In this document: piece by piece, positions 1-64,000 of the stretch
Numbering within the stretch: the first letter of the stretch is position 1
Layout: each line of letters starts with the position of its first letter
Assembly (NCBI GenBank): GCA_964035575.1
Contig: OZ037934.1
Location: forward strand, 186,001 to 250,000
Origin: Rhynchopus sp. YZ270_cl-10
Taxonomy: Eukaryota > Euglenozoa > Diplonemea > Diplonemida > Diplonemidae
Direction: 5' to 3'
Length of the DNA: 64,000 bases
Notes under the pieces: generated by a model
The model's database searches: none
What the model saw: the letters and a program-made list of their open reading frames with translations, nothing else
Told to the model about the DNA's origin: nothing
Translations under genes and position numbers: made by a program

Positions 1-143
1 CACTATCGAAAATCAAAATAAAATGCAAAAAGGAATTGTTTAGGGTAGGCCTCAAGAAGGCCATATTACGGCCTCCTGTGTAGGCTACTGCAAAGTCAAC
101 CCACGGCATACACCATACCCTCCCTCCTCCCCTCCGCCTTCAG

Positions 144-182
144 GAAGCTATTGCCGAGATCAAAAAGAACCTCGGGTTGTAG
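144..182 (+). CDS. Last exon of an unidentified gene (5' part outside the window)
   Basis: A pyrimidine-rich run ends in TTCAG at 139-143. It is followed by a 13-codon open stretch (EAIAEIKKNLGL, then TAG) that reads like the charged helical end of a protein. The layout matches the other introns here: a C/T-rich tract, CAG, then GC-richer coding sequence. The rest of the gene would lie before base 1, so no function can be given. The stretch is short and could be chance; the acceptor-like context is the main support. Confidence 0.4.
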   Translation, partial: EAIAEIKKNLGL

Positions 183-2175
183 AGAAGCGCTCTGTGCTAT
201 GTTGTGTTTGGCGTGGTCGGAACCAGATGGGAAATGTACGAGCATGTGTAGGAAGCTTCTGATTCCCTGGTAGAAGTACAGGAGTAGTGCATTTGGGTTA
301 CCCGATCATACCAGTGTTTGTATCTTGTTGTTTTTGTTGTTTTTGTTTTGCTTTATGTCTGCTCGAAATAACTAACTGCTGGGACCAAAACGAGGCTGGT
401 GCTTAGGCTTACCTATATTGTTCGTGTGTTGTGAGCCAGAGGAGCATTTATCTTAACACCTTTTCTCTTTTTCTCTATTTCTTTCCCCCCGCAAAAGCCC
501 TCCCACAACCCCAGCCACTCCATCAACTGGCCTAGCACGGAGACTGCTTCCGCAGTCGTATTCCTCGAAAGGTAAAACAGAGTGGTGCAAAAAAAAAAAA
601 AAAAGAAAAAAGGGTGGAGTTCATCCTCGGGTGTCTGCACTAATACAACCAAGTTTTCAAAAAGAAAAAAAATATTTTGTGAACGGTTCAGTTAAAACAT
701 GGTCATCAAAAGCATAAAGCATAGAGAGGGAGAAGGAGAAGGAGAAGGAGAAGGAGAAGGGGTTCAAGTGGAGCACCGCCTGGCCTGTGACTTTGCGTGG
801 AAGATGTATGTACATTGTACACATTCGTCTTTCAATATGGACTCGTCCGGAAACCCCTCTGGTAAGATTCATCCTTTTGGGTATTTTTGGGTTTTTTTGA
901 TGATGCCCCCCACAAAAAGTGCATCTAGGTGATATTCTGATATGAAAATAGGTTTTTGGGGGGGTCTGAGGCTATATTTTCGCTTTTTTAATCAGATTTT
1001 CAGCCTTTTATTGTCGTTCTTCTGGATCTCTTCTCTCTTTCTCTTAATCCTGCCATGCCGCCTTGACAAGGTTTCATTGACCTCTGTCAAATCTACTGGA
1101 TCAATGCCAGGGACTTTTGCTTTGCGGGTCACCTTGGATGTGGAGACTCCATAGTAAATACAGGTTCCCTCCGTGTCAGAGTACACGCTAGCTGAAATGA
1201 CACGACCGTTGCTCGAGCAGCAGTACACAGACGAAAAGAGATTGATGGAAAGAAGGGTGCACTGATACGTATGAGTACGAGGGAATGAGATAACAAAGGC
1301 CTCTGTGTGGGGAAGCTCGCGCAGGGCACCGACAATGACCCCTACGGTAAGGATCTCCTGACAACAAGAATCATCAGAGAGAGGGTTCGAAACGACACCA
1401 AGTGTGCGTCGCACCCATTCTTACCGTGTTTCTCGACAAAAAAGTGAACTTCACTGCTGTCATTGCCACGTTTTTTTTTTCCAAAAAATACGTAAAAAAA
1501 TATAAGTAAAAAGGGGGAGAGGGGAAATAAACAAAAATAAATGCCCAAAATATGCCCTCTGGGGTGGTAGGTGTATGGTGGGTATCAAAAAATTGGGTTG
1601 TTTGGGTGTTTTGAGCAGAAAAACCTCAAAAAACCCCAAAAGGATGAATCTTACCAGGAGGGTTTCCGGACGGACCCATATATATTTTTGTGGTGAGCAA
1701 CGGGAGACGGTTCATGTTATAAACTTTGCTTTTGTTTTGTGTAGCACCCACGTCCCGCCCCTTTGCATGAGCTCGACTGAGATGCGTTTTTTTTAGTACT
1801 CTTTTGTTTTGGTTTGCTCTGCCTTTTTTTTCTGGTACACTTGTTCACGAGGGGGCTTGTAGTTCAAGCCCACTTTTCTTTCCAAGATAATATTTGTGAT
1901 TTTTTCCAAGCTTTCTTTCTCACATCAGTAGAATGACTAAGTACAGAGAGGCTTAGGTACACGAATGCATTAAAAAAAAATTACAAGACAATACGATATT
2001 CAGACTTAAGCACAGAAGCTTAGGTTCATCTCACTATACTTTCTCTCTCTTTCTCTCTCGTTTCTTTGATGTTCTGATGCACGAGAGGTATATCCGTCTT
2101 TCTAGTTTTCTCTCTTTTTAGAGTCATCTTAAAAAACTTTTCCCCCCTTTTTTTGTTTTTGCCCTGCACGCACAC
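183..2175. other. T-rich spacer with dispersed hairpin modules, no gene seen
   Basis: Bases about 215-325 match, in inverse orientation, 23648-23785 (shared pieces around GGTCGGAACC, GGAAGCTTCTGATT and AGAAGTACAGGAGTA). A GGAGAA microsatellite lies at 726-760. A dispersed module with a GTGTCTGCACTAATACAACC core lies at 612-660. Two copies of the CTAAGC/GCTTAG hairpin lie at 1931-1960 and 2001-2032, and a relative with a different stem at 2075-2107. An L-type module (GAGCTCGACTGAGATGCG) lies at 1767-1790. Open frames on both strands here show low-complexity translations and no family resemblance. Confidence 0.6.
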
Positions 2176-2181
2176 AGTGGA

Positions 2182-2945
2182 GCAGGCATATTGCTAAGTG
2201 CCGTTTCGCCGTTTTGCCTTTTTGGCCAAAATCACAAAAAAAATTTTTTTTGAAAACGCCGTTTCGCCGTTTTGCCTTTTAAAAAAACGCCGTTTTCAAA
2301 ATTGGCGAAGCGCCGTTCCCCCCGAGAAAGCGGCGTTTTCAACGCGACAAAACGCCGTTTCCTGCCGTCATTTTTTTGAGAAAAAGGATCTGGCAAAATC
2401 ATAAAAGTAGCGTACCGTGCGCCTGCGGCGCAAGCTTGCATACCCTTCCCATGACATAGTTTGGCTGTAAAAATGTGCAATTTTAAGCGCGATTTTTGAA
2501 ATGTTGCGTGCCGTGGCTTCGCCAGGAACTTTTGGTTAGTCCATAGCCACCATTTCTTTTATAAATTTACTCGTTACTGATAAGAAGGCGGACACCCACT
2601 ACGGATTGCGGATCACCAGTGGCTGAAAGCTACCAAGGCACAGAGGAGGGAAGCTTTCCCGCAGAGAAGGGTTGGGGTGGTGTAGGTTGGCCGTGGATCA
2701 CAAAATGCCGAGAATATTTTTCGCTGAGTTTTCCGCACAGAAAAAAATGACTGCCTCACACAAAACCACCTTTTTGGTGGAGGCTAGGGGGCTATATAAT
2801 ACCCTCTGTGGTTGGCAGGGAGGCGCGCGCGAAGCGCGCGACGACCGCTTTCAACGGGGGGAAAATTTTTTTTTTGGCCTGGAAAAAAAAAAAGTGTCGC
2901 CGTTTTGCTTTTTTCCACTTTCGGCAAAGTTAGCAATATGCCTGC
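2182..2945. mobile_element. Non-autonomous TIR element, 764 bp, with 6-bp target duplication
   Basis: The ends are inverted repeats (GCAGGCATATTGCTAA at the left, its complement at the right). They are flanked directly by AGTGGA at 2176-2181 and 2946-2951, which fits a target-site duplication. The left interior repeats the motif GCCGTTTCGCCGTTTTGCC several times. The middle (about 2500-2800) shares long stretches with 30187-30330 and with both arms of the 47589-48265 foldback, so it is part of a dispersed family. No transposase is visible. Superfamily unassigned. Confidence 0.65.
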
Positions 2946-2951
2946 AGTGGA

Positions 2952-4042
2952 GTATTGTAATCAAGGGTCTAACGAAGAGTTTCCACCCCAAAGGGTCCGC
3001 TGTTTTCGGCTGTTTTCGGGGCGGACTCCCACCGTGTGTGTGGTCAGACCTCTCTCACTGTGTCTCTTTGCCTCTGCTTGCTGGTTTGGGATTTGTTGGC
3101 TCGAACAGAGCCAGTTGCTTTTTACATACGCTTTTACACACACATATTGGGCTATGTTCCGCCCTTAGGAACTACCCACACCCTTTCAACAGCAGAAATG
3201 GGCAAATATTCCGCACAGGAATTACCCATCGACGGTGGACTGGGTCAAGGCAAAGTTGTAATTGATAAAAGTGGAGGGTGTGTGTGTGTGTGTGCCTTGT
3301 TGCCCATTTCGTTTTGTTGCGCGCTTTTTTTTTATTTTTACTTTTGTGCGATAACTCAGTATCAAAAAAAAATGGGGGGAGGTGGGGGGAGAAATTGCCC
3401 AGGGTTGTAATGATGTGCAATAAGATGGGGTGACCCTCTTCAGCAACTTTATCTATTGTTTTTCTTTTTCAAGGTGTGACTAAGCAGAGAGGCTTGGGAT
3501 CATCGTACAAAAACCCTCCATTTTTTTTCTCATTTCTCCAATGCCTGTGTCCGCCGATGAATGGTGAGGCGTTTGCACTTTTCACTTTGTTATCATAACC
3601 ACAACAAACATTTTTAAAAAGCAAGGGTACATTTTAGCACCCTCTATACCGTCTTTTCGTCAGGAAAGAATGTATATGAAACAGCTTTTCACCTTCTTTC
3701 TATCCTCCTATTCCTGAGAATTATTTTTTTGAAGAAAAAAGAAGGTTTCAGACGTGCGTGTCTATGCTTCACAGAGTTCTTTTTTTGTTTGTTTTCTTTG
3801 TTCTTTCCACTTTTTAGTCACCTCTGATAGCAAATTGTGGTGCTGTGACAGAAGGGGGGAGGCTTCAGTTCATTCTTAAATTAAACTTTGTTTTTCTTTC
3901 TTTATTTTTTTTTTTGAAACAGAAGTCTTTTTCCACCCTCCAGCGTAGTGGGTACTTACTACAATGATCTCAGAAACAACCAAAGGGGTTTGTGTTCTTA
4001 CCCCAAATAGGGGTAGAGTAATTTGTTCAATTCCAGCAACAA
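2952..4042. other. Spacer: GT microsatellite, hairpin modules, no gene seen
   Basis: A (GT)n run lies near 3280-3295, a hairpin of the CTAAGC/GCTT family at 3471-3505, and a module containing GATGAATGGTGAGGCG with a GCAC..CAC(T)TT tail at 3553-3590. That module recurs at 58485-58520 and, diverged, at 33883-33920 and 57292-57335. Long T and T/C runs separate these pieces. Confidence 0.5.
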
Positions 4043-4160
4043 CAACCTGATTTTTACCCCGCGTATAGGCGCGTATAAGCGCATAAAGGCATATACGGAC
4101 CGTCCGTACACGCCTTTATGCGCTTATATGCGCCTATACGCGGGGTAAAAAATCAGGTGG
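4043..4160. repeat. Foldback (palindromic) mini-element with iterated CGCCTATACG motif
   Basis: The arms are nearly perfect inverted copies of about 55 bp meeting at ACGGACCGTCCGT. Each arm is built of short tandem motifs (TATAGGCGCGTATAAGCGC and similar), and the outer ends read ACCTGATTTTTACCCC. The same terminal word and the same iterated motif recur at 44601-44740 and 46050-46139, so this is one family of foldback elements. No convincing target duplication was found. Confidence 0.7.
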
Positions 4161-4665
4161 AACAATGAAAGAAAGAATTAAAAAAGCAAACCCAGTGGTG
4201 CGCATCCTTGGGGGTGTCTACACTAATACAAACCAAGTTTTTCACGAAGAAAGAGAAAGAAAACAGAAACCAAAATTTAAAGAAACAAGAACACAACACA
4301 CACAAAATATACATGTGGCAAAAATAAGAAGGATGAGGTAAAAAGAAAAATTCATTAGCCTTCGGGCGACCTTTGCGTACAGAACCCCATCCTCGGACAG
4401 GGTGATTGTCGAAACTACAACAAAAGACCCATCTCTGTTTTTTCACCCACTCTAGATCACACCCCCTTTACCTCCCCCCATTTTCCCCAACCATGTGTCT
4501 TTGACACTTCCTTCTGCTTTCATCTGCGGCTGGCATTACAGTAGGTCAGTCGATCCCACATCAATAAATACTCCCTCCTTTTTAAAAACCCACACCCTTT
4601 TTAACCACCACTTACAGGGTTACACATCCACCAGCACAGTTCTTTTTTGGTTGCTGGGTGGGGTG

Positions 4666-6327
4666 ATGATGGTGACATCCCCGATAGAGGTTCGCCAGGG
4701 GGTGTCCATGGAGCCACGGAGCAGTGGCAACCCTTTGGAGGTCCACCCTGGGACACGCGTCGCTAGCAGCAGTGTACACGCTTTCTCTACCTCGCACACG
4801 CACACCTCACACACACGCGCCCGCTCTGTGAGCCCCAGCCTTCTTCGCCCCAGCGCAGTACAGCGCTTTGGCGACACTGCAGTCGACAGCGTTGCACCCA
4901 GAAGCGATCCTACCCCCGTCCACCCCTACCTGCCCCCAGCCGTCTCGCAGCTCCAAACCCCCCCGCCGGCGGCCCTCCCTGAGAAGGAGGCAACGCCAGA
5001 CCGGGTCAAGGTGGTGCTCCGACAGATCCTCCCTGCTGTTGCCCTCACCTTGCTTGCGACCAATGCGGGGTCCGTGGTGTTTACGCAAACGGTGGACCTG
5101 CCGTTTTCACTGGCAGGGTCTGGGGCAATGGTGTGTCTTGCCATTGCAGTGTTAACGGTGTACATCTACAGAGTGTTTGGTGAGTTCACTGTAGCGCCGC
5201 CTGCGGCTGTAGTGCTGCCAGCTTCGGTGGAGGCAATGCCGTTGTATCATATGCAGAAGCTGATGGGGACGCAGAACACAGACACACAGAGGTGGGCGTC
5301 GGGGGTGGTGCACCGTACGCCACATCTATCGAATACCTCGGTGATGTGCAATACGACGCCGTTTGTGGAGGAAGACTGTTCTGCGGATGAGTGTGCCAGT
5401 ACGTCGACCTGCGCTTCTGAGACAGAGCGTGGTGCGGTGGCGCCGTCGTTAGTCTTGGTGTCGGCGTTAAGGATCAAATCTACGAGGTTTTTGAAAGGCA
5501 AAACCCCGCAGGTCCGGAGGGGCACCGTTCTGGTGACAGGAGTGCCTGCTGCAGCGTCGTTTGCGGTGATGCAGCCGGAGGTGTTTAGTGCGCACCTTGC
5601 GCACGTCATGGCTCGCATCGCTGACATGGTGGGGCGCAGCCAAGGTGTTCTCCATGCTGCTATAGGGGAAACCATGGTAGCGTCGTTCGGCACTACGCGC
5701 TATAAGTACAGCCACATGCAGGCTGCAGCAACCACAGCACTCCACCTCAAAAACCTTTTCGTCGAGCCCACCCCTCCGCCGCTCCCCGCCTCGCTTACCA
5801 TGGAGCACACCGACAACACTATATCCACTGTTTCGCAGGAGGCGCGGGAGGTGGGGTCCTTGCATTTGACGGTGGCGCTGGCGTCGGGGGATATGCTGTG
5901 TGGGGTGATGGGGTGCGAGGTGTGGAAGAACCACACTGTGATTGGGATGCCGCTGAACCGCGCGATGGCGCTGCATCAGCTGTGTGGCGGGATCGGGGCG
6001 AGGGTCTTAGTAGATTCAGAGATCCGGAGAGGGTGCATAGACTGCATGGTGACACGCTTTGCGGATGTGATTGGGTGGAAGGGCACTGCAGGCATGGAAC
6101 GCATCTACGAGCTCCTCAGCAGCCGTGCCGCAAACAGCAAGGAGTGGATGTACTACGACGAGACGCAGTACGACGTTGCCGTGCAGCACCTTCTCAAAGG
6201 CGAATACGAGCGTGCGGAGACCACCTTCCGTCTCCACAACGAGACAACCCACGAAACAGACGCAAACGCTCTGCGTCTCGAGTCTCTCGCACGGCTCCGA
6301 GCAGCCCCACCGTTCTCTTTGTTGTAG
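4666..6327 (+). CDS. Two-pass membrane protein with class III adenylate/guanylate cyclase-like domain, likely inactive
   Basis: The product is 553 residues, starting at the double ATG (4666 and 4669), the first ATG after the AG acceptor-like sites near 4618-4640. The frame stays open upstream to an ATG at 4495, but that part contains a dispersed repeat module (GGCTGGCATTACAG). A Ser/Thr/Pro-rich N-terminus is followed by two probable membrane helices (about residues 121-139 and 151-170). A cyclase homology region covers about 284-483. It is recognised by the AIGETMVASFG strand and the SGDMLCGVMG...HTVIGMPLNRAMAL core, which match the family's G(D/E)xxxGxxG...YTVIGDxVNxAxRL. The two metal-binding aspartates are missing: the FADIxGFT-like strand reads LVTGV and the GD pair reads GE. 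A helical region (YDVAVQHLLKGEYERAETTF) ends the protein. The family makes cyclic nucleotides, but this copy is probably a pseudo-cyclase or regulator. The degeneracy is seen in the sequence; its consequence is inferred. Confidence 0.75.
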   Translation: MMVTSPIEVRQGVSMEPRSSGNPLEVHPGTRVASSSVHAFSTSHTHTSHTRARSVSPSLLRPSAVQRFGDTAVDSVAPRSDPTPVHPYLPPAVSQLQTPPPAALPEKEATPDRVKVVLRQILPAVALTLLATNAGSVVFTQTVDLPFSLAGSGAMVCLAIAVLTVYIYRVFGEFTVAPPAAVVLPASVEAMPLYHMQKLMGTQNTDTQRWASGVVHRTPHLSNTSVMCNTTPFVEEDCSADECASTSTCASETERGAVAPSLVLVSALRIKSTRFLKGKTPQVRRGTVLVTGVPAAASFAVMQPEVFSAHLAHVMARIADMVGRSQGVLHAAIGETMVASFGTTRYKYSHMQAAATTALHLKNLFVEPTPPPLPASLTMEHTDNTISTVSQEAREVGSLHLTVALASGDMLCGVMGCEVWKNHTVIGMPLNRAMALHQLCGGIGARVLVDSEIRRGCIDCMVTRFADVIGWKGTAGMERIYELLSSRAANSKEWMYYDETQYDVAVQHLLKGEYERAETTFRLHNETTHETDANALRLESLARLRAAPPFSLL

Positions 6328-6462
6328 ATGGAGAGTGGAGTTGGAGGTGGAGGTGGAGGGTTTGCGGGTTTGTGCAGGTGGATAAAAAAGGTGAATAAAA
6401 AAGGGCCAACTGGGTGTGAGGAGATATAGTGTGCAAAAAACCCCCCCCCCCCCCCCCCCCAG

Positions 6463-7711
6463 TAGGGGGTTCCACGTATAAGGAAATCCTTAAGGACTTG
6501 CTGTCCAAAACCCATTTTTTTGAAATTTGGGTGAAGAAACCCACTAAAATGGGCGTGCCTGGCCGCAAATCGCCCTGGGGATCACCCATATATCCCAATA
6601 AACCACCTGACGACCTTCACAGAGCATTTCTTGTCTTAAAAAAATCGATTTTTTGTGAAAAAAAGCCCAAAAACTGCGTCACGTTTGCGTCACGCTTGGT
6701 GACCAAAATTTAACACTTGCCAAGAAATTTCTCCAATCAGACAAAACTCCTTCTAAACACCCGAAAAACACTTCAGTCCACATCTTCTGGGGTCCCGGGG
6801 TGGAAATGTATAGTTTTTTCAGCTTTTAGGGGTCCTGGGAGGGTCCCAGACGTATTCATGAGGGTCGGAACCGCTTATAATGCCCGAATTTACCTCTTTT
6901 TTAGGGTGCTTTTTCACCTTGAAAATTCAAAAAAAAGTTCTCAGATAAGCACAGAAGTGTCCAAACCCCCTCGGAACTACTCGCCAGACCCCCTGCGGGG
7001 TGGAGAATCGTATTTGCGATCACTTTTTGGGCCATTTTGCCCAAAATAACCCCGTGTCCCACTTTTGTCCCACTTGTCCCAAAATGGCCTAAAATACCCC
7101 ATTTTGGGGCAAGTGTAACAAAAGTGTAACATGGGGTTATTTTGGGCAAAATGGCCCAAAAAGTGATCGCAAATACGATTCTCCACCCCGCAGGGGGTCT
7201 GGCGAGTAGTTCCGAGGGGGTTTGGACACTTCTGTGCTTATCTGAGAACTTTTTTTTGAATTTTCAAGGTGAAAAAGCACCCTAAAAAAGAGGTAAATTC
7301 GGGCATTATAAGCGGTTCCGACCCTCATGAATACGTCTGGGACCCTCCCAGGACCCCTAAAAGCTGAAAAAACTATACATTTCCACCCCGGGACCCCAGA
7401 AGATGTGGACTGAAGTGTTTTTCGGGTGTTTAGAAGGAGTTTTGTCTGATTGGAGAAATTTCTTGGCAAGTGTTAAATTTTGGTCACCAAGCGTGACGCA
7501 AACGTGACGCAGTTTTTGGGCTTTTTTTCACAAAAAATCGATTTTTTTTAGACAAGAAATGCTCTGTGAAGGTCGTCAGGTGGTTTATTGGGATATATGG
7601 GTGATCCCCAGGGCGATTTGCGGCCAGGCACGCCCATTTTAGTGGGTTTCTTCACCCAAATTTCAAAAAAATGGGTTTTGGACAGCAAAACGCCTTTGGT
7701 GGAACCCCCTA
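6463..7711. repeat. 1.25-kb near-perfect palindrome (foldback element)
   Basis: Two arms of about 590 bp are inverted copies of each other. An open frame of 110 codons occurs identically in each arm on opposite strands (6717-7049 + and 7137-7469 -). The centre (about 7050-7135) is less regular. The outer ends are TAGGGGGTTCCA and its complement, flanked by poly-C. The arms differ only in single-base runs and in about 20 bp next to the ends. No coding potential is recognised. It could be a young foldback transposon or an inverted duplication; an assembly or amplification artefact cannot be excluded. Confidence 0.8.
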
Positions 7712-10666
7712 CCCCCCCCCCCAGCCCAAGTTTTTTTTTTGGCAAATAGGAGGAAATGACTGACCGAGTCTGCCTCTGTTTTTTAAACGAAACCCCCCCT
7801 CCCTTTCCCCCGTTCTTGTTGTTACCACATCCTGAAAGTCAGGTTCTATTTTTAAAAGGTGACTTAAGCAACGAGAGGCTTAGGGTCGTCATCTTCAAAA
7901 CTTTTCTTTTTTTCTTTTCTCTCTTCAATTTGTGCGATTCGTCTTCAGTTGCCCCCAAGAGGGGGGCATCTGGGATCGAGATGACCCACGTGCCCGCATC
8001 CACGAGGTGACTTGTACAATTATCGACACACCCACCATCCTTCCCCACCTATTTCTTCCCCTACCTCCACCCGACCCCTCGCCTCCCTCGCCCCCCCCCC
8101 AATTTTTTAAAGGTGACTAAGCACGAGAGGCTTAGGTTCATCTTATAAACTTTTCTTTTTTTCTCCCCAACTTTCAGCTTTCAGCGCATCCTCGCATATT
8201 GTTAAGATCTGTTTTTTTTTTTTTTTTTTTTTTTTGATGATGTGTGCGCACGGAGAGGCACATCCACCTTACATATTTTTCTTTTCTTTTATGGGAACAT
8301 CTTTGTTGATCCCCATACCTATGCTATCAATTTATTGAATGCATGTGTTGAAATACTTTTCTTGTATCTCCTCACCCCCCCATGAGGTGCATACTTGATG
8401 CGTTGCTCGAAATGGCTAAACACGAAAGGCTTAGAGTACGCCTGCCTATCTTATTTTTTTCTCTTGAAACGATTGTGATCAAGGTGACTAATCAGGAGAG
8501 GCTTAGAGTCATCTTATACACCAATTTTTTTTTCTTTTTCCCCCTTCAACCGAGCGGCGTTTTAGCACGTTTCAACTACTCTTCTTTGACAAAGATGTTT
8601 AGAACGCTTTGTACTTTCTCCTCTTTGCTTAGACAGTAAACGAAACTTTCTTTTCTTTCTTTTTTGAGATCATTTTTGATCCCTCCTATGCTATCGATTT
8701 ATTGATTGCACGTGTTGACATACTTTCTTTTTTTATACCTACAAGCGTAGCTTAAAGGAGGAAATAGTTCCTCAGATACGGTCGCCAATCACCCCTCAAA
8801 CAGGGTAATTGTGCAATCAACGAAAAAACCTTTTCTCCTTTTACTTACCTATCAGAGTTACTATTTTTTTTTTTAGATATTATCCTCAAAATGGATACGT
8901 AGAATACAGCGTAGCGTGGTCTTGGGTTAACGAAGCATATGGCGAGAGTTGTGTGGGGTGTGCTGACTTCACGTCTACAACACCACTTATCAAAAATAAA
9001 CAGAGCACAAAGCACTTTCAAAACAAACCAACACCATTTTCAAAGTCCCCTTGTTGCAATATGTGCTGTGCATGAAGGCGCATTTATCTTTCAAGCATTT
9101 TACTATATTATAAACGTCCGTGGAGGTATTTCCGATGCGCGCCTTGTCTTTTTTTTTTTCAAGTTTTGAAAGTATCAGTGTGTGGCTCATTCCGACTTCC
9201 GGAACAAGGCCCCGATTGAAAAAAAAAAAAAAAAAATGTTGGTATTCATCTTTCAAGTCTTCAGGTTTCGCGGAAACACATTTTTTTTCTTCTTCTCGTA
9301 GATATTTCACTGTTCAACCGATACGGAAAACCCAACCAACCCATCAAACCTCATGATGCCCTTAATAAAGGGGGAAAATGGAGCAAGCAAAGTGGTCAAA
9401 CCAACGCAACCCACACCTGCATTTAAGGTACGGTAATAATCGTATTTTAGAAAAGAAAAGAAAAAAAGGGTGGAGATTGCACAACTGTGACAACACAACC
9501 GAGGCAACTACACTACTCCAACAATTTTTCAAATTTATGAAACAAAAAAAAAAAAGAAAACAGATAGTCACCCACCCCTCCCCAGAGTGACCATGCACAG
9601 TTGACAGTCATATCATAACAAGGTGACCCTGTGTCATCCTATCCTATTAGGCCCCCCCAAAAAAATAAAACTAAAAGAGGAGAGAAAGAAACCACCGAAA
9701 GAACCTACCTGCAGAAAGAAGACACATGAAGCGTCTCGTACTTTTTTTCTTCTTCTCCTCCCTCCCTAGGTGACTAAGCAACTGCAAGAGCTTAGTATCA
9801 TCGCCCCAACGAAAACTCAAAGAAAAAAAAAACCCCCCCTCAAAAGGTGACCATGTGACCCGGGTACCATGCGGGTCAAGTGCTTCAAGTATCAAGTACT
9901 GAGTTTTTTGGACGTTTGAGTGCTTTTCTATAGTACTTTGGACATCCATGATGCATGTATAGCATACACAAAAAAAAAAAAAAAAACATAATCATTTTAT
10001 TTAGCATATTACCCGGGGTATATGGTCACTGTGTGCAGCTTAACTACGACCCCTCTCTTATCGTACGTGTTTCTTCTTCTTCTTTTACCAACAAAAGCGT
10101 AGCTAAAAGGAGAAAATAGTTCCTCCGGTACGGTCGCCAATCATCCCACCTCCAACAGGGTAATTTGAGCAATCAACGAAAAATGCATAATATTTCCCCT
10201 TTTTACTTACATGTCAGAGTTACTATTTTTAAAAGTATTTTCAAAAAGAAAATTGTCAAAAAAAATGGCTACTGAACGAATGAATGAAAGAAAATCATAA
10301 AAGCATAACAAAAGCCCCAAACCCACTCCCCCACAAAAGGTGTCTAAGCAATGAGAGGCTTAGGATCATTCTATAAAACTATCCCCCTTTTTTTGACTGT
10401 GTACCTGCTTACAGTTTCCCTGTGGCAGCTTTCAATTTGCAACACTCTGGGGTTCGATAACCCGCAGATGTTTTTTTTTGTCAGTGCCCTGCGTCCCAGA
10501 GGCATTTTTGCACTATCAGCTTCACCTTTTTTTACTTGTGCTTTCATCCAGCTGGCATCGTACGTGTCAGCGGAAGGTACCTGCATCGATAACTTAACTT
10601 TTTTCTGTCATTCAATCGCATCATATCTCAACCACACCTGCATTCTAAAAAGGTGCATATTGCGAT
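7712..10666. other. Spacer dense in same-strand hairpin modules, no gene seen
   Basis: CTAAGC/GCTTAG-type hairpins lie at 7857-7895, 8111-8145, 8411-8442, 8481-8520, 9768-9803 and 10337-10375, all on +. A module with TATGCTATC(A/G)ATTTATTGA lies at 8290-8356 and 8665-8722. A module of about 150 bp (AGCGTAGCT.., hairpin GAGGAA-ATAG-TTCCTC, ACAGGGTAATT) lies at 8742-8880 and 10090-10235. A module with GCAACTACACTACTCCAACA lies at 9465-9530. A hairpin followed by GCACTATCA lies at 10437-10545. T-runs separate them. No credible coding region. Confidence 0.6.
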
Positions 10667-11324
10667 ACCGGCCGCGTACATATTACGTCGCGTATTTATT
10701 ACGGGGGGTACTTATTACGTCGCGTACTAATTAATTCGCTTTTTGGGGGCCCTCGGGCGCCCAAAAATCGACGTAATTAGTACACACCGTAAGGTGAAAA
10801 AAAGTGGGAGTAATTATGTTGGAACACAGCTGGCGTGGGCACATTACTGGGGGGATACCACCAAACCCACACAATCCCGAAGTCATCGCAGATCGTGTGA
10901 ACGAGGAGGAGAACAAACCCAACACGCGGCGCGTGTAGACGGCACAGGGTAAGGTGGAAGAAATCGGTGAGAACTCTGCCACAGTGCGTCTAGTATCTCC
11001 ACATGCACAAGAGGAGTGGGAAGTGCCAATGGAGTTCCTCAAATCCGCAATTTGAGCCATTCGTTCATATTTCAACAAACTTTTTTAAAAAACTTTTGTT
11101 TGCATGTTGCAATCTCTTCCCAATGTAACCTTGTAAAGGGCCGAGGGCCAACACGCCAACACCAAGAGAAATGCCAGACATCCTTCCCACTCACCTTGTC
11201 CGTAGATTTTGTTTTTCTTCAAAAAATTAATTACGTCGCACACTTATTACGTCGCGTACTAATTAAGTCGGCATTTGCCATAACCGACTTAATTAGTACG
11301 CGACGTAATATGTACGCGGCCGGT
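10667..11324. mobile_element. Non-autonomous TIR element with decayed coding segment
   Basis: The termini are long inverted repeats (ACCGGCCGCGTACATATTAC at both ends) with subterminal repeats of TACGTCGCGTA. The interior (about 10865-11055, + strand) encodes a protein-like but broken segment ending in EEWEVPMEFLKSAI-stop, not assigned to a family. No clear target duplication was found. An inner palindrome (AATTAAGTCGGC...) lies near the right end. Probably a decayed DNA transposon relic. Confidence 0.6.
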
Positions 11325-12050
11325 AGGCGCAATCACTCTTTTTGAAACCCTTTTAGGGACACAAAAAAAGCAAAAAAGCAAACATAGAACAAACACTCCC
11401 AAAAAAATGGAAAAATAAAAGAAATCAACCCAAACCTGTTCAGGAGTCGTCATCCTGAGATCTAGTGATCCCCGTTCGTTGACTGAAGAGTGGAAGCGGG
11501 AGGAAGACGTAACAGCGGTGTCCACGAAACGTGAACAGGGGAGGGCAGGTCACGTGGATTTACTCGTTCGCGGAGATACACGTTGTCATAGTTTTGAAAA
11601 AAAGCAAAAAAAGAAAAAGTAACAAAAAACTTCAGAAAAACCCATTAAAAACCCCTTTGGGCATACCCAGGTAAATGCCCCCAAAAAAGTTTTTTGATCG
11701 TACCCATGGGTATTTGGTAACGTGGTGGTTTTGTAATCCCTTTTTTTTTACCACAAAAAAGAGCACAAAGCAAAAATGACAAAAACTTTCATTCAACCCC
11801 CTTTTGTGCGGGCAAGTCAGTAGGTTTCCTTTTTCCATTCACTGTTGTAGGCCGCAGAGTATTTGTGCTTCATCCGAGGCTGGCATCGTACAGTGGGTCA
11901 GTCGGAGGTTGTGCCTGCATCAATAACTACCATTTTTCAAGGCGACTAAGCACGAGAGAATAACCAGTGTTCAAAAACATTAAGTAATCTAATCAGACTA
12001 AGCACGAGAGGCTTAGGATCATCTTAACAAACTTGTCTTTATTCGTCTTT
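11325..12050. other. Spacer with hairpin modules, no gene seen
   Basis: Holds a module with GGCTGGCATCGTACAG at about 11878-11935 (relatives near 4522, 10550, 13928 and 41546), a truncated CTAAGC hairpin at 11939-11959 and a complete one at 11994-12026. A-rich sequence lies before 11650. No coding region seen. Confidence 0.5.
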
Positions 12051-13130
12051 TTGCGGAGGTCACGTACAATTTCTACAGGGGGCAGTGAAATAAGAATGGC
12101 ATTATTCAACTCACGTGAAATAAAGTTTTGGTCGTAAAATAGCCGTAGCGTGAAAATAAGATGCCTTTATTCGTTTTTTATTTTCACTCGAGCCTTATTT
12201 CACGCAGAGAAATACGTTGGAGTAGCCGCAAAAACGCACTTTATTCACAGTAATATAAAGCTTTTTTTAGCGTGAATATAAAGTGAAATAAAATCCTTTT
12301 ATTTTCACGCACCCCAGAACCACTGTTTCCACTCAGAATACACCACTATTTCAGGCCATTTTGGCTTGAAAAAGTCCAAAAATGAATTTTTTTGTGTCAA
12401 TACAGTGAATACAGCACGTCTGTGACACACAACGCAGATAAGTCGACCTGTGTGTGCACATGTGCGACTGGATTCACTGTCGCAAGCTGCGGCAGTGTGC
12501 TGCGGGCTACATCGGTTACCCTGCGTGCACAGAGTGCACAGACGACGTGCACTGCAGCTCGCACAGCAGTGCTGTGGCACACAACGTGAACAAGACGGAG
12601 TGCTCGTGCACGTGCAACGCTCGCTTTACGTGTGACGTGACGAGTGTGCTGCTGGGTTTGCGGGGTACCCGAACTGCACGGAGTGCACTGTGATTGATCA
12701 CTGCAACGGACACACGGGGGCGTGACTGTGTCGGCATACAAGGCAACATGTGTCTGCGACACACGCTACCACCAGTGGAGTGGGATTGGGTCACTTGCGC
12801 TCAGAAATGCATACTTTTGACCGGAATGATTTGTGAGTGTATTGATGTGTTTGTTCACAGGTGCCAGCCAGTTTTAAAACAGGGTCGTGAGTGCACGCTA
12901 CAGCGTGCCGCGAACTGCGTGTGTGAGTGAAGCTGCCCAGCACGCACACTCCATTTGTCACCAAAAAAGTGAGATACTATGTGCATAAAAACCACGATTC
13001 TGCTTCAGGACTTTTCCAACTTGCTTTTTGGGCCGTCACAAACACCACCGTAGACAATACACGTATATTTTTTCATAACACCTACCCTATTTGACTGCCC
13101 CCTGTAGAAATTGTACTTTGACCTCCGCAA
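12051..13130. mobile_element. TIR element carrying a captured Cys-rich (EGF-like repeat) gene fragment
   Basis: Inverted ends of about 37 bp (TTGCGGAGGTCA.., TACAATTTCTACAGGGGGCA) bound the element. Subterminal regions iterate GTGAAATAA. Between about 12395 and 12930 on + there are GC-rich, Cys-rich coding pieces. Two tandem units are visible in the CAAGYIGYPACTECT and AAGFAGYPNCTECT style, spaced by Asn/Cys-rich linkers, as in surface-protein repeats. The frame is interrupted, and no start or full protein remains. It looks like a host gene fragment carried by a transposon (pack-type capture); capture is an inference. A much shorter relative without this interior lies at 14342-14400. Confidence 0.6.
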
Positions 13131-13310
13131 ACGCTGAATAAAATATTGTATTCATGTTAAATAAGATTCATATTTCACGCTCCCTGGCCTGGAGACACGC
13201 GTTTCATAATTTTCACTCGCTACGCTCGTGAAAATTAACCCACTTGTGACTCCAGTCCGGGAGCGTGAAATAATGGGAATCTTATTTCACGTGAATAAAT
13301 AGTTATTTTT
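13131..13310. repeat. Palindromic repeat with TTTCACGCTCCC arms, copy 1
   Basis: Arms TATTTCACGCTCCC and GGGAGCGTGAAATA enclose a spacer with GCTACGCTCGTGAAAAT. Copy 2 lies at 14400-14570 and matches through both arms and the spacer. In both places it directly follows the TTGACCTCCGCAAACGCTG end of the TIR element, so the two travel together. Confidence 0.65.
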
Positions 13311-14341
13311 CTTCTTTTTTTTTTTTTTTTTTGTACCACCGCAAAGCAAAGCTTTCTCCATCTATTTGCTCTTTTTAAGGATTCCGCGAAGGAAAAAATC
13401 GTAGCTGCTATCCTGTGATAGTAGTCGAATAATCAAACAAAGTTTTTTTGTACCACCACCCGTGTACCACCACATGGCAACATTTTGGAGATGACTAAGG
13501 AAAGGCTTAGCATCGCATGCAATTCCCCCCCGGGTTGCAATCTTGCAGAAAAAATGGCGACAGGTATTTGAAAATACTTGTTGCCAGAATAGTTACGTTT
13601 TTGGTCATTTGTTCGTTTGTCGTCGTATCGCATTCCTTTAGAAGGGAAGGGAGGGGAGGAAAAAAAAACAGTACAAAAGTTTTTTTTTTTTTTTGTACTT
13701 TTTTTTTGGTGAAAACCGACGTCGTTAGGTTCTTATTTAGTTCTTCGTATTTCGTCTGCTTCGTTATTTTTATTTTTTTGCTTCTTCTTCTCAAGTCAAA
13801 TTAGCAGACTTGGGTGTTTACTGTATTCCTGGATCCAAGCACAAGGGCCCACGATCATCTTGCCGACCATTCTTACCTTTTTCTTTCTTTCTTTTTTCGT
13901 TTCCCCCCCTTTATTTTTTTGTGCTTTCATCCGGGGCTGGCATCGTACAGCGAGTCGGTCGGAGGTGTGTGCCTGCGTCAATAACTTCACCTTCTTTTCT
14001 GATGTCCGTATCCTTGGGGACATGTACATCGGCCTACCCCTCCATATTTGCATCCTGTGTTAGTCAATGACAATCTAGCCTTTCACCCGAGGCATGGTTT
14101 CTTTTGTGCAGAACCCACGCCCCCTTTTTCCCATTCTTTTTTTTCTTGTCGATTCAGTATTGCTTTCTATAACACTAGGGCTGTATTCCTTTCTTTAAAG
14201 GCGTTAGGCTTTACCCCCCACCCCTTCTTTTAAGGTACCACTAACATTATTTTTTTTCAAAAAGCAAAAAATGCGACCATCAAACTAAGCATGTGATGCT
14301 TACGATCATATTACAAAAAAAAAAAACACCCCCCCCGTTTT

Positions 14342-14570
14342 TATTCGTCTTTTTGCGGTGGTTACGTACAGTTTCCTTGTAGAAATTGTTCTTTGACCTC
14401 CGCAAACGCTGAATAAAATATTGCATTCGTGTTCAAATAGTATTCATATTTCACTCTCCCTGCCCTAGAGACACGTATTGTTTTCAATCGCTACGCTCGT
14501 GAAAATAAACCCACTTGTGACTCCAGTCCGGGAGAGTGAAATAAAGAGAATCTTACTTCACGCTGATTCA
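14342..14570. repeat. Interior-deleted relative of the 12.05-13.31 kb element
   Basis: The left flank (TATTCGTCTTTTTGCGG) and right part (CTTTGACCTCCGCAAACGCT, then the palindromic arms) match the longer element. The kilobase between the inverted ends is absent. This looks like either an internal-deletion derivative or the state before the interior was acquired. It is followed by a long A run at 14589-14613. Confidence 0.6.
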
Positions 14571-14587
14571 TTGCTATTTTTTCTTGC

Positions 14588-14618
<31 letters not shown>

Positions 14619-15356
14619 CCCCGTTTTTTTCCCCTTCTTCTTTTTTTTCAATTTCTGTTGCCTAAATAATCTTACAATATCGTAGCATTAAAACGCGTTG
14701 TTGTTGTTGTTGTTGTTTTTTTTTTTTTTTTTTTTTTTTGTGATAGCTTTTTTTCTCTTTTGCCCTGAGAGGATCGATTCTGTCCCTCTGGGGGGGGAAT
14801 CCCGGGGGGGATGTTTTTTGTTTTTGTTTTTGTTTTTGTTCTTTTACTGGAGAGAGGGGTCTAATAAGATCTGTAGTTTTTGGTACACTGCCACACGGAG
14901 AGGACTTTGTGTCATTGCAAGAAACTACTAGACCATCATTCGCATCCTTCTAAGAGGAAAAAAGGACCCTTTAGATGCTTTCTGTTTTGCGAAAGTAAAG
15001 GGTATGGATGTGTTCATTGCCCTCATCGGTTCGTTGCGAATGAACACGAGGTGATTACCATTCTTGTTTCACCCCTACTCTCCAGTAAACCGCTCGTAAT
15101 CTTGTCTCCCCCGTCCAACTTAGATTCAGAGAGAGAGAGAGATAGCACTTTAGAAGTGTGTATTTTTGTTTTGCTTTCTTGATCTTTGTTGCCAAGTTGG
15201 AAGGGGAACAGGTGCTATTTCAATTTTAAGTATCCCGTTGTGTTTTTTTATTCTTCTTTCTCTTCCTCGTCTTCCGGTCTTCGATCCAGAGCTTCCTTCA
15301 TATATTTATTTGGAGGTGTCTTGTTTGGTACTCATGATTATGTTGCAAAGATGTGT

Positions 15357-15469
15357 CTACCTGATTTTGCCTGAAATTTTGGTGGTGTTTAGTGGAGTTT
15401 GTGAGGGGGTTTAAATACCACCAAATTTCGCCAAAAATTCCACTCAAATTTCAGGCAAAATCAGATAGA
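15357..15469. repeat. Small foldback element with CTGATTTTGCCTGAAATTT ends
   Basis: The arms are inverted copies beginning CTACCTGATTTTGCC and ending GGCAAAATCAGATAG. The terminal word CCTGATTTTGCC is shared with the left end of the inner element at 44601 and with the core of the 47305-47588 foldback, so several foldback families share end sequences. No transposase and no clear target duplication. Confidence 0.6.
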
Positions 15470-16156
15470 GGTGTTGTTGAGAGGCATATTCATATTACAG
15501 TTTTATTCCTTTCTTTCTTTGTTTTTGTGTATTTTTTCTGCTTTATTTTTTTTCAAATAAAACCCTTCTGATGTTTCTTGGATCATGGTTGAAGGAGTGG
15601 TCTCAAAATAGACACATCCACTAAAAAAGATTTTTCAACGATAATTGGTGTTACCGATCTGCTGTCGGGGACATGTCAAGGACCTGTCAATATGGGCCCT
15701 TTCGGGAACACCAATAATTTTTATTTTTTGTTTAGACATCCAGTATTTTTGTTAAGGTGACGAGAAAAAAAGCACTTAGCTTAGGTTCACCTTTGCCATA
15801 TTTCTCTCTCTTGTTTCTTTGGTCTTTATTTTTTTAAAAAATGACAGACTGAGTAGTTACTTGTATCACGCTCACAAATGCTTTCTGTTCTCCTGAACGG
15901 AAAGTATACGAAAGCGACAAAACGAAAAACATAACCTCTCTGCTTCTTCCCTTCTTTCTTTCTTTCTTATTTACTTACCATCAGATCCCGAAGTCTACTT
16001 ATTTTTTTTAAAAGATATGTGTACACATGAGGTGCACTCATCTTTAACTTTTCTTTTTATTGTTTTGCTTTGGCATCGTCGCTACTAACCCCGCAATCAG
16101 CTGAGGCTCAGCTTATTGCCCCTTCAACTTTTCTTTTTAGGTGGCCAACGATGAAG

Positions 16157-16327
16157 GTATTAATCTGATCCAAAGGCTGTTCTAGTCATACACGGTGGTC
16201 AGTTTGATGTGGGAGAGCGTCAAAAATGTGACGTTTTTTTCTTTTTTTTTTTGGGGAGAGCGTATGCTCTTCCTGTGATTCCCAACCAGTATTTTCGTCC
16301 ACTTTATAGAACAGCCTTTGGATCAGA
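16157..16327. repeat. Short TIR element (MITE-like), 171 bp
   Basis: Perfect 20-bp inverted ends: CTGATCCAAAGGCTGTTCTA at 16157-16176 and its complement at 16308-16327. The interior is T-rich with no coding potential. No clear target duplication. Confidence 0.6.
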
Positions 16328-16764
16328 ACTGTACACAAGTCGAATAATTGCAAAGACCTCTCTGGTCATTTTTGTTCGCAGAACGTGGTCCGGATGTGTA
16401 TGGGGTTGTGATTGGGCAGGGGGGTTTTTGGGAGATGAGGTTCGGTCTTATTGATCGGATCTCCTCTGTCAAAAAGCTACCCATTTAGGGTCTATTCGCG
16501 GGTCCGTTAACGTTTACAAAGTTACTTTGTGAAATAATTTCAAAAAATTAAGAGAAAAAAAAAAAAAAAAAACTAAACTGCTCGCAAGATGAAGTATGGC
16601 AATTTGTTTGAATACTATTTTCAATAGTTTTCAAAAAAAAAATTAAAAAAATATAAAATAAGAAAGTTTGGGGGGGTGCTTGTTTGGATGTATCCAATTT
16701 AATTTTTACGTCGGATTACAGCAGTTCCAAAACAATCAGAGTTTACCTGAACCACACACGGAGC

Positions 16765-16856
16765 ACACATGATGATAAAAGTAACTCTTCACAGACCTGT
16801 ACGCGAGGACCTTTTTCCTATGTCGATACTGTTATATCTATTGGCTCTCTGACTGC
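16765..16856 (+). promoter_or_regulatory. Gene-proximal repeat (3' portion), upstream of CSE1
   Basis: About 92 bp matching, almost base for base, the 3' part of the repeats at 21749-22105 and 55408-55766 (core words CTTCACAGACCTGTACGCGA and CTATTGGCTCTCTGACT). It lies 330 bp before the CSE1 start and in the same orientation as the gene. Whether it is regulatory or merely a mobile repeat is not known. Confidence 0.5.
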
Positions 16857-17185
16857 TTTCGTGTTCGTTTTTTCTCCACAACCTTCCTTCACCCCTGTAG
16901 CATACCATCGCAAATTTATGACGTAGCGCGTAGCGTACATAGTGCACGTAGCGTTCAAAGCGTAAACTGACGCAGCGTGAATAGCGTCCGTAGCGTACAT
17001 AACGGACGAAGCGCACATTTTTTGGACTTGTAGTGTTCAAAAAAAGGGGGAAACGCAAAAAAAGCAAAAAGTTTAAATCCCCCCCACTTCACCCCATGAC
17101 ACATGAATTACCCCGTGCCCAGGCACAAAGCAAAAACAACAACTTTCAGACAAATACCCCGTGCCCAGGACACCCCATTTCCCAC

Positions 17186-20100
17186 ATGCAAAATGTGCAC
17201 CACCTCTTGCAAGCCTCGCTGTCGAACCATGAGGACGTGCGGGACGAGGCCGCACAGGAGTTGGAGAAGCTGAGGAGCACAGAAGGTTTTGCGACCGCTG
17301 TGATGCAGGTGTTCCAGATGCCGGGGGTGGGAAATGATGTGCACATGGCTGCGGCGTTGTTTATCAAGAACATTGCAAGGCAGTATTACGACACAATCAA
17401 CGAGACGGACAAAGTCTATCTCAAAAAAACACTAATCGCAACATTTCTGGGGCAGGCAAGCGCCGCCGTGCGCAAGATCCTCCAAGAGGCGATAACATTG
17501 ATTTACGAACACGACTTCCCCTCAAGGTGGCCCGGCGTCCTAAACGATGTCGTTCAGCTGACCAGGTTTGCAACCAAAAGCCTCGAACCGCTGCTCCTTC
17601 GCATCGATTACGTCCTCGGGAAGGACCGGGATATGTACGAACTGACGGAGGTGATCAAAAACGGGGTAATGCCGTTGACCGGGCCGTGCCTGATTGCGGT
17701 TCAGGAATGGGCTGTTGCGGCGCTGACAGACCCGTCCAAACAGGACGACGTGGTGGCCCTTGAGAAGCTGCTTCGTGTCTTCCTCGCATGCGTCAACATC
17801 TTCGTGGAACTCAACCTAGACCACAGCCTCGACACGAGCCCCTACTTCAAGGACAACCTGCCGCGCTTCATGACCACTTTCCTCGCCGTTCTGCAGTACA
17901 GCAACGCCAAGCTTGAAACACACCCCACCTACCCGGGCACCCTCAACCTCGTGCGTGCAGAAGTCATCGACCTACTGACACGCTTTCTCAAGGTGTACGA
18001 CGAAGAGTTCGAGCCCTTCATGCAGCAAGCCGTCTGGGCAATGCTCGAACACAACACCACCCTCGCCCCAAAGCACGACGGGCTCAGTATCGCGTCAATG
18101 GACTTCCTTGCTGCAACCGCGAAGTCGATCCACCACCAGATCTTCAAAGAGCAGAGAACGCTCTCTGCCATTTGCACCTTGGTGATTCGGAACATCAGCG
18201 TGCGTGATTCTGATCTGTACAAATTGGAACGCGAACCGCGTGAGTACATTGCAGGTGACATAGAAGGCAGCGAGCTGGGCACAAGAAGGCACAGTGCGTG
18301 CCAGCTGATCCAAGCGCTCTGTGGCAACCTCAGGGCTGTAGCAGCACCCATATTCAAGCAGCACATCGAACAGCTGCTTGCCCAATACGAGAAGAAGGGC
18401 AACTGGCGTGCGAAGTCTGCAGCCATCTACCTCGCCACCGTGCTAGGCTGTGTGGACCGCACATCCGGGTGTAGTCATGGTGTACAACGTTGCCATGCAC
18501 GCCCACCACTACTCCCTCTCTCCCTGCAGGCCGACGTAATCAGGTTCACTATCTCCTTCCGCAAGCAGATCCCTGCGGCACAGCACCCCAACTACATCCG
18601 TGTCCTCGCAGGGTGGGTGCTGCACCCAAACAAGGTGGTGGCCGCGTGCGCAGCTTCGGGTATTGAGCGCATGTTGAACCAGGACCGTGATGGGGGGATT
18701 TCCAAGGTGGAGACCAGCATGTTGTTCCAGAATCTGTTCACATGCCTGTCGTCGGCGGAGAGGGAGAACCACTGCGTCATGATGTGCCTGATGCGGGTCA
18801 TCCGATGCGCGCAGGAGAACGTAGGGGGGTACATCAAGGAAGTGTTGCAGCCGCTGGTGGCAATGCTGCGCATCGCGACGAAGAACCCTGCCAACTCTGC
18901 CTACAACCACTACATGTTCAAATGCCTCTCAGCCCTTGTGAAATACAACGCACCCCAAGTAGCCGACATCGAGGAGGCTCTCTTTGCACCCTTCGCAGAG
19001 ATCCTCAGGGACGACGTGTCCGAGTTCCTGCCATACGTCTTCCAGATCTACGCGCAGATGCTCGAGTTGCGGTCAGACATCCCCGCCTGCTATGCACAGT
19101 TGGTATGTCTACAGGGGGTGTTTTGTTGTGTTTTTCGCACTTAAGATAACCCAAACAACTGACATCAAGTACACCCACATATGTGCAATATTGCCTCAGG
19201 AATGACCCACAGACTCATGTCAAACACCACACATAACACCACAGCTCCCCATCCTCGTGGTCCCCAAGCTCTACACCAACGAAGGTGTGTCTGCCACAGC
19301 CGTCCGTTTCCTGAATGGTATGCACTGACCTCCCCTCACCGACCACCTTCCTCGGCACTTCCTTTTTTGCGGAAGGCAATATAGTTTCCAACCCAACCCA
19401 CCACTCTTCCCCCAGAAATACAAAAAACACTTTTCAACCCACATCAACCCTTTTCACCGCCCCCTTTCCACACAGTGTTCATTGAGAAAGACCCGCAGAG
19501 GATAGTCGCGAAGCACCTCAACACTGTCCTAGATATTGCAATCTCACTCTGCCGCAGCAATACCACGGACCATGACGGGTTCGCGCTTCTGGGCCAGCTG
19601 CTCGTGAGCATCCCCGAGGAGCACCTCAACCTCCTCAGGTGGACCTCTCTTCTGTACCTCTTCTTCCAGAGAACAGAGACGAGCAACACAGAAAAATACT
19701 CCAAAATGTTGGTCATCCTCCTGGGACAGCTCATCAACAGACATGGCCCGGATGCAGTGGTGAACATGTGTTTGTGGATCCATTCCGACATATGGGACGT
19801 TGTGTTCAACAAGCTGTGGTCCCCCTACGTGTGCAAGGTGGATGGCGATCTCAACAGGAAGGCAGTCTGTGTCGCTTTTATCCGAATTCTCACAGAAAGC
19901 GAGTACATGCTTGCCCGTGAGCGTGCTGCCGACTGGGAGAAGGGCCGGCAGCTCTTACTCGACATGATTACGAACAAGGAGCAGACAGCTTCAAGCGAGG
20001 GGGGGGTTCTTCCAGTCGACAGTCGACGACCTGGAAAAGCTTGGAGAAAAGGTATCAAAATATACAACACGTCTGGTGCTCCATAATAACTTGGCCATTT

Positions 20101-20649
20101 CGGCAAAGTCACCCCACCACAGCGCGGACAGATTCCGGAAATGCTAATTGCGGCATGTTTTGGGGCTGAAAGCCTACTTTTTTTCTAGGGAAAATTTTGT
20201 TTCCGGATGTCGGAATTTTTCGGAAAATTTCCAGAATTAGATGTATCTCTATTTCAAGTCACAACCCCCCTTTTTTTTTTGAAAGATGAGTGTGAATTTG
20301 ATGCTAGTTGTAAGAATGCAGACGGAGTGCTTCATACGTGTGTGTGGAGAGGGCACCTTCATTTTACATTTTTGTTTTTGTTTTTGAGCAGATGTGTGTC
20401 AAATTTATTGTTTGATTATCTTCACTACACACCCAATACTCCCCCCACACACAGTACGAGGAGGGGTACACGAACCCGTACTGCCCTCTCGCATGCGCAG
20501 CGAAGACCCAGGTGGACCACTGCGCAGACGTCACTTCCATCGAGACGTTCTTCAACACCCAGTTCCAGGCGCTCGCGAAGTGCGTGCGTGAAAGCTGCCC
20601 CCCTGCATTTTGGGGGTTTGCAATGGAAAAGGAGACGGGGTGTATTTGA
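17186..20649 (+). CDS. CSE1: CSE1 / exportin-2 (CAS), importin-alpha re-export receptor
   Basis: Nuclear transport HEAT-repeat protein that carries importin-alpha back to the cytoplasm with RanGTP. The start is the ATG at 17186, just after a C-rich AG; the protein begins MQNVHHLLQASLSNHEDVRDEA, as expected for an importin-beta N-terminal domain. The RWPGVLNDV stretch and PREYIAGDIEGSELGTRRHSA are diagnostic of CSE1. Likely exons: 17186-18481, 18530-19102, 19245-19317, 19476-20051 and 20455-20649, with introns GTACAA..CAG (48 nt), GTATGT..CAG, GTATGC..CAG and GTATCA..CAG. This gives about 903 residues against about 960 in relatives. The first intron is also readable in frame. An 8-G run near 20000 puts the end of exon 4 out of frame; seven Gs would give FFQSTVDDLEKLGEK and match the phase of the last exon, so an indel or sequencing error is likely. 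A repeat-rich intron precedes the last exon. Confidence 0.9.
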
Positions 20650-21748
20650 CAGCGTGCAGGACGTGGATGAGGAGCAAGTGCGAAAAAAAGAAAAAGGAAA
20701 AAGAGAAAAAGAAAACACCATTTATGTCTCATCTTTTATTTTTTCTGGTGTTCATGTGCCCAGCAAGCAAACTTTTTCTTCTTTTTTGTCTCAAAAATAG
20801 GGAGTTGATCCTCGGGTATCTACACTAATACAACCAAGTTTTCAAAGAAAAAGAAAAAGAAAAAAACGCTGATGCATATGAGTGAGGTGTATGTTAGTGA
20901 AAAACCAAATTCGTTAAAGATTCTCTTTGTCAATGCTTGATTATTCAAAAAAATAAGAAAAAGGGGGTCTTGATCAACTTTGAGTGCAGAACTTTGTTCC
21001 GTTTTGGAGCGAAGTTACTGTCGACAGCACAACAACAACAAAAAAAGCCACGATCTATACCTTTGGAATTCATTAGCCTTCGGGCGACCTTGTATACAGA
21101 ACCCGTCCTCGGACAGGTGATTGTCAAAACCACAAAAAGTCTCCCTTTTTTGATCGCCCCCACAAAGACAGTGGAGATTGCACAACTGTGGCAACACAAC
21201 CGAGGCAACTACACTACTCCAACAATTTAACAAAAGGTTACTTTGTCGGGGGGGAAGAGTGACGAGTCTGGAGCTTTTTTTTTAAACCCCCCTTTAAGTT
21301 AGCTTTCCCGCACCGCCAAATCTCGGTTTTCCCCATTCTTTCCCCCTCCCCTTATTTCTTTCCGTGTCTGCGTCCATAGAGGCGTGTGCACTTTCAACTT
21401 CTCTTTTATGCATCCTGAAGGCAAGTCCTATGCCTTCAAAATACACGTATTTTTATTTTTGCTCCCATTCCTTCCCCTTCCCTTGTTCTTTAAGATGTAT
21501 GTGCACGAGAGGACATTCATCTTTCAAGTTTTCTTTTGTTTATCTCCCCCTTTTTTTTTGTTTTTTTCGTCTTACAAAAATCCTGTCGCCAGTGCTAGGA
21601 TTATTCGAGAAAAAATAATAACGGAACCCTTTTTTTAACCCTCTTTTCTTCTTTCACCCCAACCTATCTCACTGATCAAACCTGTACTCTGCCCTCGACC
21701 ATAAGGCACCTTTGTAGAAATGCAGGGCAACTGTGTGCGCAAGACTTC
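20650..21748. other. Spacer with dispersed modules, no gene seen
   Basis: Module with ATCTACACTAATACAACC at 20808-20850, module with GCCTTCGGGCGACCTTG and CAGGTGATTGTC at 21065-21140, and module with GCAACTACACTACTCCAACA at 21170-21233, in that order. A hairpin GTATGTGCACGAGAGGACAT-type copy lies at 21493-21530. T-rich runs lie between them. No credible gene. Confidence 0.5.
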
Positions 21749-22105
21749 ACTTACGATGCGTCTAAACACCTTCACACACCTCCACACACACAAGGCAAGT
21801 CCTCCGGCGGGATGTGGAGGGCCTACCCCTCGCCTGCCAATCATGCTTGCCTGAGAGAGCTGCAAACAGAGCAGAGTTCACAGCTGCACATCCATCCACT
21901 TATGATGATTTTATTTATGTGTTTCAAGACCTGATCTTACGATATGAAGCTACCTTTCATCGGGATTTACGACTGAAGAACAGAACCAGAGCGAGACACA
22001 CACGCACACAACCAACACACATGATGATAAAAGTAACTCTTCACAGACCTGTACGCGAGGACCTTTTTCCTATGTCGATACTGTTATATCTATTGGCTCT
22101 CTGAC
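21749..22105 (+). promoter_or_regulatory. Gene-proximal repeat of about 350 bp, complete copy 1
   Basis: Practically identical to 55408-55766 except in a CA-rich stretch. It ends 355 bp before the ATG of the membrane glycoprotein gene and points the same way. A second partial copy of its 5' part (CAAGTCCTCCGGCGGGATGT) follows at 22307-22376. It contains an open frame of 96 codons that is 98 codons in the other copy (a 6-bp difference in the CA stretch). That frame resembles no family, and its conservation is explained by the near-identity of the DNA. A young mobile repeat or a promoter/5'UTR element are both possible. Confidence 0.6.
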
Positions 22106-22306
22106 TGCTTTCGTGTTGTCTTGCCGTTTGTTTTTTCCTTTCACCCTTTTTCACTCGCCAGTTGTGATACAAATGATGAAAAACTCACACTGTCTTCAAT
22201 ACCTGATCTCTCAGTCGGAAAATTCATTTTTTGTGACGACAAGACTTTCATTTGTCCTGACCTCTGATTTATTTCACATTCCTCTCCAGCTGGAAGCCAC
22301 TCCGAC

Positions 22307-22376
22307 ACACACAAGGCAAGTCCTCCGGCGGGATGTGGAGGGCCTACCCCTCGCCCGCCTATCATGCTTGCCTGAG
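22307..22376 (+). repeat. Gene-proximal repeat, 5' fragment
   Basis: Seventy bases matching the 5' part of the 21749-22105 repeat, with a few substitutions (for example CCCGCCTATCATGC for CCTGCCAATCATGC). It lies 83 bp before the next start codon, in the same orientation. Confidence 0.6.
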
Positions 22377-22459
22377 AGCCTCCCTCCCTCACCTCCCCCT
22401 TTACCCCCCATCCCCACCTCATGTATCCCCAAATTACCCAGAGAAACGCACAAAATTCC

Positions 22460-23419
22460 ATGATCAATCTTGCAGTGTGTGCGCTTCTGTTGTGTCTTGT
22501 GGTAAGCAATGTGGCTGTTACCATCACCACTGAGGTGATCACGCTCAACCCCGACGAGAGCAAGACCATCTCCGTCGACGTGCCGGCGAACGCATCGATC
22601 CTCCACGAAATCGTCTTGACCAGCATCAACGCGCCGGACAGCTGTAGGTACATTATCTCGACCCTTCTTCTCTCTGTGTCGGGAGCTGAGACGATTTTGA
22701 CCAAGAAGCTTGCATTAGGATTTGACGGGTCAGAGTCCCAGGTGATGTCCGGTTGGAACCTACCAGAACCAACCCTCAACCTTCACTTCTCAAACGCAAG
22801 CTGCGTCTACAATGTGTACACAGCACTGACCTTTATGCACATCGACCACTTCTCCGAGGTCTCTGTGAACACCTCCACCGTTTCCTTGGACGGTCCAAGC
22901 GCAAAGGCATACTTCGACGGCAGCATCGCAAACGACAACCCTTTTATGTCCTCCATGAGCGTCACGCTGGCGAACGACTGCTCGGAGTTTGGGGGGGTGC
23001 AGGGGAAGGTGGATTTGAGCAAGCCTTCGTGGTCGAACACTCATGAGTCCGCGGTCTTCAATTTGACGGAACCTGGGGATTTCATTACGTATTCTGTGGA
23101 TCGGATGTACACTGCGGAGCCTCGGTTTGGCCAGCTCCGGAAGTTTGTAGGGTTGCTGTCAACATCCAACACGTCTCTGTGCCCGGCACGTCTCTTCGTT
23201 TCTATGGAACTCTTCGGTGTTCTCGCGCTCGAGACTGCCGAGCCAGTCACCGCTCCACCTACCCCAGCACCATTGGAAGATGAGTCAACAGCGTTCGCAC
23301 AGTGGAAGATTATTGTGCTAAGTATAAGTGGCGCTGTGGCGTTGCTCTCCATCGCCACCCTCTCCTTCGTTTTATACAAGAAATATGCAAAACGGGATGA
23401 ATACAGTGAGATTAATTGA
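22460..23419 (+). CDS. Type I membrane glycoprotein of unknown function
   Basis: About 319 residues. The start is the ATG at 22460, which gives a clean signal peptide (MINLAVCALLLCLVVSNVAV). A Ser/Thr-rich ectodomain follows with several N-glycosylation sequons (NAS, NTS, NLT and others) and six or so cysteines. Before the membrane there is a short Thr/Pro-rich stalk (PVTAPPTPAP). One membrane helix (about WKIIVLSISGAVALLSIATL) and a short basic tail KKYAKRDEYSEIN end the protein. It was not recognised as a known family. Two copies of the gene-proximal repeat lie directly upstream. It is probably at the cell surface or in the endomembrane system, by architecture only. Confidence 0.75.
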   Translation: MINLAVCALLLCLVVSNVAVTITTEVITLNPDESKTISVDVPANASILHEIVLTSINAPDSCRYIISTLLLSVSGAETILTKKLALGFDGSESQVMSGWNLPEPTLNLHFSNASCVYNVYTALTFMHIDHFSEVSVNTSTVSLDGPSAKAYFDGSIANDNPFMSSMSVTLANDCSEFGGVQGKVDLSKPSWSNTHESAVFNLTEPGDFITYSVDRMYTAEPRFGQLRKFVGLLSTSNTSLCPARLFVSMELFGVLALETAEPVTAPPTPAPLEDESTAFAQWKIIVLSISGAVALLSIATLSFVLYKKYAKRDEYSEIN

Positions 23420-24456
23420 TTAGGAGGGGAAGAAGGGAAGGGAAGGGGGGTTTTTTTGTACTCAGGTAGCTATGCCGTGAAGGCGATTGTGTGGTAAACA
23501 CAGAAAGTATCCGTCAAGGCTGCTCCTTACAGATGCATGCCAAAGAGGCTACGTGGAGTGTGGACTTAAGATTTTTTGTTTTCTATCATTTTAAAAGGAA
23601 CGCATTTTTTGTTGTGTTATCCTGGAAAATTGAAAGTATTTGTGGTATGATCGGGAACCCAAATTCCCCTCGGTACTACTCCTGTACTTCTACCAGTGGG
23701 TAATCAGAAGCTTCCTACACATCCCCGAATTCCCTCTGTACTTCTCCCGTACTTACCCCGTCTGGTTCCGACCGCACTCCATATGTGAAGAATTAGATTC
23801 CTCACGTATTTGCTCATAGCTTATTATTAGGTACACTGTCAAGAGGGAGGGGGGGTTTTTTTTTTTGTATTTCAAGTAATTTTGTTAGGGTAATTGGTGC
23901 GGTCAGGCAATCAAGTTCCCCAAGGGGTTCTCCCACAAAGGGGTTCCTGTGGACCGTTTACCGCACCTCTAATGCCAAAGGAAGGTGGCCTCTCAGAGGG
24001 GTGTTGTTCCTTGAAAACCAAAGTGTATGGAGAGGGGCCCTGTGTCGGGTTGTGTGGTGTTTTTTTTTTTTTTTGCATTATTATGATTATTTTTATAACT
24101 TTTTTTTTTGTATCCTTTGTTGTACTAGATGCGGCAAAGGCAATTATTCAGCGTTCGAGTTGTTGTTTCCCCCTCTCTCTTCTCCCCCCCTTTTCTTTAT
24201 CGTCATGGCTGCTATCTAGTAATAGCAGTCTATAATCAAACAAAATTTTATGATTCATTATTCATTTTCTGATGAGTGTCGAGAAGCACAATGCATCATT
24301 CGAATTCCCTCCCCCCTCTTCTCCCCCCCCCCCCCCCCCTTTTAGTTTTGGTTCGATAACCCCACGGAGTGTCAGTGCCCTGCTGTCCCAGAGACGTTTT
24401 GCACTATCAACTTCACTTTTTTTAGGTGACTGAGCACGAGAGGCTTAGGGTCATCT
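23420..24456. other. Spacer with repeats, no gene seen
   Basis: Bases 23648-23785 match 215-325 in inverse orientation. A hairpin module (GGTTCGATAACC.., GTCAGTGCCCTG.., GCACTATCAACTTCAC) lies at 24347-24418. A complete CTAAGC-family hairpin (here CTGAGC/GCTTAG) lies at 24424-24460. A long C run lies at 24324-24339. No coding region. Confidence 0.5.
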
Positions 24457-24465
24457 TATAAACTT

Positions 24466-27227
24466 GGGAAATAGTCAGATTTACCCTACCCTATTTTGAA
24501 AAAGTTCAGACTTGCCCGAAATAAGTTCAGACTTGCCCTAAAAGTGTTTTTAGGGCAAGTCTGAACTTATTTCGGGCAAGTCTGAACTTATTTTTAGGGC
24601 AAACACTTTTTTTAGGGCAAGTCTGAACTTTTTTAGGGCAAGTCTGAACTTTTTTAGGGCAACCCTGCACTTATTTATTGGGCAAGCTGGGGGCTCTTGG
24701 GTTACAGAGCCCGGCGGTCGTCGTTTTTGCGTTTCTGTTTAGGGCACGTATGGGCTATTCGCGACGAGTCCTGGTAGTGAAATGAGCAACCTATGGTATG
24801 GAGCTTTTTTTCCATGCAACTGAATTTCCTCGTGTCCAGGACACCCCACTTTCCGAGCAAAATTTAGTATATTTTTTCTGGAAATATAGTACTCATATTT
24901 CCTGAGGTACCCCCAATGCTGCTGAGGGATACGATTTCCCGAGCCGAAGGCGAGGGAAATCGTCGACCGAAGCAGCATTGGGGGTACCGAAGGAAATATG
25001 GTGCTATATTTCCAGAAAATTCATATTTTCATTTTCGGTAATATTGTCCCGACGCACAAATCCGCTCGTATTCTGTGTGTCAAAAAACCCCTGTTATGGT
25101 TCAGTTGTATCTTGTGTGTCAAAATGTGTATGTTGGTGTGCTGGAAGGAGAGGGGTTCAAATTCATTTATATGATGATATTTACCGACGTGGGGGATGGG
25201 GGTAGCTGGAACACTTTGTCACTTTGGGACGTTGATCGTTATGTGGATGTAGGGTGTTTTTCAGGGGTATGTTAACCACGTGTGTGTCTTAGGGACCAAA
25301 TTTTTCAGCAACGTGAACCAATCGGGTCGCAATGGGTCCTGGGGGCCCGGAGGGCCCCCATGCAGGAAAAATTTTCACCAAGCCTGGGCAATGCTGGGCC
25401 CATATGGGGTTCCTATACATGTGTTTTCACGTGTTTTTGAGCACTTTTCAGGATTTTCGAAAAATTTTGCAACACCAAAATCGAAAATTTCGGTCGATTT
25501 TTCACTCTGCGACATGGTCAAAAAAAAATTTTTTTTGGCCGAAAAAATTATAATATTTCTATTTCGGATTTTACCCACGATTTGTGTACATTCTAATATT
25601 TCTGTGCCAAATATTATAATATTACCCGGTACATGTAAAATTGGCTGTAAAGTAGCCGAAAATATAGAACCCATATTTCCAACGTCGCTGTAGGATTTGT
25701 GCAGAGGGACAATATTTCCGAAAATAAAAATAATGACACAAATGGGAGGGGAAAACCCTCTGACCTTTATCATCACTCTAAAAAACTCTCAGGTACCGCA
25801 CCGCAGTACCGCACCACGATCCGAGACCCGTACAGAACAGAGACCAGAAAAAAGACTTCCGCACCCAAACGCGACTCCTCATAGAACACGACGTAGTAGT
25901 AACAAAAAAAAAATACCGATTACTGCAGTAAGTACAAAGCCTTTGGGCGACATTGTACAGGTCCTACATCATGTACGTAAAATTGTCGATACAACCAAAG
26001 AAAAGCATAGTGGTGCACCCTCGGGTGTCTGCACTACTGCAACAACTATTTCTATAGCTACAGTTTCCCCACCTCTACCTTTAACTTTTTATACGAGGAT
26101 GTAATTCTCCGGGATTACTCCGCGATTGTCGTCACAACAAAAAAGTCCAGAGGACTTGTTGGTCGCCTTACTCATTTGGATCAACGGTATGTATATGCTA
26201 CTCATTACAATGTTAGCCACTTCTATTGCCAGACACCGGGGCAAATAGTAAGTGCAAGAAAACTGCTTTTTGGAAACCAGGAAAACATGATGGACACTCC
26301 ACTCCACGTGCGGACATGTTTGGCACTTCTGCATGCGTGCAGTATCCAAATGTGTCCCCGTGGGAACAAAGTGATAAAGATGTGTCCACTGTGTACAGGG
26401 AAAAAACTTTGCGCTCCCCCGGACAGTGCACAATTCAACCCCTTGTGGGTGGTCTTGTTGCCTTTTGGAACAACAACAATTTTTCCACGTTGTTGCATTT
26501 TGGCCAGGCATGCTCTTGAAAGCATGACAATTTGATTGCGTATGGACAAAGCAAATAACCAAGTATGAATTCTGAGTTGAAATGTGAGAGATGTTGTGGG
26601 AAGGGGAGTTCGCTCCTTTCAACGATGATCTCGTTGTTCTTCAATAGGCATGTCTTAACCGACCACATAAATAAAATTGTGCCGGCCTCGAAGGATTCTA
26701 AGCAAACCCGCGTGGTAGCTAAACACTGACTCTCTCTCAATTCAACAAAGAAGGAATACTTGGTAATTTGTGGAGCACCCGTGCATGAAAATTGTAAAAC
26801 TTTGCGCCCCACGTTGCCCCAGAACACGGCTTCCTTTGTAACCGGTTCTGGCCCAACGTGGACTGCCTGTTCACCCTTTCCGGGTGGCTGGTGGTTTCTG
26901 GCATCAATTTTTGGGCTCCGGCTCGGTTAGGCATTTTAGGGCAATAAAACAAGTCATACCACATGGGGCCCCAAGAGTGCCCCAGCCAAAGTGGCCTGAC
27001 TTGTTGCCCTAAAATAAGTTCAGACTTACCCTAAAAATAAGTTCAGACTTGCCCTAAAAAAGTTCAGACTTGCCCTAAAAAAAGTGTTTGCCCTAAAAAT
27101 AAGTTCAGACTTGCCCTAAAAACACTTTTAGGGCAAGTCTGAACTTATTTTCGGGCAAGTCTGAACTTTTTCATAGGGCAAGTCTGAACTTTTTCAAAAT
27201 AGGGTAGGGTAAGTCTGACTATCTCCC
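24466..27227. mobile_element. Long-TIR DNA transposon with 9-bp target duplication (Mutator-like), copy 1
   Basis: Inverted arms of about 230 bp start GGGAAATAGTCAG and are built of iterated GGGCAAGTCTGAACTTA. A perfect 9-bp duplication TATAAACTT flanks the element (24457-24465 and 27228-27236). A 9-bp duplication with long arms is typical of Mutator-like elements; that assignment is an inference. The target lies in the T-rich tail of a dispersed hairpin. The interior is 2.3 kb. A decayed coding region on the - strand (about 26100-26960) shares sequence with 28500-28790 (+) in the neighbouring element. A nested small foldback lies at 24872-25020. No complete transposase is visible. Confidence 0.75.
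24872..25020. repeat. Small foldback nested in the long-TIR transposon
   Basis: Arms of about 60 bp: TTCTGGAAATATAG and GGTACCCCCAATGCTGCT at the left, their complements at the right, around a core containing GATTTCC...GGAAATC. No coding potential. Confidence 0.65.
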
Positions 27228-27250
27228 TATAAACTTTTTTTTTTTTTTTT

Positions 27251-29434
27251 GGGGAATAGTCAGTTATGCCCTACCCTTTTTTTGAAATGGTCAGAGATAC
27301 CCGAAAATAAGTTCAGATATTGGTCAGAGATACCCGAAAATAAGTTCAGATATTGGTCAGAGATGCCCCATTTTCAAAAATAGGGCATAACTGACCAATA
27401 TCTGAACTTATTTTCGGGTATTTCGGGTATCTCTGACCATTTCTCAACTTATTTTCGGGCATGTCTGACCATATCGCCAACTTTTTTCGGGTACCCCAAA
27501 AAAGTTGGTTTTCGGGTATACCCAGATACCCAGATACCCAGATACCCAGGTACCCAGGTACCCAGGTCCAGGAACAGGTACCCAGGAACAGGAAAAAAGT
27601 CGTGAAAGAGCAACCACAGCTCCACATGACAAACACAAAAGTGTCCAGTCACGTGGGGCATTCATGCACTGAGGAGATAATGTTCCAACAATTTACAAGA
27701 AAGATTACTTAACCTACTGCTGGAAATTGCCAGGTCGTAGTAACACACAAAGTGTGCCTCCGTTCGGGAAGACCGGATATTCTAGAGACCAGAAAGGCCT
27801 CAAGAATATCTTCCGGTAGTCAAGGTAGAACCGAGTGAACGGCCCAAGACCCCCGTGGAGAAGTTAAATGTTGTAATGCTATCAGGTAGAAACTGCGACC
27901 ACTGTCTTACCCTCCTCAATGCATGGTGGTTGATGTCTTCCACAACAAATTTCCTGTACCCAGGTACCCAGGTTCCCAGACCCACGCAGTACCACGTCGC
28001 AGTACTACGCAAAATTTACCACCAGACCCTGTCTTCGTGCACCTGAAGTACAACGCCGCAGACAGGCCAAACATGCGTTGGACTCAGAGGAATGCCCGCT
28101 GTGCAGGTATCATGAGAACCAACTCCCAGCAACAAGGGGCGCCTTTTGGCGGGCGTTGTTGAGGGTGTTTGGGGTGCAAAGTTTTCCACAATTTTGATGC
28201 GCGGGTACAGAAGTGTTATCTTGTTCTTTCATCTCTAGGAATGTAAATGTCAATCGCGTTTAACTACCACTAGGGCTTGTTCAGTGAACCCACGAGGGGT
28301 CGAAGGGGGTTGGTTATCCCGTATCTATCAAAGGTTGTGTCGACCAGGCGAAACCACTATGTTACGCTGTACGTTGTTAAATCCGAAGAAATAACACTTT
28401 AGCAGCCGCAGGAAGTTTGCTAAAAAGAGTGCCTCACGCTACACAAACCACCACCCGCGATTGACTTAGATGTTATAACAAAGAGAATTCAGAACAAAAC
28501 AACACCCTGCCCCATACACACTAAATTGTCATGCTTCGAGAGCATGCCTGGGCCAAAATTACTTGACAAAAAAGGCAACAAGACCACCCACAAGGAGTGT
28601 GAAATGTGCACTGGTTTTCTGGGGGAACGCAATATTTTCTTGTGCCTCGTCCTCCGTAAGCAGAGGACAGACTTTCCGGAAGGTTTCCAAAGTCGAATTT
28701 CTTGCACTAGCTATGCTCCCTGGGTTAATGGCTATAGCAGTGACTGACAAAGTGTTCCCACCCCCAGGTCTTCGTCCACAAACAAATCTAGAATAGATTG
28801 ATTTGGGTGAAGCCTTGTATTTTGAGTTGTTGAATGTCGGAGAGCGGCGCTCATCGTAAATCACGGATGCAGTTCAGATTTCACGATCCTGTGATGAGTG
28901 TAAATGTGGGGTGTGATTAAGTATGGTGTACAAACGCAGTAGTCGGGAAGGGTGGGGTTAATGAAAAAAGTGGTAATAACTATGTATTTCCGCGAAATAA
29001 GGTAGCCTTTTTTCACGCTACAGAGAGTTTCCTGCTGCACTAATGGTTCCCAAGCGAAGCGAGGGACCATGTATAAGGGTTTGCGGGTTTGCGGGTATTT
29101 ACCCCCACTAAAAGTAACTGTGTGTGGGGTAGAGGGGTGAAAATCATACCATGCTGCTTCAATACTGTCTCTGCTGTCGCATTCCCTCATGGTGGGTCAC
29201 TCACCCACTGGGCAAAAAATCAAAGGGGGTACCCCCAAATAAGTGGGTACCCCAAATAAGTTCAGAGATACCCGAAAAAAGTTCAGATATACCCGAAAAT
29301 AAGTTCAAATACCCGAAAATAAGTTCAGATATAGTCAGTTATGCCCTATTTCTGGTTTTCGGGTATATCTGAACTTATTTTCGGGTATCTCTGACCATTT
29401 CAAAAAAAGGGTAGGGTATAACTGACTATTCCCC
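27251..29434. mobile_element. Long-TIR DNA transposon related to copy 1 (Mutator-like), copy 2
   Basis: The ends GGGGAATAGTCAG and GGGTAGGGTATAACTGAC-type arms resemble those of copy 1, but the iterated arm motif is AAATAAGTTCAGATAT / GGGTATCTCTGAAC. The element lies in a T run, so a target duplication of Ts cannot be proved. It sits only 23 bp beyond copy 1, in the same T-rich tail. The interior holds a stepwise CCAGATACCCAGGTACCC repeat (27515-27585) and a decayed coding-like region on + (about 28500-28790) homologous to the - strand region of copy 1. The interiors are therefore inverted relative to each other. Confidence 0.7.
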
Positions 29435-30609
29435 CTTTTTTTTTTTTTTTTTTTTGGATGTTGGCGTTCTACAAAACCTTGTTGTCAGTTTTTGGGTCTT
29501 TGTGGATCACCAATGATGTGCACTTAATAACTTTACAGCGTGTGTGTGTGTGTTTCCGTTTTCCCTAAGCCCCAATACACCATCCTATCCACCCTCCCCC
29601 CCGCTGGAGAACTTTCCTTCCAACTATTCGAAATATTCCCCTTTCTTTTCAAAAAAAAAAAAGGGGGGGAATATAAGGGCGTGGCGTGGATATATTCTGT
29701 TGCGACACGTGATTTTTCCAAGTTTTCAAAAAAAAAAAAAAATGTCCTATTTTCCTATTTTATCATTCTTGGACCGCCCCCGAAATATCTTTCGGGCACT
29801 TCGGGCGAATTAGGAGCAGTTTTCGGACGTTTTTTTTTTTTTTTTTTGTGCGCAGTGTTTCCGCGCTCCTTCATTGGGTACGATTTTTGATGAAGAATCG
29901 TGATTTTGTACATAAAAGGTAAATACGTCCCGAGCCCGGCGCGCTACGCGCGCCGGAAGTTAACGCAAGTTCAGGGCCTCCGGCGGAGAAACTAGAGTTC
30001 TGGCCCAAAACACGCGTCCCAGCGCAGTCCCTGAGATTTCCAAAAAATAAAATAAAAAAGCGCGGTCGAGCCCGACCCGGAATGAGAGAATTCCTCGGGT
30101 ATCCAACTGAGGAGTTCAACTTCATTGATATTTGCACCAGACACACGAATTATCAGTAACCTCAGTACGTGTACAAAAAGAAACGGTGGTCATAGCATCA
30201 AGGCTCCTGGCGAAGCCACGGTACGCAACATTTCAAAAAATTGCGCTTAAAATTGCACATTTTTACTGCCAAACTATGTCATGGGAAGGTGGGTTGCAAA
30301 CTTGCGCCGCAGGCACACGGTACGCTACTTTTTTCCTTTCGCCATGCTGCATGTTTCCTTTTCGTTCGGCGTTTGATCAATTGAGTCGCGTTCTGGCTGT
30401 GACGGGGTCACTTTGTTCATGAGGCCAGTTCTGGTCACTCTCAGAGGCTTATGTGGGGGAATTTTTTTTTTTTCGGGAATTTTTTTTATTTTTATTTTTT
30501 TCCAATGAAGAATTCTTCACTGGAAAAAAAAAATTTTTCGGGATTTTTTTTTTTTTTTCGAAGAATTCTTCATCGGATTCTTCAGCGCGGAAAGTCTGTT
30601 TGTGCGCCC
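29435..30609. other. Spacer with fragment of the 2.18-2.95 kb element family, no gene seen
   Basis: Bases 30187-30330 match 2395-2530 in inverse orientation (GGCGAAGCCACGG, AAAATTGCGC, ACTATGTCATGGGAAGG). A GC-rich patch lies at 29930-30060 (GGCGCGCTACGCGCGCC palindrome). The remainder is T-rich. No recognisable gene. Confidence 0.45.
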
Positions 30610-30618
30610 GAAATATTC

Positions 30619-31036
30619 ATGGATGTAGAAAGTACTTCACGTACTTTTTTTTTTTTTTAAAAAGTAAAAAAGTACGTGACGAAAAATGAAAAAAAAAAGT
30701 ACTTTTTTACCCATTTGGGTGTGGGTTCATATTTCGTGAAAATTTTAGTCACTAAAATTTTGTCCATTTTTCTGTATATCCCCCGCCACAGAATGGGCGG
30801 ATTCCGGAAATGCAAATGCGGGTGTTTTCGGGCATTTTTATGGCCGAAAACGCTCCAATATTTTCACGTACGTTGATTTTCACGTGAAAAAAAAAGTACT
30901 TTTTTTTGTTTTTTTTTCGAAATCACGTAAATCACGTAAAATTTTTTTTCAAAAAACGTCACGTACGTGAAGTATCACGTAACCCGATTTTTGGAAAAAA
31001 AGTACTTTTTTTTCGTCACGTACTTTCTACATCCAT
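30619..31036. mobile_element. Foldback element with near-perfect 9-bp target duplication
   Basis: The inverted ends are ATGGATGTAGAAAGTAC and its complement. The arms iterate AAAGTACTTTTTTT and CACGT(GA). Flanks GAAATATTC (30610-30618) and GAAATATCC (31037-31045) match at 8 of 9 bases, fitting an old 9-bp duplication. The interior piece 30780-30860 (GGATTCCGGAAATGC) has a relative at 20140-20230, inside the last CSE1 intron. Confidence 0.65.
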
Positions 31037-31045
31037 GAAATATCC

Positions 31046-32229
31046 TCCATTTTTTTATATTTTTTTTTGTGTTTGTTTCTTGATTTTTTTTTAGATGACT
31101 AAGCACAGCTTTTAGATTCATCTTGCCTTCTCTTTGTTTGATCGGTGTTGACGCACTGACCCCTTCCCCTTTCTGTGGTACGTGCCGCCCAAGAGCATAG
31201 CACAGCTAGACTGAAGGAGCCGACAATTTGATTTTTTTTTTTTTTTTTTGTTCAACAGTCTGCTAGTTCCTATAGCTTCCCAGAGTGCCCCGAGAGGCTT
31301 AGGTTCACCTATAAACTTTTCTTTTCTTTGCATGAGCTCGACTGAGATGCGTTTAAGCACGTTTCAACTTCTTTTCTTTTATTTGCAACTCGTTTCTTTA
31401 CGACGCCCAAAAACGCGTCGTAAAAAAGGAGTGCATGTAGGACGAAGCAGACTCCAAAGGGGGATAAATCCAGGTCACTTAGAAATGATGCTGGTTAAGA
31501 ATTTGGTGTTGGCAGCAGAGGAAGGCAATGCACCTCGTCATGGGTAATTGGGGTCGGAGTGTCGGCTAAAAAAAGGAGGAGGGGGAGTAACTCACGTTTA
31601 GCAAGGGAACTTCCTCTTTAGCCCCACCGACTCCATTTTCTTGGAGCTTCCAGGATCGTACACTGCCCGTTGTACTACGGAAGGAAAAGACTGACGTCTT
31701 TTCCTTCCGTAGTACAAAGGCTTCGGCCAATATTGAGTACAGACCCTAGGTTTCCCAAGCGGTCCTTGGGCGATTGTCGACACAACAAAAAAATAAAAAA
31801 AAATTGAGCCCAGTGCGGGCACGCGAAGACACCTGGGTACCGGTGTCTCCGCCCACATGGTATCTTCACAGTATGACTGTTGGGTCTTTCCACAAAATAT
31901 ATTTTCTTATTGTTCTGCTTGTGTTTCGTTTTGGTTTTGGTTTTTTTGTTTTGTATTCATTTTTCTTCTGCCAAATGTCCGGCAGTGGCGTTTGCACTAT
32001 TGTAACAAATAGTTATTTAGATATGTACGCATGAGAAAGGTACGTTCACCCTTCAAGGGTTCTTTTGGTGTCTAAAATATGTGAGATTTAAGCTCACCCG
32101 TTATAACTATTACCTCTCTCTTTCTCTCTCTGTCCACTTTCTAACAACATTTTTTTTCTATCAAAAAAAAGCCCCCTACCACCCCAATTTTTAAGAGTGC
32201 TCACTCCTGGACGTAGTTCTGAGGTGTTG
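31046..32229. other. Spacer with hairpin modules, no gene seen
   Basis: Hairpin of the CTAAGC family at 31093-31124; a partial copy at 31280-31312 followed by an L-type module (GAGCTCGACTGAGATGCG) at 31333-31370; and a hairpin with a different stem (ATGTACGCATGAGAAAGGTACGTTCACC-like, broken here by its loop) at 32020-32060. A perfect 22-bp hairpin lies at 31670-31717. Confidence 0.5.
31670..31717. repeat. Perfect 22-bp hairpin with 4-nt loop
   Basis: The left arm runs TTGTACTACGGAAGGAAAAG + AC, then loop TGAC, then the exact complement. It is embedded in a dispersed module (CTTCCAGGATCGTACA before, AGGCTTCGGCCAATATTGAG after). Relatives of that module near 48890 and 35868 lack this perfect arm, so the hairpin looks like a recent duplication or insertion within the module. 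Confidence 0.6.
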
Positions 32230-32485
32230 TGCTTCCTTTGATGCATCGTCCATGGTGTGCACTCGGAGGTGCGCGAACGGATAAACAGAGAAATCGGGGT
32301 TCGATTCCGGAGAGGGTGTATGAGGGGGGAAAACGGCTACCACAATCTAAGGATGGCAGCAGGAAAATACGCCCCCCAAAAAAAATACCTAATGGCAACA
32401 CCCGCTTTGAGGCAGGCGAAGAGAAATAAGTACATCTTCTTCGCACTACTGCGTCTAAGGAGCTTTGCAATGTAATGATATCTCT
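32230..32485 (+). pseudogene. Diverged small-subunit (18S) rRNA fragment
   Basis: The universal SSU stretch GGGTTCGATTCCGGAGAGGG is present exactly at 32298-32317. It is preceded by GAACGGATAA..GAGAA and followed by AACGGCTACCAC, then GGCAGCAGG, then AATGGCAACAC and GAGGCAG(G)CGAAGAGAAATA. That is the order and spacing of 18S helices around the V2 region. The last word resembles kinetoplastid SSU (GAGGCAGCGAAAAGAAATA) more than the common eukaryote GAGGTAGTGACAATAAATA. Only about 250 nt are present and changes are many, so this is a displaced, decayed copy rather than a working rRNA gene. Confidence 0.7.
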
Positions 32486-32852
32486 GCCGATGCTTCCAAT
32501 ACAACAGAACCATCCGCACACAACAGAATACACACACATCCCCCCTTCTTCCTCCACCCACACCCTCACAAAAGGCACTTACGTTTTTTAGGCTTCGGTC
32601 GTAAAAAGCTCTTTTTCTTTTTTTCCCCCTTCACCGTTTAAACTGGCGCGCACGCTTCACGGAAGGAGGCATCAGTACTGCAGACGGCGAACCGACACCT
32701 CATCTGCTGCGACTAAGGGGGCTGCTTCTGCGACCACACAGGGGTTTTTGACAACCCTTTTTGGTTCGCTCTTTTCTGGGTCTTCTGCAGGAGCGCTTCC
32801 TCCTGTGACACCGAGGTCGCCTTTGGGTGCGCAGCCTGTTTCGCCATTGGGA

Positions 32853-33851
32853 ATGGGAAAGAAAATAAAAAATGTGGAAAAGGCTGGAATAGGAGCCTCG
32901 CTCTGGCCGTTAACGAGACATAGTGTGCAGGAGTTGCATCGGATATTCAAGGATAAGGAGGTCCTTGATGCTGGGGTAGCTGCGCAGATTTTGAAGGCAG
33001 CGACAGCAATTCTTGCCTCCCGAGAGACTGTTGTGGATATAGAAATTCAAAACAAAGCAACGGTGACGGTGGTAGGTGACACTCATGGACAGGTTGCAGA
33101 TGTGATTGATATTTTCACAAAATTTGGTCTCCCGACGAAGGACAGACAGTATCTCTTCAACGGCGATTACGTAGACAGAGGCGATCAAGGGTGTGAGGTG
33201 GTGTTGCTGCTTTGCGCGCATATGATTTGCGACCCGTCTTCAATCCAAATGCTGAGAGGCAACCATGAAGACCGTGCGATCACCACGATGTACGGCTTTG
33301 CCGACGAAGCGCGCAGGAAATACAGCAACGACATGTACAACCTCTTCGTCACACTCTTTAGCGCACTGCCTTTAGCGGGGACGATCAACAACACTGTAAT
33401 AGTCATGCACGGGGGGCTCTTCCGTGAGGCCTTCGACGCGCAGTCTCTGGCACCGTTGTCCTCCCTCAGAGGGGTGAGCACAGCGCACCGTATGGAATGC
33501 GAGTCTATCCCTGAGGTAGGTGTCATCGCAGACGTTCTCTGGTCGGACCCTCTCTCCAGCGACAAAGGCGGGGAAGGTGAGGCCTCCATCGTCACAGCAA
33601 ACGCCACCCGGGGCTCTGGGTGCTGCTTCTCGGATGAAGCTGCGACGCAGTGGCTCGACGCAGAAGGGTTCTCCCTGCTTGTCAGAAGCCATGAGGGCCC
33701 CGACCTACAATGCCTAGACGAAGGTTACTCCTCGAGAGCTGGGGGTCGGGTGTCCACTGTGTTCTCTGCTCGTGACTATGCAGCAAGAGGCAACCAAGGT
33801 GCGGTGGTAACCTTTGGAAAGTCCTGCCATCCAAAATATCAGTCATTTTGA
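32853..33851 (+). CDS. PPP-family serine/threonine protein phosphatase
   Basis: The product is 332 residues and removes phosphate from Ser/Thr using a two-metal centre. The metal and phosphate motifs are in order: GDTHGQ, GDYVDRGD, RGNHED, HGGL and RSHEG, all intact, so it should be active. The overall form is closest to the PP5/PPEF (RdgC) branch, but no TPR or EF-hand region is present. The start is the ATG at 32853, the first ATG after the AG acceptor-like site near 32790. The frame is open further upstream without an ATG, so a longer N-terminus joined by splicing is possible. The SSU rRNA fragment lies just upstream and a hairpin-rich spacer follows. Cellular target unknown. Confidence 0.85.
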   Translation: MGKKIKNVEKAGIGASLWPLTRHSVQELHRIFKDKEVLDAGVAAQILKAATAILASRETVVDIEIQNKATVTVVGDTHGQVADVIDIFTKFGLPTKDRQYLFNGDYVDRGDQGCEVVLLLCAHMICDPSSIQMLRGNHEDRAITTMYGFADEARRKYSNDMYNLFVTLFSALPLAGTINNTVIVMHGGLFREAFDAQSLAPLSSLRGVSTAHRMECESIPEVGVIADVLWSDPLSSDKGGEGEASIVTANATRGSGCCFSDEAATQWLDAEGFSLLVRSHEGPDLQCLDEGYSSRAGGRVSTVFSARDYAARGNQGAVVTFGKSCHPKYQSF

Positions 33852-36514
33852 GAAAAGGGAAAAAGGATTTTATCAAGGGGTCCCGATGTACGGTGAAGGG
33901 TTTGCACTTTCAACTTCAACGCCTCAGTGAAAATGGAGGAGGAAAATAGAAACAACAAAAAAAAAGCATTTTGAACACACTTTCTGCGGTTCTGGGAACG
34001 AACCGCGCTGCAGAGCCACGCCTCACCAAACCAGGTCGAGGTGTGTGCGTTTCACAACCTCTCTCCCCATAGGGGTTTTTATCGTATGGTTTCTATATTT
34101 TTTGTTGTTGAAAAAAAAAATTGTATTATTATTAGTGTAGACATCTCGAGGATGAGCTCCGACTATATATTTTTTTTTCGACTGAGATGCGTTTTAGCAC
34201 GTTTCAGCTACTCATTTTCAAATGATATGCACATATGCACAGAGTCATATTCATCTTTCGACTTTTCTTTCCCCTCCCTTAAAAAAAAAAACACACACAC
34301 ACAGTACATAAACACATAGTTTGTTGCACTATTTTTTTAATTCCCCAGCAGTCGGAATACAGCCCATTGTACAGCACGAAAGGCACATTAATCTCAACAA
34401 CTTTTCTTTGGTTAGTGTGACGGGGGGAGACTAGGTTATTCCCTCCCCCTATATTTTCCACTGTCCACAGAAATTCGTCTATTTTGTTGATGTGTGTTCG
34501 GTTAGTTAACATCATTTGTGCTTTCTCTTCTTTGAAGGGGATGAAATTAATCATATCCGCTGTTGCACTGAGGTTGTTTGTTTGTTTTGTTTGTTTTAAA
34601 TTTTCTGTGTAAAAAAAAAAAAAAAAAATGCTTCTCATCGATCAGGAGTGATGTGGTGTGTGTACGTTGACTATTCCCTATTTAAAAAAAATTCTTTTTT
34701 TATACCAATCATTTGATAATAGAGGAAATAGAATCGACGGAAGGTACGTTGCCTGCAAATTATCTTTTCATCCAAATTATTTGTTTTTACCACCACACAC
34801 TCATAGAGCGAAACGAAAATAAAACAGTTGTTTTTTTTCTTCTGCTTTGCTTTCCTTTTTATTCACTTTGTCATATCCTTGAAGTCGGATTCCATTTTTA
34901 AAAAGTGACTAAGCACAGAGTGGCTTAGGTGTCTATCCTCCTTGTTTTCTTTTTATATTTTCAAAAAGTGATTTTTTGTTTTTGTTTTGTTTTACTGACG
35001 TCTCAAGAGTCTTCTCGAACGAACACAAACAGAGAAAACTCACCTCATGCCTTGGACATGAGGTGGTATGGTGTTTCATTCAACAGATGGCTTCAAGATA
35101 TGCATCCGACATTATTTTTTTTTTGTTTTATTTTTAAAAAAGGTGACCAAGCACAAGAGAGGCGTTCATTTCCCCAACTTCTTTTTTTTTTCTCTTCAGA
35201 TATGTGTGCCATCGAGAGGTACATTGTTCATTCGAATTTGTTCAAAGTTTTTTTTCTTTTCTTTTTGCCAACTATTGTATTGATTTTTATGTGCGTCCCC
35301 CACAGCCTTTGCTTTATAACCGTGAGGCAAACGTTTGCGTGATTCATCTGCATTGTTCATCAGGTTTCAGATCGAAGAAGAGAGCCTATTAGGGTTTATT
35401 GAAATTTGGGTGCATTGTGTTTTTTTGAAGACGTGTGTGCACGAAAGGCACGTTCATCTTTCTTTTCTTTTCTTCTCCCCCCTCACCCCCCGTTTGCTCC
35501 TTGCACGGGGCATCCTAAGAACGTAGGCTTGACTCATGGTATCTCTGGGTATTCTAAAAAATTCTTCCCCCCACCGATTCTTGGAAACATTTTAAGGATA
35601 CCCATGTGCTGTCATGTTCCAAGCTTTCTTTCTTTTCAGAACCACGCCATGTTTTTTTTTAAACTGGTTGTTCTAGTGGTTGCGATTGTATTTCTTTTTT
35701 GCGAAAAAGGGTTTTTATATTTCCAAGGGTCATCTTACCGGCCTTTCTTTTTTAGCGTCGTCTCCATAAAAGACAAAGGAAACAAATATAGTGAAATCTG
35801 CGAAAAAAATTAAAGGATACTCATAGTGGTCGAGGGAGATCTGTGTCTATACCTTTTCTTTTGTACAAAAGGCTTCGGCCAACATTGAGTACATATCTTT
35901 ATACTATGTAGGTGTAAAGTGAAGAATAAACATGAAAGTGGAGATTTGCACCCAACTGTGGCAACACAACCCAGAGGCAACTCCGCTTACCTCCAACAAA
36001 TTTATTGAATCAAGAATCATAATCGCAGATTGTGTTCTCGTCGTGCATGGTATTGCCAACTGTTGAGTCTGAAGATTCGCGGGGGGACACTTTGCGCTTC
36101 CAGTACACAATCAAAACAAAAAGTATAAACTGTGTTTTCCTTCTTACAAAGTACTTCAATAGAGTTTTTTTTTGCGTGGTCGCTATTCTTTGGTGTGATT
36201 CATATTGCAAAGGTTTTTTTTCTCCTCTCTCTCACTCTCCTATTGGGGGTTCAACTCTGATATTCTGTTGAAAGAAAATAAATGTGCAAAAGATCAGAGT
36301 TTCCTGATGTCTCATCTCTCTGTTTTGCACCCCTTTTTGAGGTATGTGCTGTCTGGCAGTTTTTTAGCCCCTCCTTTTCGAAAAAGAAATATGGTATCAT
36401 TTTTGATCCCTCCTATGCCATCAATTGATTGCATATGTTGACATACTTTCTTTTTTTCTTTTTTTGAGGTGACTCTTTGTAGTTGCCACCTCAGTGCAGT
36501 CCGCCGTACCGTCT
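33852..36514. other. Spacer with many same-strand modules, no gene seen
   Basis: A GCGGTTCTGGGAACGAACCGC hairpin module broken over 33966-34066 has a close copy at 57475-57565. A reversed copy of the ACACTAATACAACC module lies at 34117-34160, one of very few in - orientation. An L-type module lies at 34168-34205. CTAAGC-type hairpins lie at 34903-34938 and 35141-35171. Hairpins with other stems lie at 34220-34262, 35199-35235 and 35428-35465. A GCAACTCCGCTTACCTCCAA module lies at 35938-36000, and a GCCATCAATTGATTGCATAT module at 36391-36448. No gene recognised. Confidence 0.55.
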
Positions 36515-36604
36515 CGGTAACATATACTGACCGTAAAAATGTTTGACCTTTTCCTTGGTTTTCTAGGTGAGTTTGACCTTTTTTAGGGTCAGTATATGTT
36601 ACCG
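36515..36604. repeat. 90-bp MITE-like palindrome
   Basis: Inverted ends CGGTAACATATACTGACC with one mismatch. The inner parts (GTTTGACCTTTT, repeated) also pair partly. It sits inside a GTGAGGCG-type module, whose halves flank it. Confidence 0.6.
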
Positions 36605-36879
36605 ATACTGTTACGGTGAGGCGTCTTGCACCCTCTCAACTTCTCTTTTTGATGAGATGTGTCCCCCTTCAGCGAGGACACTTATTTATCTTTTCAATGG
36701 GTACATTTAGTGCACCCTGTTATACCTTCTATTCACTAGAATAGTTCGTATATGAAACAATCTTTTCAAGATTTGTTTTTCCCCCTCCTCTACTCTAAAA
36801 GACGGTGCCTGTGTGTGCACGAGAGGTGCAACACATTCATTCTACAATTTTTTTTTTTCCGTTTAGGTGACTAAACACA

Positions 36880-37985
36880 TGGAAAACAAAAGATCTTAGT
36901 AAGAGGAAATTTTTTTTTGAGCGGGGTTTTGATATCTTCTTAGTTTTTTTTTTCCACTAAGATCTTAGTGGAAAAAAACACCAAAAAACTAAGATCTTAG
37001 TTTTTTTTTCTAAGATCTTAGTTTTTTTTTCTAAGATCGTAGCCACTTTATTTTTAAGATCTTAGTTTTGTTTTTAAGATCTTAGCAGGGCGTTCGCTAT
37101 CGCCATCGTTTTTTCCTGATCGTGGCGAAATGCCAAAAACCCCGAAATTTTCGTTTTTTTACTAGTGCTTAAAATAGGTCAAAAAAATTTTCCCGCCGGA
37201 GAGAAGTTAGTTCGTGGGTGAATCCCTGGTACTGAATGGTCAAAAAAAATTTGCGATTTGCGCGTGATCCCTTCCCCAGCACAAGTGATATTACAGCTGA
37301 ACTTTCCTGATACTAAAACCAGCAAAACGATGAAGAATTTCATCAATCCCCCCTCACTGAGGGTCTCTTTGTGTTGTTTAATCAAGCAGATGTACAAGAG
37401 AGAGGCATCCGTCATATGAGACTTCATCCTTATTTTGATTATTTTCAACTCTCTGCCATTGAAGATAGAGTTGACACGAGCAGTGACACCTTCTATAACA
37501 GGGGGTACGGTACACCTTCAGCAGACTGCAGGATTGAGGAGCGAGCGGGAGTGCTGGGGAAACTTCCTCTCACGGCAGGCGGGTTTACGGATGATTTTGA
37601 GTACAGTGGACACCCCTCTGCGACCCCCGGAGGGGTCTACAGGGTGGTGGGGAGAAATCTCTCTCTCTCTCTCTCTTTTTTTCCCCCTTTATTTATTTAT
37701 TTATTTATTTATACAGGGTTTCGCCCCGGTGGGGCGAAGCCCTGGGGCGAAATAAAACGTCATTTTTTCAGGAAAAAAATTTTTTAACGAAAAAAAATAT
37801 TTTTCGCCCCGGGGCGAACGCCCTGGATCTTAGTTTTTTTTGGTGGAAACTAAGATCTTAACAAAAAAAAACTAAGATATTCAACACAAAACACTAAGAT
37901 CTTACTTAATTTTAAGAAAACACTAAGATCTTAAAAAAACGGTGTTTTTCGCTCATATCTTAATTAAGATCTTTTGTAATCCATG
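36880..37985. mobile_element. Foldback element with iterated AAGATCTTAG arms, host of a nested hAT-like element
   Basis: Both arms repeat AAGATCTTAG in T-rich context. The outer ends pair (TGGAAAACAAAAGATCTTA against GATCTTTTGTAATCCA). TAAACACA occurs directly at both sides (36872-36879 and 37986-37993; 8 of 9 bases match when extended by one), fitting a target duplication. The left target lies inside a GGTGACTAAACAC hairpin module. The interior is replaced by the nested element at 37086-37825. Confidence 0.65.
37086..37825. mobile_element. Non-autonomous hAT-like element, 740 bp
   Basis: The ends CAGGGCGTTCGC and GCGAACGCCCTG are exact inverted repeats of 12 bp, with the 5'-CAGGG ends typical of hAT elements. 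It is flanked by a perfect 8-bp duplication GATCTTAG (37078-37085 and 37826-37833), also the hAT size. The interior holds a 139-codon open frame on + (37371-37787) without recognised domains and a (TATTTAT)n-like stretch. A subterminal GGGGCGAA/TTCGCCCC inverted motif repeats near the right end. Inserted into one of the AAGATCTTAG repeats of the outer element. Confidence 0.8.
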
Positions 37986-38317
37986 TAAACACAGTGTGTT
38001 GTGATTTTTTTTCTTTTTTCTGCCCTTTTTTTCCCACTCAATCACCATGGGGTCTCAACGAAAACTTTAGCAAAAAAAAATGAGAAAAAAGCCATGTTCA
38101 GCTGAAGACCAGCTGAAGTGCCCCCTTTGATGAGTGATATACCCTTAGACACTATTTCTTTTTCTTTTGCGTTTGGGATGTGTTATTTTAACGTCCCTTT
38201 GTGTGCTTTCTCTTCTTTGAATGGAAAGTACATGGAAATGATTCTTTTTTCTGAAAGGCGAAGGATGTACGTGTTGCACCCTTTAATGCTTACTGTTTGT
38301 GTTATAAATAGTAAGTA

Positions 38318-38921
38318 CAGTGTGTCCCAGAATTAATGTCACCTGGCAACATGTTTAAAAAATAAGCAAAATTTGACTTGGGCATTTTCAAAATCAAAAA
38401 ACATCACCCTTTTTAATTCAGGAACACAAGAGAAGCTAAATAAAATTGTCAAGACCCATGTGGTGAACACAGAGGCCACCAGGGAAGGGATGCGGCTACA
38501 GAGTACATCTCTAATTGTTGATGGCGGGAAGGGCTATGATGAGGTGGAAGCTGCTTGGGTGGTTTCACAGCACACCTTGATGAGGTGGGTGAAGCAGTAC
38601 TGAGCTGGTGAGCGCAGCTTTTCGGACAAGCCAGGGAGGGGACGAAATAGATCACCTCAAGACCCAGAATAAGGTGGTTAAGCAGTGTCAGGGCAATGTG
38701 TTTTTGACTTCATTACGTGCCTGCTTCCTAGAGTCGTTTATCCACCTCACTTTTATTTTTTGTAGACCCTTTTTTTTGCCAAAAAGAGTTCTTGCAATGT
38801 AAATATTTCACCCCCTACACACTTTTTATTCACGAGAAGGTGAAAACTGTCACAAAATTTGTCCACTTTTGCATATTTTTACAAAAGTGTCGCCAGGTGA
38901 CATTAATTCTGGGACACACTG
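38318..38921. mobile_element. Tc1/mariner-like element, internally deleted, 604 bp
   Basis: The ends are inverted repeats of about 30 bp (CAGTGTGTCCCAGAATTAAT...) flanked by TA on both sides (38316-38317 and 38922-38923), the hallmark of Tc1/mariner insertion. The interior on + (about 38373-38660) encodes a helix-turn-helix-like remnant, VVSQHTLMRWVKQY followed after a stop by AGERSFSDKPGRGR, matching the paired-like DNA-binding part of such transposases. The catalytic domain is missing. Confidence 0.8.
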
Positions 38922-38923
38922 TA

Positions 38924-41900
38924 TATGAATGTATTAAAGGCGAGGTTTGTCGGGATGCCTGCGTCAATACCTGTTCCCTTTTTCTTCTTTTTCTTCTTCT
39001 TTTTTTGCGTCCTTTGGTGAAGCGCTGTGCGACTTCTTCATCTTTCAGCATTGTGTGTTTATTTAAGGTGACTAAGCAACGAGAGGTTTAGAATCGTCTT
39101 ATAAACTCTTCGTTATTTTACGATCTGTATGCGCGTAAGGCATATCCATCTTTTCATCTTTTCAACTTTATTTTTTGTTTGTTGGGCTTAGTTTGGACCA
39201 GCGAGGAGCAAGCCCCCCTCTCAAAAAAAGATTTTTTTATTTCAAAAAATTGCAGTGAAATTTGCACAGAAAAAATTCTGCACAATGATAATTGCCCTTT
39301 TGACGGGGTTTGATCAGTGCTGCACAAAATCTTGTGCAAAAAAAAAAAAAAAAAAAAAAAACCCTTATTCCGTTTCCCCCCCGTCAACACATAGTTCAAA
39401 AGCAGCAAAAAAAGTGAGTGACTTTAGGGACGGAGTTTGCACAGATGGCAACCACACTGTGTCAAGAATTCTTCCAAAAAAAAAGAGACATTTTTTACAT
39501 TCATGGTGTCGCTGGATGGGGAGGGGTGCACAAAGTGCACAAGTACGCAAGAAGTGCGTATCACCTACCCTTCAGCCCACCCCCAATTTCATTTATTTAT
39601 TTTACATCTTCTTTTCGAAAACCCCCATCAAAGGTTCAAATCTACAAACCTCTGTTTTTTCTCCCTGTTCTTCGATTCTTACCGGAGGGTATCAACGAAG
39701 AAAAAGAAAGTGGAGAGTCGCACAAACTGTGGCAACTACACTACTCCAACAATTTAACAAAAAAAAAAAAAAAAAACGAAACGAAAAAACAAACGCGGAT
39801 GGGTCAATAATGATATCTCCTATCCAATGCTCCCCGTTCTTTAAAAAACGAAACGAAGAAGAGCACAAAAGCAAAAACAGCAAACAAAAAACTTCATAAA
39901 AAAATCCTCTTTCAAAACCCTTTTATACGTATATTTTTTTGAACCTATGGGGGCTACATGGTATCCCCGTAGACCCCCCAAAAAAAACCCCCTCTACCAT
40001 TTTCACCATTTTTTGCCAAGTTTTTAGGACCTCAAAAAAAATCCTGATTTTTCTTTCTTTCTTATACCTACAAAAGCGTAGCTTTAAAGGAAACAAATAG
40101 TTCCCCCGATACGGTCGCCAAATCACCCTCTCCTCCGACAGGGTAATTGAGCAACGAAAACAAACAAACCTTTTTTTTCCCTTTTACGCATATGAGAGTT
40201 GCTATTAGTGATGCTTTCAGAAATCGGTCAACGACTTGGCAGCGACGTGTCTACATCAAGGGGGGGGTTGTTTATAAAGTCCCTGTGTCAGTGACCTGTC
40301 AATATCGACCCCTCCTGGGGCACCAATTACTATTCTTTTATTCTTGGGGGGACAATGTACCCCCTACACGACAGGACCCAGTGACAAGTGACAAATGAAA
40401 ATGACAAGTGAAATAGGTGACAAGTGATATACCTACAGCCCAGTGGAAAGTCACTTGTCATGATAAGTGACTTATTTGTCATATTTATGACAAGTGAAAT
40501 GCACTTGTCACTTGCCACTGGGTCCGTCGTGTAGACCCCTCCTACCTAGAGCCCTAGCAGTGCTCGTGCACAACTCTATAGGGGCGCTCGTTCAAGAGCT
40601 TACCCCAAGCAGCATTCATCTAGCGTTACTACAACTGACATGACGTTTCAACGTCACGTCCGTTTGTTATACCGCCCTGATGTGGGAATCATCTTTTAAA
40701 AAAAATATTGCATGCGAGTCACGAATATCACCCCCTTGCCCCCATTGAAAGATTTTAGCCTGGATTTCACATCGAAAGAAAATGGCAAATATTTTTTCAT
40801 TTTTTTTCCAATATTTTTTTTTCTGTTTTTCCCCCTTTTTTTGTGACTGAAGGAATAGAGGGCACGCTTTGTGCAGCTTTTTTAGAAGGTTTCCTTTTAT
40901 TTGTGCAACACTCCGAGGGTTCGCTAACCCGTGGAGTGTCAGTGCCTGTGTCCCAGAGTCGTTTTGCACTATCAACTTCACTTTATTTATTTATTTTTCT
41001 GTCTATAGACGTCTGCGTGCCCCTCACATTTTTGCAAAAAAACATACTGCATAAAAAGAAAGATGGGATCATTTTTTGATTCCTCCTCCTATGCTATCAA
41101 TTTATTGAATGCATATGTTGACATACCCAATAGGCGTATGCGTGCCCCGAGAGGCCCGTTCGTCTTTTTTTAAAAACAATCGGAGTTCGGAGTTCAGATG
41201 GTGTCAACACGCACGTCATTTTTTTTTTTGCCCCCTTTTTTTATTTTTATTTTTATTGATTTGTTCAGTTGCGTTGTATTTTGTTTTTTTTTTTATTTTA
41301 TTCTCCAGTTTCCCTTTGAAATGTCTTCTCTTTCCTTTTATGTGGCCAAGTACGAAAGGCTTAGGTTCATCTTCACAAAAAAACTCCCTTTTTTTTTGAT
41401 GTGTATTCATGTCAAGCCTCTTCACTCTTTCAACTTTTCTTTTTTAGGTGATTCAGCTTGGCTGAAGCTTCACCCCCTTTTTTTTATATTCAAAACCCTT
41501 TTTTCTGTTCTCCTGAAGCGAAAGTACATTTTTTGTGCTTTCATACAGGGAGGGGCTGGCATCTTACAGTGTGGGTCGGAGGTGTGTGTACCTGCAGCAC
41601 CAACTCTTTTTTTGCGCAACTCTGCGGAAGAATAAATAATCGTACTAGAGACTGCACAGAAAGGTTGAATCCGTGGATGTTCCAAGCCCATATTCTATTC
41701 AAAACAAAGGCCTCCCTTTTTTATCAGATTTATACCTCCAAAAATGGATACAGGATCGATTCTCTCAGATCACGTTGTTGGTTTACTGCCTGGGAAGGAG
41801 TAATTCGGACTGTCGGACTCTTCTTAATTCTTCGGAATTATCCCAACCCTGCAAGACCACTTAATAGGACTGCATGGTTGGGGGAGGGGTGCACCCCCTG

Positions 41901-42155
41901 GTGCACCCCGCTCATTTATACCAAAGGTACACTGTTTCATGAAAGGGCTGTTGAATTTGTTTCTGGCCTCGCAGTCATTTTCACTGTGCCTCCCCCCTTT
42001 CTCTCTGTTTAACGCCGGAAAAACCCTTCAACACAGACCAACACAGATCAACACTTACCACCACAGGATTTTTACACAAAAGGGGAGGGTTTAACGCCCC
42101 CTTCATCCCCTCTCACTTTTTGGATACACCGTTAGAGAGGTCTTTTTTTTCTCCA
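38924..42155. other. Spacer with repeats and microsatellites, no gene seen
   Basis: CTAAGC-type hairpins lie at 39065-39101 and 41342-41373. Hairpins with other stems lie at 39117-39155 and 41133-41170. A GCAACTACACTACTCCAACA module lies at 39705-39757, a copy of the 150-bp AGCGTAGCT module at 40063-40205, and a hairpin CACTCC-GA-GGGTT-CGCT-AACCC-GT-GGAGTG at 40909-40938 followed by the GCACTATCAACTTCAC tail. A GCTATCAATTTATTGAATGC module lies at 41062-41127, and a GGGGTGCACC/GGTGCACCCC palindrome at 41886-41909. No gene recognised. Confidence 0.5.
40364..40534. repeat. MITE-like foldback with iterated ACAAGTGA motif
   Basis: The ends CTACACGACAGGACCCAGTG and their complement (one indel) enclose arms that repeat GACAAGTGA. 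The CACGACGG end and ACAAGTG iteration are shared with the foldback at 47305-47588, so both belong to one family. Confidence 0.65.
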
Positions 42156-42656
42156 ATGTCTATCGGGCTTTCTGATGTTCCGCCAGAAATTAGTGAACAG
42201 TGGCGAGAGGTGTTTAACAGCTTTGCGGATGGTGGTGAGGATATTACGATGAAGGACTTTGGCCGTGCCGTGAGGGCTGCGGGGCAGTGTCCAACAACAG
42301 AGCAGGTACAGCTGCTGGCAGAGGATGTGTCTGGTGCGGAGGGGGAGCAGGACCCCTCGCTGAGGGTGTCCTGGTCGCAGTTTGAGCGCGCCATCACCTC
42401 GCTGCTGAACGAATGGAAGAGTGAAGAGGACCTGCGCGAGGCGCTGCGTGTGTTCGACAAAGACCAGGCGGGGTACATCCCACTCTCGGAGCTCCGGTTC
42501 TTCCTCACGACGCTAGGGGATATGCTAGACCCTGACGAGATGCAGGAGATGATCCTCGAGTGCCAATCCTCCGGCTGCTTCGACTCTGCAGGTGTCAACA
42601 TCTCCATCGATGAGTTCGTAAAGAAAATCGGCCCAATCCTTCCAGGACAACTGTAA
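42156..42656 (+). CDS. EF-hand protein of the calmodulin/light-chain type
   Basis: 166 residues from the ATG at 42156; the frame is open a little upstream without an ATG, and a CCACCACAG acceptor-like site lies near 42067. The layout is that of a four-EF-hand calmodulin-like protein or myosin light chain. The third loop, DKDQAGYIPLSE, keeps Asp at positions 1 and 3 and Glu at 12, so it may bind calcium. The first (ADGGEDITMKDF) and last (SAGVNISIDEFV) loops lack key ligands. Helices such as EEDLREALRVF and DPDEMQEMILE are canonical. Likely a calcium-sensing or structural light chain; the partner is unknown. Followed by a short T-rich spacer. Confidence 0.8.
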   Translation: MSIGLSDVPPEISEQWREVFNSFADGGEDITMKDFGRAVRAAGQCPTTEQVQLLAEDVSGAEGEQDPSLRVSWSQFERAITSLLNEWKSEEDLREALRVFDKDQAGYIPLSELRFFLTTLGDMLDPDEMQEMILECQSSGCFDSAGVNISIDEFVKKIGPILPGQL

Positions 42657-43035
42657 AATGAGAATGTGGGGGTTTTCCACTCATCGCCTTTTTTTGGATG
42701 CAAAATATGGTACAAACTGTTTCTAATGTATTTCTGTATGGAAAAAGGACAAATCAGAAAAGCCATTAGGAAAAGGGAGGTGGGAGAGGGAGAAAAAGGA
42801 GTCTGTTTACACGACTTTTTAGTGATTTTTTTTATAAAAAGTAATGACATAAAAAAGAAGTTCTTTTTGATCATTTTTCTTGGCCAATATCGACTGCCCT
42901 TACACCCTCTGAGTGAACTCCCTTCCACACTGGTGCCGAAGAGCACCCTGGGGGGTTAACAGACGTGCGGTAGGTTGGGAGGGAGGGTCAAATCTGGGAG
43001 TCTGGGGGGGTTAGTAACACAGATTTTTCTAAAAG
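42657..43035. other. Short intergenic spacer, nothing recognised
   Basis: AT-rich then G-rich sequence (GGTTGGGAGGGAGGG) before the next start codon. No repeat family or RNA recognised. Confidence 0.4.
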
Positions 43036-44122
43036 ATGGATGTAACCTTTGTGTTGGAAGCATCGGGCGCTACCGTGGTGGTGGAGGTGCCGTGCGATGT
43101 GGATGCTTCGACGGCGAAGGGGGTTGCGTGCAGGGCGCTTGCTGTGTTGCCTTCGTCTGTCGATGTGCGCATTCACACAGATGGTGGAGGGGACGTGCCG
43201 CCTGCAGGACACTGAATACGACGAAGGGCAGGTGGTGCTGACACGCCGTCCTCATGTGACAATACGCTGCCCCGAGCAGTACCTTCCCCTCCGAAGTGTG
43301 AAGGCCTTGACGTTGTCAGCATGTGGCTCGCTTTGCGTCTTCACCGCAAAGGGCTATGTGAGTGGCTTCTACACCGAAACCTTCCACACCGCCTTCGAGA
43401 TCCAGGTGAGTAGAGTGACCTACGGCCCGCCTGCCATCTCACAGTGCGGGGCACGCTGTTATGTGGCCTGTGGGAAGCACTTCATGGAGCTGGCGCTGCC
43501 AGGTGGCGAGGTGTGTCGGAAGATAGAAGGCGTCTCGAAGGCAGTGTACGCCTGCGGCGGTGGGGTGGTCTCGCAGGGGCAGGACAGCGTTGCTGTGTAT
43601 GACGCAGATATGACGTTGCTCCGTTCGCTCTCATCTGAACGCTGCACGGCAGTGGCAGCGACGGACTGTGGGTGGGTAATCGCCGCCTCCCTGGGCGAGT
43701 CTGTGGTCTGTGTGTGGAATGCCACAGGGCAGAGTGTAGCATGTGTGCAGCAAACAGACGTGAGTGTAGTAGCGCTGTCGCGATCCTCCTCTGTGTTTGC
43801 TGTTGTGGATGAGGAGGTGGGGCGGGTATACAACTGGAGTGGTGAGGCGCTAGGCAGCTTCGATTGTGCGGAGGACTCGCTGGTCGTGGGTGTGCAGTTC
43901 ACGCCGTGTGGGACGTACCTGGTGGTGCATTTTCTTGACTCTGACAGAGACAGCCTATTCGTGCAGTACGACGTTGCGACCCTGTCCTCTGTGCAAGAAA
44001 TACAGTACTCCCGGAGTAATTCGTTTGCGATTTCGCCGTGCTCGCGTGTGGTGATGTTTGCTGAGTCAGAGGGTGGCGATATTGTGACGCGGTCGCTGAA
44101 GACACGGGGTGATCTTGCTTGA
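43036..44122 (+). CDS. WD40-type beta-propeller protein with an N-terminal region, apparent frame change
   Basis: From the ATG at 43036 the frame reads MDVTFVLEASGATVVVEVPC and on to DGGGDVPPAGH-stop at about 43215, a protein-like N-terminus that may be a ubiquitin-like or PB1-like fold. From about 43205 the +1 frame takes over: DTEYDEGQVVLTRRPHV... runs to the TGA at 44122. Dropping one G at GCAGGACAC joins them smoothly, so an indel, a sequencing error or a real frameshift is likely. An alternative start at the ATG at 43184 would give a shorter protein. The rest shows WD40-like strands (LTLSACGSLCVFT, VIAASLGESVVCVWNATGQS, VVGVQFTPCGTYLVV, FAISPCSRVVMFAE), typical of a protein-interaction scaffold. 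Partner unknown. Confidence 0.65.
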
Positions 44123-44325
44123 GGAAGAATTACACTTTATTTTGGGATGAGCCACCACAACAGAACGTTTTTAAGTACTATTCTTCTTCTCTTGCCCTTT
44201 CTTCAGAAGTGTGCTGTGTACACAGCCAATCGGGCGGGGATCCTTCCCTCGCACGTCACAGTAAACGAAACCCCTCCTCACATTGTTTTTTTTGTTGCGC
44301 TTTCGGGACCTCATCGATGGATCAC

Positions 44326-46592
44326 TATCTGTACGCCCTCTAAGGTCTCTACAGGGACGTACCACCTTGGCAACATCATTGCTACGAGTGCGTGCGGGTT
44401 CTTCTCGTACACCTCCATTCTGTTGTCGAGACTTGCAGATTTACGTACCTCTGGCACAGGCAGATCACAAATCACCTAACGAAGGGCCAGAACACGGGTG
44501 TTGTGTCTCCTAGTCTAGCTGAGGCGCCTTCTAACAGAAGAATAGCCTCGCGAACGGTTTTCCCACCCTTGTCTGTGGGCGTGTATTTTATCATGTATTT
44601 TCCACCTGATTTTGCCCCCAAAAAAAAAACGGGATTCGGGCCTATACGGCCTCTACGCAGCCTGTACGGGCCTATACGGCCCTTTACGCGCCTTTACGCG
44701 CCTATACGCGCCTATACGCGGGGCCGAAAATCCAGAAAAAAATTTTTTTTGGGTGGGTTCTAGTGGGGGAAATTTTGTGGGTGAGGGTTGGGGTAACGTA
44801 AAAATGTTGGAGTGGGTGCCCAAACCCTGAAACTTCACGCACATCTTCAGAATCCCCTTCCGGAGGGACAGAATGTCACACGCTCGCAACACCCCTAAAA
44901 TCGACAAAATGGATATCCCTCTTTCTCACACCGGGGTTGTTGCAACCGTTGCATAGAGGAAGGTACCCGTTTGGTTGCTTCTTATACAAGTCAGAGTAGC
45001 ACGTATGGGGATTCTGCTGCAAGTACTCCTTCACCAACGAAGTGTGTGGATAAGTCCGACGCTTCGCGAAGGAAGGAGTACAACACTACCATTCAACGAT
45101 TTAACAAAATCATTGAATGGACTGCTAAACACTGGGCCGGGTGCAGTGGCCGCCTCAGAGACCCTTGTCATCGACACCCTACCCTACCTTCTGTGCATGG
45201 GGACATGAAGAACCCCTCTGGCCCCGCCGACTTCACCACCAAAGAGGTCATGGCAGCAATCAGCATGCCACGAGCCACTACAGGTGGCCCGTCAAACCTG
45301 ACAGATTCACTCCTCCGCACCTTGTGTGTTGTGCAACCAAAAGCACACCCCTGGCACGCTTGCTGCCCTGGCGAAGGTGCTGTCGTCACTGGCAAAAGGC
45401 GAGGCTCATCGATCGATCGCAACTTTCTTCGCTGTGCCAAGCTAGCCCTCATGAAGGTGTCATGAAGGCAAGCCTGGCGATGCGCTCACTCGGTGGATTG
45501 ATTGGCATCAAAGGCACTGCAAAGTAAGACCACCTTGCATTACGTCTCTTCGCATTTAGGCGCAACCTCAACATCGTCATCGTCCAGTCGGTGGGTAGGA
45601 CGGTGGAGAGGAGCGCCTAGCACATGACTGCAGCCAAACGGTCATTCACCCCGAGGGGTGGATGGCCGCTAGGCTGCAGTCATGTGTGAGGGTGTGCCAC
45701 GGTGGGCTCGGACTTCCGCCAGAACTTTGTCGACCTCATGTGCCTGATCCCCGTACTCTGCGGACGAAGTGGCATCAACGCATCCACCACAACTGGTTGT
45801 GAGGGAAGTATTCCTCAAAGAAATCCAGTCGTCAGCCTCTTCGTCACACAGCCCCCATGCCCAGTCGTCGTCTCCTTCCACGATCTCATCATCCCAGAAG
45901 GCGACCTCCTCATCCTCCGCTTGGCGCAGTGGTGATGCCCGAACAAAGCGGTGCCGAAGGTGTCCCAGGGAGAGGGAAAAGAGTGGCTTTGGCGGGTTGT
46001 GGGGGATATATACACGTATAGAGGGGAAAATGGGTGGGGATGTGCCTTTACGGACCTATACGGGCCTATACGGGCTTATACGCGCCTATACGAGCCTATA
46101 CGCGCCTTTACGCGCCTATACGCGGGGTAAAAATCAGGTGGATTTTATAAAAAAAACCAAAAAAAATAAAATACCATAAAATACCAAAAATACCGTATTT
46201 TTGAATAATACCAACCGGAGGCCTACACCTAGGCCTCCGGTTGGTATTATTCAAACATACGGTATTTTTGGTATTTTTGGTATTTTATGGTATTTTATTT
46301 TTTGGGTTTTTTTTATAAAATACATGATAAAATACATGCCCACAGTCAAGGGTGGGAAAATCGTTCGCGAGGCTATTCTTCTGTTAGAAGGTGCCTCTGC
46401 TAGACTAGGAGACACAATACCCGTGTTCTGGGCCCTTCGTTAGGTGATTTGTGATCTGCCTGTGCCAGAGGTACGGGTAAATCTGCAAGTCTTGACAACA
46501 GAATGGAGGTGTACGAGAAGAACCCGCACGCACTCGTAGCAATTATATTGAGCCAAGGTGGTACGTCCCTGTAGAGACCTTAGAGGGCGTAC
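44326..46592. mobile_element. TIR element of 2.27 kb with about 280-bp arms and nested foldbacks
   Basis: Arms 44326-44602 and about 46316-46592 are inverted copies starting GTACGCCCTCTAAGGTCTCT, with modest divergence. Inside the left arm end lies a CCACCTGATTTTG terminus (44601) followed by iterated CCTATACGCG motifs. The matching right terminus ATCAGGTGG ends at 46139, so a second element (44601-46139) appears nested between the arms. A further palindrome with CCGGAGGCCTACACC/GGCCTCCGG at its centre fills 46145-46315. No complete transposase was seen. No clear target duplication. Confidence 0.65.
45060..45530 (+). pseudogene. Possible fragment of a LINE reverse transcriptase (N-terminal part)
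   Basis: A GC-rich, protein-like stretch reads FTTKEVMAAISMPRATTGGP then SNLTDSLLRTL, then, in a shifted frame, LAALAKVLSSLAKGEAHRSI. The order (variable, P-R-x-T-x-x-GPSxLT, then a helix with LLxxLxxGE) resembles the region just before and into the fingers of non-LTR reverse transcriptases. Later catalytic motifs are not seen, and the frame changes more than once. The assignment is tentative; an unrelated transposon protein is possible. Confidence 0.3.
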
Positions 46593-46815
46593 TCATTTCT
46601 AAGTATTTGGAAAAGTTTGACATTCGCTCGTTTTTTCAGGCTGGGGAGGATGCGGTAGAGGAGCTTGATGGAAACGAGGCCCTGTGTCCCTCGCCTCTTT
46701 TATGGGAAAGGAGAGCCGTTCCACTCCCGATCCGTTTGGGCTCAGGCGTTTCAGGCACACAAAGAGAAGCCGGAGAGGTGGTGTCGCCTCCAAAACAGGT
46801 TTCAGTGTGCCATGT
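46593..46815 (+). other. Unassigned protein-like segment abutting the TIR element
   Basis: It reads SKYLEKFDIRSFFQAGEDAV and EELDGNEALCP in one frame, then LFYGKGEPFHSRSVWAQAFQ and AHKEKPERWCRLQNRFQCAM in another. Both halves look like real protein, joined by a frame change near 46690. It begins exactly where the 2.27-kb TIR element ends. It then runs into a TATTTTATGTATTTTA repeat. It may be a disrupted host gene or part of another mobile element. Confidence 0.35.
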
Positions 46816-46955
46816 ATTTTATTGGTATTTTATGTATTTTATCGGTATTTTATGTATTTTAAGTATTTTATGTATTTTATTCCAGAAGCTGAAAAATACC
46901 GGAGGCCTACCTACACCCACCCCCACCAGGTAAAACACCTATACCCCTGTACATT

Positions 46956-48605
46956 ATGCCACGCCTAACACGCGACTCGATGGACAGACGCCACTCCCTT
47001 GATCGCATGCTAAGCCGTTACGACCGCTTTGGCCCTGCCCCCAAACAATCCCGGAACAACAGCTGGGCGCCGCCCTATAACGTGACTGATCCGGGGGCAC
47101 GAGAGTTCAGGCTCTTGGGGGGCGCTAAGAAGAGGCAGCAGTTGGACAACAGCCTCTCTGAGTACCTCCAACAGTACCCCAGGGCCGCAACAAAACAGGT
47201 ATTTTTTTATATATCAGTTCCTTTCAGGGATTTTTCTAATTGTGGATTTGGATAATATTATGGATTCAGAGATTTATATAGCCCCCCCCCTAGACTAGAC
47301 AGAGCACGACGGTGAAGTATGTTACATTACAAGTGAAGTTACTCGTAACGTTACAAGTGAAAAACCGTTACAAGTGGGTTACATGTATATTACATGTACC
47401 ACATGTAAGTTACGTGTACCACCACCTGATTTTGCCTGAAATTAGGTGAAGTTTAGTGGTTTTTGGTGGTGGTACATGTAACCCACTTGTAACGTTACAA
47501 GTGGGTTACAAGTGGGTTACGTGTAACAAAAGTTACATGTAACTCCACTTGTAATCTCACTTGTAACACCCGTTACTTCACCGTCGTGAGGAGGGGAGGC
47601 TTTCCCCGCAGAGAAGGGTTGGGGTGGTATAGGTTGGCCGTGGATCACAAATTACCTAGAAAATTTTTCCCTGAGTTTTTTCCACAGAAAAAAAATGACT
47701 GCCTCACACAAAACCACCTTTTTGGTGGAGGACAGGGGGGCTATATGAAATTCTGTATGGATTTCGGGGGGGGGGGGGGAAATTCCCTGTTTTCCCTACA
47801 GCAATTTCAGGTGGATTCTACCCCACCCCGCCCCCAGAGAGTTTCGCCTGTGGGATGCGATCGATCAAATAAAGCGGAAAAAAAAAATTCCGGATTTTGA
47901 GAAAAAAATTGGCTCTGCAGGCAGTTGCTGTAGTTGTGGGTGCGGATGTTCGCGTCAGTTGCAGGCAAACGTCCTGCATCGGAGACATTTGAGGTTGTGC
48001 ACAGCCTCCACCAAAAAGGTGATTTTGTGTGAGGCAGTCTTTTTTCTGTGGGGAAAACTCAGCCAAAATTTTTATTGGTAATTTGTGATCCACGGCCAAC
48101 CTACCACCCCAACCCTTCTCTGTGGGAAAGCCTCCTCTGTGCCTTGGTAGCTTTCCGCCACTGGTGATCCGCAAGCCGTAGTGGGTGTAGCCTTCTTATC
48201 AGTAACCTACATTTACAAAAGAAAATGCGGCCATGGCTCAAAGATTCTTGGCGGAGCCACGGTACGCAACATTTCTGGGAAAATATTGATGTTTAGGATC
48301 TTTTCAGCATTCTCTTTTGCGGGCGAGGCTTTCCCTGCTTCCATGTTTGGGTGTTCCATCCTGTTTATACGTTACGAAGTGCACACCTGCTATGACTTCT
48401 ACTTTATAACCACCCCCTCCTCAACCCTCAACCATCATCCATCTATCCACAGGCAGCACGCGTGTTGGTGCACAACGGCGAGGAAGGTGCGATGGCGGGG
48501 GCATCGGCCCAACGCGAGGCCTGCGAGAAGGACAGGCCCCGTTTTGTGTTGGAGATATGTGTGCAGGATATACGTGTGCAGATTTTTACCCAAAATGGCG
48601 GATAA
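46956..48605 (+). CDS. Small two-exon gene of unknown function with a transposon-filled intron
   Basis: Exon 1 (46956-47198) begins MPRLTRDSMDRRHSLDRMLS, is strongly basic and ends ATKQ at a GTATTT donor. Exon 2 (48453-48605) follows a C/T-rich run ending CCACAG and reads AARVLVHNGEEGAMAGASAQ on to a TAA. Both exons are whole codons, so the join keeps frame and gives about 131 residues. The basic, Arg-rich start could be a mitochondrial targeting or nucleic-acid-binding region; no family was recognised. The 1254-nt intron is almost wholly made of two foldback elements (47305-47588 and 47589-48265), against 48-400 nt for other introns here. The last codons run into repeat-like sequence, so the 3' end may differ. 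Confidence 0.5.
47305..47588. repeat. Foldback element in an intron, iterated ACAAGTG arms
   Basis: The ends CACGACGGTGAAGTA and TACTTCACCGTCGTG-type arms repeat GTTACAAGTGG. The core contains CCTGATTTTGCCTGAAATTA, the terminal word of the foldback at 15357-15469. Same family as 40364-40534. Confidence 0.65.
47589..48265. repeat. Foldback related to the 2.18-2.95 kb element
   Basis: The left arm (47589-47745: GGTTGGCCGTGGATCACAAA, ACTGCCTCACACAAAACCAC) and its inverse (48003-48150) pair. Each matches 2640-2800. The right outer part (48150-48265, GCGGAGCCACGGTACGCAAC) matches 2500-2640 in inverse orientation. A poly-G run lies near 47767-47779. Confidence 0.6.
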
Positions 48606-48610
48606 TTTTT

Positions 48611-48716
48611 GACCTTGGCCCAGTGGGCTAGTGGGTACAACACCCCCAGGCTGCGTGAGTGCGTGGCGAGAGCTGCGGACTGAAGTCTCAGAACCTATTC
48701 ATAGGTTCCGCACCTG
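48611..48716 (+). ncRNA. tRNA-like, RNA polymerase III-type sequence (possible SINE head)
   Basis: TTGGCCCAGTGGGC fits the A-box pattern TRGYNNAnnGG. GGTTCCGCACC near 48704-48714 resembles a B-box (GGTTCGANNCC) at the expected distance for a tRNA with a long variable arm. An anticodon-loop-like GGACTGAAGTCTC and a small hairpin AACCTA-TTCA-TAGGTT lie between. A T run follows. No closed acceptor stem was found, so this is not called a functional tRNA. Confidence 0.35.
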
Positions 48717-49010
48717 TTTTAAATAAAAAAGTTATTTATTTATTTTTACTTATGAAGTAACAAAACAGCAAAAGAGTGAAAATAAATCAGCAAAAAACAA
48801 AAACAAAGCAAAACAAAATAAAACAAACTTTCACACCAGTGTCTCGTTTTTTTATTTTTTTATTTTTTTTATATTTTTTTTGTAGCTTCCAGGACCGTAC
48901 ATGCTCCGTTCCCTAAAAGGAATGGTACAATTTTTTTCAGAAAAAACAAAATAGTGGAGCACACTCTAGGGTGGCTACACTAATGCAACCAAGTTTTCAA
49001 AAAAAAAAAA
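48717..49010. other. A/T-rich spacer with two dispersed modules
   Basis: A-rich stretch at 48770-48830. A module with CTTCCAGGACCGTACATGCT lies at 48890-48925 and the ACACTAATGCAACC module at 48955-49000. No gene. Confidence 0.5.
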
Positions 49011-52000
49011 GAAGGATTATATTTTGTGTAACCAAATATCAGCCTTTTTGTTTTCGGCTAGCCAACTCTGCAACCGATTCAGAAATCATGTGATATGATT
49101 ACAATGTTATGCAAAACGTGACCATGACATTTAAAAATTTCTCACTGTTTTGTATATCCTACGGTTTGCCTAGGTGGTAGAGACTAGTCAACCCCCCTCC
49201 CCTCTTCCTCAAGGAAAGAAAGAAAGCCTCCCCCCTCCCATTTCGCGGTTGGGCGTCTCCCGCCCCGTCTTCTTCGCTTTGTTCCTCCGGTGTCTGCTGC
49301 GCGTGTTCTGGTTTGCACGTGTGCTGCCTGATGGGTGTCTTCCTTATCAGACGGTTCCTAGCAGTTTGTCTGACTGCAGGTGCGGTTCTTGAGTGCCTTG
49401 ACATGGGTGCTACGACTTCTTCTGGCTGTGACGGGTTTCTGGGTGTTGTGTGTTTCTTTGCTGTGGAGGTGCCTACACACGTGTGGCTTGTGTTTATCTT
49501 GTTAACTTCTGCAGACTGATTCTATGTGCCCTGTGTTGTGTGTGTCCAGTCTCCTCCTCTTTTATGTCGTCTTGCTTGCCTCATCGTCTCCGTACTTGTT
49601 GTGTCTGAGGTGTCTGTGGTATGTATCTCTCATCTGGTAAATAGATATGGGTACTCGAGCTCCTTCCTTTCATGAGTGCTTAATCGAGTACCTACTGTTC
49701 CCTGCCGGTGGGCTCTTCCTTGCGCGTCTGTCTGCCTGCTTAGTTCTCGAGTACCTACTCTTAGTTACGTGGTGTGTCTGTGTGTGTCCTGCCGCCTGTC
49801 AGCGTTGGTATAAATAAGTCACGCCGCCTATCCATAGGTGTAGCGTTGGTATAACTAAGTCACGCCGCCTATCCATAGGTGTAGCGTTGGTATAAATAAG
49901 TCACGCCGCCTATCCATAGGTGTAGCGTTGGTATAACTAAGTCACGCCGCCTATCCATAGGTGTAGCGTTGGTATAAATAAGTCACGCCGCCTATCCATA
50001 GGTGTAGCGTTGGTATAAATAAGTCACGCCGCCTATCCATAGGTGTAGCGTTGGTATAAATAAGTCACGCCGCCTATCCATAGGTGTAACGTTGAAGATC
50101 TGTGTGTTTCTCGAGGGCCGGTCCTTGACTATGCGCCGATGCGTTCTGTACTCTGTCCGTGTGTCGGTCCTGCCCGTGGTACCTCTATCATCTCTGTGTG
50201 TGTCGTATACCCCTTTCCTACCGTGGTGGTAAGGTCTGCCTGTCCCCCTTGCGGTTTTTGGTCGTCTGGGCGTGTGGTCATGAGTATGTCTTCAACCTTC
50301 AGCCCTCTTCTTCCCTTGCCTGTCTTGTTCGCCGAGTTCTTTCCTGTCTCTGTTGTATCTGTCGGGTCTGGGGTGTCTATGTGGTGTGCGATACCTTGGC
50401 TGGAACAGCGCATCTTCGTACCCACGCACGTGGAGGATCCTGCTGCGCTACCGCCCGCGACCCGGCTACGGAATACGACGTCTGCCCCTGCTGTACCCGG
50501 CACGCATGCGTCTGCTACCCCGAGTGCGCCTTCCCCAAGTATGACTCCATCTGCGCTGTGCACCCGTGCGACGAGCACCATTGCGATGCTGTAGGTGCTG
50601 TAGTGCCGCTGGGACCTTTCTGCGTCAGCCAAGAGTGATGTATGGAGGCATCGACCGGTACGAGGCCAGGCACCTTATGCAGTGGATGTACGGACACGAC
50701 GCTCAGTTGAGGCTATGTGCCGGTGGTGTGTCTGTGTTCGGGATTATGGCCGCTTGGACTTCCGCAGTTTCCGGGCTGACGAGGCTGTGGTCGCTTGTGA
50801 GCGAGCCGGTGAGGGCACTGCATGAACCTGATGCTGGACAGGATCCTTCTGTGCCGTGTATCTTCTACGGGCCGTACTGCTAGTCTGCGAAGCAGGTGGT
50901 GGTTTCAACGTCGCCTCTCAGTTTGGCGATGGTAGTGATAGCCGTACGATGTTCCCTGTGTGTGGCACGACGCGGACCGCTACGTGAGTTCGTGTGTAAT
51001 AGGATCTGCTCGATTTGTGATGGTGTCTTCAATCTATTCCTCTTCCCCCTATGCCTCGTCTTGTTCGCCTCGTTCTCTCCGGTCCCCTTGGCGTCTGTCG
51101 GGTCTGAGGAGTCTTAGTGATGTGTGATCTCTTGTGTCGTAGGTGGCTAGGCATGTGAGGCTTGCGTCCATCTTATGATCTTTAATGACACACTGCCGCT
51201 AGTTCTTTGCATTTCACGTTTCATTGATCTGAGCCATGCAGTGTTTTCCGAATGGTTTGTGAGTCGCGTAGTGTCTTCGGATTCTTCCTCGCAGTTCGTC
51301 CGACTGTCTGTTGGTGTGTGACCCTGTCCGAACCAAGAGAGTCTTGGTTATTTGAGAATTTAACTTCCCCAGAGTTGTTTTTTCCATCTGTGTGAGTTGA
51401 ACCCTCGCCGAGCCAAGAGTGTCTGGGTGGCTTGAGATTCAGTAGATTTTGTCTCTATTCGCCGAGCTGCCTGTGTGTGCTATGAACTCTGTCCAAGTCT
51501 GGGTTCTCTTGGTTCTTGTGACAGGATGGTGTTCGCCTTTCCGGTATGTCTTGCGACGCTATCGGCGTGGCTGAGTGTCGCGCCTGGACGCCAGAGAGAT
51601 CCTGCTTGTGTATGGTGGCAGCACGGGCATTGCGGCGATGTGGTAGGAGCCCCCGTGTTTTTGCCGCTTAGTTGAGGCTCTGTGCCGATGTCGTGTCTGT
51701 GTGTGGGATTGCGAGGCGCCGCTTAGTCTTCCGTACTGTCCGGCCTGACAACGGCGATGAGGCTGTCGTCGCTTGTGGGCGGGCCGGTGGAGGGCACTTC
51801 ATGAACCTGATGCTGGGCAGGGTTCCTTCTATGCCGATCGCCTTCTGCGTGACGTACAGCAAGTCTGCTAGCAGAGGATTCGAGGTTCAACGATGCTTCT
51901 CATTGTGCGCGACGGCGGTGGTAGCCTCCTGTGAGTGTGGTGTTTTATGCGTATGGCACGATACAGACCTGCGTGTGTCCGTGTGCGACACGCTGGATAC

Positions 52001-52344
52001 CTATGTTACGGACGCCGCGGACCCTTGCCGTGCGGATTTCTCCCTCGTATACCGCTGCTTCTTCTGACTCCCTGACATCATTGCTCCGTCGTTCTCGTCC
52101 TTCCGATGAACTCCTCACCTGCGTTGGGATATGAAAGCCAGAGATCTGCGTTGGGGATTTCATTATCTCTGAAGCTTTCTGGATTTCTCAAATTATCGTA
52201 GCGGTTCAGATCTCGAAATTTCATCTGAAAGAATTTCAGTGACGAGATCAAAACACGCACGATTTTTCCCATCGCAGTTGAGCGATTCGGTAAGCTCAAT
52301 CAAGCAAACAAAAGGTTAAAGAGTTAGGCGTTACGAAAACAAAA
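49011..52344 (+). mobile_element. Large repeat element of unknown class, first copy of a head-to-tail pair
   Basis: The 5' unique end (49011-49142, GAAGGATTATATTTTGTGTA) and 3' end (about 52152-52344, ending GCGTTACGAAAACAAAA) recur as the ends of the next copy (52345 onward), so this is a full unit of 3.3 kb. The region starting TTTTTGTTTTCG near the 5' end pairs imperfectly with the 3' end, suggesting terminal inverted repeats of about 30 bp. The interior is GC-rich. It has a 41-bp tandem array (49801-50092) and then Cys-rich, protein-like stretches (50160-50640, with CPCCTRHACVCYPECAF and ICAVHPCDEHHCDAV). Two diverged versions of one domain follow (about 50640-51010 and 51670-52010, both with LRLCA..VSV.GI and CVWHD.D). 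The reading frames are broken. No known transposase or polymerase was recognised. Confidence 0.6.
49801..50092 (+). repeat. Tandem repeat, 41-bp unit, about 7 copies, TATA-like core
   Basis: Unit AGCGTTGGTATAAATAAGTC followed by ACGCCGCCTATCCATAGGTGT. Copies alternate between TATAAATAAG and TATAACTAAG variants early in the array and are otherwise identical, so the array is young. It lies just before the protein-like part of the element, the place where some mobile elements carry promoter monomers. Confidence 0.9.
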
Positions 52345-54040
52345 GAAGGATTATATTTTGTGTAACCAAATATCAGCCTTTTTGTTTTCGGCTAGCCAAC
52401 TCTGCAACCGATTCAGAAATCATGAGAGATGATTTCTGCAACCGACTCACAAATCATGTGATATGATTACAATGTTATGCAAAACGTGACCATGACATTT
52501 AAAAATTTCTCCCGCCCACCCTCACCTGAGTAACTCTCTACGGTATCATGGTTCACGTTTCTCTTCGCTACTCTCTCGTGGTGCAGATACGCTTGCGTTG
52601 CCTTCGTTGACGGGCACATCCCTCCCGGGTAATTTCGTGGTGTCTGCCCTCTCCTTATCTGCCATCACGGTACCGCACTATTCCCTCCCGCACTTCAGAG
52701 TGGTCTTCGCGTGGATCCTCCCATTCCTCGGCTGACCTAGCTAGTGAACGCGCGTGATATACTTTGTCAACTACGCTTGCTTCCATGGAGAAGTCTTCCT
52801 CTTCATCTGGCCTACACTGATTAGCTAATACACCGCGTTGTCCATCCTCGTTTACGGCTGGTCGTCATCGCGAGGAGCTGAAGGTGCACACCGCAGTTTT
52901 CGCTACGATCGGCTGCCCTGCGGGTGTCTTCAGCGCGGAGCGTCTCAAAGAGAAGCGGATCCGTGTGCACGATTCTACATGGCGCTGAAGGTGTAGGACG
53001 CTGCTGCTGCTGTAGAGATGGCGCGTTCATCTAGGGTGCATGGATAAGAGGCAGGCACTTTTTCCGCCGTAGCTTGGGAATGTGTGGCAGTCGGCGGTCG
53101 GGATTTGTGCTGTACATCGTTGCCACCACAGGAGCGGGCCGTCCTTATCTCGATCTACCAGGAAGTGATGCGCTGCATCGAGGCTATGTGTACTAGCTGC
53201 TTACTGACGGTAGGCTTGCGCTCCTCCCCGAGATGCGTCACTTCAAGTTTGCGGATCGACCACATCTACGACGTGCAAGGGCAATGTATCGCCAGAGGGT
53301 TTAGATAGGCATTGTCTGCGATCTTAGATAAACGGTATGGCGAAGAGGCGCAGGGTTGTGGCTGCTTCTTTGGAAAGAGGCTCACCAATACGTGAAAGGA
53401 CTACGGTGAGCTGTCGCGTGCGTCGTATTTACTTGCCTTTGGACAGGTCTCATAGAAAACGAACAACTCTCTGTCTATATCACGTCTTGAGAGGTTCGCA
53501 GACGCTGGCAGGTACGAACCCTTGAACAGGATTGCGGCCCTGGCTGAGTTTGCCATGACCACAGTAGTTCCTTGAAGTGCCACAAGTTTATATTGGTCAC
53601 GTGGCTATCGAAATCCATCTCTTCACGGCTCCAGGTTCGCTATGTACTGTCGGACGTCTTCCTGCTCCGGAGCAGTGAAGAGTCCTCTGCAGGACATTCT
53701 CACGGAGGTCCCCCCCCCAACTGCGCTCATACGGATTAGGGCCGGCGGGACACGCTGTTCGATGTGTCAAGGTTCTCTAGATTCAAGCATTTCATGGATA
53801 ACCAGCTTCGTTACTTTATTTGATTATGTTTTCGCGCCCCACCCTGGGGATTTCATTATCTCTGAAGCTTTCTGGATTTCTCAAATTATCGTAGCGGTTC
53901 AGATCTCGAAATTTCATCTGAAAGAATTTCAGTGACGAGATCAAAACACGCACGATTTTTCCCATCGCAGTTGAGCGATTCGGTAAGCTCAATCAAGCAA
54001 ACAAAAGGTTAAAGAGTTAGGCGTTACGAAAACAAAAAAA
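52345..54040 (+). mobile_element. Second, shorter copy of the same element, directly adjoining
   Basis: The same 5' end (52345-52510, with a short internal duplication of a TTTCTGCAACCGA segment) and 3' end (53845-54040) as the first copy, with near identity, but a different, shorter interior of 1.3 kb. The interior has protein-like pieces (RVHDSTW, MAKRRRVVAASLERGSPIRE) in broken frames. The two copies meet without any spacer (AAAACAAAA then GAAGGATTA), which suggests head-to-tail insertion or tandem duplication. Confidence 0.6.
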
Positions 54041-54891
54041 GTCTCGTTTTTAGCTTTCCTTTACACCATTTTGTTTTCACCCCATTCCTTCCCCTCCCCT
54101 TTGTTTACGTTAGATGTGTGTGCACTGTGCGAGAGGCACATTCATCTTTCAAAATTTCCTTTGTTGCCTTTTTTATTTTCGTCGAGCGAAAAAACCTCCG
54201 ACGTCACCTCGTCATATTTTTTTTTTTTTACAAATATATTTGACTAAAGGGGGGTGGGGGATAAAACAGTTATCCCCCGTTTTTTCTCTCTTTTTCCCCC
54301 CATTTTATTTTTTTTTTCATCCCCCACTACACTTTACTTAGAAACACAACAGTTAAGGCGACTAAGCAGCGAGAGGCTTAGGTTGCATCTCAAAAATTTT
54401 ATTTATTTCTTTTGTCTCGTTTATTTTTCTTTACGCACACTATTTTGTGAGCGTGAAGTGTCACGTCGTTCACTCACCCAACCGTGCTCTGCAACACCAC
54501 CACCCAACAGGTGAGAGTGTGTGGAAGTGTCAACGCATCAAACAACTACAAGAAGGGGGGTGAGGGAACGAAGTGACACTGTTCTCGGTTCAGTGTAGCA
54601 TCGGCCTCTGGTGTCTACGCTAGAAAAACGAAGTTTTCAAAAAAAAAAAAAAGTATCTCTTTTATTGATCGTGTACTCATGTCTTATATTTTCCTCAATT
54701 CACTTCTACTTTCTGCCAAATGCTGTGTTTCGACCACCACCACCAACACAAGGCAGTATCACACAACACCACACTGCAAAGGAGCCATGAGTCAAGCGAC
54801 ATCACGGCTGTGTCTTTTTTTCTAGTAATCTTCACCACTTCCCCTCCCTCCAAAAACTCAAAAGGTAATTTACACAACAAAACACCCCACA
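54041..54891. other. Spacer with hairpin modules, no gene seen
   Basis: Hairpin with GTGTGTGCAC stem at 54111-54150 and CTAAGC hairpin at 54354-54391. A diverged GGTGTCTACGCTAGAAAAACG module lies at 54600-54640. T-rich tracts and the pyrimidine-rich approach to the next gene make up the rest. Confidence 0.5.
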
Positions 54892-55193
54892 ATGCCTGGA
54901 ACAAAGCGTGCACGCGCCTCTGATTCTTCCCCAGAGGCGCCAAGAAGCGCCAAGAAGCGCAGCCGCACCACCGACGTCATCCCCAGCACCGCCACCACCA
55001 GCACCACTACCAGCACCAGCACCCCCTTGCCCCCACCGACAACACTCACCTCTCTCCCACTCAGGACGGAGAGTGCCGACAGCCCCACAACGAGATTCCC
55101 CGCCTGCTCGATGTCTGGCAGTGTGATTTTTGCGATGCTGTGGGGTTTTGTGTTGAGGGTGTTGGAAGCCCTTGTGGGTGGCTGAAGGGGTGA
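54892..55193 (+). CDS. Possible small nuclear Cys-rich protein, two exons
   Basis: From the ATG at 54892 the frame reads MPGTKRARASDSSPEAPRSA then KKRSRTTD, a bipartite nuclear-localisation pattern. It then turns into Thr/Pro low complexity that looks like intron. A pyrimidine run ending CCCACTCAG at 55064 is followed, in another frame, by DGECRQPHNEIPRLLDVWQC then DFCDAVGFCVEGVGSPCGWL and KG-stop (55191-55193). Its spaced Cys pairs could bind zinc. An intron from 54976 to 55064 would keep phase and give about 70 residues. The donor GTCATC is poor. The alternative is an unspliced 97-residue frame. It lies between the mobile-element pair and the gene-proximal repeat. Confidence 0.35.
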
Positions 55194-55267
55194 TTCGCGC
55201 TGGTTCCTGTCTCGCTTTCTTAAGATGTGTGCACGTGAGACACACCTTAATAAAAGCACTTTCTCTC

Positions 55268-55303
55268 AAGGTGACTAAGCACGGGAGGCTTAGGTTCATC
55301 TTA
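55268..55303 (+). repeat. Hairpin module, CTAAGC/GCTTAG stem, near-consensus copy
   Basis: GGTGACTAAGC, loop ACGGGAG, GCTTAGGTTCATCTT. Preceded at 55217-55250 by a relative with stem GTGTGCAC/GAGACACAC. One of about 25 same-strand copies; its loop differs from the consensus ACGAGAG by one base. Confidence 0.7.
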
Positions 55304-55407
55304 TAACTTATTCTCTTCTTTCCTTCCAGACATCCAACCATGTCTCATCCCTCCCCCCAGTTCAAGTCTCGAAACAAACAAAAAAGAAACCCCACCGCTC
55401 CCTTCCC

Positions 55408-55766
55408 GATGCGTCTAAACACCTTCACACACCTCCACACACACAAGGCAAGTCCTCCGGCGGGATGTGGAGGGCCTACCCCTCGCCTGCCAATCATGCT
55501 TGCCTGAGAGAGCTGCAAACAGAGCAGAGTTCACAGCTGCACATCCATCCACTTATGATGATTTTATTTATGTGTTTCAAGACCTGATCTTACGATATGA
55601 AGCTACCTTTCATCGGGATTTACGACTGAAGAACAGAACCAGAGCGAGACATACACACGCACACACACAACCACCACACATGATGATAAAAGTAACTCTT
55701 CACAGACCTGTACGCGAGGACCTTTTTCCTATGTCGATACTGTTATATCTATTGGCTCTCTGACTC
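55408..55766 (+). promoter_or_regulatory. Gene-proximal repeat of about 350 bp, complete copy 2
   Basis: Identical to 21749-22105 apart from CA-repeat length and two or three bases. It ends 190 bp before the YTH gene start, in the same orientation. The sequences after CTCTCTGACT differ between copies, which places its 3' boundary there. Confidence 0.6.
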
Positions 55767-55955
55767 ATCACACAGCCTTTTTCATTGAACAACTTCGTCC
55801 TCTGCATCGTTCGTTGACCCCTTCCCCTTTCTCTTTCTCTTCCTCTTCCTCTTCCTCCCCACACGCACTCCACCCCTCCTTCTCTCAAACCACACCCTTC
55901 TGCAGGTGGGGTGTTGGAAGACAACACAAGGCAAAAGGGGAGGTTTTTTCTTAGC

Positions 55956-57944
55956 ATGGCTGATATGAACCTCGCAAACCTTGCCAACATGGCGAGCATG
56001 CTTGCGTCCATGCCTAATATGATGAATATGGCACAACAGCAGCAGCAGCAGCCACCACCACCACAACAACAACAACAACAACAACACCAGCCACCGCCAC
56101 CACCACCACCTCAAGAATTCTCGAACAAAGGCGGCAAAGGGGGGAAGCATGGGGGGGGCTACCGTGGGGGCGACCGACAGCGTGACTACTCCCGAGGCGG
56201 GAAGGGCCACCAGGATACAAAGAACACAATCTGCCGGCACTTCCTACGAGGTGCATGCATGTACGCGAAGGAATGCAAATTCAGCCACGACCCCGAACAG
56301 ATCGCTGCAGCCCTTGAGAATGGCGAGCTTGAGAACGACCATGAACTGCGCCCGAAAGATATTTCACGACACGACGAGACTTGCATCCTTCTTTGGCAGA
56401 TCCCTCCACACTGGCAGGCACATGATATCATAGAACACTTCGAACAGTACGGCACGGTACTCGACGCGCGCGTCATCAATGGACAAGACAAGGGCTCGGT
56501 CACCTTCCAATCCCCTGCAGTGGCGCAAGAGGTGGCAGCGAACATCCGCAACCTCCCCCCCGTGGAGGGGTGCCAAATGAGTGCGCGACTCCGATGTGAC
56601 GTTATTGCCCAACGCAGACGACGTGACGAAACACAACGTGACCCACGGGACAGAGACCCCGAAGTGACAGACCTCAAAGGTGTCATTGAGATGCTCGGAA
56701 AAGATGAAAAAGGGAGCGAGCTCATCTCCAAGCTGTTAGACAAGGTGGATGGCGAGGAATCGCACGACACCCTACACATTCTTGCGAAGGTCGACACACA
56801 TGAAGACCTGGAGATCTCAGTACAGCACGACCTGTGGCATGTGTCCGCATCGAATGCGGATCTGATCAATGGGTATTTGGCGCAAGGGAAGGCTGTGATA
56901 CTTATCTTCTCGGTGCGAGGCTCGGATTCGTTCTCAGGGTACGCGAATGTGAAGGGGGACACGGTGCTGCGGTCAGAGCGAGGGGCCGAGGTCAAGACCC
57001 TCCCGCTCTCCTGGGAGCGTGTGCTTGACGTGGAGTGGGGCTCTGTCGCGCCCCTCAAGTTTGCAGAGTGCCCGCCCTCCGCAGCTGCTGCAGGTGACGG
57101 CGACAAACTACCCCACAGTGACGGAGAGAAGATCATCACCCTCATCACCCAGCTCGCACAGACCGCTCAGGTGGTGAGCAAGTATGTCGTTTTTTGTTTT
57201 AGTTTTTTTTGGTGCAGTCATTTGTGCCAAAGGTACATTGTTCACGAGAGGGCTTTTGTATTTTTCAAGGCAAACTTTTTATTGCCTACGTCCGCCGGAT
57301 GTACAGTGAGGCGTTTTGCACTTTCAACTTTATTTAGTTCCGCTGTGCGTATTATATTCTGTTATTCCTACGAAGCTTGCTTTAATGGAGAAATAGTATG
57401 TACCGGCATCCCTCAGGAGGATTTATGCAATCAACGAAACAACTTTACATGAAATGAAGGAGGAAAGAAACAGAGCATTTTTGAACACACTTTTTGCGGT
57501 TCTGGGGACGAACCGCGCTGCAGAGCCACGCCTCACCAAACAGGTCGAGGTGTGTGCGTTTCACCGCTACCTCTCCCATGGGTGATGGTAATGACAACAC
57601 CACAGGAGGAGTGATGGTGATTGTGTAAAATTCACCATTTCATCATACCGAAGTGAAGGAAAAGTTACCAGAAATTAAGTCCCGCCTAACAAAAGAATCG
57701 CCATCGACTTCCGATCTTCCGGCAGGTTTTATTGTGTGATGAGTGTTAAGTTTCTATTTTCCGTTGTGCGTATTCTCCTCTCTTGCCACTCAACCACCTT
57801 CCCTTTCCCCTCCACAGGACATACGACGAATACCTACGAGAGTACCACGCAGCCACAGACATGCAGCACAACACCAACACCGTGCAACCCCACCTCCAGA
57901 ACCCTCTCGCTGCCTCTGTTGGGCCGGTCACCTTTGCTGATTAA
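55956..57944 (+). CDS. CCCH zinc finger - RRM - YTH domain protein, probable m6A reader
   Basis: About 450 residues. The start is the ATG at 55956, after TTCTGCAG near 55904. Exon 1 is 55956-57181; a 636-nt intron with a GTATGT donor and CCACAG acceptor follows, and exon 2 is 57818-57944 (TYDEYLREYHAATDMQH... to TAA). The phases fit. Met/Gln/Pro-rich start with Q and P runs; Gly/Arg-rich stretch; one CCCH finger (C-x7-C-x5-C-x3-H in CRHFLRGACMYAKECKFSH, about 93-111); RRM-like domain (about 142-213, ILLWQIPPHW...GSVTFQS). Then a YTH domain (about 284-380): HDLWHVSASNADLINGYLAQ, VILIFSVRGSDSFSGYANV and VLDVEWGSVAPLKF align with YTHDC1, including the cage tryptophan W294. YTH domains bind N6-methyladenosine in RNA. 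The CCCH plus YTH pairing recalls CPSF30-L of plants and apicomplexans, so a role in mRNA 3'-end processing is possible but inferred. The gene-proximal repeat lies upstream and hairpin modules lie in the intron. Confidence 0.85.
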
Positions 57945-58556
57945 ACCCCTTTTAACCTCAACTTTTGTTTTCTATCCAAAAACAGCCACAACCCCCTCCC
58001 CGGGGGCCTCCCCCCTCCTTGGTAATGAAACCAAACCAACAAAAATAATTTAAAAAAAAACGCGAATATACAAAAATGTCTCTCCCCTTTCCCCTCTACT
58101 TTTGACATCCAAATTTGGGATAGAAGGTACCTACCCCGCACACGCGTGATTATGTTGAACTGCTTTATGCGCGGTGGAAGCGAAGCAGGAAGCAGGAACC
58201 CCTAAATAGGTGCAGAGAGAAGGGGAATCGGGGTGCCAAGGGGATGAAGGTGGTGGGGGGGGGGTGGGGGGTGGGGTAGTAACAGTGTTTTTCCTCTTTT
58301 TCCTCTTTACGACAGTGAAGCCGTCTGTCCAGAGAAATCTAAATATTCGAAGCGATGTGGTGATGCTGGAGACGTCGGACCGCGTGTTGCATTGCTTCCG
58401 CACACAAGGCATGGGGTGGCCTCAGGAACGTCCTTTTTTAAAAAATTTATTTTGTCCTCGCGGGAGAACCAGTTGCCTTGCAGTCGATGAATGGTGAGGC
58501 GTTTTTTGCACCTTTTTTCAACTCTTTCGTTGTGTCAATAAAACGTTTTTCAAACG
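57945..58556. other. Spacer, no gene seen
   Basis: Poly-G/GT stretch at 58252-58277, a GATGAATGGTGAGGCG module at 58485-58520, and short A/T runs. No gene recognised. Confidence 0.45.
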
Positions 58557-59246
58557 TTACAATAGGGGGGTATTGGGGATAAGGGGTCGTGGGGGTACTA
58601 CATGCATGCTATGAACAGTAATTATGCAGCAAAAAGAAAGGATTTTTTTTTTTTGCGTTGCAAAGGGGGCGCGGTCTGTTCCTCCAGTACCGAGGCGTTG
58701 AGACAGCTTGTCTGTGGGCATCACGTCTGTCGAACTCCAGGGTTGACCTAAGAAAATATTCTCTGTAAGAACATGTTTCCTACCCTGGTCCTTGAACGGC
58801 CTTTGTTGTATATGCGAGGCCTTTGTGGTCTGTGAGCAACAGAACACACCGCCTTCACCTCCTGCCAGAGGTTTTGTGTTGCCAGAGCCACTCTCAGCCA
58901 CTCTCATGACTTCTGTGTCATCTTTGTTGAAGGTTTTGTACCACGTCTTTGCCATACCACTGCCCATCCTGGAGTTGAGGCGTCCGTGTAGACGACGGTC
59001 TAAGCGCTCACTCTAGGTGTACCACCACTCCGTGGTGATGCACTGCGTCGCAGACTCAATTTCTATAACCAGTTCAGTGGTGGTGGTGGTGGTCCGTTTT
59101 GAGTGAGCGCGGGATCGTGTCCGGTCCGACACCCTGTCCATGAATGAAGTGTCCCTCCCTGCCCAGGCGAATGTCTTCTTCATCGCCTTTCTCTCGTTGG
59201 GATGCCGGATTGTTCCAGGTGTAGTCTGTCCTGGAAGGAGGCTCAT
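58557..59246 (-). pseudogene. Protein-like reading frame on the opposite strand, one in-frame stop
   Basis: Read on -, from the ATG at 59246: MSLLPGQTTPGTIRHPNERK... to TEWWYT, a TAG at 59013-59015, then in the same frame SERLDRRLHGRLNSRMGSGM, AKTWYKTFNKDDTEVMRVAE and QGRKHVLTENIFLGQPWSST to about 58660, before low complexity. Composition is protein-like on both sides of the stop. No family was recognised. It would be the only - strand gene here, so it may be a relic of a mobile element or a pseudogene. It lies 158 bp before the LYS9 start. Confidence 0.35.
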
Positions 59247-59404
59247 TGCCGCGCCGAAGATGGTTGATTCACACTTTTCCCCACTTCTATTTCACAAACT
59301 ACTTCACACCACAGCAAAAGGGCTATTGTTCTGCGAAAGACTTACCCTCACACCCACCACACCACACCACAGCATATATTTTCCACCACACAAAAAAAAA
59401 AAAT

Positions 59405-60742
59405 ATGCCGCAAAAGGTTCTGTTGCTTGGAGCTGGGCTTGTTGTGAAGCCTATTGTTACGTATTTGAGCAAGCATGGATTTGAGGTGACTGTCGGCAGC
59501 AGGGGGCTTGACAAGGCACAGGCACTGGTGAAGGGCACCCCTGCGACTGCGATCAAGCTTGACATTGAGGACGACGCAGACCTGCCGCTGCTGCTGGAGC
59601 GCACGAAGGAGTCGGACCTGGTCATCTCGATGCTTCCTTGGCTGCTCCACGCGAAGGCAGCGAAGATGGCGGTCGAGAACGGCAAGCACTTCATGACGAC
59701 TTCCTACCTCTCTGACGCTATGCGCGAGCTCGACGCCCTTGCAAAGGAGAAGGGCGTTGTTATGGTCAACGAATGCGGTGTCGACCCCGGTACCGACCAC
59801 ATGTCTGCCTCGAAGGTCATGGACAAATGCAAAGCCGACGGAGGTAAGATCATCAGCTTCACCTCCTTCTGCGGCGGCCTCCCTGCCCTCGAGAACAACA
59901 ACAACCCCTTCGGCTACAAATTTTCCTGGGCACCCCGTGGTGTCCTGCTTGCCGCGAAGAACGCCGCAAAGTTCTACAAGGACGGTGCTGAGGTGGAGGT
60001 CCCTTCCGCCCAGCTTTGGGAGACCGCCGAACGCCACGACGTCAAGGGGTTCGACACCCCCTTCCAGGGCGTCCCCAACCGCAACTCCTGCCAATACAAG
60101 GAGATCTACAACCTGCCCGACATTAAGACCCTTCTGCGTGGAACCTTCCGTATTGCGGACACCTGGGCGGATCTCATGGTTGGCCTGACCCGCCTTGACA
60201 TGCTCGACCTTGAGGAGAAGGAACTGACCGGGACCTACAAGGAGCTCATCCTGAAGCAGGCCGGAGCGTCCCCAGGGGATGACATCAAGAAGGCGGTGGC
60301 CGCGAAGATCTCTTACGCAGAGGACCATCATGTGGTCAAGGCGTTCGAATGGCTGGGTCTCTTCAGTGACCAGAAGCTTGAGTCGAAGACGCACCTGGAC
60401 GCTGTCTGCCACCTGATGTTGAACAAGAAGGAGATGGAGTACGCCGAGGGGGAGAAGGATATGATTGTCATGAAGCACACCTACGAGGTGGAATACCCGG
60501 ACCGCACGGAGTACCTCAGCACCCAGCTGGTCGACTACGGTCTTGACGACGGAACCACCTCCATGTCCAGAACCGTTGGTCTCCCTGTCGCCATCGCAGC
60601 CCGCATGGTCCTCCAGAAGACCATCACGCTCACCGGAATCCAAATCCCGATCGTCCCTGAGCTGTACAACCCCATCCTCGACGAGCTGGCCAAGGAAAAC
60701 ATCGTTTTCCATGACTACACCGACAAGGTTGTGAAGAAGTGA
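59405..60742 (+). CDS. LYS9: Saccharopine dehydrogenase (glutamate-forming), LYS9 type
   Basis: 445 residues, the same length as fungal Lys9. It interconverts saccharopine with 2-aminoadipate-6-semialdehyde plus glutamate using NAD(P). The start is the ATG at 59405, directly after an A run and a CA-rich leader; the frame is open upstream to 59246 but that part is not protein-like. The N-terminal Rossmann motif VLLLGAGLVVKPIVTYLSK is intact. Family-typical stretches: NECGVDPGTDHM, SFCGGLPALENNNNPFGYKF, SWAPRGVL and RTVGLPVAIAARMVL. No fused lysine-ketoglutarate reductase domain is present, so it is the separate-enzyme form and either the alpha-aminoadipate lysine-biosynthesis route or lysine breakdown is possible. 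Codon use is strongly GC3-biased, suggesting high expression; that bias also creates a long open antisense frame. Confidence 0.95.
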   Translation: MPQKVLLLGAGLVVKPIVTYLSKHGFEVTVGSRGLDKAQALVKGTPATAIKLDIEDDADLPLLLERTKESDLVISMLPWLLHAKAAKMAVENGKHFMTTSYLSDAMRELDALAKEKGVVMVNECGVDPGTDHMSASKVMDKCKADGGKIISFTSFCGGLPALENNNNPFGYKFSWAPRGVLLAAKNAAKFYKDGAEVEVPSAQLWETAERHDVKGFDTPFQGVPNRNSCQYKEIYNLPDIKTLLRGTFRIADTWADLMVGLTRLDMLDLEEKELTGTYKELILKQAGASPGDDIKKAVAAKISYAEDHHVVKAFEWLGLFSDQKLESKTHLDAVCHLMLNKKEMEYAEGEKDMIVMKHTYEVEYPDRTEYLSTQLVDYGLDDGTTSMSRTVGLPVAIAARMVLQKTITLTGIQIPIVPELYNPILDELAKENIVFHDYTDKVVKK

Positions 60743-62142
60743 ATTTGAGATCCATATTTTTTTTTTTTCAAAACGTAGACGGATTGGATGCTTCAATGCA
60801 AAAAGAAGTTTTTAAAAAAATGGATCCGAGATATTACGGGTTTTTGTGGAGATTTTGTACGAAATTTTGTGGCAACATTTGTGTGTCTCAGCTTCGGCAG
60901 GGGGGATTGCCTGAAGCAAAAAAAAGGAAAAAAAGGTCAAAGTGGGGCATCTTCGGCCCAAAGAAATATTATTCTAATTTTATTGCCTCCTCCCGCCCCG
61001 TTCTCACGAAGAAAAAAGGGGAGGGAGAGGGGGTAATAAAACGAAAGAAAAAAAAAATATAGGGGGAAAAAACAGCGTGCAAAGTGTGGAAATTTGACAC
61101 CGTGTTGTGTTATGTTATTGTTTGATTTATTTTTATTTATTTTTGGTTTGTTCGAGGGGGGGGGAACAAGGAGGGCCTGCTAAGCAGGTGTATAGTGGCT
61201 TCAGCTGCGCCTTTTTCCTGCTCATTACACCTTTTGTGTTACCACCCTCAGTATGCTTTCTGTTTGCCGCTGAAGTATATGAAATCCCATTTGAGGGTTT
61301 CTATCTTGGGGGGAGAGGAGGGGGGGTTTTGTGCTTGTGGTTCTGCGAGTCATACAACGACTCAAAAAGTGGATCAGTCCGCTACCATTTGCCATCCTTC
61401 CCCTTTTTCGCGTTTTTTTGTTTATTTTTTTTGTGGAGAGTCTCCGTTGCTCCTGCAAGTCCTCCTTGATTTTATTCTATTTTTTTTTTTTTTTGTTTTG
61501 TTTGTTTGGTTTTTGGGAATGTTGACCACACCGTCACCCCCACCACCACAGAAAACTCAACTAAAAAAACAAAATCTGTTGTTTCAATTTTTGTCGTATT
61601 TTCTCTTGTCTTTTTCCCTTCAAAACTTTGAAATCTGGAACAGGTTATCTTGTGTATTTTTTTTCGAGGTGACTAAGCACGAGAGGCTTAGGTTCATCTT
61701 CCATATTTTTCCCCTCTTTTTGTTGCTCTCCTTTTTCCCCCGGGGGGGAAAAAACTCTTTTTTGTGTTGTGGGGGATTTCTGTTGCCTTTTCATGATAAA
61801 GGTGTGGTTTTCCAAAAAAAACGAAGAACGAATTTAAAAAAAACACGATCTCAAGAAATCTATTCACCAAAAAAACAAAACAAAAAAAGCAACAACAACC
61901 GAATACGGGGGTGGGGTGATAAGACAAAAACGCGAGCATCCTGATCGCGTAAAATAAAGTAAAAGAGAACTTCTGCCCCAATTTTGGGGGCGAAGCTCTC
62001 CCTACCCTCCCGCAAAAGCAAAACTTAAAACCAAAAGAAAAACGAGAAACCCTACTTACGTTTCACCCCTTCTAAAGTTTTTAGCACCCCCTCCCTCTCC
62101 CTCTCTCCCTCACTCACACCCTCTCGCAGTTTTACTTTAAAC
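60743..62142. other. Spacer with one consensus hairpin, no gene seen
   Basis: T- and A-rich sequence. A consensus CTAAGC hairpin lies at 61667-61700 (GGTGACTAAGC, loop ACGAGAG, GCTTAGGTTCATCTT). A CT-rich run ending TCTCGCAG lies just before the next start codon. Translations in 61107-61944 are low-complexity. Confidence 0.5.
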
Positions 62143-63285
62143 ATGAGCAGCAGCAACCTTCTGCTGGTTGCCGTCTTATCCATCCTGTGTAGCAAACACG
62201 CTGCACACGCTGCGAACAATGAACCAGCCGATCCCCCTGTCTTGTCCTGCAAAGCGCCATACATAGTTATGGAACCCCCGTTTCGTTCCGCCTTGCGTCG
62301 GGTGCGCAAACGCACGGAGTGTTACAAAGTTTTTTGCCCGGACGGGTGGGTGTCGGCAAAGCTCTTGTTTACTGGGGGTGACGGACAAAACAACAGCCTC
62401 TATGGAGTGACAGCGTTTGCTGGCTCCCCTCCACAGCCACTGGCCCTGCACTATTACGACGCAGGGGGTAGGGCAGAGAGGAGAGCGAATGTAACTGTGA
62501 AGGGTACTTTGCTGATTCAGGTGGAAACGCTTCGATCCAGACCCGATGATGCACGCCTTACCGCCAGCTGTCCAACCGTTCGACATACTGCGATAATGGA
62601 CCTCAACCATAGTCACAATATTGCCGGCATCGTGCTGATGAGCATCTTTGTGGCGATCCTCGTGGCAATTGTGGGCGGGGTGGCCTACGTAAAGTGCAAG
62701 CAGTGGTGTAGGAAGACCGAAGCTACCGTATCTCGTGCCGCCAGCACCTCTCATGCTGCGGTTGAATCTCGTCGTACCATCAGTGCGACCCCTGAGCAGA
62801 GGATTGCCATGGAGGTGGAACGCATCTCTCAGGCGCAGGAGGTACTAGAGGACGATGAATGCCGTCTTGCGGTCGAGATGGTCTTAATATCGACACGTGC
62901 AGAGGCACGACGGGAGGACGAGGTACGCCGCCAGCAGAACCTGACTGCGCCACCGGTCGCATGGTCGCAGACGGCTCCCAGCTCCACGGCGTCATCGTCA
63001 CCTCCCAGCTCCACGGCGCCATCCTTCAGAAGCTCTGCGATGCTTGCGTCTGATGTGTCCGAGCCGGAACACATGCTGTGCCCCATATCGCTGACGATGA
63101 TGAAGGACCCTGTCCGCTGTGTGTGCAATCCCTCGCACGCCTACGAGCGGTCTTCCATCGAGCTGCACCTACACAGACATCAGTTCTGCCCACTGTCAAA
63201 GCTGCCGTTGCGTTTGTCGGATCTCACCTCGGACAGGCCCCTGAAACAGGAGATCAGACGTTTCATGCGTCGGCACGCGAGGTAG
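62143..63285 (+). CDS. Transmembrane U-box protein (putative membrane-anchored E3 ubiquitin ligase)
   Basis: 380 residues from the ATG at 62143, 14-17 nt after a pyrimidine tract ending CGCAG. Signal peptide (MSSSNLLLVAVLSILCSKHA, about 1-23); luminal or extracellular domain of about 135 residues with Cys and N-glycosylation sequons (NNS, NVT); one membrane helix (about 160-183, GIVLMSIFVAILVAIVGGVA); a charged helical stretch (about 217-265); a Ser/Pro linker; and a C-terminal U-box (about 310-378: MLCPISLTMMKDPVRCVCNP, SHAYERSSIELHL, CPLSKLPL, LKQEIRRFM). The U-box recruits ubiquitin-loaded E2 enzymes. The core P and aliphatic positions are present, so activity is plausible. A receptor-like ectodomain linked to a cytosolic U-box is unusual; substrate unknown. 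Confidence 0.85.
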   Translation: MSSSNLLLVAVLSILCSKHAAHAANNEPADPPVLSCKAPYIVMEPPFRSALRRVRKRTECYKVFCPDGWVSAKLLFTGGDGQNNSLYGVTAFAGSPPQPLALHYYDAGGRAERRANVTVKGTLLIQVETLRSRPDDARLTASCPTVRHTAIMDLNHSHNIAGIVLMSIFVAILVAIVGGVAYVKCKQWCRKTEATVSRAASTSHAAVESRRTISATPEQRIAMEVERISQAQEVLEDDECRLAVEMVLISTRAEARREDEVRRQQNLTAPPVAWSQTAPSSTASSSPPSSTAPSFRSSAMLASDVSEPEHMLCPISLTMMKDPVRCVCNPSHAYERSSIELHLHRHQFCPLSKLPLRLSDLTSDRPLKQEIRRFMRRHAR

Positions 63286-64000
63286 AGGAAGCAAGACTCT
63301 TAACCAACGAAATCCTACTAAACGATAGACTTTAACGAACTAACACACTATGTCCAACGTTATACGCATCCTTGTTGCGATGCGTTCACTGCTTTAACTT
63401 ACCCACATTTGAGCATAAGTATGTGTATGCTAGATGAGACACTATAGCCCCCTACTTAGCCCGAGTTACACACCCCTTTTTTTTTCCGCTTGCAAACCCA
63501 TAAGCCCCACCTTGGCCTTGCAACCCATAGATGGGGTGCACTGAGTGTTAGTACCTCCCAGAGGCGTTTTGCAACAGCGTGACATGCCACCAGGGGCCAT
63601 AAGAGTGGTATTTTACTACTTCTGAAGTGACCCCTTTTTTTGTGAAGAGAAAACTAAATAACGGAAATGAAGCTTGCAAAATGATAGTAGAAGGTTTTTT
63701 CGTAATGTTTTATTCCTCTCCCCATCACCACACACTTCACAGAAAAACTCTTTTTTCGCTCGCGAGCTTGTTTGAGCGTCTTCCGCAGTTTACAAACTTT
63801 TTTTCCGGTAGCACTTGTGATACAGTTTCTATGGATAGACACGAAAAGGGGCAGCACACAGGTGGTTCCGTGCCGTTTTTTCCACAGAACCGACATGTGG
63901 GCGTGTCTCCCAAACAAAAGCGCATAAATGAAAATGTTGGAAGCAAAATAATGTGGTTTACAACAGGCCCAGTCGGGGACTGCATTTTTTTATTTTCTTG
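63286..64000. other. End spacer, no gene seen
   Basis: A module with GTGCACTGAGTGTTAGTACC and a GGCGTTTTGCAAC tail lies at 63534-63585, a diverged relative of the GCACTATCAAC hairpin module. Open frames on - between 63650 and 63985 show no family resemblance. Confidence 0.4.

Follow-up and report, generated by a model that had tools for sequence, protein, structure and literature searches.

The window, a 64,000-nucleotide stretch of nuclear DNA from a diplonemid (a marine flagellate) whose assembly comprises 152.4 Mb, contains numerous short hairpins, all of those listed below on the forward strand. The initial annotation had described a dispersed hairpin family on this strand (here family A) and a second set with a different stem (family B), and all 38 places that it named were read individually. 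When 18 of these places were used to build a covariance model of family A, a search with a cut-off of E < 0.05 recovered 22 of the 25 named copies, all on the + strand; the three that it missed (11939, 15754 and 36865) are half or broken copies. All 13 copies of the second set were found by model B, which was built from the same 13. Two more families, C and D, which resemble A and B in the kind of loop and tail, had been absent from that description. The proposed ACGAGAG loop is present, but many copies lack its exact form; the exact motif occurs 14 times on the + strand and three times on the - strand of the window, in some cases outside hairpins. The features are as follows, family A and B entries being matches to model A or B unless stated otherwise.

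1931..1965, +, family A hairpin (28.6 bits)
2002..2033, +, family A hairpin
2077..2102, +, family B hairpin
3474..3507, +, family A hairpin
7857..7893, +, family A hairpin
8111..8145, +, family A hairpin, consensus copy (54.4 bits), T-rich tracts on both sides (flanks read)
8239..8270, +, family B hairpin
8410..8443, +, family A hairpin, degenerate (E 0.0048)
8482..8516, +, family A hairpin; 8 of 10 upstream nt LINE-like
9768..9805, +, family A hairpin
10338..10373, +, family A hairpin
10479..10525, +, family D 3' end copy (89% over 47 nt to the 3' UTR of the second LINE)
11992..12026, +, family A hairpin
13489..13517, +, family A, weak (E 0.045)
14279..14313, +, family A hairpin
16014..16045, +, family B hairpin, compensated stem (by eye)
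20330..20375, +, B-like hairpin in an intron (about 20052-20455) of a Cse1 gene (read; exons by Pfam)
21361..21401, +, family D 3' end copy (85% over 41 nt)
21494..21525, +, family B hairpin
24361..24416, +, family D 3' end copy (91% over 56 nt), with an A hairpin in its terminal T tract
24424..24458, +, family A hairpin
31093..31124, +, family A hairpin
32020..32054, +, family B hairpin
34224..34259, +, family B hairpin
34903..34938, +, family A hairpin
35141..35173, +, family A hairpin, degenerate (E 0.0028)
35199..35233, +, family B hairpin
35430..35462, +, family B hairpin
36810..36843, +, family B hairpin
39066..39101, +, family A hairpin
39122..39153, +, family B hairpin, compensated stem (by eye)
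40928..40981, +, family D 3' end copy (93% over 54 nt)
41137..41167, +, family B hairpin
41340..41374, +, family A hairpin
51141..51175, +, family A hairpin
54113..54150, +, family B hairpin
54356..54392, +, family A hairpin
55224..55251, +, family B hairpin, weak (E 0.017)
55269..55303, +, family A hairpin
57220..57262, +, family C element in an intron (about 57182-57819) of a CCCH/YTH gene
61667..61701, +, family A hairpin, consensus copy

The hairpins are real, and they do not look like RNA-processing signals. A 20-mer core with up to 3 mismatches was found 7 times, as against none in 100 shuffles, and a genome-wide search with a 34-mer (up to 3 mismatches) returned 1684 + 1674 occurrences, as against 0 + 0 for the reversed control. 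Predicted coding sequence, which makes up 31% of bases, contains none of 84 hairpin copies. No known Rfam family was matched in the window at the gathering score, and viral contigs gave no match either.

Carrier LINEs and hairpin-only copies

The dispersed hairpins are most probably the 3' tails of copy-and-paste elements, mostly reduced to the tail alone. The family A hairpin plus ATAAACTTTTC constitutes the entire 3' UTR of one non-LTR retrotransposon (LINE) family, LINE-A, which has an APE-type endonuclease, an RT and a CCHC domain; in one copy (P0121), RVT_1 (2e-24) and Exo_endo_phos (1.4e-13) were both above the cut-off in one ORF. A 100-bp segment upstream of one A copy was found again at no fewer than 40 places, with complete identity at 37 of them and 99% identity at 3 (476 candidates, of which 40 were scored), and the ORF stops within this shared part, 10 nt before the hairpin (10 copies compared). 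These 10 copies have a common sequence up to ATAAACTTTTC and diverge beyond it, with 5' truncation points at -7, -84, -90, -170, -604, -611, -931 and -1205 relative to the query start and two beyond -1500, which is the constant 3' end with variable 5' truncation that characterizes LINEs. LINE-A insertion sites are T-rich tracts, and T-rich target duplications flank the element: in eight truncated copies the longest shared string was 7.62 nt, compared with 5.97 +/- 0.41 once flanks were swapped between copies (none of 2000 swaps did as well).

A second LINE (LINE-D) has an RT 54% identical to that of LINE-A and the same precomputed Pfam domains, and is present in at least 35 copies (35 of 716 candidates scored). 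Hairpin D, with a loop and tail similar to those of A, was found at all four LINE-D ends examined, and thus both families have a stem-loop at the element's 3' end, as in stringent-type tails. Protein matches outside diplonemids include, among those named, bee and ticks, at 23-28% identity. A and its sister family D are therefore transposon ends, an outcome that the initial annotation had itself named as contradicting its host RNA-signal reading.

Of the 55 A copies sampled, 54 consist of the hairpin alone (solo, or hairpin-only, copies), with T-rich flanks; when the 10 nt upstream were compared with the LINE, 52 of 55 matched at 7 or fewer positions, two at 8 and one at 10. Exact A copies are less often solo, LINE sequence lying upstream in two of the first eight (L001 and L008). 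Upstream of solo hairpins, no common sequence was seen beyond a T-rich stretch. At the other side, the sequence of well-kept solos agrees fully with that of the LINE end as far as ATAAACTTTTC, and in this respect they share a LINE 3' end as SINEs do. A search for target duplications at solos gave no significant result: for A, 467 of 1000 swaps were as good (n=61), or 125 of 2000 for 15 clean copies; for solo B copies the figure was 23 of 1000 (n=21). AG is depleted for about 50 nt after the hairpin, where a polypyrimidine tract lies. A role of the hairpin as part of a 3' splice site (branch point plus polypyrimidine tract) was considered and rejected, as the AG depletion fits a T-rich insertion target equally.

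Stem pairing and families B and C

The claim that stems change but stay paired, read as selection on RNA structure, is borne out between families and, in one test, inside B, but hardly at all inside A, where there is almost no compensation. In B, an arm joined to its own partner gives a better fold than one joined to an arm from another copy (0 of 300 and 0 of 500), the copies being related to one another. A gap-free count of B pairs (114 of 156 cells paired versus 108.1 +/- 3.2; 110 of 2000 shuffles as high) is borderline and suggestive only, the folding test being the stronger. In family A, both-sided change was seen in none of six pairs (18 copies). Stem changes in this family are mostly one-sided, and pairing is lost in 70 of the 107 changes counted at paired positions. 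A G-U asymmetry test of A gave 64 counted transitions at paired positions, of which 37 keep and 27 break the pair; the three lists behind the A counts overlap, so that the counts are not independent. No conclusion on RNA-level selection is drawn from this asymmetry, because A-to-G is likewise the most frequent of the few changes seen at two positions in the loop.

Families B and C have loop and tail in common, and since loop, tail and orientation are shared, both are taken as candidate tails of sister LINEs. None of the B (or A) places entered lies within 5 kb of an entered RT location, and distance thus gave no LINE linkage; for C, a comparison with RT locations by eye only did not find a carrier LINE. 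Seven family C copies fold weakly and unevenly, at -5.5 to -14.8 kcal/mol, which does not establish a stem common to C.

Orientation and rival explanations

The single orientation matching the genes, already reported for the window, holds and extends over whole chromosome arms. Scored singly against their neighbours, all 270 scorable A and B copies (of 358) are sense; these 358 entered places form 298 neighbour pairs with 38 '-+' and two '+-' switches, and all 27 genes less than 200 kb from a listed hairpin agree in direction. On 86 contigs with placed hairpins or genes, there was exactly one strand change in 44, none in 40, and three each in C1 and C2; C1 has a small + block at about 1.21-1.31 Mb. 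Exclusively sense orientation was likewise found for family C (70 of 70 scorable, 100 listed), for LINE-A when distinct copies were counted and references closer than 5 kb left out (31 of 31 scorable, from 53), for LINE-D (20 of 20 scorable of 35 listed) and for family D end copies (12 of 12 at E < 1e-5), with D-type antisense cases amounting to one match to a D-like string and one weak match (E 0.034). A looser B pattern gave four antisense places among 35 scorable of 40, three of them a palindrome also listed on the sense strand, which leaves C13:1524100 as the single lone exception; the reversed control yields four chance matches. Other RT groups in the genome include 40 sense and 22 antisense copies among 62 scorable of 121. 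Groups c, i, j, k and l had no antisense copies among 2 to 6 scorable each and group g had one of five, and therefore the lock may exceed this LINE group. T tracts are present on both strands with an asymmetry of only 1.1 to 1.4 to 1, and thus do not explain the orientation. Its likeliest, though unproven, cause is that insertion is coupled to transcription or fork direction.

Alternatively, insertions might occur both ways and antisense copies be purged for harming polycistronic RNA, which would agree with the sense orientation of the scored copies and with a transcription that is seemingly one-directional across whole arms. This is judged unlikely, as other RT groups persist antisense in the scored arms (22 of 62), while LINE-A copies, which are near-identical and therefore young, show no antisense member among 31 scorable; moreover, a 45-nt insert in kilobases of spacer would hardly be so harmful. 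It is quite improbable that the solos are host cis-acting RNA elements (for processing, stability or splicing) in long pre-mRNAs that LINEs captured as 3' ends. Sense orientation, avoidance of coding sequence, co-varying B arms, the polypyrimidine tract with AG depletion and the copies within introns would all suit such elements. However, the fixed position at cistron borders expected of a polycistronic RNA-processing signal was not seen: copies lie in introns and spacers, no A or B match occurs within 200 nt before the ATG of any of nine Ras genes, and three short spacers (441, 642 and 955 bp) contain none. The roles suggested initially, namely processing or stability signal, terminator and splicing mark or trans-splice acceptor, were rejected for this lack of fixed positions at the nine Ras genes and two intron-bearing genes. 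In addition, the copies resemble a mobile family, near-identical ones lying in unrelated flanks and every stage of decay being represented, and the polypyrimidine tract is the LINE insertion target. Least credible of all is a palindromic DNA transposon (MITE or REP-like) with a mechanism unrelated to the LINE; the hairpin is indeed a short imperfect palindrome in thousands of copies outside coding sequence, but well-kept copies match the LINE end through to its last nucleotides, both orientations would be expected, and the unit is asymmetric with a tail on one side.

Proposed mechanism and related systems

Taking observed and inferred steps together, we consider it highly probable that the hairpin is a putative 3'-terminal recognition stem-loop for a group of diplonemid LINEs. 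The LINE protein would bind the conserved loop and a paired stem, which would account for stems that differ between families yet stay paired. It would then nick the A-rich template strand within a sense-strand T tract and prime reverse transcription there. Solos would arise when the hairpin end of the RNA alone gets copied, either from RNA trimmed to the hairpin base or from a separate hairpin-only RNA carried as a minimal SINE. Orientation would be fixed at insertion, with the target strand chosen by transcription or fork direction, which may run together on these chromosomes. The analysis leans cautiously towards a LINE group in which the choice of target strand is locked, along entire chromosome arms, to the direction of transcription (or of the replication fork) and in which the protein requires just its own 45-nt tail hairpin, with hairpin-only copies filling the genome and marking the transcribed strand.

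In stringent-type LINEs (zebrafish ZfL2-1 and ZfL2-2, eel UnaL2), a 3'-terminal stem-loop is described as being recognised by the element's own protein (PMC4176376). For ZfL2-1, a stem swap is reported to be tolerated at about half rate, whereas a loop swap cuts retrotransposition dramatically (PMC4176376). The diplonemid families likewise keep the loop and differ in the stem, protein binding being predicted here; they differ from the ZfL2 and UnaL2 elements in their T-tract targets, orientation lock and mostly hairpin-only copies. UnaL2 and its SINEs form a LINE/SINE pair with a common 3' end. Similarly, the short non-autonomous diplonemid copies share the LINE 3' end, and they outnumber the LINE in the sample. 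A SINE includes a body that carries an RNA polymerase III promoter, whereas the diplonemid solos are essentially the tail alone, about 45 nt. Trypanosomatid L1Tc/ingi and SIDERs are, like the present case, described as euglenozoan non-LTR retrotransposons with short derivatives in polycistronic genomes; the hallmark 77-79 nt sequence described for them lies at the 5' end, whereas the shared part in diplonemids is the 3' hairpin and orientation follows transcription. R2 is a target-specific LINE with one orientation relative to its host transcription unit, owing to a unique asymmetric target. The diplonemid elements have one orientation as well, but their T-rich target DNA lies on both strands.

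Among the titles and opening parts of abstracts listed, none naming such hairpins or orientation-locked LINEs was found. In the usual view, LINEs insert according to short DNA motifs and chromatin. The diplonemid LINE group respects strand along whole chromosome arms, in a genome whose other RT groups include antisense copies, and it can therefore be tested directly whether target-primed reverse transcription is coupled to transcription or replication. Paradiplonema papillatum is reported as a genetically manipulable diplonemid species (PMC12621601). The different tails form a natural series in which the reading of stem and loop by a LINE protein can be studied, and the solos hint at how small an RNA may suffice for such a protein. 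The hairpins also serve as an inexpensive map of transcription direction.

Hairpin families A to D and the LINEs that carry A and D

The listed copies of hairpin families A and B were present in the window, far above chance expectation. The family A consensus is AAGGTGACTAAGC-ACGAGAG-GCTTAGG(A/G/T)TCATCTT followed by ATAAACTTTTC, and its RNA fold has an energy of -12.6 kcal/mol, versus -7.6 for the opposite strand; T-rich tracts flank these hairpins, one of about 6 to 8 nt upstream and a longer one beyond the tail. Family B has the same loop, a similar tail and a different inner stem (TGTGTGC/GCACAT). Two additional families, C and D, were detected. With up to 2 mismatches, family C occurred at 993 + 1108 places in the assembly (152.4 Mb, 126 contigs) against 0 + 0 in the control. 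A rough extrapolation from one contig, C1, where 200 kb held 32 A, B or C matches (C was read in the 17 clear-strand stretches, the other 3 having no A or B match), gives approximately 24,000 recognisable A, B and C copies genome-wide.

The family A hairpin and tail are the 3' UTR of a LINE (LINE-A), because the sequence common to the 10 copies compared stops at ATAAACTTTTC and the ORF ends 10 nt upstream of the hairpin. The 100 bp upstream of one A hairpin (L028) recurred at 40 or more places on many contigs, 37 of them identical (40 of 476 candidates scored), and the upstream extent differed among the 10 copies, the shortest reaching 7 nt before the query and the longest more than 1500 nt. 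A CCHC motif was recognised by eye in the ORF; further upstream, one copy encodes RT (RVT_1) and APE-type endonuclease (Exo_endo_phos) domains, and its upstream 545-aa frame had no Pfam match. Among 109 matches to this RT, many without an organism name, the nearest relatives were diplonemid elements (D. papillatum mostly 43-50%), and the named non-diplonemid matches were a bee and ticks (23-28%). The flanks of 8 truncated copies shared T-rich strings, such as TTTATTGT and TTTATTTTT, to a greater extent than swapped flanks (longest shared string 7.62 nt versus 5.97 +/- 0.41, 0/2000). Repeat-rich frames with FAGLSSVTSL-like units, leucine-rich-repeat-like by eye, lie upstream of the LINE copies at L001 and L036.

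A second LINE, P0124 (LINE-D), showed 54% identity to the first across the RT stretch and has at least 35 copies (35 of 716 candidates scored). All four ends examined carry hairpin D, AGTGC..GCGTC-ccaga-GGCG..GCACT, then ATCAACTTCAC. At one of these ends (L045), a B and an A hairpin lie within the T-rich tract downstream, and window 24361-24458 holds a D copy with an A hairpin at its end. T tracts of older insertions are thus available to newer ones, which may be a reason for closely paired copies.

Most sampled A hairpins are solo copies: LINE sequence upstream was certain in one of 55 A matches (L028; matches from the window, the C1 sample and Ras loci), agreed at 8 of 10 nt in 2 and at 7 or fewer in 52. 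Two of the first 8 exact A copies listed had LINE sequence (L001, L008), so LINE-attached copies are commoner among young ones. Solo ends cluster near the hairpin base, unlike the scattered LINE ends, which argues against ordinary 5' truncation; solos would instead arise from RNA trimmed down to the hairpin or from a separate hairpin-only RNA. Target duplications at solos were not demonstrated in the flank comparison.

Stem pairing and position relative to genes

The initial annotation had described stems that change but stay paired. This holds between families, where the stem differs and loop and tail are kept (the C stem, with weak and uneven folds, is tentative), and within B by folding, but hardly within A, which shows little compensation. 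B copies folded better with their own arms than with swapped ones (-8.69 versus -7.78 +/- 0.21 kcal/mol, 87 distinct copies, 0/300), as did the 56 with an altered right arm (-8.40 versus -7.24 +/- 0.28, 0/500), although the copies are related and these fractions are not clean probabilities. One stem pair was G-C in 12 and A-T in 6 of 26 gap-free B copies, the overall pair count being borderline; palindrome-guided repair could also have mended the B arms. This overall picture is consistent with the element's protein recognising the hairpin and the copies then decaying neutrally. Zebrafish LINE tails behave similarly, the loop being decisive and the stems swappable (PMC4176376).

None of 84 sampled matches fell within predicted coding sequence (31% of bases); copies were found in spacers and introns. 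Two window genes, with introns called from reading frame and splice-site sequence, provide examples:

Window 17096-20646: Cse1 (importin-alpha re-exporter), several introns; B-like hairpin in a 404-nt intron, the longest and the only one of those read to hold a hairpin
Window 55956-57181 and 57820-57944: CCCH zinc finger plus YTH gene, an architecture known from plant CPSF30-L; intron of about 638 nt holding a C copy

The window gene for saccharopine dehydrogenase has diplonemid transcripts as best matches, one at 81% and one at 74% whose label 'Rhum' is taken to mean Rhynchopus humris; Diplonema papillatum also appears in the list of matches. Placement at 9 Ras genes was not fixed and does not resemble that of a mark at gene borders: no A/B match lay within 200 nt upstream of the ATG, five of the nine had one 200 to 650 nt past the stop, and Ras-locus spacers of 441, 642 and 955 bp had none.

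Strand orientation and its possible causes

The proposed single orientation matching the genes was borne out. All 270 scorable A/B places agreed with their neighbours (88 of 358 were unscorable). Their 298 neighbour pairs (60 contigs) included 38 '-+' and 2 '+-' switches, and adding C and genes gave 456 pairs with 48 and 2 (86 contigs); both '+-' switches occur as blocks, in C1 and C2. Orientation also agreed for 70 of 70 scorable C places (100 in total) and for the nearest hairpin of 27/27 Ras or cyclophilin genes with one within 200 kb (84 of 99 such genes entered). A looser B pattern, with 4 chance matches in a reversed control, added 40 places; 31 of 35 scorable ones agreed, three of the exceptions being one palindrome on both strands and C13:1524100 standing alone. 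Across 20 stretches of 10 kb on C1, A/B matches were minus up to 2.16 Mb and plus from 2.45 Mb, two weak opposite matches overlapping stronger ones as a palindrome read in reverse. Predicted coding followed this pattern except at L017 (plus) and the mixed L011 and L024; two stretches gave no call. L017 (C1:1250001-1260000) has an open + strand frame over almost its whole 10 kb within the minus arm, and + hairpins at 1.21-1.31 Mb form a local + block around it.

Among the 86 contigs on which hairpins or genes were placed, 44 have exactly one strand change, each from - to +, 40 have none, and C1 and C2 have three each. Chromosomes appear to be built of a single pair of diverging transcription arms, and C1 and C2 of two such units joined. 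PMC10161547 reports one-directional gene clusters and trans-splicing of essentially all mRNAs in D. papillatum, and its main text contains no instance of 'hairpin'; diplonemid introns are the subject of PMC12621601.

LINE-A copies were 31 sense and 0 antisense, with 22 unscorable (53 distinct; references within 5 kb left out), and LINE-D copies 20 and 0 (35 copies). Pooled, the other RT groups had 40 copies in sense and 22 in antisense, from 62 that could be scored among the 121 entered.

Orientation of other RT groups (sense, antisense)
Group a: 3, 8
Group b: 0, 3
Group d: 6, 6
Group m: 3, 2
Group g: 4, 1
Group h (of 9): 6, 2
Groups c, i, j, k and l together: 18, 0
Group e: 0 scorable

Orientation is thus mixed in some groups, and a lock may also apply to some of the small ones. 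The RT frames of group h (RVT_1) are of a different kind; they reach about 3390 aa, and many lie close to contig ends.

Sense-strand T tracts exceed A tracts by a ratio of just 1.1 to 1.4, so target sequence would yield about 59% sense at best. The simplest reading is that insertion chooses its strand via transcription or fork direction; the main rival is that antisense copies are lost by selection after insertion. If insertion does choose the strand, the two directions may coincide here, since one divergent switch per chromosome may well give rise to both, as is described for Leishmania.

Other repeats in the window were as follows:

Window 49801-50094: 41-bp unit in tandem, 7.2 copies, 98% alike
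Window 24498-24686 and 27004-27196: 21-23-bp repeats like TTTAGGGCAAGTCTGAACTT, found in both orientations at a spacing of about 2.3 kb; candidate ends of a DNA transposon
Window 36989-37904: repeated CTAAGATCTTAG palindrome
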